A stretch of 64,000 bases of DNA from Heterotrichella gracilis (Eukaryota; Sar; Xanthophyceae; Tribonematales; Xanthonemataceae): positions 205,443-269,442 of the forward strand of contig JAULBX010025164.1 in the NCBI GenBank assembly GCA_032358255.1, given 5' to 3'. The notes beneath the pieces are model-generated. The model worked only from the letters and a program-made list of their open reading frames with translations. It was not told where the DNA came from and ran no database searches. Shown piece after piece: positions 1-64,000 of this stretch (position 1 is its first letter; the number at the start of each line of letters is the position of its first letter). The translations under genes and the position numbers were made by a program.

Positions 1-1897
1 CCAGGAATACGAAAAACTTTATCACCCACCACCCCGTAGCGTACATGACATCACTGCAAACAACCTTGTGGACCAACGTGGTCAGTTCCTCACACACTGT
101 GGCCAAGAAATACGGCACAATGCCCCATCCCTTTTCCATATGCCCTATTGGAACCGGTACTCTCCTACATCCGAACGTTCCAACGCTCTACTGGCCAGTT
201 CAAGTTATGGGATAGGCCTATCTTGGGAAGGCAACAGCTGTGCAACTCTAACAAGAAACGATCAGTGAGTTATTACAACCACAAGGGCGAGTACGCACCG
301 TGGACTGAGGTCCTTGTGGGGTTTACGCTGCTTGTTGACCGGCTCCCGAGCTGTCAGTCATCGGCCATTGACCCAGTGACCACTGCATGCTCCAGTTATT
401 ACTGCTGTATCGACGCTGCTCACGTCCTGTGCAGCTTTGGAAGAGTTTTTCAGCCTATCACCAACGTGGGAATCTGTTGTTAAAAGCAGAGCAAGGCAGA
501 CTTCTGAAGAGATGGGAAGGCTTCACAGGTGTTGGAATAATGAAATGAAACGAAAACGAGGTGTTTGGCGCCAAAACAAATATGCATGATGTTACAACAG
601 TTGTCAAGATCTATCTATTTGTCTTGCAAGAATCTGAAAGTGAGTTCAGGGTTACAAGGATAGCCTGTTTCCGCAGCTGCAGTCTGTTGCACCAGACCCC
701 ACCTTCGCAGACAACACATCCCTCATCACGGAGCTTGGTACGAAATCAGACAAGAAGGTACGCCTGACTTGAAGGTTCACTGTGGACTCTACAGGGCCGC
801 GGTCATCTGTGTAATTTGCAAACGAATGTAGCAAGTGGGGCGTGTTGACGTGCTTGCTGTCCCTCTAGTGCTTTGTTGGTACATGTCATGTGTGGGGAAC
901 GAGGGCAGAGGCTAGGACCCCCCAGTGGCTAGGAAGGGTTACGCTACTCGAATTCTTCGTGCGTAGTACCTCCTGTTACTTTCTGTATGGGCTTACCTGG
1001 GTGGGCCTTAGATTACGTGCTCTGATCGCCGATCGCACAATATTTTGTTGAGGGTGCAAGCAGTACATTTAGCCACCAGACTGAAGGCCTTGCCTATCCT
1101 CTGCTGGTGTACATTTGACACCCTCTGCGTCTGTTTGCTATGTTGCTACAAAGCACTTGGGAGTAGCTTGGGGTCCTTGTTGCCAGAAACCCTTGCAATG
1201 CATGCATGCATGTCTAAGTTGCCCTTGCCACTGATCCCGCATACCCACGAGAGGTAGCTTCTGCATGACCGAACCAGGAGTCGCAACATACTGGAAATGA
1301 GATACTAGCAAGCTCCCCCACTCACGCAGCTCACCTGCAGCATGGCACAACCTACTTGAGACCAGGACAACTAGGGAGCGTGCAGGTCACAGCCACCTGG
1401 ACAGCCACAGCAGGCGCAGCTAACAGTAACCTGGGGAAGCAACCTCAGCCTCAGGCAAGGATACCTGGAACCCACACGCCGCGCACTGGTTATGCAGCTA
1501 GTGCCCTGTGTTGACCCATCGCTGTGGGCGCCATCCTGAAACACCTTGCTTACACCTAGGTTCCCGCTATTCACTTGTGACACCTTGCGCTTCGGTAGCA
1601 CCTTCATGGTGCACCACACTTGCCTGCCGCTGGGTTATTTGCGCACTGCACAGTAGATCCCTACAGCAGCACCCTCATTCCAACATCCGCTCGTCAGTTT
1701 CTGCCCAGTGCCTTCCCTGTCTGAATCCCCGCCAAAACACCGCCGCAAGATCTCTGCAGTCCCCACTGCCCCCCGCCAGGGGCAGTACCTATTACCCATA
1801 CCACCTGCACATCCCCCACAACCACCCACATGCCCTTTTCCCCCACATCCTTTACCGCCCCCCTACCACAGGCCACGCCACCCACAGCTTGCCACAA
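1..1897. other. Intergenic and 5' flank, no gene recognised
   Basis: I find no conserved protein on either strand. Open frames here are short and lack recognisable motifs. The stretch at about 1640-1895 is C-rich and reads as proline-rich in several frames, which fits a 5' untranslated leader of the methyltransferase gene starting at 1898. A GCATGCATGCATG-type run lies near 1197-1211; the same short motif recurs in other intergenic parts of the window (near 23240, 28900, 43090 and 43405). Confidence 0.5.
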
Positions 1898-4800
1898 ATG
1901 GTTTCCCGCGTGCTGCGCCGCGGCAGGCAGGAGGAAAACGAGCCAGTCCTAGTGGCCGCAAAGGAGCTTGAAACAGGTGATATGCCATATTGTTTATAAT
2001 TAAGGGTATCTGCACTTTCCTCGTAAACCACCCTTTCTCGGGAAACAGGTAATTTCATATGATCAAAGCTGATATTGGTATCATTTTCCCCATTGTGAAC
2101 CGCGTTGGTTTAGGAACTGGCAAACCCAGAACCAGGAGTTTATATGCAAACCAATTTGCATAATTGATTTGGTGAAGTCCTCCTGCCAGAACCTAGCTCA
2201 AACTTGCATAATTCCTTTCTGCGCGGATTTTGCAAACTCAGATCAGCATAATTTTCCTGCTGCAGAGCCTTCGGATGAGGAGACAGGGGGGCAAGTCAGG
2301 GAGAAGCGCAGCGTGTCGCGGCGCTGGCGATCGGGGCCGGAGGGCGCGCCCCAGGCCGCCAACCCCTGCTATGGCGTGGCCCTGGTGGTCATGTTCATCA
2401 TGGTGCTTGTCATCTTTGTGCAGCTGAACCACCACCACATCGCGTCGGTGGGCAACACGCTGCAGGTGGGTGTGGTGGAGGTGGTGAGGCGGCGGTGGTG
2501 GTGGGTGGGTGATGGCGGTGGTGTCAGGGTGCGTCTCCCAGCGCGCTAGTCGCTGCTGTGGGTGGCGTTGGTGGTCATGTTCATCATGGTGCTGGTCGAA
2601 TTTGTGCAACTCAACAACCTCCACCTCGCGTCGATGGGCAACACGCTGCAGGTGGGTGGCGGTGGTGGGTGGGTGGGTGATGGTGGCGGTGCCGGGGAAC
2701 CTCCCTGTGCCCTCCAAACTGTTTCAACCTCGCCTGATGGCCATTAATGTTCCCTCCCTTTCTGCAGTCGCTGGAATCTCTCTGCGCCAATGGCGTAAAC
2801 CCCAAGGCAAACATGCAGCAGGCACCGTAACCTGCTCGCTCTTATTTCCCATTGAATTGTGTTTCCTCCCCTCCTGCAGTCGCTTGTGTCTCTCCGCGTG
2901 AATGGCACCAACCCCCAGGCGGAAGCCCAGCAGGCACTGGCGGAGCTCGAGCAGCTGGTGGGGGAGCAAGGGGGGCCAAACAGCAAGCAGGTGAGGAGGG
3001 GGGAGGTGGAGATGGCTGGGATTGGGGGTGTTGGGTTCGGTTGTGTTGGGTGAAGGGGGTGTCGTCTGGGTCTTGACTACATGGACCAGGTTGTCCAGGG
3101 GTTCAGGGTTTAGGGTTTGAGGTTTAAGGTCTTGGGTGTGGCACAACTACCACCCACAATTTATGGCTCTCATTTCCCACCATCACCACCACCACCACCA
3201 CCACCACCACCACCACCACAACCCACCCACGGGCCCAACAGCTCCTCTCCCGCCTACAAGCCAGTCTGCTGCAGCAATGAAGCACCATGGGCCAGGTGGT
3301 TCAGGGTGTAGGGTGTAGGGTATGTTCATGGGCCACCACCGCTGCCCACTATTCTACCTCCCATTACCCACCACCACCACCACCCCGCAGGCCCAACAGC
3401 TCCTCTCCCGCCTACAATCCAGCCTGCAGCAGCAATCGGGCGACATGGTGCGCAGCCTGGAAGCGCTGCATGCAATAGTGTCCAAGGTGGACCCCAATGC
3501 GACCAATGGCGCGGATGTGGGTGTGGATGTGCTTCGGGACAGGGCCACCAGCCGGGTGGGGGACATGGTGACGGAGATTCAGGAGCTGAAGAGTGGGGTG
3601 CGTGGGGGGAGGTGGCAGGGATGGGGGTTTTGGGGAGGATGTGTGCTCGAGTGGGGACATGCCATCCAGCATGAGTGGATTGTGACATTGACATGCATAC
3701 AAGCAAGAATGCATTGTGATGGTGCCATGCATGCATTGCAGCGAGAGTGCAGGTCCGCAGGGTGGGCAAGGTGGTACGCACTTCATACCCACTGCACTGC
3801 AGTGAGAGGCTACCCGCACGGCGCCCCCCATCTCCAGGCACAGTGCAGCCGCAGCACAGAAACCCTACCAAGCATTCCATCTTGTCCACTGGATCTGCTG
3901 AAAATTATATCAAAAGGCAAACCTGCATGCTTTCAGTAACCCACTTCCGTTATTTGGGTATTGGAAACATGGTGGTGGACGCGGCTCCAGTGGCAATGTC
4001 CTTGACAGAGGCACCATCGGCATGCTGGGCACCAACACGTTTCTGTCTTTTACCCATTGTTGAACTATGTTAATATATATATCTTGTTTTGCATTTTTGC
4101 AGCAGATCCAGTGCGACTCCAACGGCAACGCCCTGGACGGCGGCACCATCCGCATGCTGGGTGACAACATGTCTGCTTTTTTTCCAAGTGATTTTTTATT
4201 CATATTAATGTTTTTCTTCTGTAATTTTGCAGCAGATCCAGTGCGACTCCAACGGCAACGTGCTTGACAGCGGCACCATCCGCATGCTTGGCACCAGCAC
4301 GCAGCTCACCCAATCCTCACTGGTCAGCGACGACCAGCACGGCCAGGTGCTGGTCATGTACCCAAAGAACGACGAGTACTACAAGGTGAGGAAAACCCTA
4401 ATGAAAACCCTAATGTGGCTGGAAACCCTAAATTGGCCGGAAACCCTAGGTGCCTCAGTCCCCCCTGTTTAGCGACGACCAGCACGGGCAGGTGCCGTCA
4501 TGTACCCAAAGAACGACGAGTACTACAAGTGAGGAAAACCCTAGGGTGGGGTGTCGGGCGGAAACCTTGCTCTAAGATTTTGAGTGAGAATCCTTGCGAG
4601 TGCTTATGCGTCTGTCCATATTGCATCTTGCATCCACACTGCCACACCCCACACCAGCATCAACAGGATGGGGAGCCGCCTCACCCGGGACTTGCCTATG
4701 CTCTTGCGGGCTGCGGCAGGCTTTCTTCATCACTAATCTGCTATACACCCATACCCACACCCACACCCACATCCGATTACCTCCCCTCTGCAGCCGCAAC

Positions 4801-7800
4801 TTGAGCAGGGTTTCCCCCCTGAGCCGGAGCTCCTGCGTCAGCTGATGACATGGGTCACCCCCGGGTCTGTGGTGGTGGATGTGGGGGCGGGCTTCGGCAT
4901 ATACAGCCTATTCTTTGCAAAGGCGCTGGGCCCCGCGGGCAAGGTGTACGCCTTCGAGCCGCAGCGCAGCAGCTTCAACGTGCGTGGGAACCCTGGGAAA
5001 CCCTAAACATGCGTATGCCTTTGCGCCGCATTGCAGCAGCTCCAGCCTTCCAAGAATGAATACGCTTTAACCCTTTTCCTTGGCAAGCGCTGGTGCGACA
5101 CCTGCTGCTGCCAACATGCTCTTCCCAGGCGGTTCGAAACCCCAGCTCAAACCCTAGCAAAACCCCGAACTCCTCTGGTGCAGCAGCCCACCGCCAACAT
5201 GGTCCTCACCAACATCATGACCATCCACACCCAGCACATAAGCCCCACCAAACCCTACAAAACCCTTAGACCCCATGTGGCACCTGCTGCCTGTCAACAT
5301 GCTCATCCCAGGCGGCACGAAACCCCAGCTCAAACCCTAACAGTACCCTCATCCATGTGGAGCAGCTGCTGACCGCCAACATGGTCCTGAATGACATCAT
5401 GAACATCCACGCGGAGCACATCCCCGTCAACCGTTTCAAGTCCTAACAAATACCCTACCAAACTCTGAACCCCCCTGAACCCTGTCATCATCATACATCC
5501 AACTCAGAAACCCTAGCAACACCCCGAACTCTTGTGGTGCAGCTGCTCACCGCCAACATGGTCCTGAATGACATCATGAACATCCATGCGGAGCACATCG
5601 CCATTGGCCACAAGATCACCACCATCACCATGGCGGCTACTGCAAGTGACGGGCAGAGCCAGGGGCTAAACCCAGCGCAGGTGGGTGTTGGGGTGTGGGT
5701 AGGGCATGTGTTTGTATGTCGGGTGTTTGGGAGGGAGGCAGTTACAAATTAATACTAGAGCATTTTGCAGTGGGTATGTAATGCCAAGGGGAGAGGGATT
5801 CTAGCCCTTACTCACGCCCCCAGCAATCCACCCATTTGGCCCCGTTTAGCCTACCCACTTGTGCCACCCCAGTTTGAAACCCCCAACTCCTACCACCCTG
5901 TCCTCCTGCATACCCTGTCCCACGCCTCCAAGTTCATCTATGGTGGGATCGAAATACGCCCCGGCGGCAAGCCCGTGAACATTGTCCTTTCTGGCCCCTA
6001 TTTGGCTGGCCCCTGACCCTTTACTCCATGTATTTTCCCCCTTTTGGCCCACTCCTCCCACTTCATGTTGCCCCTCAAAATGACCCCCTCCCTCTCCCCT
6101 CCAGGCCCTGTCCCACGCCTCCAAATTCAACTACGGGGGGATCGAAATAGGCCCCGGCAGCGAGCCCGTCAACATGGTCAACCTGGATGTCATAAGCCCT
6201 GTTGACCAACCCTCCAACCCCTTCAAAATTTTCCTTGTTTTGGCCCTCTAGCTTCCTCCATTTGGCCCTCCATTTGACCCTCCAATTGACTCCCACAGGC
6301 CCTGTCCCACGCCTCCAAATTCAACTACGGGGGGATCGAAATAGGCCCCGGCGGCGAGCCCGTCAACATGGTCAACCTGGACGCTATGGGCCTGAGCGGG
6401 GTGAGCCTGCTGCGGGTGGATGCGCAAGGGGGCGAGGGGCTGGTGCTGTGGGGGGCGCGGGAGACCATCAAGAGCCAGCGCCCGGTCATCAGCTATCCCA
6501 CGCGGGGCAAGACCCTGGGCGCGGTAAGGGCACACAGAATGAGTGGCTATGTCAACACACACAAAAAAAGAAGACCAATGGCTGGTTTTAAGTGCTGCAG
6601 CGCATGGCTACTTAATGCATCAGTCTCTGTTGGGTGTGGTGTGGGCTGTTTTGTGTCTACCGAGCTGTTTGCATTTCAAGGGCCGGCGGTCATCAGCTAC
6701 CCCACGCGGTGCAGCACAAACATTGGTGTGGAACAAAAGCGATTCGTCCAATGTGCTCTTACCGCCCCAGCGCCTCTCCACCTACCCGCCCCGCACATGC
6801 TGCCACCTCCCATCTCCCCGTTGTATTCAATAGTGTTTCGATTATATCACTTTCTATCAGTGAATGATAGCCACCTTTCAAACGAGCAATTTCCTTGTTA
6901 GTGTTTAAATGTCAACCAAGTTGACACACTCGCTGAGGCTGGGGATCATGACATCACCTCCCTCAGGATGCAGCACTGAACCTACAACCCACCCCCCACC
7001 GCAGGACATCATCGCCCACTTTGACATCCCCGCCGAGACCGCTTCTCCGTACACACACCCGCACACAAACTCCACCACCTTCCCCCCCTCACCCCCCACC
7101 CCCCTCCGCAGGACATCATCGCCCACTTTGACATCCCCGCCGAGGCCGCCGATTTTGACGTCACCTCCCTGCTCAAGATGCAAGACTATGTGCTGTTTAA
7201 TCCCGATGAGCACAACGTGGTGCTGGTGCCACTGGAGCGCCTACCCAAGGACATGCGTGCAGCTGCTATCAAGCAGAAGGAGGAGATTTTAGCGGCCCAG
7301 AAGAAGGTGAGAGGGGATTCGCGAGGGTTGTGAGGTGTTGTAGGGTGTTTTCCGAGAGTTTTGGGGTAAATGTGGTGTGTTGGTGCCCCTGGTGCGGTTG
7401 CCTGAGGACATGCGCGCAGCTGCTATCAAGCAGAAGGAGGAGATCCTGGCTGGGCAGAAAAATGTAAGAGGGGTTTAGCGATGGCTGTGGGTTGTTTCTA
7501 GAGGGTTCAGGGTGTTTTACGAGGGTTTTGGGACACAATTGTGGTGTGCTGGTGCCACTGGAGCGCCTGCCGGAGAACATGCGCGCCGTTGCCATCAAGC
7601 AGAAGGAGGAGTTACTGGCGGCGCAGAAGAAGGTGGGCGGCGGTGTGGCAAGAGTTGTGGTTTGTTTTAGAGAGGTTAGGGTCTTAGGGTATTTTATGAG
7701 GGTTTTGGGGTACCCGTGGTGTGCCGGTGCCTTGTTGTAGCTGCCAGGCAGATGGAGGAGATCCTGGCGGCGCAGAAGAAGGTGGGCGGTGGCATGGCGA

Positions 7801-8945
7801 GGGTTGTGGGTTATTAGAGGGTTTTGGGGTAACATACGAGGGTTTTGGGGTAACCTACGAGGGTTTTGGGGTAACCACGGTGTGCTGGTGCCCTGGAGCG
7901 GCTGCCGGAGGGCATGCGCTGTGAGGAGGTCAAGGATTGTTTTGCAGGTACAGCATTGCAGTGCCAGTTGGTTGACTGTATGGTGATCAGGAGTGACAGG
8001 AAAAGGGGGCACACCTTGCTGTTGAAATGATTTTTTATCTTGTTGCTTTTCATTTTTCCCTGACAACATATACAGCTTCTTGCCGCTACCTGGTGGCCAG
8101 GCACTATTGGTTGCTTGACTGAATTTTGTGTGTGCCACAGGCTGAGGAGGATGCTAAAAAGAAGGGGGGTGACGCCAAGAAAAAGAGCAAGGACGAAGCA
8201 AAGAAAAAGCAGCAGGAGGAGGAGCAGAAGAAGAAGGAGGCGGAGGATAATAATAAGAAGGACGAGGAGGAAAAGAAGAAGCAGGAGGAGCAGAAAAAGA
8301 AGGACGAGGTGGGAATCTGCTTGCCTAGTGGGAAAACAGGGGAATGGAGCTATTTTGTTTGCATTTTGAATGTTAAAAATCGTTCCTCCCGGGTGTTGCA
8401 TGTGGTCTGCAGACTGCTGGGAGGATCATCATTGTTCTGTTGTGCTGGTAGCGCTGTAGTATGGCTCCCAGGAAATTGAACCATTTTGCTTGGGAGATGC
8501 CCAGGTCCTCCCACATTGTGGCAATTTTTCAAGAAACATTGAAAATATGGCGCTGACCTGCTTACCCTTCTGTAGGAGCAAAAGAAAAAGGATGAGGAGC
8601 AAAAGAAAAAGGATGAGGAGCAGAGGAAAAAGGATGAGGCGGACAAGAAAAAGAAGGACAAGGAGGAAAAGAAGAAGCAGGAGGAGCAGAAAAAGAAGGA
8701 CGAGGTGGGGAGGATGAGATGGTTTTCAATTTTTGTGTTGCTCTGGTATGCCTCCCCGAGATTGGGTGCCAATCCCAGCACGCGCACATGGTTCGCTCGC
8801 TCACTCTGTTTATATCTGGCATGCATTCGCATTAAAAAAGGGAGACAGTTCTGTCCAAATGTATGGGCTTTTCATCGCTATTCTGTCATTTACCTTCCAG
8901 GAACAGAAAAAGAAGGATGAAGAGAGTAAGAAGAAGCAGGGCTAA
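1898..8945 (+). CDS. Membrane-anchored FkbM-family SAM methyltransferase with Lys/Glu tail
   Basis: Twelve exons join in frame to about 611 aa: 1898-1976, 2266-2465, 2880-2990, 3391-3597, 4233-4385, 4794-4979, 5543-5680, 6299-6523, 7112-7306, 8141-8308, 8576-8704, 8901-8945. Residues about 63-80 form one hydrophobic segment after a basic stretch, so a type II (Golgi/ER) anchor is likely. SAM motif I, VVVDVGAGFG, lies at about 276-285 and is followed by the acidic-end motif VYAFEPQ. The LLRVDAQGGEGLVLWGA stretch in exon 8 matches the FkbM core (I-K-I-D-x-E-G-x-E). FkbM enzymes usually O-methylate sugars or lipids; the substrate here is unknown. From about residue 490 the chain becomes EQKKKDE-type repeats to the TAA. 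Intron 1 is phase 1; all later introns are phase 0, so every internal exon from 3 onward is a multiple of three. The ATG at 1898 is the first in frame with exon 2. Family call is firm; the role is inferred. Confidence 0.82.
2561..2651 (+). repeat. 3' echo of methyltransferase exon 2 (transmembrane exon)
   Basis: This intronic copy repeats the 3' part of exon 2: the hydrophobic segment (MFIMVLV), the NTLQ end and the donor GTGGGTGG. It lacks the exon's 5' half and an obvious acceptor. It lies just downstream of the intact exon. Confidence 0.8.
2761..2825 (+). repeat. 5' echo of methyltransferase exon 3
   Basis: The CTGCAG acceptor and the first ~58 nt of exon 3 are repeated just upstream of the intact exon (2880-2990). 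The copy reads SLESLCANGVNPK against SLVSLRVNGTNPQ in the real exon, then runs into a stop. Confidence 0.8.
3181..3279 (+). repeat. (CAC)n tract followed by 5' echo of exon 4
   Basis: A CAC/CCA trinucleotide run (about 3181-3221) is followed from 3231 by a copy of the first ~45 nt of exon 4. The intact exon at 3391 is preceded by a shorter CCA run too, so the duplicated unit included the intron tail. The poly-His frame across the tract is not a gene. Confidence 0.7.
3981..4168 (+). repeat. Two 5' echoes of methyltransferase exon 5
   Basis: Copies at about 3981-4041 (degraded) and 4103-4168 (near identical) repeat the opening of exon 5 (QIQCDSNGN..LD.GTIRMLG). The second copy keeps the TTTTGCAG acceptor. 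The intact exon is 4233-4385. Confidence 0.85.
4471..4534 (+). repeat. 3' echo of methyltransferase exon 5
   Basis: The last ~60 nt of exon 5 (SDDQHGQV..YPKNDEYYK) and its GTGAGG donor context are repeated downstream of the intact exon, with a 1-nt loss at the junction. Four AAACCCTA words lie between the exon and this echo. Confidence 0.85.
5181..5430 (+). repeat. Two 5' echoes of methyltransferase exon 7
   Basis: Copies at about 5181-5240 and 5361-5430 repeat the start of exon 7 (LLTANMVLNDIMNIHAEHI). Both keep a GTG(C/G)AGCAG-like acceptor edge. The intact exon starts at 5543. AAACCCTA words separate the copies. Confidence 0.85.
5911..6193 (+). repeat. Two 5' echoes of methyltransferase exon 8
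   Basis: Copies at about 5911-5992 and 6101-6193 repeat the first 80-90 nt of exon 8 (LSHASKF.YGGIEI.PGG.PVN). The second is almost identical to the intact exon at 6299 and keeps the CCAG acceptor. Confidence 0.87.
6681..6710 (+). repeat. 3' echo of methyltransferase exon 8
   Basis: About 30 nt matching the end of exon 8 (PVISYPTRG) recur downstream of the intact exon, then diverge. Confidence 0.65.
7001..7051 (+). repeat. 5' echo of methyltransferase exon 9
   Basis: An acceptor (CCGCAG) plus the first ~45 nt of exon 9 (DIIAHFDIPAE) are repeated upstream of the intact exon at 7112. Confidence 0.85.
7380..7921 (+). repeat. Cluster of four 3' echoes of methyltransferase exon 9
   Basis: Copies at about 7380-7468, 7539-7634, 7718-7784 and 7881-7921 repeat the end of exon 9 (LERLP..MRA.AIKQKEE.LAAQKK). 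The first three still end at a GT donor; the fourth is only a fragment. Between them, GAGGGTTTTGGGGTAA-type spacer is itself repeated. This is the deepest 3' echo cluster in the gene. Confidence 0.85.
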
Positions 8946-11638
8946 ATCACTAAGAAGGAGGTGCGACCAGAAAAGCAGCAGGTGCGCACTTGTGTGTGGC
9001 GCGTTCCATTGTTATTATGATGTGCTGCAAGTATAAACCACCGGTTCATCATATAATTGGCAAATGAAGTTGGAGATTAAATCGTAGACTGTATTGTATG
9101 TTTCCCATGCAATGGCTGTGTGCTGGCGCAGTGATGAGTGCGCACCTTCAATGGGGTACCAGGCAGCGGTGCTATGGCATGCAGCGAGTGGCTGGCCGCC
9201 AGTAGCCTTGAAGGAGTGCGCCGCCCTGGCAGGAGTGCGGTCCGCTTCAAGTGATGGCGCCAACCCTACCCCCTCTCAAGCAGCTTGGCCCATGACCTGG
9301 TCATGGGCGTCCGGCATGGGGCTATGGATATGCCAACGGCCGCCATGTTCAGGGTTTGGGGTGCACCCAGTGCAACCTGCTTTGCGTCGACTCTGTACGG
9401 TCAAAGTCGGCCTGGCAGTGCCTACTAGCCTCAAGCTGGCAGCCTGTGGAGCGGCTCAGTGGTTTATTGAATCATAGAAAAACAAGTGACTCGAGATTTT
9501 GAATGGATGATTTATATAGCACTTTAATCTGTACGTGTGAATCATTCAATGGTTGTGACCCTTAATTTCAGGATCAAGACTTACAGTTACAGCTGAGCTC
9601 ATGTGAATTGGCAATTCACATGAGCACCGGGTGGCACCGGGTGTTACAATATGTCGTGCGGCTATCGGTACCCGTGGTTGGATGCTCCATAATTGTATTT
9701 AATTTATTAGTCATTATCATATTATTATTGGAATTAGTCAATCCAATAATAGTTAACGCCGCGTTAATTGAGGCTCACACTGTAGGTCGCTCCGAGCCAT
9801 GGCGTGCCGCATAGTAATACTATGACTCATGGCGGACGGCCGGCATCAATATCATGAACACACACTGAGTGCGCATCGATGATCATCGGTGACGTGACGG
9901 CAGGGCCCTGGCGATGGCAATGCCTGTACAATGCCTGGAGCCTTGACTTCCAAATTGGCAGCACCTGCTCCAAGACTTGTCACAACGGTATTTCGAGCTT
10001 TACTTCATATTATGCAAAAGATCCCGGGGCCCAAGTCAGGGGCTGTCCAGTAAATGTATTGCAGTTTCAATTTGAAAGTTAAATCAGATCACAGACCTCG
10101 CCATTGGCAACCTGTCCATCACACGGCTTCAAAACACCACAGGTCACGAGGCTCAGCACCCTTATTGCTGTCGTACACATACAGCAAGCCGCGCCCACCG
10201 GCCACTTAGTCTACTTTTTTTCAAGCGTTTCTCATACGTTGCCACTTACCCTACCAATGGTATGGTAGCATGGCATGGTAGCTGGCACAGAAAAGCCACA
10301 CTGTCAGCCGAACCAATCCCCCAGGCCACACACGAGGGGGGGCGCAGCCCTACTCAAATCATGGCCAAAGCTCTACATCAATCACGCGAGCTGCTGGAAA
10401 CCATGAGCCTGCAACACAGCCGATGCACGAAAAGGTGTGCATTTGCTTGCTGCAAGGGCCCCAGCGCCTAAAAAGCCCCCCATACCCCCAATTTCTTTCA
10501 CTGAACTCAAATGGTGGCCAGGCATGCTGATGCGAGGCTGTAAATGCACGTCTATCCAGTACACAAGGACAAATGGTGCCAGCAGGGTGCTTGCTGACAG
10601 GAGACAGCTTGAGTAAAAAAACACACACAAGCGCATCCAGAAATGCTGTGGAACACAAAGCGAGGGTCACTCCACCGCACAGCCAAACCCTCGACCTCGA
10701 CTGAGGGTGTCACAGGAAACGAGGCGCCTACTGCACACCAGCAAGACAGAAACTCTCTATGCAGAGCCGGGGTAGCCTGCTCACAAGGAATCACTTGAAA
10801 AGGAAGCGCACCCAGGCGGGTTGAAAATGTTTATTGTGAAGGGGATATGAAGCCACATGGGGTTGCCAGCTGCCAATGGGGCGGGTAAGAAAAATGGTGC
10901 CCGACGGCGGCGGCTATTCCGACAGCTCTGCCAGTATTAAGGGACAAAGAGGAACTATACAAGTGCGGACCAATGCACGGGCATGGGGGCACAACACAGG
11001 CGGGGAAAAGCTACAAACAACGCTGCTAGGGGCACGCCACTCGTGCCAAGGGGACAAAAGGGTGGCTGCCACAAAGGGGGGCACACACATATACAAGTCA
11101 CATACAAGGCTATGGTACAGGACACGTGTGCGGTTCAGGCCAACTTTCACTGCACGCACACAGCTCCCAGGCCCTCAAACCACAATTGGGGTTTAGGATT
11201 TAGGCCCCCGAAAAACGCTGGGGAATCAAGTCTCAAATACCAAGCAAAACACAGTTGCATCAACCAGTCTTCTACAACAAGTATACAAACCTACCAATTC
11301 TACCAATTCCGACAAGTACACAATTATCTACTACGATCTTCGCTACCAATCAATCTTCTCATCAAATCCAAATTCATCGTACACAGTCTCCTGATATATC
11401 ATACACCGAGCCCAGCTTCACCACTTTCTAAGCCGCCGCTTCCTACCAAATGGAAGCTCCGTCATTGCTGGCCAGTTTCAGGCCAGCTGAAAGTATACCA
11501 CCCGGGCATCCGCCATCCACCTCCACTCAGCTTGGCGCCTCACGCCATGCCACACACCCCGCCCGTCACAAGGCCGCAGGCTCACCACTGCTGCAGCACA
11601 GCCAATTGTGGACAGGCGCCGACCCCATCCCCCCTCGG
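8946..11638. other. Intergenic between convergent genes 1 and 2
   Basis: No coding region is recognised. The interval must hold the 3' UTRs of the methyltransferase (+) and the RelA/SpoT gene (-). It includes the palindrome cluster at 9597-9824. I could not place polyadenylation sites with confidence. Confidence 0.5.
9597..9824. repeat. Cluster of short perfect inverted repeats
   Basis: Four hairpin-capable palindromes lie within 230 bp: 13-bp arms with a 3-nt loop at 9597-9625; 10-bp arms (TATTATTGGA / TCCAATAATA) at 9723-9751; TTAACG/CGTTAA at 9753-9767; CATAGT/ACTATG at 9810-9824. No transposase or flanking direct repeat was found, so identity as a miniature element is unproven. Confidence 0.6.
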
Positions 11639-14600
11639 TCACAATGCCACAGGCAGCTCGCCGCTGCTGTGGTACAGCCTGTTCAGCCGGCGCCGGGCGG
11701 CATCCATGGCGGGCACCCCCAGCGCCTGCCCCACCTCCACCGCGCCGCCGTCCCCGCCAATGGGGAAGTACAGCAGGTCGCCCGCGCCGCGCTCCGAAAA
11801 CACCTCCACCTTGTCGCCAGTGCGCAGGACCGCGTCTGAGCCGAAAACTGTGTGCTCGTTGACCAGCACCCGGGATCGGGAGTCCACCAGGTCGGATAGG
11901 ATGCCGCGCTCCAGCAGGTCCCGGGTGGTGCTGCCGGCAGGCACCTGTGGGAAACAAATTCGAATATTCATGTATATGAGAATTCTTACTTTGCAAGGTA
12001 ACCACATTGAGGTACATGTGTTTCTTTCAACACATCTACAACAAGGAGTGACCAACAGGAGACTGGAGAAGAGGTGCAGGTGGAGGTAAAAACAAAGTAT
12101 GCAACCACCAGCAGAACAGGGGGAAGCAAAGGCAGTTCCCGCCCTTAAAACCATATTCCCTAAGGCAGCAACGCACCTCGCGCACATACAGTGTCCCGTT
12201 GCGTACCACCACCAGGTACACAGGCGACCCGATGGCGCCCGCCAGGGATGGCGGGATGGGCGCCAGGTTGGCAGAGCGCAGATAGGTGGCGAAGCGGCAG
12301 TCGGCGGCGTGCGTGGGGAAGGCGCAGCGGGTGGCGGCTTCCTCCCCGTCCATTGAAAAGGAGGAGAGGGAGTTGTCGCGGGGGGGGCTCCCCGAGGGGC
12401 GGCACTTCTTGTCGTCCAGCTCCAGGTGCCAGGTGCACAGGAACCTGAAGGGGGGGGGATGAGGGTTGTAACAGGGTTTAGATTTCAGCTCCAGGTGGCA
12501 GGTGCACAGGAACGTAGAGGGGAGGTGGGGGAGGGTCCAGGGGCCCTGGAGGGAAGGGGATGATGGTTTTATCGACAGGTGTCAGGGTTTTGGGACAGCA
12601 CATGCCCTTTCCGCACTCCCTGCCCTGCTCCTGCATCCCTCGATCCCAAAAGCATCCTCCCTGCCCTCTCTCCTCTGCACACAGACATCCGGATCTCCCT
12701 ACATTGGCCTACCTCACCCGGTCTAGGCAGGAGGTATACCAATGTATTGGGAGAAACTGACGTCAGTGTGCTGAGGTATCATGGCAGGGAGGACGCTTTG
12801 GGGATCGAGAGGGGGGGAGAAGGGCGGGGAGCATGGAAAATGGGCGCGCAACCGACCCCACCTACCTTGCCCAGAATTACGGATCACCTCAGAAGGACGA
12901 TGCAAGCAGACCAGGGTATCAGCCAAGTCACTGCCACCAATCTGGAGCATCCCTTGACAAAGAAAGGGGAAATTTGCACAGCGCTAGCTACCCCACCCAC
13001 CTTGCCCAGGCAACTTGCTGCTGCTCAAACTCTGAGGAGGCCTCCAGCTGCTCCTTGTAGCGCCAGTGCGCAGCGATGCCGTACTCAGCCAGGTAGTGCA
13101 TCTTGTGGGTCCTGATCTGGATCTCAATGGGGGCGCCATCGGTCCCCACCACAACGGTGTGCAGGGACTGGTAGCCATTCTCCTTGGGATCCCGGATGTA
13201 GTCCTTCGTCTTCCCGGGGACCGGCGCAAAGGTGTTGTGCACCTGAGGAAAAGGGGGACAAGGGTTTAGGTTTCGCATTTTAGGGCGCTGGTGTGTTCAG
13301 GTTATAAGCACATGCACGTGCACCTACGTGGAAGACGAAGGTTCAGGTAAGAAGCACAGCCATGAAAGCACAGAAAGCAAATCACGAGGCACTGTGTACG
13401 GTGTGGGGTGCCTCCCTACCTCGCGCAGCGCCCTGTAGCAGTCCTCTTTTGACCGCACGATGATGCGCGCGGCGCGCAGGTCGTTGATCTGGTCTGCGCT
13501 ATACCCCTTCTTGACCATCTTCTGGAAAACCCCAAACAGGTTCTTGGGGCGCCCCGACAGGTCCTCATACCCAATCCCGCGCGCGTCCAGCGCTGCCTTG
13601 AGGGTGTTGAGCGACTGCTCGATGCGGCCGCGCTGCGAGTCGCCCTGCAGGCGCGTGTGCAGCTCCACATACTCCTGGGGAAAGAGCGCCTTGAAGCACA
13701 GGTCCTCCAGCTCAGCCTGCGGGTAATAAGTGCGAGAGGAGTAAGTACGGTAAGCTACAGTGGGGGGGGTTGGGGTTGGGGTGGAGGTTGCTGTTATACT
13801 GCAACGAGAGCACCCAGCTGGGGGGTTGTTGCTGATTTCACTCCACCCTGCAACAAGGATAGGCATACGCTGGCACCAGATTCAAACCCAACGCGTGTGA
13901 CCACGTGCGATCTGCTCCCAAGGGCCTGCGCGCACCTTGAGGCTCCACACGCCCAGGCGGTTGGCCAGCGGTGCAAAGATCTCCAGCGTCTCCTCCGCGA
14001 TGCGCTGCTGCTTGGCGGGCGGCAGCGCGCCCAGCGTGCGCATGTTGTGCAGCCTGTCGGCGAGCTTCACAAGCACAGAGCGCACGTCCGACATGCCCAG
14101 GAGGAGCGACTTGAGTTTGTTGGAGAGGTCGGGGTCCAGGGGCAGGGTGTGTCCCTCGTAGCGGGTGCGGTAGAGGTGGCTGTACTCGGACATGCGCGCC
14201 ACTGAGACCACGCGGTCCACCACCTGGGGGAGGGGGGGAGGGATCAGGGACGGGTGGTCGTGGTTTTAGGGTTGGGGGGGTGAGGTGGAGGGTTTGGCCA
14301 GTTCTGGGTACAGCCTGGAGGCTGCGGTGAAGACGACAGCATACTTTTGTCACCAAAAAACATTGTGTATGCGTGTGTCCTCTAGTTTTCAGGGTTTTGG
14401 CTCCTGTAGGGTTTCAAGATCTAGGGTATAGGGTTTCCCCCTCACCTGTGGCGGCAGCACCCTGCGCAGCTGCTCCTCCAACAGGTTGGTGTCATCAAGC
14501 ACATCATGCACGAGCCCTGTGGCCACGGTCTCTGCGTCCAGCCCCATCTCAGCCAGAATGGCGGCGGTCTCCACGCAGTGCGTGAGGATGCTGGACCCAT

Positions 14601-15597
14601 CCTTGCGGCTGCGCCCGGCAAAGGCGGAGCGCGCGACCGCGTAGGCGCGGATGACCACGGGGGAGCGGAAGACGGGGTAGGTGCCCTGCGGGGGTGGGGG
14701 GCGGGGATTGAGGGGGTGGCGCGCGGTGTTGCAGAGTTCACTTGCTCGGCTTTGCTTGACTGTGGACACGTGCCCCTTAAACAACCACATGCGTTGCGGG
14801 CTGCTGAGGAGTGGATGTGGTGAGGAAAGAAATCGATAGAAGTGGATGATGGAAGTGGGACAGCAATTTGAATTGCAACCAGTCCCTTGCAGAAGGTGGG
14901 TATTGGCTTACCTGCAGGTAGAGCAGCTCCTGGTCTACAGGGTTTGGCGCCTGCTCCTTGGTGGGTGGCAGCTTTTCCCGCTCTGCTATCTTCGACTGCA
15001 AGCACAAACAGCAGCTCAGGGACTTGGCAGAGTTGTCTAGCAAGCAGCAAAAGTTCACACAAGCAGGTTGGGGAAGAAAGGGCAAGGGGGCATCCTGCTT
15101 CAGGGTTCAAATTTCAAGGCAAGGAAGCGTACCCTGAAGGCTGCTGGCAGCGGGACCACGTTGGAGGCGGTGGCAGAGGGGATGTTCTCTTTGCTGAACT
15201 GGCGGGTCAGCAGGCCCGAAGTGGTGGGCTGTCGCGGCACCGGCCGCTCCAGGGGGACCGCTGTGGGGGTCATGGGCGCCAGCGCAAAGCCCTCTTGCCG
15301 CTCAAAGGAGGGTGCAATTGGGAGGTTGGAGGGTCGCTTGAGGGACGGGGCTGAGGACTGGCTTGAGCGCGATGTGCTGACCTCATTGTCTTGGGAGGCC
15401 ACGCGCGCTGGGGTGTTGGACCGTGACCTGAAGCTGTTTGCAAACTCCTCGAAGGAGCCGCTGAGCCGGAGGGAGACGTCGTCGCTGTTGCCTGGGCCTC
15501 CCAGGCTTTTGGGGAAGGGGTTTGCCCTTTTCACAGAGCTGTCTTTCCAGGATCGGGAGACGGGTGCGTTGGTGGGGGCGAAGACTGCATACGCCAT
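11639..15597 (-). CDS. RSH: RelA/SpoT homologue, (p)ppGpp synthetase/hydrolase (plastid type)
   Basis: Eight exons on the minus strand join to about 729 aa: 15597-15133, 14995-14912, 14685-14446, 14223-13936, 13716-13420, 13242-13001, 12444-12177, 11944-11639 (TGA). Residues 1-155 are Ser/Pro/Arg-rich, consistent with a chloroplast transit and linker region. The hydrolase domain shows H219, H243-D244 (HDVLDDT) and D319 ([12 protein letters not shown]). The synthetase domain shows [28 protein letters not shown] and EIQIRT with the likely catalytic Glu near 498, then [16 protein letters not shown]-like domain follows ([38 protein letters not shown], about 600-680). The chain ends about 50 residues later with no ACT domain. 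Such enzymes make and degrade (p)ppGpp from GTP/GDP and ATP. Both active sites look intact, so it may be bifunctional. Confidence 0.9.
12488..12523 (-). repeat. 5' echo of RSH exon 7
   Basis: The start of exon 7 (FLCTWHLEL) is repeated in the upstream intron, on the higher-coordinate side as expected for a minus-strand gene. Confidence 0.75.
12857..12874 (-). repeat. 3' echo of RSH exon 6 donor edge
   Basis: A short copy of the exon 6 end (CTGGGCAAG and its GT donor) lies downstream of the real donor at 13001/13000. It is only 18 nt, so confidence is moderate. Confidence 0.5.
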
Positions 15598-17638
15598 TGC
15601 CCCCGGCTGCTAAAAGAGGGTCACAGGTGCAGCCAGCTACGTGGGGGGCACCCACCGGTGGGGAGGAGCGAGCACCTGCAGAAAGAGGCAAGGACGTTGG
15701 CACAACGTTCAAAAAATCAAGGGTAACCGAACAGTCAACAACGCGGTGGGCCAAAACGGGATACACAGCGCCCAAGAAGAGAGCAAAACGGCCAATATGT
15801 CAGACAAGAGCATTAGGGAAGCGGGTTTGAGAATCATCGAGGTTTGCTCTTAGAAAATCACCAACCCACATGGGCAACGTTTCAAAACAGGTGGGTTGCA
15901 ACGTTTAGTGTCCGTGCACAACAAACCCGCTACAGCCCGCTGGAGGCTCCCAAAACAAGCAGACGCCGAGACAAGGTTAAGTGGACAGCGAGAGGGAAGG
16001 AAGGGTCTTGCAAACGGCAGATTTCAACCATTTCACGCAACGAGGTCTCACCTCCACTTGACATGCACAGACCGTACGACGCGATTGCCACCAGCAAGAC
16101 TCGGACACCAAATCAGCTTCACAGCTACCCAAAACAACCCTTTCCAAGCACCTTGCAGGACATCAGGACATCAACGCTCGCTAGAGGCAGGCAAAACCTG
16201 CCAGCTTCTGCTACACTTCTCCCTCGCCTAGTCAGTTCACTGGATGTTACAACGGCAACACTTCGCATCCACAACCGTAACCAAGCTTGCTGGGCAGGGA
16301 AACATCAGCAACAACCAGGTAGCTAAAAACGCCCCGTCTTGCCCAGCATGCAGTTGGAAACGTGAAAGGGCACCAGCCGTGGATTTCCATCTGACTGTGC
16401 ACCTGCCCTGGTGAAGATCACGCACATCACCCCTGATTCAGCTTCCACCCCACCGATCTCCCCCTCTGCACACCTGCTGCTCCCTCCAACCACACTCCTG
16501 CCTTGCTGCTTGCTGTTGCGCTGTTCCCTGCTGGCTGTCGAAAGGAATTCCGCTCCTCACTTCCAAGGTACGTCAGGGTTTCAGCTCCTTGATATCACAA
16601 CCGACTGGCCTCGACGGGCCCAAGTGGCGGGGCAGCTGCGCGTTTGGTGCAGTAAGTACGTCTGTAAGTTGGATCGGCGCTGTTTCAAGAGAGGATTAAG
16701 TGTTGTAGGGCATGCGTGTGGGAGCTCTTTCTAGCTAGCTGCGTGACGCTTGCGCCTTTCCTGTGCACCTTTCCCGGTCAGCGCGCGGGCTTTCAAATCT
16801 GGCCCCTTGATTTTCCTCCCCTCGTATCCGACTCCCTCGCTATGATATAGTACTTCATCCCTTTTGACTTGCCCGTTTCTTTTACTGTCCTTATCCTTGC
16901 CAAGGTCAAACAGTTTTAGGGTTACAGGCAGCCCTGCAACCCTAGGAGGTTTTGAACGACCTGGGCGGGCTCCGTGAGTAGACCGTCTCAAGCTGGTGGA
17001 AAGTTGTCTTCCTGGGCTGTTGAGCTGCACGTTGATAACATTCCTATGTCTCTTTGATGTCCAAACAAACCCTGGAAATTGCGTGCGAGCGCTCGTGAAA
17101 CAAACCTTGACCTGGACCCTTGGGACTAGCCCTGAGACTCGCCCTGGGCCATAGCGGCAGGCAATTGTCATAATGGCTGCATTTCTTACTGGCATTTCTT
17201 CTACCATTGCAGGCACTGGCTGGTATTTCGAATTGGCATATGAAGGAGAAGACCACCCCCCTTCATAGCCCCTGTTGCGCGCTAGCCAGTCAGGCACTGT
17301 CACTGCAACACCCTAGGGTGTACATAATAACACAGTGCCAATGCCAACCGCTTTCCTCTGTCTACTTGTGAGTGCAACGCCCATGCAGCACCTCTCACCA
17401 TGGGTCAGCGCTGTGCGGGTTTGATACAGGAAGGCTGCTGGTGCAATTTAAATAATGAGGGGGTACGCCGCAACCCCACTCTGCCAGCGATATGGCGTAG
17501 CGGCTGCCTTGGCTAAATCAACACCCTAAATTTTCAAGCAAACTGCAACCCTGTGGGTTTGCAAAAAGTACAAGACCTGATATGTGCCTGTCGCACTGCC
17601 GCACTGCCGCACTAACGCACTTTGGTGGTGTTTAAACC
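15598..17638. other. Intergenic: RSH upstream region and 3' flank of gene 3
   Basis: No recognisable coding region. The RSH promoter must lie at about 15600-16500. A 190-codon minus-strand frame at 16731-17303 has no recognisable motif and no neighbour support, so it is not called. Confidence 0.5.
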
Positions 17639-20600
17639 CTACACAAACCCTAGGAAGTCACCCTCCTGCCCCGCCTTGGCCCCCTTCTGGCCCCTGCGAT
17701 CCTTCCCCGCGTCCCGCATCATGCTCTGCTTCACCCCCTTGAAGATCAGTCCCAGGGAGCGGCCAATGAGCATCACCAGCAGCCAGGAAATCGCTTCGCT
17801 CATTTTAGCGCTCAGGTTTTTCAGCATGGGCAGGGCAATGTCTGCCGCTTCAAGTGCCAGGCTGAGCGCATATTTCCACCCAGTCAACTGCTCCAGCTCC
17901 TGCATTGGGTGGGTTAGGGTTTATGGTTTTCATTTTCGGTTCGAATGACAAGTACAAGGTTCAGGGTTTTGGGAAGCATGGGCAGGGCGATGTCTGCCGC
18001 TTCCAGCGCCAGGCTCAGTGCATACTTCCACCCAGTCAGTTGCTCCAGCTCCTGTGGATTTGGTCAATGAGTCAGTCAGATGCGTTACAGCAATGCCGTC
18101 AGCCTTGCACAAACTTGCGCGTGCCAGGGTATCCTGGGCAAGGTTACGAGCAGGGTGCCAGTACAAGGTTTAGGGTTTTAGAAAGCACGGATAGGGCGAT
18201 GTCTGCAGCTTCAAGCGCCAGGCTGAGCTCGTATTCCCACTCAGTCAGCTGCTCCAGCTCCTGCATCGGTGGGTTAGGGTTTAGGGTCTTCATTTTCAGC
18301 AAGGGTTAAAATGCCAAGTACAAGGTTTAGGGTTTGGGAAAGCATGGGCAGGGCGATGTCTGCCGCTTCCAGTGCAGGCTCAGCGCATACTTCCACCCTG
18401 TCAGCTGCTCAACCCCCTGTGGGTTAGTCAATTAGTCAGTCGGATGCGTTCCAGCAATGCTACCCCCGGACCAGCACTCTCACCCACACTTCCCTCCCCT
18501 GCCCTGCAATCCCCCACCACACACACCTTGACCCTCCGCACAGACAGCGCAGTCTGCCGCAGCTGTCCTGTGGGTGCCACCGCCCACAGGGCATGCCTGT
18601 CCTCGTACACGCAGGCGACAGCATGGTAGTGTCGCTGCACCCAGTGGGACATCGCCACCTGGCAGGGAGGGTGGGAGGTGCGTGGTTGTGGGTGTGGTTG
18701 TGGGTGTGGGCGTGGGTGCAATGGTACGGATATTGGGTGGGTGTGCGTGTGGGTGCAACAATGAGGGCGTTGGGTGGCTGTGGTGGCTGGTGGAAGGGGT
18801 GGGTGGTGATGGGTGGTGGCGTTACAACACCAGGTTGCAGCCTTTGCAAACCCTGCGGAAGAACCTACCTGGTTCCTGAACCTCTCCAGTGCGCGTGTGC
18901 TGCTGAGGCTGGGTTTGAGCAGCGAGGGGTACAGCGCCTCACCCACTGGGCTGCCTAGGGTGCTTGCAGGCACACCTGAAAGGGTGGAATCAATAGATGA
19001 TCACAAATGTTTGGAGGGAAAACACAAGTATATCCTCTAGATGGTAGCGCACCAGATTATGGGCTATTTCTTGAGTATGAATATATTCACACTCACTGTA
19101 TTATGCCTGATACGCCGCTATTAACAAAAAACACAAAAATAATTCAGTAAATGTACTCATACTCACCTGCCATCTCCGTCCGCCAGATAAACCACCAGCA
19201 TTATTTTATACAATCCATTTCATATTTAAACCTAATACATTCCGCCCTCACCTGCCATCCCCGCCCTCGCCTCCGCCAGGTAGACGGTGGCCACCGCCTC
19301 AGCCACAGCCACAGCCATGTCTTGGAGGACGAGTGGGGACTGGCGTCGGGGGCCGAGGGGTGTGGCGGTGGCGGCGGTGCCGGCAGCGCGTGCGGGGCTG
19401 TCGCCCCTCCACCCCCTGCGGTGCGGTGGCAGGTGGTGAGGGTGCATCAGGGGTCCAGACCCACACAGTGGGCCACATTGTGCAACGATAGGCAGCTGAC
19501 CCATGACAGCATCTCCTAGATGTTGCATGCCACCGCCCTATGCCCTGGCGGCAGGTGGTGAGGCACCGTCTACCATCCAATTTCGATGGTTTGCTGCAGC
19601 ACGCTGGCACGGCAAGTGGATAACATGACACTGCCAAAACAAATATGGCGCTATTTCATGCAGCTGCCGACCAGTTGTCAATATCAAGGGTAATAAGGTA
19701 GTAATAGGTCCTTGGTAATAAGATAATAATAGGTCCTATTATTATCTTATTACCCTAGTCAATATACACATTTTGGGCCATCCAACCTAGGACCTTCGGG
19801 GCGCAATCCCATACCTGACGGCTGGGGCTGCGGCACCATCCGCCAGCAGAGCGCTGCTTTGCCCCCGCCACGTGGCAGCAACACGACTAGCCAGTGCAGC
19901 CTCACCTAGCCCAGCTTCAGCAGTGCTTACCAGTGCCCGCGTGTATTGTGCACATGTCCTAGCCCTGCACACTGGTGTCAGCGCAATACACCAGGCCCTT
20001 ACCTGACAGCCGGGGCTGCACCACCTTCCGCCAGCAGCGCGCTGCTTTGCTCCCGCACGCTAGCATGGCCGTGCGGGCCACACGGCGCTGACAAGGCGTG
20101 CGCTGACAAGGCATGGCCATGGGACGCTGACGTGGCGCTTGATGGGGGGGCGGGGTCGGCTGGGGGGAAGCGCAGGTACCTGGACAGCCAAGCAATTAAG
20201 TTAATTTTAGGACCTAACCCCATTACAGTGCAATACTCTGATGCAAAATTCTCCAAGCTATCCCAAAAACGCTGGGTACGGGGCCGAAGGATATGATAAC
20301 ATTGCAATGGGTTTTAAAAGGCCTTCACCCTCCATTTTTGGTTTTTATACCTGGCCACCTCAGCGTATAGTGCAGCCTTATCAGCCGCAGCCAGCCACAG
20401 CTTCAGCTCTTCCTCCCCTTCCCCTGACTGGCGCTGGATGCGATCCACCCCTTGCCACGCCTGGGAGCTGCTGGCGACCTCCTCTCCTGACCGATCGCCG
20501 AGGGTGGGTTGCTCCCCTGGGGCGCTGGTGGTGGTGGCTGCAGAGGGCAGGGAGGGGTTGGGGGGCTGGTGGGGGCTGGTGGGGTGCTTGCACTTGGTGC

Positions 20601-22536
20601 CTTTGCACCGGGGAAGACCGGAGGCGGGGTAGCGTATGTAAAGGCAAGGGTTTCGGCATCGCAAAACTCTCCCCCAGGCGCAGCACCGCAGCCTTCGCCA
20701 ACTGGCTAGAACCTCACATGAGGGTTTGCCTGGGGTTCATTTTAGGCTTTGCCTAGGGTTTCAGACTTGTATCCACCTTCCCGCAGCCGAGGCACAAAGG
20801 CTATCTAGCGTGTACCCTATCCACACCTTGGCAGCAGCGCCACTGGCTAGGGTTTTACAATGGGGTTCCGCTCTAGGGTTTGCTAAATGAATACTGGGCT
20901 TCGCACCTTCCCGCAGGCGCTGCACAGAGGCCTCAGCAGCGCTGGCTAGGGTTTCCGGTGTGTACCCTATCCACGCCTTGGCAGCAGCAACGCTGGCGGA
21001 TGCTAGGGCCGCCATCATGATGGCCCGCCACTGGCTAGGGTTTGCGGCCCGCGCGCTCTCGGGTAGGGTTTTTATGTGCCGCTCCAGGGCTGCAAGGCAG
21101 ATAGCTAGTAGCTGCATACGGGGCGCGTACTCCAACGCCTGCACACAGAAGAAAAATCAAGCAAGACAATAATAATACAATATACAAAGATTTTCCCCAG
21201 GGGTCGTCATGTTGTGCTCCAGGGCTGCTAGGCAGATGGCTAGGAGCTGCATGAGGGGTGCTCCAAAGCCTGAAATAAAACAATTGTATGTTACACCAGG
21301 TAGATATTTTACCAGAATGTACTATATGTTTGAATCAACAAAAACTCAAATGGACCATGGGACAGGATTTGCAATGACAGAAAGAAATTATTTTATCCCT
21401 TGCTGAAACCCTCGCACAGGGGCTCCACACCTGCAGATGCAGCACCGGTTTGTGACGGACACCGCTGGCATCGCCCCCGCCTCCGCCGCTGCCCCCCTTC
21501 TTCAAACCACCCCCCTTGGGCCCTGTGGGGACTGCGATGGCGGCCTCTACAGGCTTCCACGCAGCTTCCCACACGTCCTCATGCAGCCCCTCTCCGCTGC
21601 TGCTCACTAGGGTTTGGCTAGGGTTTTCTTGCTCATGCAAACCGCTGCTGCTGCTGCTGCTGCTGGCGAGGGTTTGGCTGGGGTTTTCATGTGCGCCGCT
21701 GGTGGAGGCGGTGGTGGTGTCAAGGGGGATGGCTGTGCTTGCTCTGGAGGAGGGGAGGTCGCCGGGGTGCGATGTGGTGGCGGGTGGTGGCGGGTGTGTG
21801 GGGGGTTCTTGACTGGACGGGTTTTGCCTGTTTGGTTGGAGGCACAGGTGCATGATTATATTGGCAGGAGGGATGATTACATTAAAGACGGTTGATTGTA
21901 TTGGCAGGATGTGTGATCACAATGGCAGCATGTATGACTACATAGGCAGATGGATGATAGCATTGGCAGGATGGATAACTACATTGGCAGCATACATGAT
22001 TACATAAGCAGGATGGATGACACTACATGACCGCAGGGTGGCACACTTTCCTACCGTATCCCTAGTGCCTGCCTCAGTCGACCCCAGGACCCCATTAAGG
22101 TTGCGCCCGATGCAAATCCTACCACCACACCCTCGATGACCTCTGCAAGGGAACAGTGAGAGGGTGACGAAACGGGGGAAGACGTGGGCATGTGGTACCA
22201 GTAGTGTTTCTTCATGTAGGGAAGCAGCACTGTGCAGAACTCTGTCAACACCCAATTTAAAACCCCAGGCAGCAGCACGCAGCAATGCAGAGCCCTAAGG
22301 ACACCCTAATGAAACCCTAAGGGCACAGATAGAGAGGGGGCGCCATCAGCTGGACCATGAGCATTAGTGTACGTACTTAAGTGTAAAACCCTAACAACAC
22401 CCTAGGGTAACCCCACCCTGACAAAAAACCCTAGGCGGTGTGCGCATCATCACCTAGTCCGATCGCAGAGGTGTGCCTGCCCGAGTGCCAGTTGGCATTT
22501 TCATGGTGCCATTTGGCGTTGCCAGGGGGTTGCCAC
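17639..22536 (-). CDS. Multi-exon membrane protein, DUF3685-like C-terminus (5' end unresolved)
   Basis: Minus-strand exons that join in frame are 22536-22454, 22241-22055, 21827-21431, 21138-20907 and 20537-20359. After an unresolved exon ending near 19814 or 20001 (AAPAVR) come 19415-19252, 18975-18869, 18658-18527 and 17899-17639 (TAG). The last two exons give HWVQRHYHAVACVYEDRHALW, then ELEQLTGWKYALSLALEAAD and LLVMLIGRSLGLIFKGVKQS, a hydrophobic segment followed by a basic amphipathic tail. From memory this resembles the C-terminus of DUF3685 proteins of cyanobacteria and plastids; I cannot verify it. Exon 21827-21431 is low complexity, with ENPSQTL..SSS repeats and a poly-Ser run. Upstream of 22536 the frame requires a phase-2 donor I did not find. 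Plastid envelope or thylakoid location is only an inference from the family. Confidence 0.55.
17973..18419 (-). repeat. Three 5' echoes of the last exon of gene 3
   Basis: Copies at about 18419-18339, 18263-18181 and 18053-17973 repeat the first ~80 nt of the terminal exon (ELEQLTGWKYALSLALEAADIALPML), all on its 5' side. Two keep a CTGCAG-like or CACAG acceptor. TTTAGGGTTT words separate them. The intact exon starts at 17899. Confidence 0.87.
19170..19190 (-). repeat. 3' echo of exon 19415-19252
   Basis: The end of this exon (YLAD/E..., GATGGCAG with GTGAG donor) is repeated just downstream on the minus strand. The copy is short. Confidence 0.5.
19714..19754. repeat. Perfect 20-bp inverted repeat with 1-nt loop
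   Basis: Arms GGTAATAAGATAATAATAGG and its exact reverse complement flank a single T. A weaker related segment (GGTAATAAGGTAGTAATAGG) lies just upstream at about 19689-19708. It sits in an intron of gene 3. It could extrude as a near-perfect hairpin or be the core of a miniature element. Confidence 0.85.
19814..20050 (-). repeat. Duplicated exon ends (SSALLA.G.AAPAVR)
   Basis: Two segments, ending at donors near 19814 and 20001, both encode QSSALLA(D/E)G.AAPAVR followed by GTA(T/A)GG. Either could be the true exon feeding 19415-19252 in phase 2. I could not find an acceptor that joins either one to exon 20537-20359 in frame, so another exon may be missing. Confidence 0.6.
20768..20858 (-). 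repeat. 3' echo of exon 21138-20907
   Basis: Repeats the 3' part of the exon (AAAKVWIGYTLDSLCASAAGR against AAAKAWIGYTPETLASAAEA), downstream on the minus strand. Confidence 0.75.
21210..21272 (-). repeat. 5' echo of exon 21138-20907
   Basis: Repeats the exon start (ALE..P.MQLLAICLAALE, frameshifted) upstream on the minus strand. Confidence 0.75.
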
Positions 22537-24119
22537 CTGGAGTAGGGCAAGAAAGGGTCATTCAATTTGGCTTTTGGAGGGCTCTCTCCCATGTCAGATG
22601 GGTGTGTGTTTGGAGCCAGACTTCAAAGCAATGAGCAGCATGGGTGGCAGGATGTACTAAGCCTAATGAGCGCGAGCACTGGGAATATGTGACAGGGTTT
22701 GCAGCATGTCCCTAGGGTGTGCAGGACTGCCCTTAGGAGCAGTGGAGACCAACCCTAAGGTGGCTAGGGGGAGTATCTGTTGCAGGTGACGTGGTGGGAG
22801 CACTAGATGGCACATAGCTTGAGGCTGCAGTTGATTGAGATAACTGTATTGCAGTGGCCACGCAGTGTTACAGTAGTGCTGCAAGGGTCGGCGTTGATCT
22901 GGCTGCCAGATGCATGCAGATGTCAACCACGTTGTTGTGTACGATCCAGAAGCCAATCGCATGCCCAACACGTACCTTAGGGCTGCACCCTTACGAGGCA
23001 CTCGCACATTGGTCGACGGGCCCAACCCTGGTCGAACCTGCCCACTGATGGCTGCTGATGATGCATGCATTGTTGCCCAAGCACGGCGGCTCCACCCCAA
23101 GATTCCAACTCGTCCTCAGCCGTTCATTGCAGTTTGTTGGTGGAAATAGTTTGGAGTTTTTTTAGGTTCAGTGTTGGACCCAACTGCAGGTTTATGTTCA
23201 AAGAAAACTAGGCCACATGCGTTCGCCGAGGTAGCGTATGCATGCATGCTGCCCGCAGGTTGTTGTGGCGAATAGGTGAGCGCAGGAACGCCGATAGCCA
23301 GCACGTTCTACATTGTCCTTTCTAAGCGGTACTGAGCTCGTTTGCATGGTGAGAGTTTTGAAATATACCTTTTTTTGGGGGTGACGAAGCCTCTTCCGCT
23401 GGCACTTGAGGTTTGTGTGTTTGAACCGCAGGTTAAAACTGCCAGGTTTTGGGCAATACGGTTGCGTTTGCGTTTGGGACCGTTTGACCGTTCCTTATGA
23501 AGCTTGTCTGGCACCCAAGCTAACCCAAAAACACAGCCTTCACCGGTGGTAAGCAACGCTGTATTGTAAAGCAACCCTTGATGTCAACTGGGCATAGTTG
23601 AATCCCGTTGCCAGGCTGCTACAGGTGATCAGCTACAGGGTCCCAATAAGAAAAGGACCACGGCGGTGGTTGTCTTTACGTGGTAGGGATACATTGAAGA
23701 GTGCAAACCCCGTGCATGCTTTGTGTTGCCAAACAATACACATGCTTCAAGGGCCTGCACTTGTCACACCTAATGGTACTTCAACCCACTCACCAGTTGT
23801 AGCAGGGCGCGTTGTGCACCTAACATTCGAACAATGAAAGCGCACAACGTGCTCCTATACCTGACCCTCTCTGCTATTTTCTGTCCTGGTCAAGAGTTGA
23901 AACCGGCGCCGTGAGGACCCGCATGACTGGTTGCACGTACGTGTTTGAGGGTTCAGGGTGACAAGGTCCAAAACCCTGGACCCAGAGCCCACACCAGCCT
24001 ACAGCACAAATAGTGCCTCCCCACTGGTCACCAGGGGTGGCAGTGGGCCACCACTGAAACCCCATACCCCGACCCTAAGCTTTGTCACAGGTCACGTGAA
24101 CCAGCAGCAGCCGACCACC
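22537..24119. other. Divergent intergenic region between genes 3 and 4
   Basis: This should contain missing 5' exon(s) of gene 3 (minus) and the promoter of the F-box gene (plus). GCATGCATGC motifs occur near 22910 and 23240. No other gene is recognised. No TATA box or operator could be assigned. Confidence 0.4.
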
Positions 24120-25640
24120 ATGGTGACCACAAGAGCAGCTTCCAAGGCCCAAGGTATAGCCAATCAGGCGCAGGCAGCTCCCCCCACCAGCCTCCCTCGA
24201 GGGCTGCAACTGGACAGCCTACCAGATGGGGTGCTGAGCCTCATCTTGCTGGGACTTCCCTTCCACAAGCGTGCCCGAGCAACCACGGTGTGCAAGCGCT
24301 GGTACACATTTCTGTGCAGCCAGGGAGTGCTTTGGGAGGTGGTTGAAGTGGGGCACAACTGCCCGAAGGAGCCCCTCCGTCGCCTGACAGCCCGCCACCT
24401 GGCAGCCCACGGGGCCCACATCAGGGTATTAGACGTCAGCCGCTGGTGGGACTCGCAATTTTTCCCGACCTGTATAAGGCTGCTTCGCGCCCTGAACCCA
24501 GATCGGGTGCAGGTTGTGGATGTAGCGCTGCACGGATGGGACGCCGACCCCATGCCCATAACTGTGGAGCTTTTCACAGCACTGGGCCGCCTGCGCAAGC
24601 TGGAGGACCTACTGCTGGCTGTGAGGTTCACCGCTGCTGGCCCGGAGGAGGACTTTGTGGCACCTGAAGACCTGCTTGCATAAAACACGCAATACCCTGC
24701 CAACCTCTCCTCCCTCACCAGCCTGACAATCGACCTCAACGAATGGCCCTACTCCGTGGGATGGGCAGTGGTCCCGGCGATCCGGCAGCCATCCCTCCCC
24801 TCGGTGACCCGAGCCCGGCTTGGCGTGGGCCACGCACACCCTTGTGAACAGCGCCTGATACGGCACAGTAGCATGCTGGCGCTACACCAACTGCCCAACC
24901 TCACACACCTGGAGTTGTTCCTGCGCTGGACTGTGCTGGAGATTGACCTGCGCCCGCTGCGCGCGCTCACTGCGCTCACCTTGATAGTGGGGAACAGCTG
25001 GCTGACGCTGCGAGAGGGAGAGCCCTGGTGGCCCAGCACCCTGCAGCGCCTCACCATCTCAAGCTGGCGTGAGCCGCTAGCACCGGTGTATCAGTTGGCT
25101 GCGCATTGGGCTCGCCTGCTTGCGCCTCCCCTGGGATCACTGGACCTCACCGCCTGCAATGTGACTGCCTGGCAGCAGCACGCCTTACTGCCCCACCTAC
25201 CCCCCACGCTGCGCCACCTAAGCCTGCCACTTGTCAAAATCCCACGAAGGTCCACTACAGAGGTCTTCGATGTACGGCTACCCTCCCTACCCCACCTCGC
25301 TAGCATCCACCCCCCTAGTGATCTCAAAGATGCTGACTTGGGTTTGGTGCTCACCGCTCCAGTCAACCCCAGCCTGCGCCTGGTTGGCTGGCAGCCCAAG
25401 AACAAGGTCAGGGTGGCGGGCGAGGGGGGGTGGATGTTGGCGGATGAAGACGGGATCACACTGCAACGGGTGGCGGCGGGCGGGGGGCCATCAGCGCAGG
25501 AGCGGGTGGCTGTGGTGGAGGGGGAGGGTGGGGAGGGGTTGCCAGGGGAGGTGCAGGGGTTGGGGGATGGTGAGCTTGCAGCTGCGCTGTGCTGGCTGAG
25601 GCGACAATGGGCGGGGGCGGGGGCAGCGGCTGGGGGTTGA
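24120..25640 (+). pseudogene. Intronless F-box/leucine-rich-repeat gene with one in-frame TAA
   Basis: From the ATG at 24120 one reading frame runs 507 codons to the TGA at 25638, interrupted only by TAA at 24681-24683. The first part (187 aa) holds an F-box: LQLDSLPDGVLSLILLGLP, then RARATTVCKRWYTFL and LWEVVEV. Leucine-rich repeats cross the stop in the same frame: LGRLRKLEDLLLAV before it, NLSSLTSLTIDLN after it, then LHQLPNLTHLELFLRW and LDLTACNVTAW. F-box proteins recruit substrates to SCF ubiquitin ligases through SKP1. Lack of introns among intron-rich neighbours suggests origin from a processed transcript. The stop may be a recent nonsense mutation, an assembly error or a readthrough site. 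A truncated F-box-only protein could still be made. Confidence 0.75.
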
Positions 25641-26726
25641 ATGAGATGCAGCGGGACATGCAAGTTTGTGCACAGCGGGCTTGGGTGGGCAGGCCCATGA
25701 CCAAACTATGTGGGGGATGGCTGGCTGGTGCTGGCCAGGCACTCAGGGGTCAAGACTGTGTCAAGCTGTGGAGAGTGGTACCGGATTTGTGTGACGGGGC
25801 AGGGGACTATTGGAAGGGGAAGGGAAGGGTGGCGTGTGTGTGTGTGTGCCCGCCTCAGTCATCCGAGAAGAATGTCAATATGTCACATGCCTCTCGGCAG
25901 CAATTGGATGCTTACGTGCCTCCAATTTTGTTGTAGAATATTTCAGGAGGGCAGTCCTCTATCTTGCTAAAGTAAATCCCCAACTGTGACGTGTGGGACC
26001 TGATGACATGACATATTGGCGAAAAAGCATTGTCATTTTTTAGTTTCATAAAAGAAAACAAAAATGATTTCATTATCCTGGCCAGGAAGCTGCCCATGAC
26101 CAGGTCATCTTCTGGGGAAAAGCTTGGCAAGTCAAGCGCCCGTTTAAAAGGGCTCTTCACACAGCTTTGTAGGTGCAAACCTCGTCCCTGAGTCTGCCTT
26201 GAGCTTGCCCTAGCGGTAAAGGACCAACCTTCAACCATTCTCGAGGCTTTCGGGACACGCCAGTTGGAGCTGCGGTGTTGCCCAGTAACACCCACAACTG
26301 ACACCAGGTGAGTGCCTGACCTTGCGTGGATGAGTTTAAATGATCCAGTTGGTTGACTCTCTGGGTGTTGGTGGGGTTCGAACGGTGCACGTCGTGTCAT
26401 GGGTTCGAACGTGCATCCCTCTCCTTGCGAAGATCATCGACTTCTTTTCCGAAAGAAGGTGTTGCATCGGCTTGCACAGGACAGGTCCTTTGGCCCAACG
26501 TGTCAGCAATATCTCTGCAAAGCGCCTTAGCTTTATCCCTGTCTGGGCTGCAACACGTGGCTCAATGGCATGAACGCATGGCCTTCTCACTCCGAGACCA
26601 CCAGACCGTTCCACGCGTAACTACACTTCTTGCTGATGCTGACCTTCCTCTGCAACCTGCCTGCAGGTAGCCACCCACTAAGCCTCCGGGTCGCTCGCTT
26701 AGGCCTTGGCGTGCGGCTTGGCCAAG
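25641..26726. other. Intergenic, 3' flank of F-box gene and 5' flank of gene 5
   Basis: No coding exon recognised. A short GT run lies near 25837. GGTTCGAAC occurs twice (about 26376 and 26402), resembling a tRNA T-loop, but no cloverleaf forms. The last bases should be the 5' UTR of gene 5. Confidence 0.4.
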
Positions 26727-28095
26727 ATGGTAAGCACACACAGACATTGCAAGACCATTGCAAAGTCATACCACCGTATGCTCTGCTGCCGTACACGGAA
26801 CACACATAGTTACACAGGAGTGTTGCTCCTTCCTGCTTTTATTTCTGGGCTGTCATCATCCGAGTGCATGCCTCCAACATGCCACTGGATGGGGCTAAGT
26901 CCTTGATCGTTGTCTGAAGTCCCACCTGCCCTCCCACCCACCCCTGACAAACACACGTCACCATTGCCCACCGTAACAGTCTCGATTCATCACATCCGGC
27001 AAACTATGCCCCAATCCAAGTCTGCAACCTCTGGATTGTGAGCTTGACATCTTGAAGCGCCTTTGCATTGCAACCCATGCCCACTGTGTTGCCACAAACC
27101 AACCTCCCTGCCTCCTGCTGCAGTCGGAAGGTGGCTTCCCCCCTCCTCCCGGGGCCTTCCCGCCCCCCCCTGGCGCCGCCCCCTCCGAAGGCCCCCCTAG
27201 CGCCCCCCCTTCCAATCCCGAGAGCTCAGATGGCACCCGCGGCCACGGCTACAACCCATATGGGGGCTACCCACAGCCGGGGTACCCACCGCAGCCTGGG
27301 TACCCCCCACAGCAAGGCTATGGCGCCCCACCTCCATATGGTGGGGGGGGGGGCTACCCACCCGCAGGGTACCCACCAGCCCCGGGGTATGGACCCCCGC
27401 CGGGCGCCTATGGCATCCCGCCTCCACATGCGGCGCCTGTGGCCTACCCCCCGCAGCACGGCTATGGCGCGCCCATGCCCCACGGATACCCCGCACCTGC
27501 ACCAGGTATGGGCAGGCTGATGGCCAAGTTTAGGGTTCAGGGTTTCCGCTAGGGGTCGTGGCACATACACACACCGCCATAGGCCTGCATTAGTAGGGTA
27601 CAGCAACCGAACTAAGTTTCTCCCCACCACTCTACCCTCCCTCCTTAACACCCTGGTGTAGTATATTACACTTTTTGACACCGATCACGGTTTGCCACCC
27701 TGTACCCTTCTGCACCCCTCCTTACCAAGTCCTCAACCCTTGTGTAGGGTGTGGCGCGCACGCCCCCTCCGTTGTGGTAGTCCAAGGGGGGGACCTGGGG
27801 AAACACAACAAGAATCCGTTTTCCTCTTTAACCCATCCCCCAAGCCGCCTGCAGGGTTTGGCACCCCAGTATCTGTCTGCACCCTTTACCATCGTTCACC
27901 CTTCTGAACCCTTCTGTAAACCCTTGTGTAGGGTATGGCTCGCACGCTCCCTCTGTTGTGGTGGTCCAAGGGGGCCACCCTGGCAAGCATGGCAAGCACG
28001 GCAAGTATAAGCACAAGAAGTACAAGCACAAGGGGTGGGGCAAGTTCAAGCACAAGAAGTGGGGCAAGAAGTGGAAGCCAAAGAAGTGGTTCTGA
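26727..28095 (+). CDS. GYPP-repeat (glycine/proline-rich) protein with Lys-rich tail
   Basis: Proposed exons are 26727-26729 (the ATG alone), 27124-27505 and 27932-28095 (TGA), giving about 182 aa that begin MSEGGFPPPPGAFPPPPG. The middle is a run of GYPPQPGYPPQQGYG-type repeats (XYPPX). The last exon gives HGKHGKYKHKKYKHKGWGKF, then more KHKKWGKK and KPKKWF. This order, Pro/Gly/Tyr repeats followed by a His/Lys/Gly tail, resembles plant glycine/proline-rich (GPRP) proteins; their function is poorly known. The two downstream exons are well supported, joining in phase 1 (GAPAPG|GYGSHAP). The first exon is inferred from AAGATG|GTAAGC, the only ATG I found directly before a good donor and in phase 0. 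Confidence 0.65.
27747..27805 (+). repeat. 5' echo of gene 5 last exon
   Basis: GTGTAG acceptor and the first ~55 nt of the last exon (..APSVVVVQGG) are repeated upstream of the intact exon at 27932. The preceding CACCC..CTTCTGCACCC intron tail is also repeated, so the unit spans intron and exon. Confidence 0.85.
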
Positions 28096-28159
28096 GGAGG
28101 AGATTTGTAGGGGATCTGTAGGGTTTGGGGTTTAGGGTTGTGAGGGGAGAGGAGGCACA

Positions 28160-28390
28160 TGTGCACAAACCCTGGCACAAGAGGTGGGGCAAGAAGTGGG
28201 AGGCCAAGAAGTGGTTCTGAGCGGGAGACGCACCCTGGGATGAATGCAACGGGAAGGGGGAGCAGCGATGCAATGGAGGGGGGAAAGTACTGCAGGTGCT
28301 AGCAGGGTGTAGTGCATAGGAGGGGAGGTACAAAAGCTTGGGCACTTAAAGTGGGACAAGGATTGGAAGCCTTAGAAGTGGGTCTGAGGA
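28160..28390 (+). repeat. Two 3' echoes of gene 5 last exon
   Basis: About 28166-28220 repeats the KKWGKKW..KKWF-stop end almost exactly; about 28340-28390 is a more decayed copy. Because this is the terminal exon, these echoes lie in the 3' UTR or flank. Confidence 0.82.
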
Positions 28391-29382
28391 GGATATATGG
28401 GAATGTTGCAGGGTTTTGGGTCTAGGTTTGTGAGGTGAGGGGACGGGAGGCGTGCACTAATTGTTGCAGGGACCACTTTTATGCGCCACACTGAGGTGTG
28501 GTACCAGTTGCTGTGCAAAGCGGTTTGGGGGTTTGTTGCATATTGGGCCATCCACCCTTGCCACCCCCACCCTTTTCCACCTTGACGCCTGATGTTGGCG
28601 TCTGGTCCGGTGTCGTTGTGCGGTTATGGACCAGTTTATCGTTGATAGGTGCAGTGCATTGGATAACATACTAGGATATGTTATTCACTCGATTGTGGAT
28701 CTTGAACTTGTCATTGGTGTAAGTCGTTGAGCAAGTTCTCGAAAAGGTCACTTGCCTCTGCATGCCAACATGCCAATAGCATGCCCATGGCATGGCAGTG
28801 TCGTTGGCAGACATGTTACTCGCTTTCAGCTAACGGAAGTCATTTGCACTATTTTCGTGGGTACCCGGCAGTTGGTGGGGCCTGCCTGCCACGTAACTAT
28901 GCATGCATGCAAAAGTGCACCTCAAAACACAACACATACCATTGTTGTGCACCCACTTGGGTGTTGGCAAGCAAGCAATATGCGCCCCGTTCATCACTGG
29001 CCCAAGGAAGGTCTGCAACTGAGTGATTGCACCAGGGTTTGCACTTGAAAGGGCAACGTGTTGGGCGAGTTGGCCACTTCAAGGAGTGGCAAAATGCATG
29101 GCTGCAGAGTAGGTTCGCCTCCAGTACACGACAGCTGAGTACCACTTACAGTGGCAATAAACCACTCGAGCAGCAAACCCAAGGGACAGCAGGGCTAAAA
29201 ACTGCCAAGGTCCCTAGTATTGTGGACTGGTAATGGCATCACAGCGTTCAGTGTTGTGGTGCTGTAGTGTTTTCCACTAGGGTAATATTGACAGGTGCCA
29301 TTACCCATCCGAGACCCAGTGCCATGGGTGTCACGGAGGGAAAAGGGCACCAAACATCCGCTATGCCATAAGGGAGGGTGCC
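28391..29382. other. Intergenic, upstream of the DNA polymerase X gene
   Basis: No coding region recognised. GCATGCATGC occurs near 28900. Presumed promoter and 5' UTR of the polymerase gene, with no motif I can assign. Confidence 0.4.
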
Positions 29383-32300
29383 ATGTCTGCCAACAAGAAG
29401 CCCAAACTGGATCACGGCCCGATGGCTGGGGTGAAGGTAAAGTCACCTTGCCTTGCCTGAGGCTGTGGGAATTAGCCAGCTAGCTTACCATAACTTCAAG
29501 GCGCGCAGATACACACTGGCTGGTACATGCTTCCTGGGAAGTTGTCCTTACCTCACTGATGCAATGTGGCTGTGGCACTGTGACACTAATGCCCACTCCC
29601 TATTGCATGTGCGCCAACTCCCTTCCGGAATCCCTAGGTGTGTTTCAGCTGGGCCCTAAACCCTAAACCTTACCCTGCATCCCTACCTGGTACGTCACCC
29701 CCGAAAGGGGGGAGCGTGAAGGGCAGTAGCTAATGGGGTGCAAGGCATTAAGCTAGGGTTTTAGCTGGACCCTAAACCCTACACGTACACAAGGCATGTG
29801 GCTCTTAAAGAGCGTGACCCAAGCTGGGGCTTCAACCTTTAACTCTACACCCCCTTTGCAGGTGCACGTTTCCCTCAAGGGGGTTGCGCACAGGGAGAGG
29901 AGGGTCAAGGCGTGGGCGGCGCAGGGTGACAAGCTAGGGTTTCAGCTTGTGGAGGTAAAACCCTAAACCCTACGCCTTACTTTACCGCATTCGCTCTCAT
30001 AGAGACCATCACCGGCATCAGGTAGGGGTGGGGTTGGGTTTGGTGGGTGAAGCTCCAGCACAGCTACTGACATTTCCTCCCCCTTCCCCCCACCCACAGG
30101 ACCCCCACACCCCCAACATCACCCACATAGTCATGGGGCAAAAATCCCACCTCAACCCACCCCCCATTCCAACCGCCGCTTAGACAACAAATCTACATAA
30201 TGTTTACTGAACTGCACTTTCAAAGGCCCCTCTGTACCCCCTGAACAGGATCCCCACACCCCCGGCGTCACCCACATAGTGGTGGGTGAAAACCCCACCC
30301 CAAGCCTTGTGAACAAGCTGCTGGCGCCCCCAACCCCCTCCACCCCCTCCACCCCCCACCCATTACCGGCCCTGGTCAGCGACGCCTGGCTTCAGGCCTG
30401 CATCACCAGGGGGCAGCTGGTGGATGAGAAACCCTATAGGGTGTCGGTGAGCGACTCTGCAGAAGCTGCTGAGGAGCAGGGTAAGTCCGGATTTGGTTTA
30501 AGATTTACGGTTCCATGTTTAGGCCAAGTCCGGGGTAAGTTTCTGGTGGTATTAGTGGGTGGGAGCAGGGTAAGCCCTCCATGCTGTTATCATTCATATT
30601 TTCATTTTGGACTCGGCTCCCACATCCACCCACACTACCTCCACCTCCACCTCCACCTTCAAACTCCCCTTTTGCAGATGCCCCCCCAGGCTCAATTCCA
30701 CCTACCGTCATGTCTAACTGCGCCTCGACTCGTCCCCCCCATCCACACATACTGTTCCACAACGGTGAAAAGTAAATGTATTATTCCCCTTCGTTTGCAG
30801 ATGTCCTCCCTGGCTCCACCCCCCCAGCCGCCTTGTCTGGCTACGCCCGCTGGCTGGGCCACTGGCAGCCTGAGTTTGATGACATGGCGGAAGATGAGCT
30901 GGTGCTGCAGGTGGGAACATGGCGTTTAGGGTTTAGGTTGTAGGGATTAGGGTTTAGGGTGTGTACATGGCATGGTAGTCAGCGATCGATGTTTAGGGTG
31001 TAGGGGTTTATAACAAGGGTTTGGTGGCATGGCTGCAGACAAGCTGGGGTTCAGGCGAGCATACTGGCGTCAGTAATTTTATCGCAAGCTTTTGGTCTTA
31101 CGGAATAAATCTATGAATGACCGCCTTTGTTCATGTCCAAAAACAGTGTTTTATACCAATTTGGAGGTCCCCACCCTTGCGATTTCGCGTCATTTGTCTG
31201 TTTGGGGGGTGTATGAGGAGGTCCGCAGTGCCCGCCTGGGGAATATGAGCAAGCCCCTGGCGCAGGTGCTGTGCCAGCTGTCAAACTTATGTACGTTGCC
31301 AATCCAAATAATAATACGTACTGAAACAGGTCACATACTTGGTGTTTGGTCACCATCCCCCTTCCGAATGCCTGTGCAGGGGGTGTATGAGGAGGCCCGC
31401 AGTGCCCGCCTGGGGAACGAGCCGCTGGTGCAGGTGCTGCGCCAGCTGTCAAAATTTGAGCAGGCGCTGTCCCCAGAGTACGCAAAAGATGACCAAGGGG
31501 ATGACAGGATGGCCAACCGGGATGTGAGTGTTTGCAGGGAATGTGTTGGTGCACTCTTGCGTGTTGTGCTGTTTTCTGGTGTTGTTTATCAAAGGAGATC
31601 CCTAATGCTCGAAATTTACAAACCCCTACGCAATCCCTAGGCAATACCCTAAATTCCACCCCCTGCAGGGCCTCAAATATGCCAAGGTTGCTGCGACGGT
31701 GCGGGGGTGTTCCTACAAGGTGACAAACACGATCAGGGAAAGGGAGATTCCCTTTGTAGGCCCCGCACTGGCCAAGCTGATACGGGAGGTGGTGGATACA
31801 GGCACATGCGAAACCCTGGAGCGCTTCAGGTAGTGCACAGGCGAAACCCTGCACATATGTATACCCTTGTGAAACCCTGCACAAAATGAGACCCTGCCAG
31901 CGCTCGTGCATGCCAAGTGGGTTGCCCCCACAAGGTGAGTATTATGATCAGGGAAAGGGAGATTCCCTTTTGTGGCACTGGCCAAGCTGATACGGGAGGT
32001 GGTGGATACAGGCACATGCTAAACCCTGGAGCGCTTCAGGTATGCTCTGGTAGTGGTCATCATGGGTGCGCACACCGTTTAGGGTTCAGGGATCACGGTT
32101 TACGTTAAATGTGAAGTGGGTGCACTCCCCGCCATATGCAGCCTACACTCATGTATGCACTGCATGGAGCCATCACCGCCACCATCCCCACCACCACAGT
32201 ACCGCCACACCACCACCACCACCACCACCACCACCACTACCCACCACCGCAGGTCCAACCAGATGGTGTACAGTGAGTCAAGGGGGTGGAGGGGGGACAC

Positions 32301-34941
32301 AGTGGGTGCCGCCACCCGAGCCGCCTTCACTCGATTGCCTGGCGTGGGACAGAGGACTGCACTCCAGTGGTGGGAGATGGGCATGCGGTGGGTGAATAAA
32401 TGACATGAGTTACTTTGGGCAGAATATACACCAAAATTTGCGCGTTGTTAGGGTATATATGGGCCCCATGTCTGGCAGTGATGGATGTTGCTAAGGGTTG
32501 CCACAGGGTGGAGACAAGCATGTAGGGTCTGGCTTTTGGGACTAGGGTACGCTGGATGCATCATAAGCCAGCTGTTTCAAAATTCCACTTGATTGTTATC
32601 TGTAGTACTTCAAGCACATCTAATTGCGATCAAAGACATATTGCTTTTAAATGTGGGCATGCGAATGCCACTCTCGTTTATATTTCTCTACCTGTACTGC
32701 CTTTGCGCAGGAGTGCGTTTAGGATTTAGGGTAGCTTACCAAAACCCTCACGCAAGTCTCTTCCCCACACATAGGAGTTACGAAGACCTAGAGCAGGGTA
32801 TCCAGCCAGGGGGGAAACTAACACCAACGGGGGTGTACCCCATGGCGCCGGTTCAGCGATTCTCACTCACCCATCGAGCATCCCTACTTGAGGATTTGCC
32901 CTTGGAAGATATGCAAGAAATGGAGGGGGCGGTGCGGGGGGGTCTGGAAGCGGTGTCAGGTGTGTAAGAAACCCTAGTAGGGTTTTGGCATGTCCCAGGT
33001 GACAGTAAGGGTTCTGTGTGAGTATACAGATCTGAGGAGGGTTTAGGGTGCATTAGCATTGCGAATAAGCCCGATCAATGCCAAATATTGTTCCATGGCT
33101 GATCAATGCTTATCAATGTTCCATGGCTGCTCAATGCTGATCAAAAATTGACTTACATTCATTCCTGATCACTGCTTCAATCGCTGCCCCAGGCCCAGAT
33201 TGGGTCATCAAGATAGGCGGGGCTGCAGCGCACCACACCGCATCGCACGACATAGACTTCTGCAAAATTAGCCCGGTCCAATCTACGTAGGAACAAATCA
33301 ACTCCTGCTGTAGTTTTGATCGCTGATGGTCACCAATGACCACTGACGATTTCTCTCTGATCGCTGCCCCAATCCCCCGCTGCAGGCCCCGGTTGGGTCA
33401 TCAAGATTGGCGGGGGCGCAGCCCGCAGCGCCGCATCACATGACGCAGATTTCCTCATCACCCACCCCTCCCATTCCACCGAGGGTGTCATTACCCCCCT
33501 GGTGGAGTGGTTGATCATCCAGGGGAGGCTGTGGCCAATGCATGAGGCCATGCTGAGGGTCCAAAAGGGGCTGATGCCAACCCACCTTGCGGGTCTGAAG
33601 GTGGGACTAGCAAAGGAGAAGTCGGCTGCCCCCTCCAAGCATCAGATGGACAGGTGGGTGGCGGTGGCGGTGGTGGTGGTGGTGGTGGTGGTGGTGGATG
33701 GGGTTGATGCTGAGGGTCCAAAAGGGGCCTGATGCCCACCCACATTGCTGACATCTCAAACAAGGGCTTGCAAGGGAGAACTGATGCCTTGCGAGGGGGA
33801 CAGAATATGGATTAGATGTCAACTTCATGTCAACTTTACACCCTGTGTCCACAGATTTGACCACCTGTTTGGAATGTACAAGACCATTTCTGGCAAGGCA
33901 AGGCGCATGGACATCATCGTCATCCCATGGGAGGAGTGGGCATTCGGGACCCTGGGATGGATCGGGTCCCGGCAGTTCCTGAGATTCATGCGGGGGTTCG
34001 CCAAGGACTGCGGCATGTATCTGAACTCTCACGGGTAGGGTGGGGGCCGGTCAAGGTTGTGGTTATACAATGTACAGTTAAGGAAAGAAAGAAACTTGAA
34101 GCGTGGTACACCCCTGCTGGTGTTTTACTTCCTGGTATCATTGGGCACATGGGAAATTAGTTGATGTTTTAAAGCGCCAATGATTACAAAGGATATGGTA
34201 GGGGAAAGAGCACCACATCTCCCTTCATTCAGGCTGTTTTGCAAGATCCCCCCATGCGTCAAAGGCCGGTCCTTGAATACTCTCTCCCGGCAGGGCACAG
34301 GGTTTTTTTTTTTTTTTTTTTAATTTCCGTTAGTGTTGGCTTGCCCTGCCAAGAGCTCTTTGCAACCTTCGTTTGGCACCGATGAAAAGGAAATAAATCC
34401 ACGTTGCAGAACCCCATTTCACGTCCCTTGTTTCCAGGCTGTTTTGCAAGGGGAATGGCAGCACCGATGCCTGGCAGATCCCCTACGAGGGGCCACCCAT
34501 GCGGCGGGAGAGGGGGGCGGGCCCCAACCCCCACCGCGCCACCCGCCGCCTGGTGGCTGAGTACCCACCCGGGTGGTCGGCGCAGAGGTGGGTGCTGGGG
34601 TGTGTAGCATAACCCTGTGTAAAGTTTGTAGCTGAAGTCTAAATCCTGGTTTCCAAACCCTCGCTTGCATTATTCCACAGCTCAAGCATAGGTGGTGGTT
34701 GTGCGTTTGGGTTCCCCTAGTGAGCCCTGCTCACTGAGCATCACTGATGCCGCCATGGCTGCAGCTCAATGTTTGGCCCTACTAGTATTTATTCATCTGT
34801 CAAAAGGGTCAGATTTTAAATTTTAAACAAGTTGACAATGTGTGCCCATGTTTTATGCGCAGGCGTGTTACAAAGGAGGAGGATGTGTTTGAGCTGCTGG
34901 GACTGCCATACAGGCCACCGCACCAGAGGAACTGCTTCTAG
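29383..34941 (+). CDS. Family X DNA polymerase, Pol mu/TdT type, with N-terminal BRCT
   Basis: Twelve exons join to about 596 aa: 29383-29436, 29862-29954, 30249-30480, 30801-30910, 31380-31523, 31669-31829, 32253-32387, 32775-32959, 33386-33653, 33855-34034, 34438-34587, 34863-34941 (TAG). Residues ~19-125 form a BRCT domain (RRVKAWAAQGDKLGFQLVE, VTHIVVGE, LVSDAWLQACITRGQLV). The 8-kDa domain (~164-265) contains IPFVGPALAKLIREVVDTG. Palm residues are H389-D390-A-D392 (HDADFLITHP) and D480 (RMDIIVIP). LGWIGSRQF at ~494-502 matches the GWTGS motif of Pol mu and TdT rather than the YFTGS motif of Pol lambda. The usual GGxxRG reads GGAARS here. These enzymes fill or extend ends in non-homologous end joining in the nucleus. 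Basic MSANKKPK at the start could aid nuclear import. Confidence 0.88.
30100..30165 (+). repeat. 5' echo of Pol X exon 3
   Basis: CCCACAG acceptor then DPHTPNITHIV, a copy of the exon 3 opening DPHTPGVTHIV. The intact exon starts at 30249. Confidence 0.85.
30678..30730 (+). repeat. 5' echo of Pol X exon 4
   Basis: TTTTGCAG acceptor followed by ATG(C/T)CC.CCC.GGCTC, a degraded copy of the start of exon 4 at 30801. Confidence 0.65.
31206..31290 (+). repeat. 5' echo of Pol X exon 5
   Basis: GVYEEVRSARLGN..PLAQVLCQLS repeats the beginning of exon 5 (GVYEEARSARLGNEPLVQVL), upstream of the intact exon at 31380. Confidence 0.87.
31928..32040 (+). repeat. 3' echo of Pol X exon 6
   Basis: Repeats the end of exon 6 from TIREREIPF to ERF and the GT donor, with a frameshift and a TAA, so it cannot replace the intact exon at 31669-31829. 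Confidence 0.85.
32170..32250. repeat. (CAC)n microsatellite in Pol X intron 6
   Basis: An imperfect CAC/CCA run directly precedes the acceptor of exon 7. A reverse GGT run lies at 33656-33700 after exon 9. Confidence 0.8.
33190..33270 (+). repeat. 5' echo of Pol X exon 9 (catalytic exon)
   Basis: PDWVIKIGGAAAHHTASHDIDFC repeats the start of exon 9 with the HDxDF signature still visible. It is followed by non-matching sequence. The intact exon is 33386-33653. A shorter internal echo (MLRVQKG) lies at about 33697-33755. Confidence 0.8.
34229..34262 (+). repeat. 5' echo of Pol X exon 11
   Basis: TTCAGGCTGTTTTGCAAG followed by ATCCCCCCATGCG matches two blocks of exon 11 (LFCK and PMR) with the middle deleted. 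A poly-T run (about 34301-34320) follows. Confidence 0.6.
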
Positions 34942-36928
34942 CAGGATGTATCACACGTCACGGCAAGTCATCGCCGACGACGAAACAGTGCCATTTTAGG
35001 GGGGGATGCATCAGTGGAGGGGCATGCGTTTGTTTTTTCAAGCAGTGCAACTTTGCATGACGTTGCAATTTAAAGTACAGTAACTGTCAATGCATTCCAT
35101 GACTTTACAGTCAGAACTTTAGTCTGTAGATTACGGCTGTTTTGACTCGATGGTCGGTGAACTCCTGTCAGGAATTTGACGAGGAATTTTTGAGGATCCT
35201 ATTCGAATAAGCTGATGACAGCTGGGAATGCCTTTCTAATTGTTGTTTTGTGACTTTCTCCCGCTGCGGGCATTGCCAATTGGGGATTGGGTATAGAATA
35301 GTATTACGTATAATACAGCTATGCTTAGTGCAGCATAGCAGCTATGCCCTTGTTACCCACGCCATGTTCCACTGGACCAGGTTGCTGCCCGGCCTGTCTG
35401 TGTTTTTCAACATTGCTGGTTGTTGTGTGCTGCCGTGTGTGGGGGCGTTTTGTTTCTTTCTTCTTTCTTAGTATTGAATCAAATGCTATATAACGATCCT
35501 CTGGAAATGATCCAATTGAATTATGTGCAGGATGGCTCACAGATGGTCTCATACAATTTGTCAAAAGGTACAAATCGTGACATTGAAAGGCAGTCAAGGT
35601 TCCAGAGCTGGCAAGACTTGCTAGCATTGCCGCATGACTGTCAGTGCACTGTAAGTAGCAGCTTCACGCATCAAACGCATGCAATTGTAGTTGGTCTATC
35701 ATGGTCAAGTTGGTTTGGAAAACAAAAAGTGCTACGGGAAAACAAGTGTTGGCAGTTACTGAGTAACCTCTCCATTTTTTTGCCGAGACGCAAGTACTAC
35801 ATGATGTGCCAAAAGGAAACGAAAATCATGCGCATAGTATGCGCTATAATTATTAATAATAAGAGACATGCGCATATTATGCCGTATTGCATCATGGCAT
35901 GCATTGCACACTACAGCAACGATCCACTCCAATTGTGTCCTTCAAAAGACACACAATGCAACTAGCGCGATGGGGAAATTCAATGCATATGCCACTCTCT
36001 GGTGAAGGCAACAATCGACAAGACCCTACAAGACCCTACCGGGTGGATTGCCACCTCTTTCAAACAAACAAACAGGAATGCATTCCAAGCCCATCCATTG
36101 CTACGTAATAATCTCCCAGACCTGACTGGCCACAACCCTCAATTGCGTCAATGTCAGACACCCACCCCCCCCCGTTCAGCAATATCGCATCCTGTCCCCC
36201 AGTCAGGGCGTTGGGTGCCACGCTGTTAAGGTGCAGCCGGCGCAGCATGGAGCCGCAGATGAGGATGGAGGCGATGGGCCCGCTGTGGGCGCCGGTGGAA
36301 GTGGATTGGAAGGGCAGTAAGCGCGGGAGCCACAGCTGCTGCACACTAGGCATCCGGGGCAGCAGCCAGCGGGCGCTCATTCCATCATGGGACCCCCCTC
36401 CCCCCCCAAGCCTGGACAGCAACTGCATCCCCACTCCAACCCCCACTCCCTCGGTGGCCCCAATCCCTATTCTCGCCATCCACCGCCACATTCCCCGACG
36501 TACCCCTCTCCCTTGCTCCCCTTGCTGCGTCAACCAGGGTACCGTGGTGGTACTACCCCCCACACTCAACCAAATGTTTGACATTACACCTCGGCTGGCT
36601 TGCCATGCCCACGCTCAATCGCCTCTCAAGCCCCCTGCTCGTTGGGGCACTGGCAGTCCCCTCCTCCCCCCCACCCTGGCGCTGCAAGCCGCTGTCCTGC
36701 ACCAACCACCCGCTGTTCTGCATCCCCATCCCCATCCCCATCCCCAACCAGCTGCAGAACTCAGACAGCTTGCCAACTTGGTGTTCGCTACTGCTGCCCT
36801 GATCCCCACGTTTTTAGAAACCTCGCCTTGGTCCAAGCAGCGCCACGTTGCGCTCGCGTGATTTGCAGAAGCCCTGGCCAAACCCTAAACCCTCAATTAA
36901 TTCATCCCCTTGGCTGACTATTGGCTGG
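34942..36928. other. Intergenic between convergent genes 6 and 7
   Basis: No confident gene. It holds the 3' flanks of the polymerase (+) and bZIP (-) genes, an ATCCCC hexanucleotide run near 36720-36750, and the LRR-like fragment listed separately. A TGTAA, the usual green-algal polyadenylation signal, occurs on the minus strand near 36580, about 350 nt past the bZIP stop. Confidence 0.4.
36150..36395 (-). pseudogene. Possible leucine-rich-repeat fragment
   Basis: A minus-strand open stretch reads ARWLLPRMPSVQQLWLPRLL and later MLRRLHLNSVAPNALTGG, an LRR-like pattern with GC-rich third positions. No start, splice chain or complete domain is visible. It may be a remnant of an F-box/LRR gene like gene 4. 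Chance cannot be excluded. Confidence 0.25.
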
Positions 36929-39900
36929 CTATTGCGATTGGCTGGGGGTGGTTGGGCTGTCAGTGAGCTGGGCAGTAATTATATTTGAGGTGCCGTGGAT
37001 GGAGGCCGTCCCCTGCCTGCCCTCCAAAATGACGGTAGCAATTTGGTACATGTCGGGGTAGCGGGGGTAGGCTGCCACCAGGATTTTGGCCCTTTGAATG
37101 GTGGTGATGACCTGTGGGAGAAGGCGAGGTGGGTAATGTTGGGGTACAATTAAATACGATTTTACCATGATTTACAGAAAAAATGCTCCATTGAAGTGCC
37201 GGGTGTTCCTTTGATGGTGGCGATGACCCGTGAAAGGGAGGAGCGAATGATGGAAGTACAAACAGATGTTATCTGCCAACTATTGTCCTGGGCACAATTT
37301 TCAAGCATGGCCACCACGCAGCATCCATTTACCAAGAACATATTTATCTAGTATTTTCCACCCTACCGTTCGGTTTATGGTCCCCATGAACGCCATGAAT
37401 GCGCTCCCCTCATCCCACATGTTGGCAGACAGCGAATCCGCCAGCTCCATCATGGCAGCGCTCATGGCCGCCACCTGGCGCTGGCTCAGACTGCCCTGAC
37501 CATACTCAAACAGCGGTCCGGACTCCTGCAGAGGAAAACCAATGTACGCTTTATTTTCTGATTGTGCATTCCAATGCACGCGCTTTCAAATGCATGCTCT
37601 TTTCTTGTACTACCATACATGAGACACTGCCATTATTTCTGCACTCATGGCCGCCACCTGGTGCTGGCTCAGGCTGCCCTGACCATACTCAACCAGGGGG
37701 CAGGATTCCTGTGGATGATACAATGCAAAATTCATTTCTTAGCATTCGTTACATTCTAATATTTTTCAGAGAACGGCTCCTGCCGGAGCAAGGGGTGGTT
37801 GCAATCTACGGCTCCCACGATACAAATATATACACAAACTTCATACAAGAAATCAAAATGCTCTCAATGAGGAATTACAAGATGTAGTTGGCAGTCCCAT
37901 TAGCAATCCATGGCACCCAATTCCACCTTAATTTCATCTCCCCCTCCACCTCAATTGTGTGCAGCAGCTGCCTGTGCCGCATCATGATGCACAATGTGAT
38001 CCCTCTAAACCCTTAACCATTCCATAAACCTAATCACCCGCCTTGATTGTGTGCAGCACCTCCCTGCACCGCAGCATGATGCCGAACATATCTCCATAAA
38101 CCCTTAAGCCCTACTCCGTAAACCATTCCATAAACCCTAGCACCCACCTTGATTGTGTGCAGCAGCTCCCTGCGCCTTAGCATGATGCCCAACATATCTC
38201 CATAAACCCTTAAGCCCTACTCCGTAAACCTAGAAAATAAACCCTAGCACCCACCTTGATAGTGTGCAGCACCTCCCTGCACCGCAGCATGGTGCCCAAC
38301 ATATCTCCATAAACCTAAAAAATAAACCATAGCACCCATTACATAAACCCCTAACCCCTAAACCATTCCATATACCCTAGCACCCACCTTGATTGTGTGC
38401 AGCAGCTCCCTGCGCCTCAGCATGATGCGCGAGGCAGCCGACAGGAAGTTGGAGCGCAGAAGCACGATTTGGGAGCGCTGGTGCTCACTCAGCCGCACGT
38501 TTTTCTGCAAACAAATGATCACAACCTGGTCAATAATGATCGCTTTCTGTTTGCAGATGATCGCGTGCGCAAGCTGGGAACGCCTGGGCTCGCTCAGCCG
38601 CACAATTTTCTGCAGAACCATAGCTGCAATCTGGTATAGAAAAACAACATTTCGGTCACAAATGTTGGTATAGAAAAACAACATTTCGCTCAGCCGCACG
38701 TTTTTCTGCAAACAAATGATCACAACATGGGACAAAGATGGTCAATAGATTGGGATTTTTTCCTTTGACCCATTTCTTGTCGCCACCACCTACCAGGATC
38801 TCCCTCCACCTATTCAAGTCAGCCTGTGCGTTGTCAGCCTGGCCCAGGCGCGCCTTCTCCGGGTGAGACACTGCATCGATGAAGAATTTGCCCATGGTCA
38901 CCGGCTCCCGCAGGATGATGTGCATGATTACAGCGTCCTGGAAGGGGGGAATGGAAGGGGTCGGGTTTGGAGGGGGAAGGGTGGGATTGTGAGAAGGAAT
39001 TACTTCCGCATACACGTGTACGAGACGCAACCTTAGGACCCAACCTTGAGAACTCCTAAGACAATTGAGCAAAGACCAAATCTAGGCTGCATAAAGGACT
39101 AGCCCATAGTTACCAGCTCCTGCATGTATGTGCGTGATGGAAGGGGGGGAGCAAGAGGGGGTTAGGAAAGAAACCCTACGAGGGTTGCAGTGCATGATGT
39201 CCATTACTGTGCGCAAAATGGTGGCGGAGTTAGAGACGGGGCAGCGAGGGGAAAACCCAAGAAAACCCTAGAAAACAAAGGACAAGCGTGGTGCTCCCCA
39301 CCCCCTCCAAGAACCCTAACAGAATCCTGCGCCAAAACCCTGGCACAAACCCTTACCAGCTTGTTGAGCTTGTGCACCACCTGTTCCAACAGGGGGGCAG
39401 TAGAAGGAGCATCTGCAAGGGGAGTCAAACACATGTATCAGTAAGGGGAGGAAGCACAACGTACGTGTCCGCACGCAAGGAAGGACAGCACATATCAGCA
39501 AGGGGATTAAAACATAACTCTAATTAGTTCATTTTATAGATCCCCTGGTATCATATAAGCACAGGTATTGAGCAGGGAAGGAGACAACAGTCAGGAGTGA
39601 CTTAAAACCCTACACCCTTAATCTTTCCCACCCAACCCTAGCACAATCCTAACTCTACCCCATACCTTCCCCACATCGCTCGGCTTCCAGCAGCGCCACC
39701 GCCGCCACCTCCACCGCCTCCCTCCAGGCCACAAACAGCTGGTCATAGGTGAGCTCCTCCTTGGGCAGGAACTGGAATGGGGGGGGGAATGGGGGGAGTG
39801 TCAGGCTAAACACGCAGGGACAGAGGGGTGGTGGGTTTGATGACGCAACCCATGGGTTTTAAACGGCAATCTTGACAAAACCCAGAGTATTCCACTAGCT

Positions 39901-42755
39901 ATGCTTGTAATCCACCATGACTAATTCCACCGGGAGCACCTCCCAACTGGGTGGTCCTTTTGACCCACCTGGGGTATTGGTATGTGCGAGCGGGGATAGG
40001 CGGTTGCAGCATCCTCCTCGTCAGCGGGCTGCTGCACAGCCTGGGCGTCCTCCAGCATGGCTCGGTAGAAGGGGCCCAGGGGGGACTCCAATAGCTCTTG
40101 CTGCACAGGGGAGGTTCAGGGTTTAGGGTTCAATGGGGACTAAAGCAGCCGTTGCTGCACAGCCTGGGCGACTTCCCAGCATGACGCGGTAGAAGGGGCC
40201 CAGGGGGGACTTCAATAGTTCTCGCTGCACAGGGATTGGTTGGGGTTCAGGGTTCAGGGTTCAGGGGGGCTCCAGCAGTTCGTTGCTGTACACGGGAGGA
40301 CGGATCGGGTGAGTTGTGCATGATCAACTTCCAAATGCATGCGAGCCCAGGTGGGATGCATCCGAAATGTTGGACCAAATCATTGCTTGTCAAGTTGGTC
40401 TTGCACATTCCTAGGTTCCCACCCAAAACCCTAGTGTCCCACCTCTGACGTTTCCTTGAGCACTGCCAGTCCCGCCTCCCGCACCGCCAGCACCTTATCC
40501 ACTGTGTCCGACCTCAGGCGCAGCTGCTGGTTCTCAGTCTTGAGCTGCTCTAGCTCGGCGCTCAACTCCTCAATCTGCTGAGACATGACTGCAGCCTTGA
40601 CCTGGACAGGGGGGCGAGCATATGGGGTTCAAAAGGTGCGTAACGGGCACGTTGTAGAGGCGTCCTATGGCGGTGTTGGCCTGCTAAAGGGCAGGGCATT
40701 AGGGGTTGCAATTAGGGTTATACTGTGGTTGCCCAGCTGTTGGTTCTCAGTCTTGAGCTGCTCAAGCTCGGCGCTCAGCTCCTCAATCTGCTGAGACATG
40801 ACTGCAGCCTTGACCTATGTAAGGGGAGGGAGCATTCTATGAAAGCGCAAACGGGGACGTTGCAGAGTCGCCATATGGCCGCCATACTTGCTAATAAACA
40901 ATGATAACAACCCGCCGCGGCTCAGCCAACCCATTTGCCTGCACCCGTGGAATTCCCCACTCCAACAATGACTTCCAGTTCCCTTGCGCCTTTCCCAACC
41001 CCGGTGTCGCTTGTAAGCAACCCTGTTCAGCTCATGTGCCCTCAGGACCCTGACCTCCTCCAAGGCACTCCAGCAAACCCTTACGCCCCACACCCCATTT
41101 TCCGCACAACCCCTCTTCACGTGCACCAGTATAATACCTGATCCCAAAATTCCAATCTCCGCGCACCTTTTTCCGCTCCCGATGTCGATCCTGCGCAGCT
41201 CATTCACACGCAGAGCCCTGGCGTCCACATGCACTCCGGCAACCCCTTGCGCCCACACCCCCTTTCTTGCACAACCCATCATATACACCAGCGCAACCCC
41301 CCCGTTTCCCCAGTATTCCCAATCCCCACGCACCTTTTTTCGCTCCCGGTGTCGCTTCTGCGCAGCGCGATTCAGCTCATTCACACGCAGAGCCCTAGCC
41401 TCCACTTTTTCGCTCGCACCCGCAGCACCCCCCGCAGACTTGGGAGGGAGTACCCACCCCACCCCACCCTCGCCCTCCGTCTCCCCATCGCATGAGCTGT
41501 GGTGGGAGTGGGATCGAAAGGGGTTCTGCGCCAGAGGAGATTAGGGATTAGGGTCGTAGGGGTAGGAAGCCAACTGTCTCCTCCTTGCAAAGCTGCCATG
41601 GCGAATGCCCAAGAGACGCAGTAGGGTTTTTGTACCACCAAATGCCAAGCAGCACATCTATGCAGCTGCCCTAGGGTGGAGAGTAGGGTTTTCCTGCCTA
41701 GCTGTTCCAGCGCCTGCTGCAGGTGCGCCCCCTGTACCCCCTGCTTAGTGGTTAGGGTTGAGTAGGGTTTGTGCAAACGCCCTAGGAGTTTCTACCACGA
41801 GCTCCCCTTTGTCCAGCTGTTCCAGTGCCTGCTGCAGGCGCTCCTCCTGTACCCCCTGCTAGTGTGTAGAGTTTGAGTACCCTAGGGTTTCCGTACCACT
41901 GGCTCCCCTTTGTCCAGCTGCTCCAGCGCCTTCTGCAGGTGCAACTCCTCATGTGCCCCCTGCTGGTGCGTCGACTGCGCTGGCGCTGGCTGGTGCACAG
42001 CTTGGTGCATTGCCAGCTCTGGGAATGGCTGGTGCTGCGTCGCCATGCCGCTGTTGGGCACAAGGGGAGCGATGGAGGTTGTTGGCAAACTGGGGAAGTC
42101 GAGGTCCCGTGCGCCGCTGGTGACTACTGTCCGCGGCTGGGGATTCGGCATCATCCCCGTGCTACCACCCTGTAGAAGTACAGGATAACAGATGAGGATG
42201 CAATGCCCGCCACAAGCCTACGCACCATCCAATTCGGCGACTCGCTAGCGGAGCAATTCCCAGCATAGGAGGCATGCAAACAGCGACTAACAAAATAACC
42301 GCGAATTCCCCCATCTGGGCAAGACAGTCGGGAAGAAAACCCACCTGCAGCATACTGCTGTTCTTCTGTATCACAGCACTGGTCTCTTGTATCATGACGT
42401 TATTCGCCTGCAGCATGGTGTTATTCTGCAGCAGGGCCTCCTGGAGGGTCAGACCCAGGGGGGCGTACGATACGGGTGGTTGCATCATGGTGGGGTAAGC
42501 TGGCGCCATGGCATTGGGGTATGCTGGCGCCATGGCATCGGGGTATGCTGGCGCCATGGGGATGGGGTCTGGGAGGTAAGATGGCATGGTGGTGGAGGCC
42601 TGTGGGGCGGGCTGGTATTGGGTGGGGAAGGGCTGTGGCTGGCCGAGGATGGTGCCAAAGTCTGCAGAGAGGTCGGCCAAAAAGGTGTCGTCGCGGTACA
42701 TGTCTGCATCTTGGAAGAGGCCCAGCAGGGGGGACTGGTACTGGTAGGGCTGCAT
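36929..42755 (-). CDS. bZIP transcription factor (Pap1/Yap-like basic region)
   Basis: Eleven minus-strand exons join to about 643 aa: 42755-42345, 42169-41897, 41525-41334, 40601-40443, 40100-39969, 39771-39666, 39412-39357, 38937-38794, 38504-38388, 37525-37367, 37111-36929 (TAG). The N-terminus is Pro/Gln/Tyr-rich with PMAPAYPDAMAPAYP-type repeats, a likely activation region. The basic region NRAAQKRHRERKK (~280-292) has the invariant Asn and, eight residues on, Arg. The leucine zipper follows at once in the next exon, with heptad positions M, L, L, L, V (MSQQIEELSAELEQLKTENQ). The intron splits basic region from zipper. The C-terminal half (about 346-643) is helical-looking (RRRELLHTIK, QVAAMSAAMMELADSL) and I do not recognise it. 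It should bind DNA as a dimer in the nucleus; targets are unknown. The start is the first ATG in exon 1; an upstream exon is possible. Confidence 0.82.
37208..37713 (-). repeat. 5' echoes of bZIP exons 11 and 10
   Basis: About 37235-37208 repeats the start of exon 11 (VI.TI(Q/K)R). About 37713-37640 repeats acceptor plus start of exon 10 (ES...(F/V)EYGQGSLSQ.QVAAMSA). Both lie on the 5' side of their exon in the minus direction. Confidence 0.78.
37941..38296 (-). repeat. Four 3' echoes of bZIP exon 9
   Basis: Copies at about 38296-38250, 38189-38146, 38083-38041 and 37990-37941 repeat the exon end (IMLRRRELLHTIK) and mostly the GT donor. They are spaced about 105 bp apart, with AAACCCTA/CCATAAACC words between them. 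The intact exon is 38504-38388. Confidence 0.88.
38556..38712 (-). repeat. Two 5' echoes of bZIP exon 9
   Basis: About 38712-38685 and 38615-38556 repeat TGCAG plus K.VRLSE, the start of exon 9, on its 5' side. Exon 9 therefore has echoes of opposite polarity on its two flanks. Confidence 0.8.
40145..40285 (-). repeat. 5' echoes of bZIP exon 5
   Basis: About 40231-40145 repeats the start of exon 5 (ELL.SPLGPFYR.ML...QAVQQ). A shorter fragment (ELLE.P) is at about 40285-40262. Intact exon 40100-39969. Confidence 0.8.
40729..40820 (-). repeat. 5' echo of bZIP exon 4 (leucine zipper)
   Basis: Nearly identical to the first ~75 nt of the zipper exon, from an acceptor ACATAG through VKAAVMSQQIEELSAELEQ, then diverging after NQQL. 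Intact exon starts at 40601. Confidence 0.9.
40980..41245 (-). repeat. Two 3' echoes of bZIP exon 3 (basic region)
   Basis: About 41245-41165 reads ARALRVNELRR then breaks; about 41060-40980 reads VRVLRAHELNRVAYKRHRG, with the basic region still recognisable. Both lie downstream of the intact exon 41525-41334. Confidence 0.82.
41700..41875 (-). repeat. Two 3' echoes of bZIP exon 2
   Basis: About 41860-41805 and 41735-41695 repeat the exon 2 end (HLQ.ALEQLDKGE.VV), downstream on the minus strand. CCCTAGG/TAGGGTTT words flank them. Confidence 0.8.
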
Positions 42756-44334
42756 GGCCGGCGGTGGTGGGTGTCCCTGGCGGGCGTGGGGTTGGGTGTG
42801 GGTGCTGGGGAGGCGGGGGTGGTGGGGGGTTGGGTATTGGTATCTGGGCGTGTTTAGGATGTGGGTAGAGTCAGTCTGGGAGTGGGATCTTGTGGACACT
42901 ACGTCAGTATGGGGTTAGGCACAAAGGTCAGGATGGGGTCTTGCGAAGATGCGGTGAGAGGACAGGGCGCACAGGTGGGGGTAAACGGCGTGGGGCTTTG
43001 TCATGGCGGGTGGCAGTGGTAGCGGTAACGTCCTCTGTAACGTGTGTACACCAATACCAGTTTTGGGGTGGGCACCCCTCCCTCTTATGCATGCATGCGT
43101 CAAGCGGAACAGGGTGGCAACCGCTTTCGAGGGTTGGTGGCTGCAACAAGTGACCAACGTATCCTGTGTTAGTGCAGAAACTATGGCTGCCAGGCTCGAT
43201 AGCCAGTGCACTGGAAGACCCACCCGACCGAACTTGGGCCTCGTGCTTTTATTTGCCTACTCATGCTGGTACAACAGGCGTTCCTGGCGCGCAGCCATGC
43301 AGCAACGGGGCAGCAACATAGAAAAGGACGGAAAAGTTGGCCTTCCGAGGCGAGGGTTTGTGCTGCACCTTGTACAAACTATAAAGCGACAACCGTTCGG
43401 ATATGCATGCATGCTGGCAAACTCGTGGTGTCAACAGCAGCTTCCAGTCTGGGTGTACCTTTGGTAGGAGGCGGTTGGCGCAGAGGTGCCCTTCAGCTCA
43501 CTGGCGTTTCAATTGTTTTTGGGGGTAAGCATCGCCAGTTCCAGCTGGGAGGGCATGGTAGTATCGCTGGCACAGGCCTCTCCAAACCTGATTCCAAACT
43601 TGAAGCAGTTGCCCAACACGATGTAGTATAACGCTCCGGCAGCTGTTTGATCAAGACTTGAATTGTCAGGGCAGGGTGAGGAGCTAACGAGTTGAACAGC
43701 GATGCCAAGTTGCCCAAGGCTGGCAGTACAAAAGTAATGGCTACAGAACGAACGAAACAAGGCAAGCACTTAAAGGCAAACTGACTCGTGTTCGCGAAAT
43801 AAATGCATCAGCAAACCTAGATTGCCAACGACAGTGAAACAGCAAACTTTTGAAAGTCCAGCAAAACATCGGGCCGTTTTGACTTCTGCCTGGTCTCTAA
43901 CGACCTTCGTGGGCCACCGACCTCCTTTTTCCCGCCCTTTTGGAGGGTTTGAGGCCATGCCTTCCACATCCCTTCTCCCTGCAAAATTGCACGACCCTAT
44001 GTCCTAAGGAGATTGTATAACCTCTGGAATGCTTTGTGGGTTCCTTACTAACAACCTGCCCTGTTGGTAACCTTCCACTTCTGGGTTGTGTGTTTTGCAG
44101 GCAGGGAGTGCACTTTCAAACTGCCTCCAATACACGGGAAAACAAAGAACGGCAAAGTGTTGATGTTGTACAAACTTCATTTTCAGTTTCAAGCAATGCA
44201 TGCATGTTGGTATTGGAAAATGGCTGTGGTTGGGAGATGACCAGCTTGAGGCCATTCACCCGCATGTCTCGATGTGAACCCGTTGTGCCTGAGCTTTTTG
44301 TCCTAAGCTAAGCTGAACGATACCCGGTCAGGAG
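42756..44334. other. Divergent promoter region between bZIP and coiled-coil genes
   Basis: No gene is recognised in this ~1.6 kb between two divergently transcribed genes, so it should carry both promoters. GCATGCATGC occurs near 43090, 43405 and 44200. No specific regulatory motif can be assigned. Confidence 0.45.
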
Positions 44335-47300
44335 ATGGCTTCCATGTTTCATAAATACGACAAGTCAAGTCATTTGTGGGTCTCTGGAGCCTCGTCAGAC
44401 ATCGGTTCGCCATCCGAAGTCGCCTCCTCCACTGTTTTCCACTGGAACGATATCGATGGGAACGGTGCCAGTGGCAGCGAGGGCAGCGTCCAGCAGCAAG
44501 TCACATCTCGCAGCAACAACGACTGTTACTCTCCTGAGAGTGACAGAGTCAGCAGCTCACGAGGCTCTGACTGCACAGAGGTCAGCCAAGGACCCAGCCC
44601 CACCCAACCCCACCCAGCAGAAGCTCCAAAGCAGGAAGCCAACTTCACTGCACACCACTCTGAACTTGATGCTGACTTCTTGGGGCTCCTCAAAGAAGCA
44701 CAGCGGCAACGGGTATGTTTGTCAGAATGGGTGCATCTTGGGCTATACAGTTGGCCCCCCTTCATTCCGGGCTTGAACTGATGTTTTGTCGCTTATGCCC
44801 CAACAGCTGACCCCTTGGTTTCCTGTCTGACACGATTTGAGGACCTATTATTACTGTCTTGCATTGTAAGCCTATCCAGACGCCCTTGCTAAGTCCCAAC
44901 TCCACCTGCTTGGTTGCATCATTCAGGAACAAGCTGAGCTTGCCCTCTCAGCATACGGAGACAGCTCTGGTGCATATCAAGACGAAGCTGCAACAGCACA
45001 AGATGACTCAGATGGAGCTATTGTGCCGGTGGTACCTCTTGACACACTCAAGTGGGAGTACAACCACCTCCTAGAGCTCATCCGGCTGGCCAAGGATGAG
45101 CTGGAGGAAACCACGTGAGGGGACCCTCTGCCTGCCATGCCTCCAGTCCCTGTCTATGACGCAGCATAAAGAGCATGCCCTGCTCACAGCTTGGTTGATG
45201 TTGTTTGTTGCAGTTCATCCACGTATGTGCCAAATGAGTATAGTTTCAGGGGGCATGGTGCGTAGCAGGGTAGAACACTCCCCTCCGCTGTCTCCTCCCT
45301 GCTTGTATAGTAGTACTCGTTTGTCTGATATTGTTTTATTGTGTGACATGCGCATTGTGGTGTCAACAGGGAGACCAGCCATGACCAGCAGCAGAGGCTT
45401 ACCAGCACCCAGCTGGAGTACGAGCGCGTGTCAGCTGCACTCTCAACTGCCACCAGCGAGTCAGAGCAAGTCACCAAAGCCAACCAGCACCTAGCAACCC
45501 AGTCTGCAGCCCTCCAGGAGCAGCTGCAAAAGATGCTGGCCCAGGTCGACTCAGCAGCCAAAGCGGTTGCAGAGCAGGAACAGCGAGAGCAGGAGCTTGC
45601 ACTCCAGCTTGCTGAAAAGCAAACCAGGCTGGAGAAGGTGGAAGCTGACCTGGACACCCAGCTGAGCCTCGAAAAAGCTCTGGGCTGCGGCGCCTCAGAG
45701 GCAGCACAGTCAGCGAATGGCTCAGACCAGGTGGCGATGCTGCTCGGGAAGCTGGGCCAGGTTCAAAAGCTGTACCGCGGGTCCCAGGAGGTCATCCTGA
45801 AGCACAAGCATTCGCTGCGCATTAAGGACCTGGAGGTGATGAAGCTCAACACCGAGCTGGCCAGGCTTGAGCTGGCAGCCTGCCAGGCCACAGGTAGGCT
45901 GGCAGAAAAACAGGAAATGTCAAGTGCATGCCCATGGGCTTTTTCAGCATTCTAGGTTCTGAATAATTATGTGGATGAATTATTACATCTTAAGTGGGCT
46001 GGGGTTGCCCCATTCGACATGATGATGGACAACCAATCCGCATCAAACACTTCACAGACAAGCTCTTTCAATTTTTCCTTTGCCAGGATAATCCGCAGTG
46101 AGTAAAATTAAAAACAAATAGGGGCAATCGATTAAGAAAAAAAGAATGAAAATGGGGCATGGCTGGTGCACAGCACGCATCACCGTGGGTCATTCATTTT
46201 GTACAAGAAACAAATTTATTTCATTCCTTTAAATTTATGATTTTTTTTGCCAGGTTCTGTCAAGGTGGGCAAGTACGAGGACCTGATTGAGGAGCTGTCC
46301 TCGGAGGTGCGGCAGGTGGAGCAGCAGCTGCATGACACAGCCCAGCAGTGCGCTGACAGCCAGGCGCGGGTGGAGGCGCTGCAGCACCAGCACAAGGGCA
46401 TCCAGCAGCTGAGTGAGGAGGTACGGGATGGTGGTGGTTTGCACTTTGCAGCACTGTTCTTTCACCATTTGAAATTATGCAGGCGGATTTTGTAGTGCTA
46501 ATTTTAAAGACTGTGGCGTGTGCTTTGCAGCGCTGTACTGTCACCTTTTGAAATGACGCAGTCGGATCTTGTAGCGCTGACTTTTAAAGTGGCACTGTGA
46601 GGGGCTGCAATGCATGCCCTGTCATAATTTGCACCCTGAAAAAGTGTGTTCAACTCCATGCAATCCTGTGCAGCTTGAGGCGAGGAACCGCATGCTTGCT
46701 GCTGACACAGAGAGCGCCTCAACTCAGCTGACAAAGGCCCAGCAGGAGACGCGCGTGAAAGAGGAGGTGAGCTCACTATCCACTTGTGGCATGAATGATT
46801 GTTCTCTAGACTGAGTTGCATACTTCCCAGCAGCACAGCCACTACTGCTATACCTCAGTATATATGGAGATATCTTAGCAGTCACCACTGAGCGCAAGCC
46901 AAAATGGTGGCAAGAGTCATGACGGGTGCCCAATCTTGTTTCATATCTAGATGGGCTGTCAATGCGCGGCAGCTGCCATGCCCGCTACATGTACAATCCT
47001 ATCCGTGTGAAACGTAATGCCGCCTGTGACATGGACTGCGTTGAGAGGGGGGGGTGCAATAATGGCAAGTATGGTTTGCAGGTGCTGAGGCAGCTGACCC
47101 AGCAAGTTGCCGATGCCACTGCCCATGTGCAGCAGCTGCAATGCATGGTGGAGGGGCTCCTTGGAGACAAGGAGCACGCCGAGGAAGCCCTGAAGGCAGC
47201 CATGGCAGGCCTGCAGGCACAGGCAGGGAAACCCTACACCATAAACCCTAAATTGTAATACGGAGCCCTGCACTTTGCTGCATTTACCATATTACCCTAT

Positions 47301-50300
47301 AACACGGGGAATTATGGGCGCAAATGGTCCTGTGGACCGCATTTAAGGCCCATAACCCTACACCGTCATCCTATCCCCCTACTGCCGCAGCACTCGTGTC
47401 AGCTGCTGCAGGTCATCACTGCCGTTATAAACCCTAATACCCTACAAACCCTATACCCTATAAACCCTAAAACCCTACATCTGCAGGAGCAGCACTCGCT
47501 CCAAGTGTTGCAGGACATCACTGACCATGAGACCAAGCGCAACCAGCTGCGATTTGAGATCAGCATGCTGCAGTCTGAGCTTGACACTGGCAGGGAGCGG
47601 TTTGCTGCCACCAGTGCTGAGGTGCAGGAACAGGAGAAGCAGCTGCTTGGTTGCCAGGAGCACCTGCAGCAGGTGCGCTTCCCACAGTAATCCTTCTATA
47701 GTGCTTTAGATACATTCATTTTGATACGTTCATTTTGTACGTACAGCCACCCAGGGGCATTGGCCAGCAAAGGTGCTCGTATCCATGAGCGCCTGTAGCA
47801 GGTGTGGCTCCTGAATTAGTTATCAGCACTTCAGGTGATGGTCACGATATTTATCAGGAGTACTTATATCGATTCTGGAGCTAATAGTGGAGCTGATATA
47901 GCTGATAGCATCATGGACATAGTAGCACCGGTTATCTGTTATGAATCTAAATATTTTACTGTCACTGCAGGCGCAGGCCGAGCTCCTCGCAATGCAGCAG
48001 GAGCTGCAAACCAAGCAGCAAGGTGTAGCCGCTCACCAGCAGCACATCGTGCATCTGCAAGAGGAGGAGCAGAAAGCGCGGTGCTTGGCACAGGCTGCGG
48101 AAGAGACCGCGGCAAAGGTTGGTACATACCCTGCATTGCCAACAAATACTCTCCATGTCAGCTCCTGTAATTGCTGCTCATTTCACGCATGCATGCGTGC
48201 AATTGCTTGTCCAGCAGTGACACCCCAATGAGTCCTGAACGCACAATGGCTTGCCCTGGCTAGCGAGTAATTAAACTGCTGTTTAATTTATTCTCCAGGC
48301 ACAGGCCCAAACGCAGCAGGAGCTGCGGGAGCTTGTGCAACAGCAGGAAGTGCAGCAGCAGGTGCTGGAGGAGGTGCAGGAGCAAGTGACGAGGAGGCAG
48401 GCGGAGCTGAGCAAGGTGGAAATAAATATCGAGGTGCGTGGGACGGGAATAAGCTGCACCTGCAGTGGGTGCAGTTTCTCCTAGAGGCTGGGCAACATTG
48501 TGGCACATCAACAGCATACACAATTTATGATTCATTTTGCAGACAATATCTGAAAAAAAATCAGTTATATTCAGTTTATTTCCAATTCCGATTAACATAT
48601 TTTCGTTTTCAATTTATTTTGTATTCTCTCAGGCCCAAGTCCAGGAGGAGCAGGAGCGTGGTTCGCGCCTGGCCAGGCTCCAATCCAAGCTTGCCAAGGC
48701 CGATGCCAAGCACACAGAGCTGCAGCGCGCCATTGCAGCAGCCCAGGCCCAGCGCAGTACCCTGCAGTCCAGTCTTGACAACCTGCACTCGGTGATTGAT
48801 GCCCAGGTAGGGTGGCCAGGAGGGTCATGCCTTTCTCTATTGACTGCTTTTGTTTGACCAGCGTGCTCCCGCCATTTCATTGATAAACTGCATGCTTACC
48901 CTTCTGTTTCAGCTTCATTTCTTGGTTTATCTTTTTTGTTTGTATTTGTGTATTTTACTTATGCATTTCTTTCCACAAAAGAAAAGTCAGTCGCCCAATT
49001 CCCCCCTGTATTTCCCCTGGAAGTTCGCTTACATGTTTTCTCGACCCCCAGCGGCAGGTGCACGCCCAGGAGGTTGCAGCGGCGCAGCAGCGGCAGTCGA
49101 TGGGCATCCCCGCGGGCATGGGCTATCCCGGGGTTGCTCACCACGGGGTGCAGCTCCATGTTGGGGCCATGCGGGTGCAGGAGCTGCAGCAGGAGGTCGT
49201 GGAGCTCAAGGTGGGTATTAGGGGTGTGGTGAGTAGTGTAGCGTGGTGTGTGGCGTGGCATGAGGTGCGGCCAGTACCAGCATGGTACATTTCTCTCTGG
49301 TTTATGGCGCGAGGGCTGGTGTGGTGCGGTGTGGTGTGCGGTGAGGAGGTCGCACATGCGCAACCCTGAACCCTGAAACAAAACCATTTATGCTCTCTTT
49401 AAAACCTAACACACGTTGTGTAGGATGCTCTGGATCATGAGCGGCAGCGGCGGCGCCAGGCTGAGCGCAGCGCCATGCGTGCAGAGGAGGGCGCACACGC
49501 AGCTGCCCTCAAGCACCAGCAGCAGCAAGCGGCGGTGCCGCAGGAAGCAGACATGCACACGCTGGTAGGGACATACTACAAAGGAATTTTAATTGCATGG
49601 AAAACCAAGTATACGCTCTCTGCACTTGAAGAGGCGGGTTTCGGTAAATGGCACCACCCCACCTGGTACCAACATGAAATATACATTTGATCATTTGATG
49701 CATTTTGCAACGTGTTTGGCGACTACTAGACTATCGAGGAAAAATGTCGCCTAATTATTTGGTATCTGCAGGCGCTGGCGCGGTCCGAGCAGGCTCTTGC
49801 CCACAAGCAGCATGCCCTGGTGCAGCATGAGCAGGCGCTGGCGCAAAATCAGCATGCACTAGTGATGTCTCAGTCTGAGCTGGCAGCTGCGCAGAACCAG
49901 GTGTGGAGGTGTCGCCTGCCCTTGAACACTGCCTGCGTCTTGAGCTGGCGCTGCCACCAAGCGTGCTGTTATACCCCTTTTCTACACCCCTTTTCTAATT
50001 TAATTTACTTAATCCACTAATAAATCCTGGTGCCACCCTGCAGGCTGCCCACCTTGCCAGTGAGGTGTCCCGCCTGTCCTCTGCGTGCACCTCCCTTGAA
50101 TCTGAGCTGGCATTGACCACTAAGGAGCGGGCCATGCTGGCGCAAGCACTGACCTCCGAGCAGGCAGTCATTGCAAGGTGCGCACCCCTGGCGGCAAGCT
50201 ACAAGGCATGTTTTTCCTAGTCTTTATGATGCATGATCTTGTAAGATACGAAGGTTTGCAAGATTCCCTACCTCCGAATTTATTCCTCGGTGGACTTTGA

Positions 50301-53300
50301 ACTGGCATTGGCCACAAAGGAGCGGGCCATGCTGGCGCAAGCAGACTGTCATCGCAAGGTGCAGCTGTCTTTTGGGGTCATCCAACCATTGCATTTCTTG
50401 CCCATGCAGGCAGCAGCATATAATTGCCGACCTTCAACGGCATGTCATGCAGCCTCAGCCACAGCCAGTGCCACAGCCAGTGCCACAGGCACAGGAGCAA
50501 CCCGCTGCACAGCCGCAGCCGCAGCACCCTCCACAGCAGCAGGTCCTGGCTCTAGTTCCTGGGCAGCCGCCCTCAGCGCCACCTGTTGCCACACAACTGC
50601 AGCCAGGTAAGCATCACGCTAGATGGTATGATGGTAAAATATGGTTTAAGTATGCCACAGTGTGTACATGGTAATCACAGCATTCACCAAACACAGAATC
50701 TGAGCATGCAATGTTTTAAACTAGAGTCAGCATGCCCCTGACCCTCAGCCCCCAACCTGTAACCCTACAAACCCTACATGGGTGTGGCTGTGCAGGTGTT
50801 CAGCTCCAGGCGGTGCAGGATGAGGTGGAGGAGGCCAGGCGCCAGCTGGCAGACATGCACAGCCAGCTACAGCAGGCAAACACAAGCCTGGGCATTGCGC
50901 AGAGGCACAGTGGGGTAAGCCCTAGCTAAACCCTAAAGCCCTAACCTGAATCCCTGCCCAGCCAGCTACAGCAGGCTGGGCTTAGCGCAGAGGCACAGCC
51001 CTAGACTAAACCCTCATGAGGGCCGGAAGACAAACCCTAAGCCCCGGAGCGTACAACCCAAACCCTACACCCTAAACCATGATCCACAAACCCTGTGCAG
51101 GGCCTGCGTGGCGAGCTCGTGTTCCTGAAGCGCCAGGTGGCGGTGCGCCAGGCCCAGCTGCAGGACCAGGCACGCCTCATGACTGACATGGAGCGACAGG
51201 AGCAGGCGGTAAGGGCCAGGCTGGCGCAAGCACAGGGCGAGCTGGCAAGGTAATAAACGAATACCATGAGAGAATGGATAGGTGAAAAGGTACACAGATG
51301 TGCGCTGCGGGCTTCTGATCGTGATCAATTAGTTTGTCATTCTGGCTATATTCCTTTCTTCTTGCTACCCAGATGTCTTCATGTTGTTTTGGAGTGCGCG
51401 GTGGTGAAAATGCGCGTCACTTATGCAGCTCCGCCCGAACCTTTTGCAGGGTTCTTGACGACCTGGCCACTGCTCGTGTGTCATTGAGGGATATCCAGCA
51501 GGAGCACAGCCACCTGTGCCAAGTGCCACCCACACCACAGTATGCAGCCAGCACCACCACCGCTCATGCTGAGGTGGCGGCCCTGCAGCGCCAGGTGGCG
51601 GAGCTGGAGAGGGAGCTCGCCGAGGCACAGGAGGAGGTGAGAGATTAAAAAAAAATCCAATGTAAATAGGTGCATTGTCTTTCCTTTAGGGTTTAGAGGT
51701 ACCCTTTTTTATGTTTTGGGATCTTCATGGTGGTTTCCCTTCTGCTGCTGCTGGTACTGGGCCAATGCCATGTAGTACATTTCTATTGCTGTGACAAGAT
51801 CACAGGCAGGATTAGTAAAAATGGCAATGTATCACGGTACCATTTTTGTTGTGTTTATCACCTGTGTGATCCTGCCTTGTCCATAGGGCGAACGCCAGCT
51901 GGCAGAGTGCGCGCGCCAGGTGACGGCACTGGATGAGGCCGTGCGTGTGGCTGAGGGGGAGCGCCAGGTGGCAGCTGCAGGACAGACGCTTGCGCAGGAG
52001 GAGGTTAGGGGAATGGCGGACAAGCTGCACAGGTGGGGGGGCAGTTGTTACAGCGATTTATGGTTTATGTTCTGCATTTATGGTTTGGCATATGGCGTTT
52101 CATGTGTAGAAGCTAGTGAAGGGGTTGGAGGAAGGGTGTGGCATGGCGTACAAGCTGCACGGGTGCGTGGGCAATCACCGGTATTGAATTAGTTTAAGGG
52201 TCTATTTATTCAGATCTTTGGGTCAACGGCAGCGGCTAGTATGACGGCAAGGTTAACATGTTCAGTGAAATTTCTATCTAAAGCAATTGTGTTGCATCGC
52301 TTGCAGGCTGGAGTCCCTGCGCCAGCACTCGGACAAGCAGGCCCAAACCGCTGAGCATATGCTGGCCAGCCTCCAAGCTAGCCTCCCACCCGAGGCAGCC
52401 AGCCTGGACCCCGGCCAGCTGGACCCCTCGCCCATGCTGCACCGCCAGGTGGCAGTCATGCGGGCACAGGTAGGGATTTGCAAGAGAAGGTTGTTAGATA
52501 AAACGGTTTGATAATTATAACACAATGGGTTGACCTTGGTATTCTGTTCATCTTTTGTAGATTGATTCACTTAATAGAACGATGTTTGTATGCACAGTTG
52601 GTTGATCTTGTTTATTTCGTTTGTATTTTTGGTAAATTCATTCACGTACCATTTTTGGTAAACAACCTTACTTTTGATGCACGTGCAGCTGCAGTTTGCG
52701 GCACTGGCTGGCCACGACCTGGAGCTGCGTGCGGGGCTGGCAGAGCGTCTGGCAGTGGAGGCGGAGGCGGTGGTGCAGGAGGGGAGGAGCGCCAGAGCGG
52801 CCCTGCTGGGGGAGAATGCAGCTCTCAAGGTGATTACATGCGCCATACTACAAAGATTAGGTAAATTTGTATGAGGGAAGAAAATGTTGAAAACCTGCAA
52901 AAATGATCACGAGGTGTACTGGCAATAAGTCTGAAGTAGGCTTATAGCACAAGATTACATAGCTACCCAGGTGCATTCTTGCTGGAAATCTTCCAACTGA
53001 CTAGCCCTCCCTTCCCTGTGTACCAGGTGGAGGTTCAATCCCTGCGCCGCACCGTGGCCACCCTAAACCCCGCCCAGTCCGCCCTGCGCGCCCGCCTCAC
53101 CGCCACCCGCCAGCGCATGCACACGCTTCACCTCAACCTGGCAAGGGAGCAGGCGGCGTCCGAGCATGCGCATGCGCAGTGCGGACAGCTGAAGCAGATG
53201 TTGGCGGATAGCAGGGAGCAGCTGACGCAGCGGGAGGCGGCGTTGGCTGCACAGGCGGGCGCAGGGGAGCATGAGGTAAATTGGTGTGCAAATGGACACC

Positions 53301-56300
53301 TGATGTGTATGTCACATTTCAACCTTTGTTACATGGTGTTAAAGGCCATAAGTTGTCCCTTTTTTACTTTGTTACCACAAATAGGTGGCATCAGGGGCGT
53401 TTTTTGTGCTTTCCAGGAGCTCCGGCGCGGGCAGCTAAAGCAGATGTTGGCGGATAGCAGGGAGCAGCTGGCACAGCGGGAGGCGGCGTTGGCTGCACAG
53501 GGGGGCCCAGGGGAGCATGAGGTAGGCATGGCCAAGGTTTGCTACACAGTATTGTGACGACATAACACATGTTGCGTTTACTGTACACCACCACAACCAC
53601 ATGGCATCATGATTGGTTTCAACCAAATTGGAGGCCTACCTTACCCACAGGCTCTTGTTGCCCAAGAAACAGCATGAGACATGTAACACAATTCCCTTGC
53701 TCAAACAGGCAGGCGCCAGGTGTCAAGAGGAGAGCCAGGCACAGTGCCAGGCACTGGAGGAGCAGCTGGCAGATGCGGTGACACAGATGGGTGCCAGGTG
53801 TCACGATTTGGAGTCGAGTCAGGCGCAGTGCCAAGCATTGGAGGAGCAGCTGGCACAGGCAGACGCCAGGTGTCAAGATCTTGAGGCGAGCCAGGCTCGG
53901 TGCCAGGTACTGGCGGAGGAGCTGGGGAGGGCGCTGCGGGAGGTGGAAACCCTGGAGGCGCAGGTTGAGACCCTTCAGCAGCAGGTGAGTTCTTGCGGAG
54001 GTGCGCTGCAGAGCTTTGCATGACATGTGCAAAAACCACAACCTAGTCATTGTATTACTCGCAAAGTTTTTGCAGCTGCAGCGCCGCCCCATGTCCCATA
54101 TATTATTCTTTGTTGTCTGGACAAGTTGTGCGTCTCAGGATGATCTAGCTACACAGCCATTCACAATGACCTGAAGCGAGTACTTGACCATGCAGCTGGC
54201 GTGCTTGGGGCAGCAACACACAAATGCTGAAGCTGCGCCCTCCCTTGAGACGGGAGATCACCCATTGGAGGATCCACAGCCCACATCCCAGGGACCACAG
54301 TCCATTGTCCATCCCCACACTTCATCCCAGCAACAACATCCCGCCTGCCCACCCAGCGCTGCTTCCCCAGCGTCGTCCTCTGGACCATCTCCCCAGAACG
54401 TGGTTGTAGTACCAGGACCACCGGTTGATGATGGGACACTTGTGATGGCGACGCAGCATGAAGAGGCTCCGCAGGGGCCATGTGCTGTGTTCTGTCGGGA
54501 TGACATCATCAAAGTACTCATGGATATTGTGGCGCAGCTGCAGGTGGGTTGGCGGCGGATACCTTCATTATTTTACCTGAACCACATCAAATGCACAGGC
54601 AGTCTGGTTAATAGTTGGGTTGTGCAATGCTGTGGGGCTAGAGTTGTGTACATTTCCACACATATTTGTGCGCAAGTTGCTGAAACCACTATCAATCAGG
54701 GAATTGTGCTTTGTCGAGTGCAGGAAGCATTGGCAGCAGGGCAAGCCTCCACTGCCGATGCCCGTGCCCTGGCCAAGCACGTGCGCAAGATGCACGTGGC
54801 ACTGGTGGCAATGGCGCTGACGGGGCCAACAAACCACGCCGCCGCCAGCGATGCCAAGGGCAGCAATCAGGGGGCCAATATCATTCCAGGGGCGGTTGAA
54901 AAAGGAGGTACAGCACTTGAGCGGGGGCGTGACAGTGCCACGTCACTGGCGGGTGGCTGCAGGCCCAGCTATGGTGGCATCGGTGGCGACAGGGATGAGG
55001 CCCATCCCAGCAGTAGCGGTGGAGGCGGGGATGGCCAAGATCCCGGGCTCAACTGTGGTGGTGCCAATGGGGATGATGGGGATCCCCAGAAGGAGCTGCG
55101 CGATGTGGTGCGGGCGATGGAGGGGGCTGCAGCCGCGTGCAGCAGGGTGCAGCTACAGGTACCTATGCATAAATGTGTGGATGGATCCACGCCAATGATG
55201 CCACCTGGCTTAAAATGGTGCATTAGAACCTGCACCTTGTGGTTTGCCCGAGGAACCACATGCAAGGCTTTGCAAAGTGCATGGTTCCTCATCCTTAAGC
55301 CTGAAACCCTAATCCCTACTTCCTAACCTTACACCTGTATTGGTGCTGCAGGTAGGCGCCCTCCGCAGCCACGCCTGCCTCCTCCATACCTGCCTGACAA
55401 CCCTCACCGACGCCCTAGGAGAAACCGTCCAGGGTCTGGAAACGGCAGCGACAGCCATCCGCCAACGCATCCCTCCCCTGCTGCATAATCGCCCACCGTT
55501 GACCCCCCCTGGTTCCGCCCCTGCCTCCATTGCCAGCAGCCCACGTGCAGGCCCCATGCTGTCCAGCTCACCAGAGGTCAGCCTCAGGGGAAGGGCAAGG
55601 GTTCAATCCCAGGCGGGGAGGCCGTGGCCTCGCACAACCACAAATGCCACTCTTGACACTGGCCAAGGGCCCACCAAAACCCTAGCCAGTGGTATTGCCA
55701 ACGGCACCACCAAGGGCCCTTCTTCCCGTGACAATGGGGTGGCGGCCAGCATTGACCTGCCCCTACAGGACCTGGCCAGGGGGGCGCGTCAGGATCAGAG
55801 TGGCAAGGGGGGTGCGGCAGCATTGGAATCACGGGCACTGCCCTTTAGGGTTCTGAGGGACACCACGCAGCTCCACCGAAACCACGCGCCCTCAGCCACA
55901 GTGCGACAAGGGGTGAAGGATATACACAAGGGGAGGGAAAGCCAGCTGCCTAGGGGACTGCGTGGGTACCATCAGGAACCCACCTCTGTGCAAGGGCATG
56001 ATGATATTCTTTGCAATGGGGAGGGGATCAGCTCAGACAGCGGGAGTGACTCAGACGCCAGCCGCTACCACACCCCCTTTGAGCCCGCACGCCACCTGGA
56101 GAGGCGTCAGACTCCTGAGCTCCTCCACAACAAAGGTGCCAACCCGGGCTGCCGCCCTACCCTAGGGCATCAGCAGCCGTCCGTATCCGACAGTGGCAGG
56201 GGGTTGCATGGCGCAGAGCCGGGGCATACAGTGGTGGATCAACTGGATGTGGCGGTGGAGTGCTTGCGCATGGTGCATGGGGCATGCACCCGCAGGCTGG

Positions 56301-56671
56301 AGGCGTGCTCCAAGGGGTGGGAGCAGCATGCGATCAAGGGGAACGGGGAGGAAACTGTCAGTGGGGAATTGCGTGGCGGACCGTGCGCATTGGCGCTTGG
56401 ATATACGCCTGCTGGTGTACGAGAGTGTGTGGCTGCACTTGAGGATGGGGATGTGCAGGGTGTGCAAGGGCGCAAGGGTACACATGTGTGCGGCGAAGTC
56501 CAAGGAGGAGAGGTTTCATCTGTGCCTCCTGGGCAGCAGCACACGGGTGGGCTATGTGGTGTGCGGTTTGGGGGGGCGGGGTTGGAATGTGTGCACCAGC
56601 TTGCTTCAGCTGTGCAGCAGGCAGTGGAGGACATGCAGAGTCACATGGTGGAGCCTCTGGCAGGGGTTTAG
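44335..56671 (+). CDS. Very large coiled-coil protein (about 2176 aa), function unknown
   Basis: Twenty-seven exons close in frame: 44335-44712, 44927-45114, 45370-45893, 46254-46420, 46674-46766, 47082-47222, 47487-47672, 47971-48117, 48299-48433, 48633-48806, 49052-49210, 49424-49564, 49772-49900, 50044-50177, 50410-50606, 50796-50914, 51101-51249, 51450-51636, 51887-52032, 52307-52469, 52689-52829, 53027-53275, 53417-53521, 53709-53984, 54196-54543, 54724-55158, 55352-56671. Residues 1-126 are Ser/Gln-rich and polar. About 150-1476 is almost unbroken Gln/Glu/Ala/Leu heptad sequence, with a Pro/Gln break near residue 960-1000. Then come a polar Pro/Ser segment, a Gly/Asp segment and a 439-aa last exon. 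I do not recognise the family. A structural role (basal body, centrosome, Golgi tether) is only a guess from the coiled-coil architecture. No membrane segment is seen. Confidence 0.78.
47388..47423 (+). repeat. 5' echo of coiled-coil gene exon 7
   Basis: GCCGCAG then CACTCGTGTCAGCTGCTGCAG repeats the opening of the exon at 47487. ACCCTA-rich intron follows. Confidence 0.65.
50296..50361 (+). repeat. 3' echo of coiled-coil gene exon 14
   Basis: ELAL.TKERAMLAQA and the GCAAG|GTGC donor are repeated downstream of the intact exon (50044-50177). Confidence 0.85.
50955..51003 (+). repeat. 3' echo of coiled-coil gene exon 16
   Basis: CAGCTACAGCAGGC..GGGC...GCGCAGAGGCACAG matches the end of exon 16 and lies downstream of its donor at 50915. 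Confidence 0.7.
52142..52166 (+). repeat. 3' echo of coiled-coil gene exon 19
   Basis: ATGGCG.ACAAGCTGCAC.GGTG repeats the exon end and donor downstream of the intact exon. Confidence 0.6.
53165..53521 (+). repeat. Duplicated exon retained in frame (exons 22 and 23)
   Basis: Exon 23 (53417-53521) repeats the end of exon 22 (GQLKQMLADSREQL.QREAALAAQ, GEHE) including its donor. It also has a TTTCCAG acceptor and is 105 nt, so it can be spliced in without shifting the frame. It is either a 3' echo or a newly used exon. Confidence 0.75.
53712..53935 (+). repeat. Threefold internal protein repeat in exon 24
   Basis: Three tandem units share the pattern ARC.(D/E)LE.SQAQCQALEEQLA, alternating Cys and Gln. 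They lie inside one exon, so this duplication was fully coding. Confidence 0.85.
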
Positions 56672-57508
56672 GATTTAGGTTTAGTGTTCAGGGTTTGACA
56701 CGGCAGGCAAAAACCAATGGCGGAGCCCTCTGGCGCGGGAGGGCATGTAGGTTCAGCTTCTGAAGTAATATATTGTATCGGCTGGCATAGTAAGGGGGGA
56801 TCTGTTCCAGAAATCACTTGGTGGGAATTATTTACTGATCTGCGTGTGACAGCCACAATTGTTGGGCGGCACAATTGTTGGGTGCTCCCAGCCCTGGGTG
56901 TTGTGCTGGCCAGCTAGCAACAACGGCATAATCTAATTCTGTAGTTTTGCATTGTAGTGCAACACTGGTGACAGTTGAAGTTGAATTTATTTTGCAAGCA
57001 ACTGATGCAGGTTTTAACAAAGGTTGTTGTGGCAAACAGCGACGTCTTTCTTTGCATGGCAAACCTAGCTGGCTTAGGGGTAGTGATTCAAAGGCATCCC
57101 TAATGCAGGTTTAGGGTATCAATTTAGGGTTTGGCTCAAGTTAGGGTATTGTTATACCGACCAGTCATAAAAGCATACAACTTGTGACAAGGGCCCTTGC
57201 ACTGCAAGTTGCAGCACACACTCCATACACACCTCGACAGGCACGGCCTGCTGTTCAACCCGTACGACCGTTCCCTCCTTCTTGGCGTATGCTGGTTGAA
57301 GTGAGGGACTTCCCTTTCCACACCCAGACTCATTCATTGCGCTGGGTTGAACCCAGCACAACGAGCCACTGCAGCTTATGTTATCAATACGTTCTTGACC
57401 TGAGTGGAGACTTTCCTCGACCCGGGTGCTGAGCAGTTTTGGCTCTCGACACCAGTTCACTGGAGCCAGGTTGCACTAGTTAAGTGGGACCAGTTTGATA
57501 CCGTTTTT
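56672..57508. other. Intergenic between coiled-coil and sphingosine kinase genes
   Basis: No gene seen. TTTAGGG words occur near 56670-56690 and 57110-57150. The frame of kinase exon 1 stays open upstream to about 57404 but has no ATG there, so this is treated as 5' UTR or promoter. Confidence 0.45.
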
Positions 57509-60500
57509 ATGGCTTCACACAATGACTACCGGCCTGACATAGAAGCTGGCAGCAGCAGGGTGATCAGAGGGGTTGCGCTGCAGTCTAGGATAGGAAGCAT
57601 ACTGCTTGGACCAGATGGCTCGTTTTCGTTTCGACCAGATGAGGTAGGTACTAAGGCTGTGGCACACACTCATAGTGCCCAGCTCGGTCTACCTGCAACC
57701 ACTCAATACCTTTGCAAGCTGTCCCTCTGAGTGTCACTGTTTGCGAGATCATATCCTGGTATGTTATATGCATGCATTGTCTGAGACATGCCACTGATGA
57801 ACAACCATGCCTTGGGTCTATGTTACACCCATGTCATAGTTGCATCGAGAGACAAGTGGCATCCCTTCCCCCGCAGGATACCGCCGTGGGCTGTTGGCCT
57901 TTCCAGTCAACCCCCGCTTTGGAGGTACGCCCAAATACCACCTCTTTGTGGTGCAAACGCCTGTACCACATTCTTTTTGCCCATGCCAGTAACCACTCAG
58001 TCACGCACAGATACCACTGGTTGATGTCCGTGAAAGATGCTCCACAGCACCTATCCTTACTCCGAAAACTAAGGAAACCCGCCAATTCTTGGTGCAGTTG
58101 CAACCAGGGGACTTGGCTGGGGCAAGTCAGGAGGGCACGTCAGGCTTCCTGGTTTGGTATTTCAAGAAGCAGGACCATCCTGTCAAGTTGAAACGGTGAG
58201 GGCAGTGCACCACCCTGGGAGCAGTGTCCTGACGTGTTGTCCTGAGTACTTGAGTGTGCTAAACCCTACGTTAGGGTGTTGGGCAAAACCTTTTGACAGC
58301 CCCTCACCCAACACGTTGCAGAAACCTCTACACCTCCCTCGTCAACCTTGAACCTAAACCCTAAAGCCCAAATTTCAAAACCCTAAAACAGTGTGGAGTG
58401 GCAGTCTGACTCCCAACACGCTGCAGGAAGCTCTACACCTCTCCAGTATTCAAATGCGCGCGCTCCGATCAAGCAGCTGCAGCCGTGCACGACATTCGCA
58501 CACTTGCAAACCCCAAGCCAAGGACTGCGCTCCTGATAGCAAACCCCGTCAGTGGCACTGGAAGGTTTGTATCCCCATTGCCATCCCCAACACTTTCCCC
58601 AGCGGTGTCCCAATAATGGGCAGTAATGGGTTGACTACGTGGCGTTTTGCATCTGTGCTCACCCATTGTGCACCACATACCCACACCCAGTCCCATGATG
58701 ATGGTCGGAATCCCTGCTGGTGGCGTATTTATATCGCCCTTGTCAACCCACGTTACTCTGTGCAGTGGCGTGAAGGCTGTGCAGCGCGCCTTCGACCCTA
58801 AACCCTTACACCCTAACCCTCATTACCCATTAAATCCTAAAACCTTCAGCCAAGTCCTTAACGCTTTAACCCTGATTAGGCCATAACTACCCCTGTGGTG
58901 CAGTGGCTTGAAGACTGTGCAGTCCCGCGGCCTCCCCCTGCTGGCAGCCATAGGCATGACTGTGGAGGTGAGGGAGACTGCGCACAAGGGGCACGCGACC
59001 GAGATGGCCACGAGGTTGAATGTGGGCAACTATGATCTCGTCATCGTGGCAGGTGCGTGCGTGTATCTCGAAGTGCGTATTGAAGAGGGGTTTAGCGGTG
59101 CGTGTGGGGAGGATGAGGTGTTTTCGTGCGGGGTTTGAAAAGTGTTGCAAGCGGAGGGGCACTGCGCACAGAGAGGGGTGGGTTTTCAGGAGGGGTTTGG
59201 TAGAATCTGGTGTAGTAGTGTTTGCATGTGGGGTGTTGGGGTGAGGTGATTGGGCACATGGGGCATGCTACAGAGATGGCCAGGAGGCTGAATGTGGGCA
59301 ACTATGACCTGGTCATTGTGGCATGTGCATCTTTGAAGTGGGTAAGGAGTTTCTGTGGAGGGCTGGTGGGTCTAATGCTATACTTCACAGTATACTTGAC
59401 CAAATGCTGATCCTGCTCCCCACGATCATAAATGCCTATTGATTGAACAACTCATCGAGGCAACCTTTGTTTATTACAACCCGTTCAATGGTCCATTGGC
59501 AGCTGATCAATTACACCACCGCTGATCGATTCCAGGTGGCATGAAAATTCCATTCAGAATGCTGATTAAATGCAGGTGGCGACGGCTCCATGTTCGAGGT
59601 GTTGCAGGGCCTGCTGTCGCGCCCCGATTGGTCCACCGCCATCAAAGTGCCACTTGTCGGCCTGCCACTGGGCACAGGCAATGGGTTATGCGCCAGCTCT
59701 GGGCTGTGGGACTTTGACACGGCGCTGTGGGCAATTTGCAGGTGCGCCAGCGTTTGTAATCAATCATAATAATTATAATAAATATATCATGACAAGAATG
59801 AAATTGTTATCATTTGGCAACCATCCAATTGGATACACATTTGTTTATTCAAAAAAATTGTTATATCTCATAAAAATATTATTTTTAACAATAAATATTG
59901 TTTATTTTGTGTAATCCTACCCTACGCATAAGACCCTAAACCCTAAACTTTGAATTCCTCAACCCAGGGGCAGGACCCACCAGCTGGACATCGCCTCGGT
60001 CCTGCAGCCCTCATCAGGCACCCTAAATTGTTAAACCCTAATGTATGTACCCTAAAACCCTTCTCCCTACCTCAGGGGCAGGACCCACCAGCTGGACATC
60101 GCCTCTGTGCTGCAGCCCTCGTCAGGCAAGCGATTCTACTCCTTCCTGTCCATCACCTACGGCTTCATTGCCAACCTGGACATCGGCACGGAACACCTAA
60201 GGTAGGGGTTTTTGGGGGCATGCTTTAGTGTTGGCGCAATGAAATGATGCATACTGGCGTTCATAAGTACAGCCATGGTCATGAATTGTGTGGCAGGTAA
60301 GTGGGCCGAGTCGCACATCCTGCTAGGAGCACTCCAATTATATTGGTTTATGTGTAGTTTATTACCAAAGATAATGGATTTCATTGGGTGGGCAAGTTAT
60401 GTATCTTATCTGACATGCAGGTGGATGGGTGAGTCCCGCATCCTATTAGGGGCGCTCCAGCAAATACTGGTGCGGAAGAGCTTCGCAGCCAAAGTGGCCC

Positions 60501-61770
60501 TACTCCCCGCCTCAGAGGCCGCCCAAAACCCTAATCCAGCCCCCCAAAACCCTAGCGAACCCTCGCCAGTGGCCGCCTGCCCAGCGGGCCCCGCCACGCA
60601 CCTCTTGGAAGCCTTTGGGGACCCCGCCAAATTCGACGCATCCGACGCGTCGACGCTCCCCCCCGGGTGGCAAACAATAGGCCCTGAGCCGCTGCAGCTG
60701 TTTGCGGTGTGCAATGTCGCGTGGCTGGATGCGCAGTTCAATGTGGCGCCTCCCGCGCGGCTCGACAGTGGTACGCACATCTACACCTTGCACTGCACCC
60801 ACCCTTCCACCTTCAATGCGCCACTCGTAACCCACACCCGTCCACAACCTGCCACATAATTGGGGGGGCAGACCTTTACACAATTCACCAAAAAACGATA
60901 TGCGGTATACCAGGACGCTCGGACATTGGCATGCCCGCCAATCATCACCCCATCCAACCAATCTCTCCTCATCCCTTCCACAGGTTGCTTAGACGTGGTT
61001 ATGACCCGCCACGCCACCCGGGGAGAGGCACTTGAGATGCTCCTGAAGAGTGAGAAGGGGGAGCAAATGGGGCTCAAGCAACTGCAACACCACCAGGTGG
61101 GTGTGCTGCTTTAGTGTTTAGCCCCTTGCCTTATGTGTAGTAGGGCGTGGGTGTGGAGCAGGAACCCTGGGCTAGGGTTGTAGATGGGGCTCGAGCAGCT
61201 GCAACACCACCAAGTACGGATGAATTCCTGTAGTAGGGCATTCACTGTTTGGGACATAACGTACTATGTGTATTGACCAGCGATCTAAGTACACCAAATG
61301 AGCTTACCCACACCTCCACTCATCACCCTTCCACCCCCGGCAGGTATCCGCTCTTGTCACTGCGCCAGTGAGCACAGTCACCTGGCTGGTGGTGGATGGG
61401 GAGACATGGATAATGTGTTGTGTGATTTGTATAAGCATATATGACACTTGCTTTATGTAATTTTTGAAGGTACAATCAATTGCCTTCATGCAGGTATCCG
61501 CCCTTGTCACTCAGCCAGTGAGCACCGACACCTGGCTGGTGGTGGATGGGGAGACAGGGATAATGTGTTGTGTAATCTGTATAAATGTATATAACATTTG
61601 CTTTATGTATTTTTTTGAAGGTACAACCAATTGCCTTCATGCAGGTATCCGCTCTTGTCATCCAGCCAGTGAGCACCGACACCTGGCTGGTGGTGGATGG
61701 GGAGGCGGTACCACTGGAGCCCCTGTACATCCAGGTGCACCCGGGGCTGGCAACAGTCATCACAGCGTAA
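57509..61770 (+). CDS. SPHK: Sphingosine (long-chain base) kinase, DAGK-catalytic family
   Basis: Ten exons join to about 511 aa: 57509-57643, 57877-57924, 58011-58195, 58427-58564, 58904-59052, 59576-59741, 60076-60201, 60421-60770, 60984-61096, 61645-61770 (TAA). The catalytic domain opens with ALLIANPVSGTGSG (~160-172). GHATEMATRLNVGNYDLVIV leads to the nucleotide-binding GGDGS (~219-223). PLGTGNGLCASSG (~249-261) matches the PxGSGNxL motif. FYSFLSITYGFIANLDIGTE and RWMGESRILLGAL follow in the family's order. The end is VVDGEAVP...YIQVHPGL, as in sphingosine kinases. Length fits plant SPHKs. The enzyme phosphorylates sphingoid bases with ATP, giving signalling lipids, probably at internal membranes. 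The N-terminal ~120 aa (FLVWYFKKQDHP) look PH-like. The NPVSGTGSG motif is split across exons 4 and 5 and reads correctly only with this splice, which supports the model. Confidence 0.9.
58319..58345 (+). repeat. 5' echo of kinase exon 4
   Basis: TTGCAG then AACCTCTACACCTCCC repeats the exon 4 start (KLYTSP), upstream of 58427. Confidence 0.65.
58745..58796 (+). repeat. 5' echo of kinase exon 5
   Basis: GTGCAG then TGGCGTGAAGGCTGTGCAG repeats the start of exon 5 (SGLKTVQSR), upstream of 58904. Confidence 0.75.
59264..59327 (+). repeat. 3' echo of kinase exon 5
   Basis: GHATEMARRLNVGNYDLVIVA repeats the exon 5 end almost exactly, downstream of the donor at 59053. Confidence 0.9.
59967..60017 (+). 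repeat. 5' echo of kinase exon 7
   Basis: CCCAG acceptor plus GRTHQLDIASVLQPSSG, nearly identical to the start of exon 7 at 60076. CCCTAAA words lie between copies. Confidence 0.9.
60297..60342 (+). repeat. 5' echo of kinase exon 8
   Basis: GGCAG then a degraded WMGES(R/H)ILLGALQ, upstream of exon 8 at 60421. Confidence 0.8.
61180..61214 (+). repeat. 3' echo of kinase exon 9
   Basis: MGL(K/E)QLQHHQ and a GTACGG donor are repeated downstream of the intact exon ending at 61096. Confidence 0.8.
61341..61644 (+). repeat. Two-unit ~150-bp tandem array, 5' echoes of kinase exon 10
   Basis: GCAG|GTATCCGC starts recur at 61344, 61494 and 61645 (period 150-151 bp). Each of the first two units has ~70 nt of exon 10 (VSALV..PVST.TWLVVDGE) fused directly to intron tail (ATAATGTGTTGTG to CCTTCATGCAG). 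The third occurrence is the intact exon. Introns within units match as well as exon parts, so the duplication is recent. Confidence 0.93.
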
Positions 61771-63072
61771 GGGAGACAGCAGAATCCATGGCAGCGACAG
61801 GGAGTTGCAGAAACCCCTGCCAGTGATATACTGGAATTGGCCGCACGCATGTAGATGGTGGGCTGTTGCTACTGCAGCTGCTGGGCAAGACCTAGTAGGT
61901 AGCTACGTAGAACACCGTACTCACAAACTGCGTAAAATCGGGCGCATTTTCATAGGCGATAATATATTTCATCTGTTTTTGAACACTTCGCAAATATCAG
62001 CATTATGACGTTCATTGTACACTTTCGACACTGTTAGTTTGCACTTTAATTGCATTTGTTTGCGCTGTGCGCTTATTAGCCACGCCTGTTGATTGCATGT
62101 AACGAAGTAACTAATTGTTGTTGCATGCCAATGCTTGATCCCCAACGGTGCGCAACGCAATACCATGCCATGTCATACAGCTCAAAATTGCTCGCAGGCT
62201 TGAGATGGCCATGGCACACCATGATGGGACGGAAGAAAGGAGGAATGGGATTGCTTAATGTTTGTAGCGCAGTATACTACGTAGGTGTATGCAGCTGCCC
62301 ATAGGGTTGTAAAACTAAACTATTATTGCAGCTGCCCAATTGCTTTCAAGGCCATTTGCAGTAGCTTTTAATAACTGCAAGCCATCAACACTGCAGAACA
62401 AGAGCGTATTTGTCGCACTAGGGGACACGTTGCAATACCACGTTTATAACAGCGATGCGCGCTGGCGAGACTCCCTCGAACGTGCATGCATGTGAACACG
62501 GAACAGCCCTTCTTGGGACCCAACCTAGGCAGTCACCAGCCACACCAGCGGAGTTAATACCCAGTTGTTTTCGTGGCCCATTTTTTGCTCGCCAAAGTTT
62601 TACCAATTCACTTTCACTGCAAAAGCCACGAGCAGTATTTGCGCAATGCATGCATACGACCCCACTTTGCCACCCTCCTGAAGTGTTATGCTAGCCCAAG
62701 ACCTGCTTAACTACGTACGTAACTCAGTATTATATAGCTGGATTATCAGTATGCATACTTTGCTTGCGCCGGCCAGGCCTAGCATGCTATAGCACTGGCA
62801 TCTCACGATCCCAGCGCACACCGCGGGTGCACTCGCTAGCCCGGCAAACACCACGCCACACTACTTTGGGTCCCACTTTTGGGACTCACCACTAGCTCGT
62901 CAATCCTGGCTCCAAGGCATCAGTACCCTATTCGCCCCGAACTACTCACACCCCCAGCTGCAGTCAGCCCTAAACCCTAAACTCTTATAAACCCTGTTTC
63001 CAGCGGTGCTCTACGACCTCTGCACTGGAGATTTCCTTCCAGGCAGCTACAGCGCATCAGGCGGGAAAGCAG
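61771..63072. other. Intergenic between kinase and oxygenase genes
   Basis: No gene recognised. TGTAA occurs at about 62097 and 62305 and could serve as the kinase polyadenylation signal. Near 62826-62850 a segment (CACTCGCTAGCCCGGC) matches the start of gene 10 and is a possible distant echo. Confidence 0.4.
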
Positions 63073-63240
63073 ATGCAAGTTTCAGCCCGCCGCCTCCCCC
63101 GCCACCTAGCCAATACCCTCCTCCGGGGTCCACTTTCCCTCCCCCCCTCATGCTTCACCACCCACCTTGACCCGGAGCAGTTCACACCTCAGCCACAGCC
63201 ACAGCCACAGCCACAGCCACAGCCGCTACGCGAGGCGCAG
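63073..63240 (+). repeat. Duplicate of gene 10 N-terminal coding region plus CAGCCA repeats
   Basis: Reading MQVSARRLPRHLANTLLRGP through THLDPEQFTPQ, this repeats the intact N-terminus at 63241 (MHSLARRLHHHPATTLLRAP through THLDPEQFTPQ). It ends in a (CAGCCA)n run encoding Pro-Gln. It stays in frame with the intact copy, so it may be an extra N-terminal extension or an untranslated 5' echo. Confidence 0.8.
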
Positions 63241-64000
63241 ATGCACTCGCTAGCCCGGCGCCTACACCACCACCCGGCCACCACCCTCCTCCGTGCCCCA
63301 CTCTCGCTCGCCACCAGCTCCACCATCAAGCTTAGAAGCTTCAGCACGCACCTTGACCCCGAGCAGTTCACACCCCAGCTACAACAAGCCATCACACCAA
63401 CAGTGTGCCAGCAGCTGGCGACCAAGGGGTATGCGGTGGTGGATGGGGCGGTGGGGGGGGACGCCGCCACCCGCCTGCGCGAGGAGGTGGAGGGGGTGCG
63501 GGCCGCGGGGCTGATGCACCTCAACACCACCCACATCGTGCACGGTGGGGGCCGGGACTACGTGGAAAAGTCCGCGATTCACGAAGCGGAGCTCTTTGAG
63601 GAGGTATGGACTCTTGTTAATTTATTTTATTTTTCTTTATTTTAATCTATACAGGTCATGTGCACCGTATTTACCATCGTGACATCATTAATTTGTACAT
63701 TCCTTGTGTTTTGGGTTGTATTTCAATGCGCCCCCAGACGGTGCAGCAAGCCGTTCGCATCATTGACAATGATTATATTGCTTTTATTTTTAGTTAGTTA
63801 GTTAGTTAGTTAGTTACATGCATTCCAGCAATACAGCCAAATTAGCAGTCAGTCTTGCACATGCGGCGCCACGCAGCTCTTTCCTGGCACTGTTTGAACC
63901 ATCTATCGATCCCACGTGACTTTAGGTCCTGCTGGAGTAGGTCAGCCCACGTGGCCCTTGGCTTACCTACCCCCTTTGCCCCCTCTACCCTACCAAACAC
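63241..64000 (+). CDS. Probable 2-oxoglutarate/Fe(II) oxygenase, first exon (cut by window edge)
   Basis: The first coding exon is proposed as 63241-63603, 121 codons ending at a GTATGG donor. The rest lies beyond 64000 or in exons I cannot identify in 63604-64000. The start MHSLARRLHHHP..LLRAPLSLA is Arg/Ser-rich without acids, as in mitochondrial targeting peptides. Then CQQLATKGYAVVDGAVGGDA and RLREEVEGVRAAGLM resemble the N-terminal part of the double-stranded beta-helix fold of phytanoyl-CoA/prolyl-4-hydroxylase-type dioxygenases. The HxD...H iron ligands would lie downstream and are not visible, so the enzyme class is provisional. An upstream in-frame ATG at 63073 would add 56 residues. 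The intron carries a (GTTA)n run near 63793-63815. Confidence 0.5.

Follow-up and report, generated by a model that had tools for sequence, protein, structure and literature searches.

Many exons in the window (the whole 64,000-nucleotide stretch of Heterotrichella gracilis DNA analysed here) are accompanied by truncated copies of themselves, here called echoes, and the part of the exon that an echo retains depends on the side on which it lies. This observation is real and is confirmed. The best explanation, and probably the correct one, is that the echoes arose by serial tandem duplications whose breakpoints lay on one side in an exon and on the other in an intron.

Census, polarity and decay of the echoes

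The gene models of the window were rebuilt with a script and by hand, giving 9 genes with 92 exons (Table 1). Their reading frames are free of internal stops; the exception is the g3 model, which extends past a stop. The content of the kinase-like gene (g9) matches that of its relatives across most of its length, and its best named homologues are from green algae. The g7 gene, which is without a Pfam hit, is presumably of bZIP type, judging from a basic motif. A frame at 24120, which we take to be F-box-like, lies in no local repeat cluster.

Exons of at least 40 nt (one of the 92 is shorter) were compared with their own flanks using a threshold score of 20, which was reached on the 5' side of 21 exons (of 83) and on the 3' side of 17 (of 82). 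As a null, exons were compared with the introns of other genes (n = 1092); 0.64% of these comparisons reached the threshold, so about one false match is expected. The search was iterated after the first pass to obtain the final list. A BLAST analysis of the window against itself gave 54 direct repeat pairs, 51 with starts no more than 1 kb apart, and 4 inverted pairs. The same search with three Markov shuffles of the window gave no direct and no inverted pairs in any of them. Chance is ruled out by these shuffles and by the null.

The final list contains 60 echoes (54 intronic and 6 in flanks past gene ends), in agreement with the roughly sixty truncated exon copies of the earlier note. Intronic echoes on the 5' side of an exon include 27 with the 5' part, 1 internal and none with the 3' part, while those on the 3' side include 19 with the 3' part, 7 internal and none with the 5' part. 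This polarity gives a Fisher p of 2.4e-13 if echoes are counted as independent, though arrays share a history (the 54 echoes lie on 38 exon sides). When scored by midpoint, all 60 echoes comply. None of the 54 intronic echoes is a copy of a whole exon. Samples from other stretches of the genome were analysed with automatic gene models (exons below 40 nt dropped, long introns trimmed to 1500 nt). The corresponding ratios were 9:1 and 1:15 on the two sides, with 2 of 26 one-ended echoes contrary to the rule. The polarity recurs in these other stretches.

At least one intronic echo is present in each of the eight models that have introns, but their spread is uneven: they occupy 32 of 83 introns, from 8 of 11 in the methyltransferase gene to 4 of 26 in the coiled-coil gene and, in the RelA/SpoT gene, a single one of 7 (an echo of 28 nt). 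Several echoes can occur at one exon border, and echo arrays share a period. Exons with echoes on both sides are methyltransferase exons 5, 8 and 9, bZIP exon 9 and the last exon of gene 5, all proposed earlier, together with PolX exon 9 and g3 exon 2. Kinase exon 5, also proposed, has only a 3' echo above threshold, with a short 5' echo visible by eye near 58766.

Echoes decay as neutral DNA. Substitutions at codon positions 1, 2 and 3 number 183/1387, 185/1376 and 320/1379, 62 of 72 gaps are not multiples of three, and in-frame stops occur in 13 of 60 echoes. Within the same arrays, pooled identity between echoes (85.1%) is lower than that between echo and exon (87.4%; 22 pairs). Splice dinucleotides remain in part of the boundary echoes (AG in 20 of 27, GT in 14 of 19), and most of those kept (17 of 20 AG and 10 of 14 GT) outscore the bottom tenth of real sites. 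Decoy splice sites, as anticipated, therefore exist in part, but they are kept only at about the rate of neutral decay. These intact sites are also what favours a view of the echoes as functional alternative or mutually exclusive exons. Against it, each echo carries at most one exon end, codon positions 1 and 2 change equally, the copies are often frameshifted and, by eye, the exon parts echoed in the kinase gene occur only once in each of eight homologues. We consider this very improbable, and rejected it on the lack of whole-exon copies and the neutral codon pattern. Assembly is known to create tandem duplications falsely. However, echo and exon differ by 2-34%, with frameshifts, which assembly errors would not make, and the pattern recurs on other contigs, so that an assembly artefact has next to no probability.

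Introns with echoes have a median length of 421, compared with 219 for those without. Echo bodies make up 14% of the intron DNA of the window and clusters of both copies span 30% (calculated with 30 of 33 clusters, leaving out two exon-exon clusters and one at the window end). These figures support a share for echoes in intron growth, of which the earlier note had suggested that they may be a main source.

Table 1. Genes and exon echoes in the window (percentages are identities)
Feature	Position	Strand	Basis
g1 FkbM-domain methyltransferase gene, 12 exons, echoes in 8/11 introns	1898..8945	+	PF05050
g1 exon 2, 3'-side echo, 3' part, GT kept	2508..2651	+	
g1 exon 3, 5'-side echo, AG kept	2768..2825	+	
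g1 exon 4, 5'-side echo, acceptor lost	3233..3290	+	
g1 exon 5, outer 5'-side echo	3981..4039	+	
g1 exon 5, inner 5'-side echo, AG kept	4103..4177	+	
g1 exon 5, 3'-side echo	4456..4529	+	
g1 exon 6, 3'-side echo, short, at threshold	5013..5044	+	
g1 exon 7, outer 5'-side echo, AG kept	5186..5239	+	
g1 exon 7, inner 5'-side echo, 95%	5366..5425	+	
g1 exon 8, outer 5'-side echo	5913..6008	+	
g1 exon 8, inner 5'-side echo, 94%	6105..6198	+	
g1 exon 8, 3'-side echo, internal class	6676..6713	+	
g1 exon 9, outer 5'-side echo, internal class	6916..6977	+	
g1 exon 9, inner 5'-side echo, 97%	7005..7042	+	
g1 exon 9, 3'-side echo 1, GT kept	7369..7462	+	
g1 exon 9, 3'-side echo 2, GT kept	7534..7632	+	
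g1 exon 9, 3'-side echo 3, GT kept	7736..7781	+	
g1 exon 9, 3'-side echo 4, internal class	7874..7918	+	
g2 RelA/SpoT homologue gene, 8 exons, echo in 1/7 introns	11639..15597	-	family match
g2 exon 7, 5'-side echo, 28 nt	12486..12513	-	
g2 exon 8, echo past 3' end	11566..11630	-	
g3 DUF3685 protein gene, 8 exons, model 3' end past stop	17632..21853	-	family match
g3 exon 2, 5'-side echo	21201..21269	-	
g3 exon 2, 3'-side echo, internal class	20798..20847	-	
g3 exon 4, 3'-side echo, GT kept	19815..19877	-	
g3 exon 4, outer 3'-side echo, 66%	19545..19637	-	
g3 exon 8, 5'-side echo, outermost	18341..18410	-	
g3 exon 8, 5'-side echo, middle	18174..18260	-	
g3 exon 8, 5'-side echo, nearest	17961..18051	-	
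g5 glycine/proline/lysine-rich protein gene, 3 exons	26727..28095	+	
g5 exon 3, 5'-side echo	27748..27812	+	
g5 last exon, echo 1 past it	28175..28220	+	
g5 last exon, echo 2 past it	28282..28387	+	
g6 family-X DNA polymerase (lambda-like, PolX) gene, 12 exons	29383..34942	+	family match
g6 exon 3, 5'-side echo	30100..30158	+	
g6 exon 5, 5'-side echo, 92%	31206..31288	+	
g6 exon 6, 3'-side echo, 90%	31919..32039	+	
g6 exon 9, 5'-side echo, 68%	33193..33321	+	
g6 exon 9, 3'-side echo, internal class	33695..33788	+	
g7 bZIP-type gene (presumed), 11 exons	36929..42755	-	without Pfam hit
g7 exon 1, echo past 5' end, weak	42763..42824	-	
g7 exon 2, 3'-side echo	41796..41870	-	
g7 exon 2, outer 3'-side echo, internal class	41695..41745	-	
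g7 exon 3, 3'-side echo	41167..41312	-	
g7 exon 3, outer 3'-side echo, internal class	41000..41058	-	
g7 exon 4, 5'-side echo, 95%	40731..40814	-	
g7 exon 5, 5'-side echo	40146..40222	-	
g7 exon 8, 5'-side echo, weak	39091..39138	-	
g7 exon 9, 5'-side echo	38575..38609	-	
g7 exon 9, 3'-side echo 1	38255..38295	-	
g7 exon 9, 3'-side echo 2, 98%	38148..38188	-	
g7 exon 9, 3'-side echo 3	38042..38085	-	
g7 exon 9, 3'-side echo 4	37954..37990	-	
g7 exon 10, 5'-side echo	37630..37708	-	
g8 long coiled-coil-like gene, 27 exons, echoes in 4/26 introns	44335..56671	+	label by eye
g8 exon 7, 5'-side echo	47387..47421	+	
g8 exon 14, 3'-side echo, internal class	50285..50353	+	
g8 exon 16, 3'-side echo	50955..50998	+	
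g8 exon 19, 3'-side echo, at threshold	52127..52160	+	
g9 diacylglycerol/sphingosine-kinase-like gene, 10 exons	57509..61770	+	family match, relatives
g9 exon 5, 3'-side echo	59234..59323	+	
g9 exon 7, 5'-side echo, 94%	59968..60020	+	
g9 exon 9, 3'-side echo	61175..61212	+	
g9 exon 10, outer 5'-side echo	61344..61403	+	
g9 exon 10, inner 5'-side echo, 95%	61494..61553	+	
g10 partial gene at window end	63241..63603	+	without Pfam hit
g10 exon, outer echo upstream	62828..62976	+	
g10 exon, inner echo upstream	63084..63216	+	

Probable duplication across exon borders

In the proposed mechanism, the duplicated unit would run from a start in the intron to an end inside the adjoining exon, or the reverse, and the echo would be the outer copy. 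The intact exon is the copy still joined to the remainder of the exon; for this reason an upstream echo keeps the exon start (often with the acceptor) and a downstream echo the exon end (often with the donor). Polarity then requires no additional biological rule, because a tandem duplication that crosses a border necessarily truncates the outer copy. The truncated copy is indeed the outer one on both exon sides. The copies are overwhelmingly direct, nearby and of common period, as expected of tandem duplication. For the nearest intronic copies the unit measures 67-273 bp, with a median of about 150, and the period modulo 3 is evenly distributed (15/12/11 of 38). The intronic part of 5'-side units is never shorter than 41 nt, which may reflect the room needed for a branch point, a pyrimidine tract and the AG, while that of 3'-side units can be as small as 21 nt. 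Splicing would stay on the whole-exon copy since the unit carries its own splice module. Duplications of a whole exon, or lying within one, would mostly be removed by selection.

If units cross the border, homology should continue past the splice site. Of 46 boundary echoes, 25 have such homology at a level beyond the 95th percentile of the null (16 of the 27 on 5' sides, 9 of the 19 on 3' sides), and in the other 21 it is not above the null. Mean identity in the predicted units is 64% for the intronic part and 86% for the exonic part. The intronic part beats all nulls in 16 of 38 units (38 of the 42 nearest pairs were compared, some with only 1-3 null pairs). Polarity, periodic arrays and the homology that continues in those 25 echoes together give good support to the proposal made from inspection, in which tandem duplications followed one another and each had a breakpoint inside the exon. 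Decay blurs the duplication breakpoints.

Exon 10 of g9 and exon 8 of g3 agree less well with plain duplication. For the outermost echo of the former, and between adjacent copies of the latter, homology seems to break off at the splice site or close to it, as would be better explained by inserted filler or by very fast turnover of the intron. Such arrays favour an alternative in which RNA or DNA from elsewhere supplied exon fragments that entered nearby introns by retro-insertion or filler capture, as does the finding that three inter-copy segments were matched nowhere else in the assembly. Random insertion would, however, place both exon ends on both sides, contrary to what is observed. By eye, the echoes are flanked by intron-type acceptors and donors and not by a neighbouring mRNA exon; the sequence upstream of them is of intron type and is not the previous exon, and an mRNA-templated origin was rejected on this basis. 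The lack of outside matches also argues against captured filler: in the assembly search, in which the best candidates were scored and common words skipped, all three segments matched only themselves. Introners were rejected for the same reason. Overall, insertion of exon fragments appears quite improbable.

A further alternative is that introns were born by tandem duplication of an exon segment containing AG/GT (the Rogers model). This involves the same type of mutation, as described in PMC4974935 and PMC2891723. It predicts that the donor end of the intron carries a copy of the beginning of the downstream exon, and the acceptor end a copy of the final part of the upstream exon. The echoes instead sit inside introns by their own intron-type splice sites, and this is not the new intron with ends from both flanking exons that the model calls for. 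We regard this origin as highly improbable.

The tie to exons

All 34 local repeat clusters touch exons. In the samples from other stretches, 37 of 40 pairs touch predicted exons. This tie might be an effect of detection: duplication would be uniform across the genome, and border pairs would remain visible since the exonic copy is conserved. The exonic copy is constrained and diverges more slowly, and the intronic parts of the units are the more diverged, as such an explanation expects. Under a uniform process, however, roughly one in two detectable copies should lie elsewhere than at an exon border, and almost none are observed there. When uniform duplication was simulated, with decay derived from the echoes and the same BLAST search, exon borders accounted for 50-53% of the events detected, a range that also held under five-fold indels. 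The probability of the observed exon touching is then about 5e-9 (calculated for 34 of 35). Two of 33 clusters are exon-exon pairs, a class absent from the simulation; dropping them leaves the conclusion unchanged. Faster loss of noncoding pairs was rejected as the cause of the exon-only pattern, since neither the echo-derived rate nor two-fold or five-fold indels reproduced it in simulation.

When exons were masked and E values up to 0.1 accepted, 8 direct pairs overlapped echoes little or not at all. By eye, six are intronic parts of echo units, one is confined to an intron (46434-46622, a clear pair), and the last, 27 bases long and telomere-like, lies in a PolX intron (29642/29758). The intron-confined and the telomere-like pair count in favour of a uniform process. 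With E up to 1, direct and inverted pairs of this kind were equally frequent (10 and 10). Simple random duplication with a detection bias does not explain the tie to exons, and we consider uniform duplication unlikely.

Per kb, telomere-type words (TTTAGGG) are about 2.5 times as frequent in introns with echoes as in other introns. Clear enrichment of these words at the junctions was not found, either within 25 nt of all 54 echoes (22 compared with 14.8 expected) or within 30 nt of the 38 nearest echoes (10 compared with 6.0 expected). The duplications may, less surely than the steps given above, have arisen when staggered breaks were filled in during repair, in DNA with many telomere-type repeats. 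A more specific form, offered tentatively and as doubtful, is that duplication in this lineage is directed to exons: the telomere-type machinery (CST with Pol alpha-primase) would fill breaks or nicks in exon-bearing transcribed DNA, giving duplications of about 150 bp that need an exon breakpoint, and introns would gain telomere-type repeats as a second scar. Neither the tie to exons nor the telomere-type words had been noticed in the earlier note.

Precedents and significance

The echoes represent a dense form of already known tandem-duplication processes. The earlier note knew of no named class for them, but tandem-duplication models of intron gain are closer precedents (PMC4974935). The case described there, in a potato RdRp gene, also involves a short tandem duplication spanning an exon-intron border, with branch point, pyrimidine tract and acceptor in the unit. 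There, one event produced a new intron and changed the gene structure, whereas here gene structure is unaltered and what decays, dozens of times over, is a truncated copy within an existing intron. In Drosophila, PMC2891723 reports on intron sliding and exon tandem duplication, with partial tandem duplication of exonic DNA near introns. Across 12 genomes it concerned 5 of the 31 near intron pairs, compared with 32 of 83 introns in a single window here. Work on tandem exon duplication (PMC9013439) likewise describes exon-like copies next to exons, but concerns whole exons and their expression. Exonic bases with homologues at 80% identity amount there to 0.08% in fly, 0.06% in worm and about 2% in human, against 11% here by another method. 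For the repair step, PMC8355091 describes CST-guided Pol alpha-primase fill-in at 3'-protruding breaks (43-base overhangs) in mammalian cells. This yields small tandem duplications that, as here, need no repeats, through the pathway that also fills in telomeres. It differs in that the cells are mammalian and the breaks induced; here the units are larger, the repair route is conjectural and the tie to exons is new. Introners (PMC9860276) also bring about bulk intron change genome-wide, though no shared mobile sequence was seen here, the three inter-copy segments matching only themselves.

The origin of intron DNA is a long-standing question, and part of the answer is legible here in the individual copies, each with its polarity and age. 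The echoes also lend themselves as natural tests to the study of splice-site choice, since one gene contains the same site both intact and in decay, about 70-270 bases apart. Their tie to exons is unexpected and suggests either that the mutational process responds to gene structure or that a strong filter acts unseen. If exon-directed duplication is correct, duplication at exon borders would be a main engine of intron length in this genome, and the echoes would be a datable record of it.

Exon echoes and their polarity

The source assembly comprises 68.5 Mb in 903 contigs. Gene models were produced with a purpose-written small gene finder and then curated by hand. This gave nine genes in the window, with 92 exons and reading frames without internal stops (the DUF3685 model extends beyond its own stop, and the partial gene g10 is truncated by the window end). 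A Pfam scan covered seven proteins (all but those of the glycine/proline/lysine-rich and coiled-coil genes) and five matched: FkbM methyltransferase, RelA/SpoT, DUF3685, family-X polymerase and diacylglycerol-kinase domains. The sequence is eukaryotic. Among 31 matches to the diacylglycerol/sphingosine kinase, the named homologues at the top are green algae (Micractinium, Chlorella, Symbiochloris, Haematococcus and Chlamydomonas lead) at 33-44% identity, with one cyanobacterium and two fungi lower. By eye, the kinase model matches eight relatives across most of its length, and in none of the eight do the echoed parts of exons occur twice.

An earlier note had estimated about sixty truncated exon copies ('echoes'), those on the 5' side keeping the start of the exon and those on the 3' side its end. 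Both claims were borne out. With a threshold reached by 0.64% of 1092 unrelated exon-intron comparisons, 60 echoes were identified in the window, 54 of them intronic and six past gene ends; about one may be a chance match. They show 66-98% identity (median 85%) and involve 32 of 92 exons and 32 of 83 introns. Of the intronic echoes that reach an exon boundary, all 27 lying 5' of their exon keep its start and all 19 lying 3' of it keep its end. The other eight intronic echoes reach neither end. All 60 satisfy the rule when it is applied to midpoints, and none is a whole-exon copy. The window contains 51 local direct repeat pairs starting within 1 kb, compared with four inverted pairs; three shuffles of the window yielded no repeat pairs.

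A duplicated unit that crosses an exon border must leave the exon whole on its inner side. For this reason we read the polarity as a signature of tandem duplication with a breakpoint in the exon, as the note had proposed. For the 38 nearest intronic echoes, unit lengths range from 67 to 273 bp (medians 151 and 155), and no remainder modulo three is favoured. In 25 of 46 boundary echoes, the homology extending beyond the splice site exceeds the 95th percentile in the null comparison, and several of the other 21 appear homologous by eye when indels are allowed. Upstream of the outermost copy of kinase exon 10, and of neighbouring copies at exon 8 of the DUF3685 gene, the sequence looks non-homologous or nearly so by eye; filler may therefore have been inserted during some events.

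Association with exons in the window and elsewhere

Every local repeat cluster in the window touches an exon (33 of 33, or 34 of 34 with a finer seed), and none lies entirely within its 17.5 kb of intergenic or 26.5 kb of intron DNA. A looser search with exons masked found one clear intron-only pair and one telomere-like intronic pair of 27 bases.

We also sampled 144 kb in 15 stretches, each from a different contig (in one case the window's own, well away from the window itself). Twelve of them contain local direct pairs spaced by at most 1 kb. Among 40 pairs, 37 touch predicted exons, three lie in predicted introns and none lies between genes; the automatic models assign 87 kb to introns, 43 kb to exons and 15 kb to intergenic DNA, probably counting some of the last as intron. 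These models give 38 echoes in 11 stretches. As in the window, the comparison of exons with flanking introns found exon ends unequally kept, one-ended echoes dividing 9:1 on the 5' side and 1:15 on the 3' side. By eye, the midpoint rule fits six of seven internal matches. Five 'whole' matches all fall on predicted exons of 42-54 nt. Since 360 exon sides were compared, about two chance matches are expected; the exceptions to polarity may be gene-finder errors or chance. One very young pair (L005 in the table) is suited to reading a fresh duplication junction.

In a simulation with uniform duplication, loss of protein-changing events and echo-derived decay rates, exon borders held 50-53% of detectable events. 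The observed share is higher, and the excess at exons is therefore more than a simple detection effect. Actual noncoding turnover may be harsher than simulated. None of the explanations considered for the tie to exons is rated likely.

Further features of the window and of sampled stretches L005, L008 and L018
Location	Coordinates	Feature
Window, RelA/SpoT gene intron	12608-12839	Long but imperfect palindrome (73% across 238 columns)
Window	19687-19756	Smaller palindrome
Window	24120-25640	Reading frame, presumably F-box-like; in-frame stop at 24681; two exons and a 96-nt intron in the gene finder
Window, coiled-coil gene intron	46434-46622	Sole clear intron-only tandem duplication; period 79, 75%
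Window, coiled-coil gene exon 6	47216	Apparent GC donor; frame remains open when used
Window, coiled-coil gene	53181-53278 / 53427-53524	In-frame exon-exon tandem duplication
Window, coiled-coil gene	53705-53925	In-frame exon-exon tandem duplication
L005	2812-3829	Very young 367-base direct pair, 98%, period 651
L008	977-5738	Five direct pairs, about 3.7-3.9 kb apart; perhaps tandem gene copies
L018	948-9190	One direct pair, 7.6 kb apart

Decay and splice sites

The echoes evolve neutrally. Change is equal at codon positions 1 and 2 (13.2% and 13.4%) and higher at position 3 (23.2%), as expected because the exon itself accumulates silent changes. Gaps are not multiples of three in 62 of 72 cases and stops are present in 13 of 60 echoes. 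In arrays (22 pairs pooled), echoes are less similar to each other (85.1%) than to the exon (87.4%). Decoy splice sites, which the note had supposed the genes to live with, do persist (AG in 20 of 27 echoes, GT in 14 of 19; both 74%), but only at a near-neutral rate: if each base of the dinucleotide changes at 13%, 75% are expected to survive. The intronic part of the unit measures at least 41 nt on the 5' side and 21 nt on the 3' side. This fits a filter in which a copy would have to carry a working acceptor module, a unit that exceeds a donor in length. Two clusters in the coiled-coil gene are exon-exon pairs; longer protein repeats may be tolerated there.

Telomere-type words and intron growth

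CCCTAAA/TTTAGGG repeats occur inside the first ten bases of seven contigs among those listed, and internally in others. From this position at contig starts, they are probably the telomere repeat. Their rotations form the commonest intronic 7-mer class (338 against 30.5 expected), with 17.5 words per kb in introns with echoes and 7.0 in the others (per-intron p 3.6e-5). In the samples the values are 20.6 and 7.3 (p 0.02; length-matched p 0.04). At the echo junctions themselves, no clear enrichment was found in the window. In the window's introns, sense-strand TTTAGGG-type words number 95 in the 5' half and 14 in the 3' half, and CCCTAAA-type words 94 and 135. This bias could stem either from splicing signals (G-rich sequence downstream of donors and CTAA-like branch points upstream of acceptors) or from repair scars. 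A passage of PMC8355091 describes CST with Pol alpha-primase, which also acts in telomere fill-in, as one route to small tandem duplications, and the paper cites a plant study on tandem duplications that follow adjacent nicks. We hypothesize that this route may operate here.

Tandem duplication has long been known as a source of introns (passages in PMC2891723 and PMC4974935). The mutation type is thus not new. Among the open-licence papers listed as matches, none describes the echo pattern in its title or opening lines, and the pattern's density, strict border placement and decay in place are undescribed in the literature of this kind examined. Given the published tandem-duplication models of intron gain, the precedents are nearer than the note implied in saying that it knew of no named class.

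In the window, 11% of exonic bases are echoed in an intron at an identity of at least 80%. The published figures, obtained with a different method, are 0.08% for fly, 0.06% for worm and about 2% for human (PMC9013439). Echo bodies alone make up 14% of intron DNA, and tandem clusters, with both copies counted, span 30%. Introns with echoes are about twice as long as those without (medians 421 and 219, p 1.6e-9), in keeping with the proposal that echoes contribute to intron growth in this genome.
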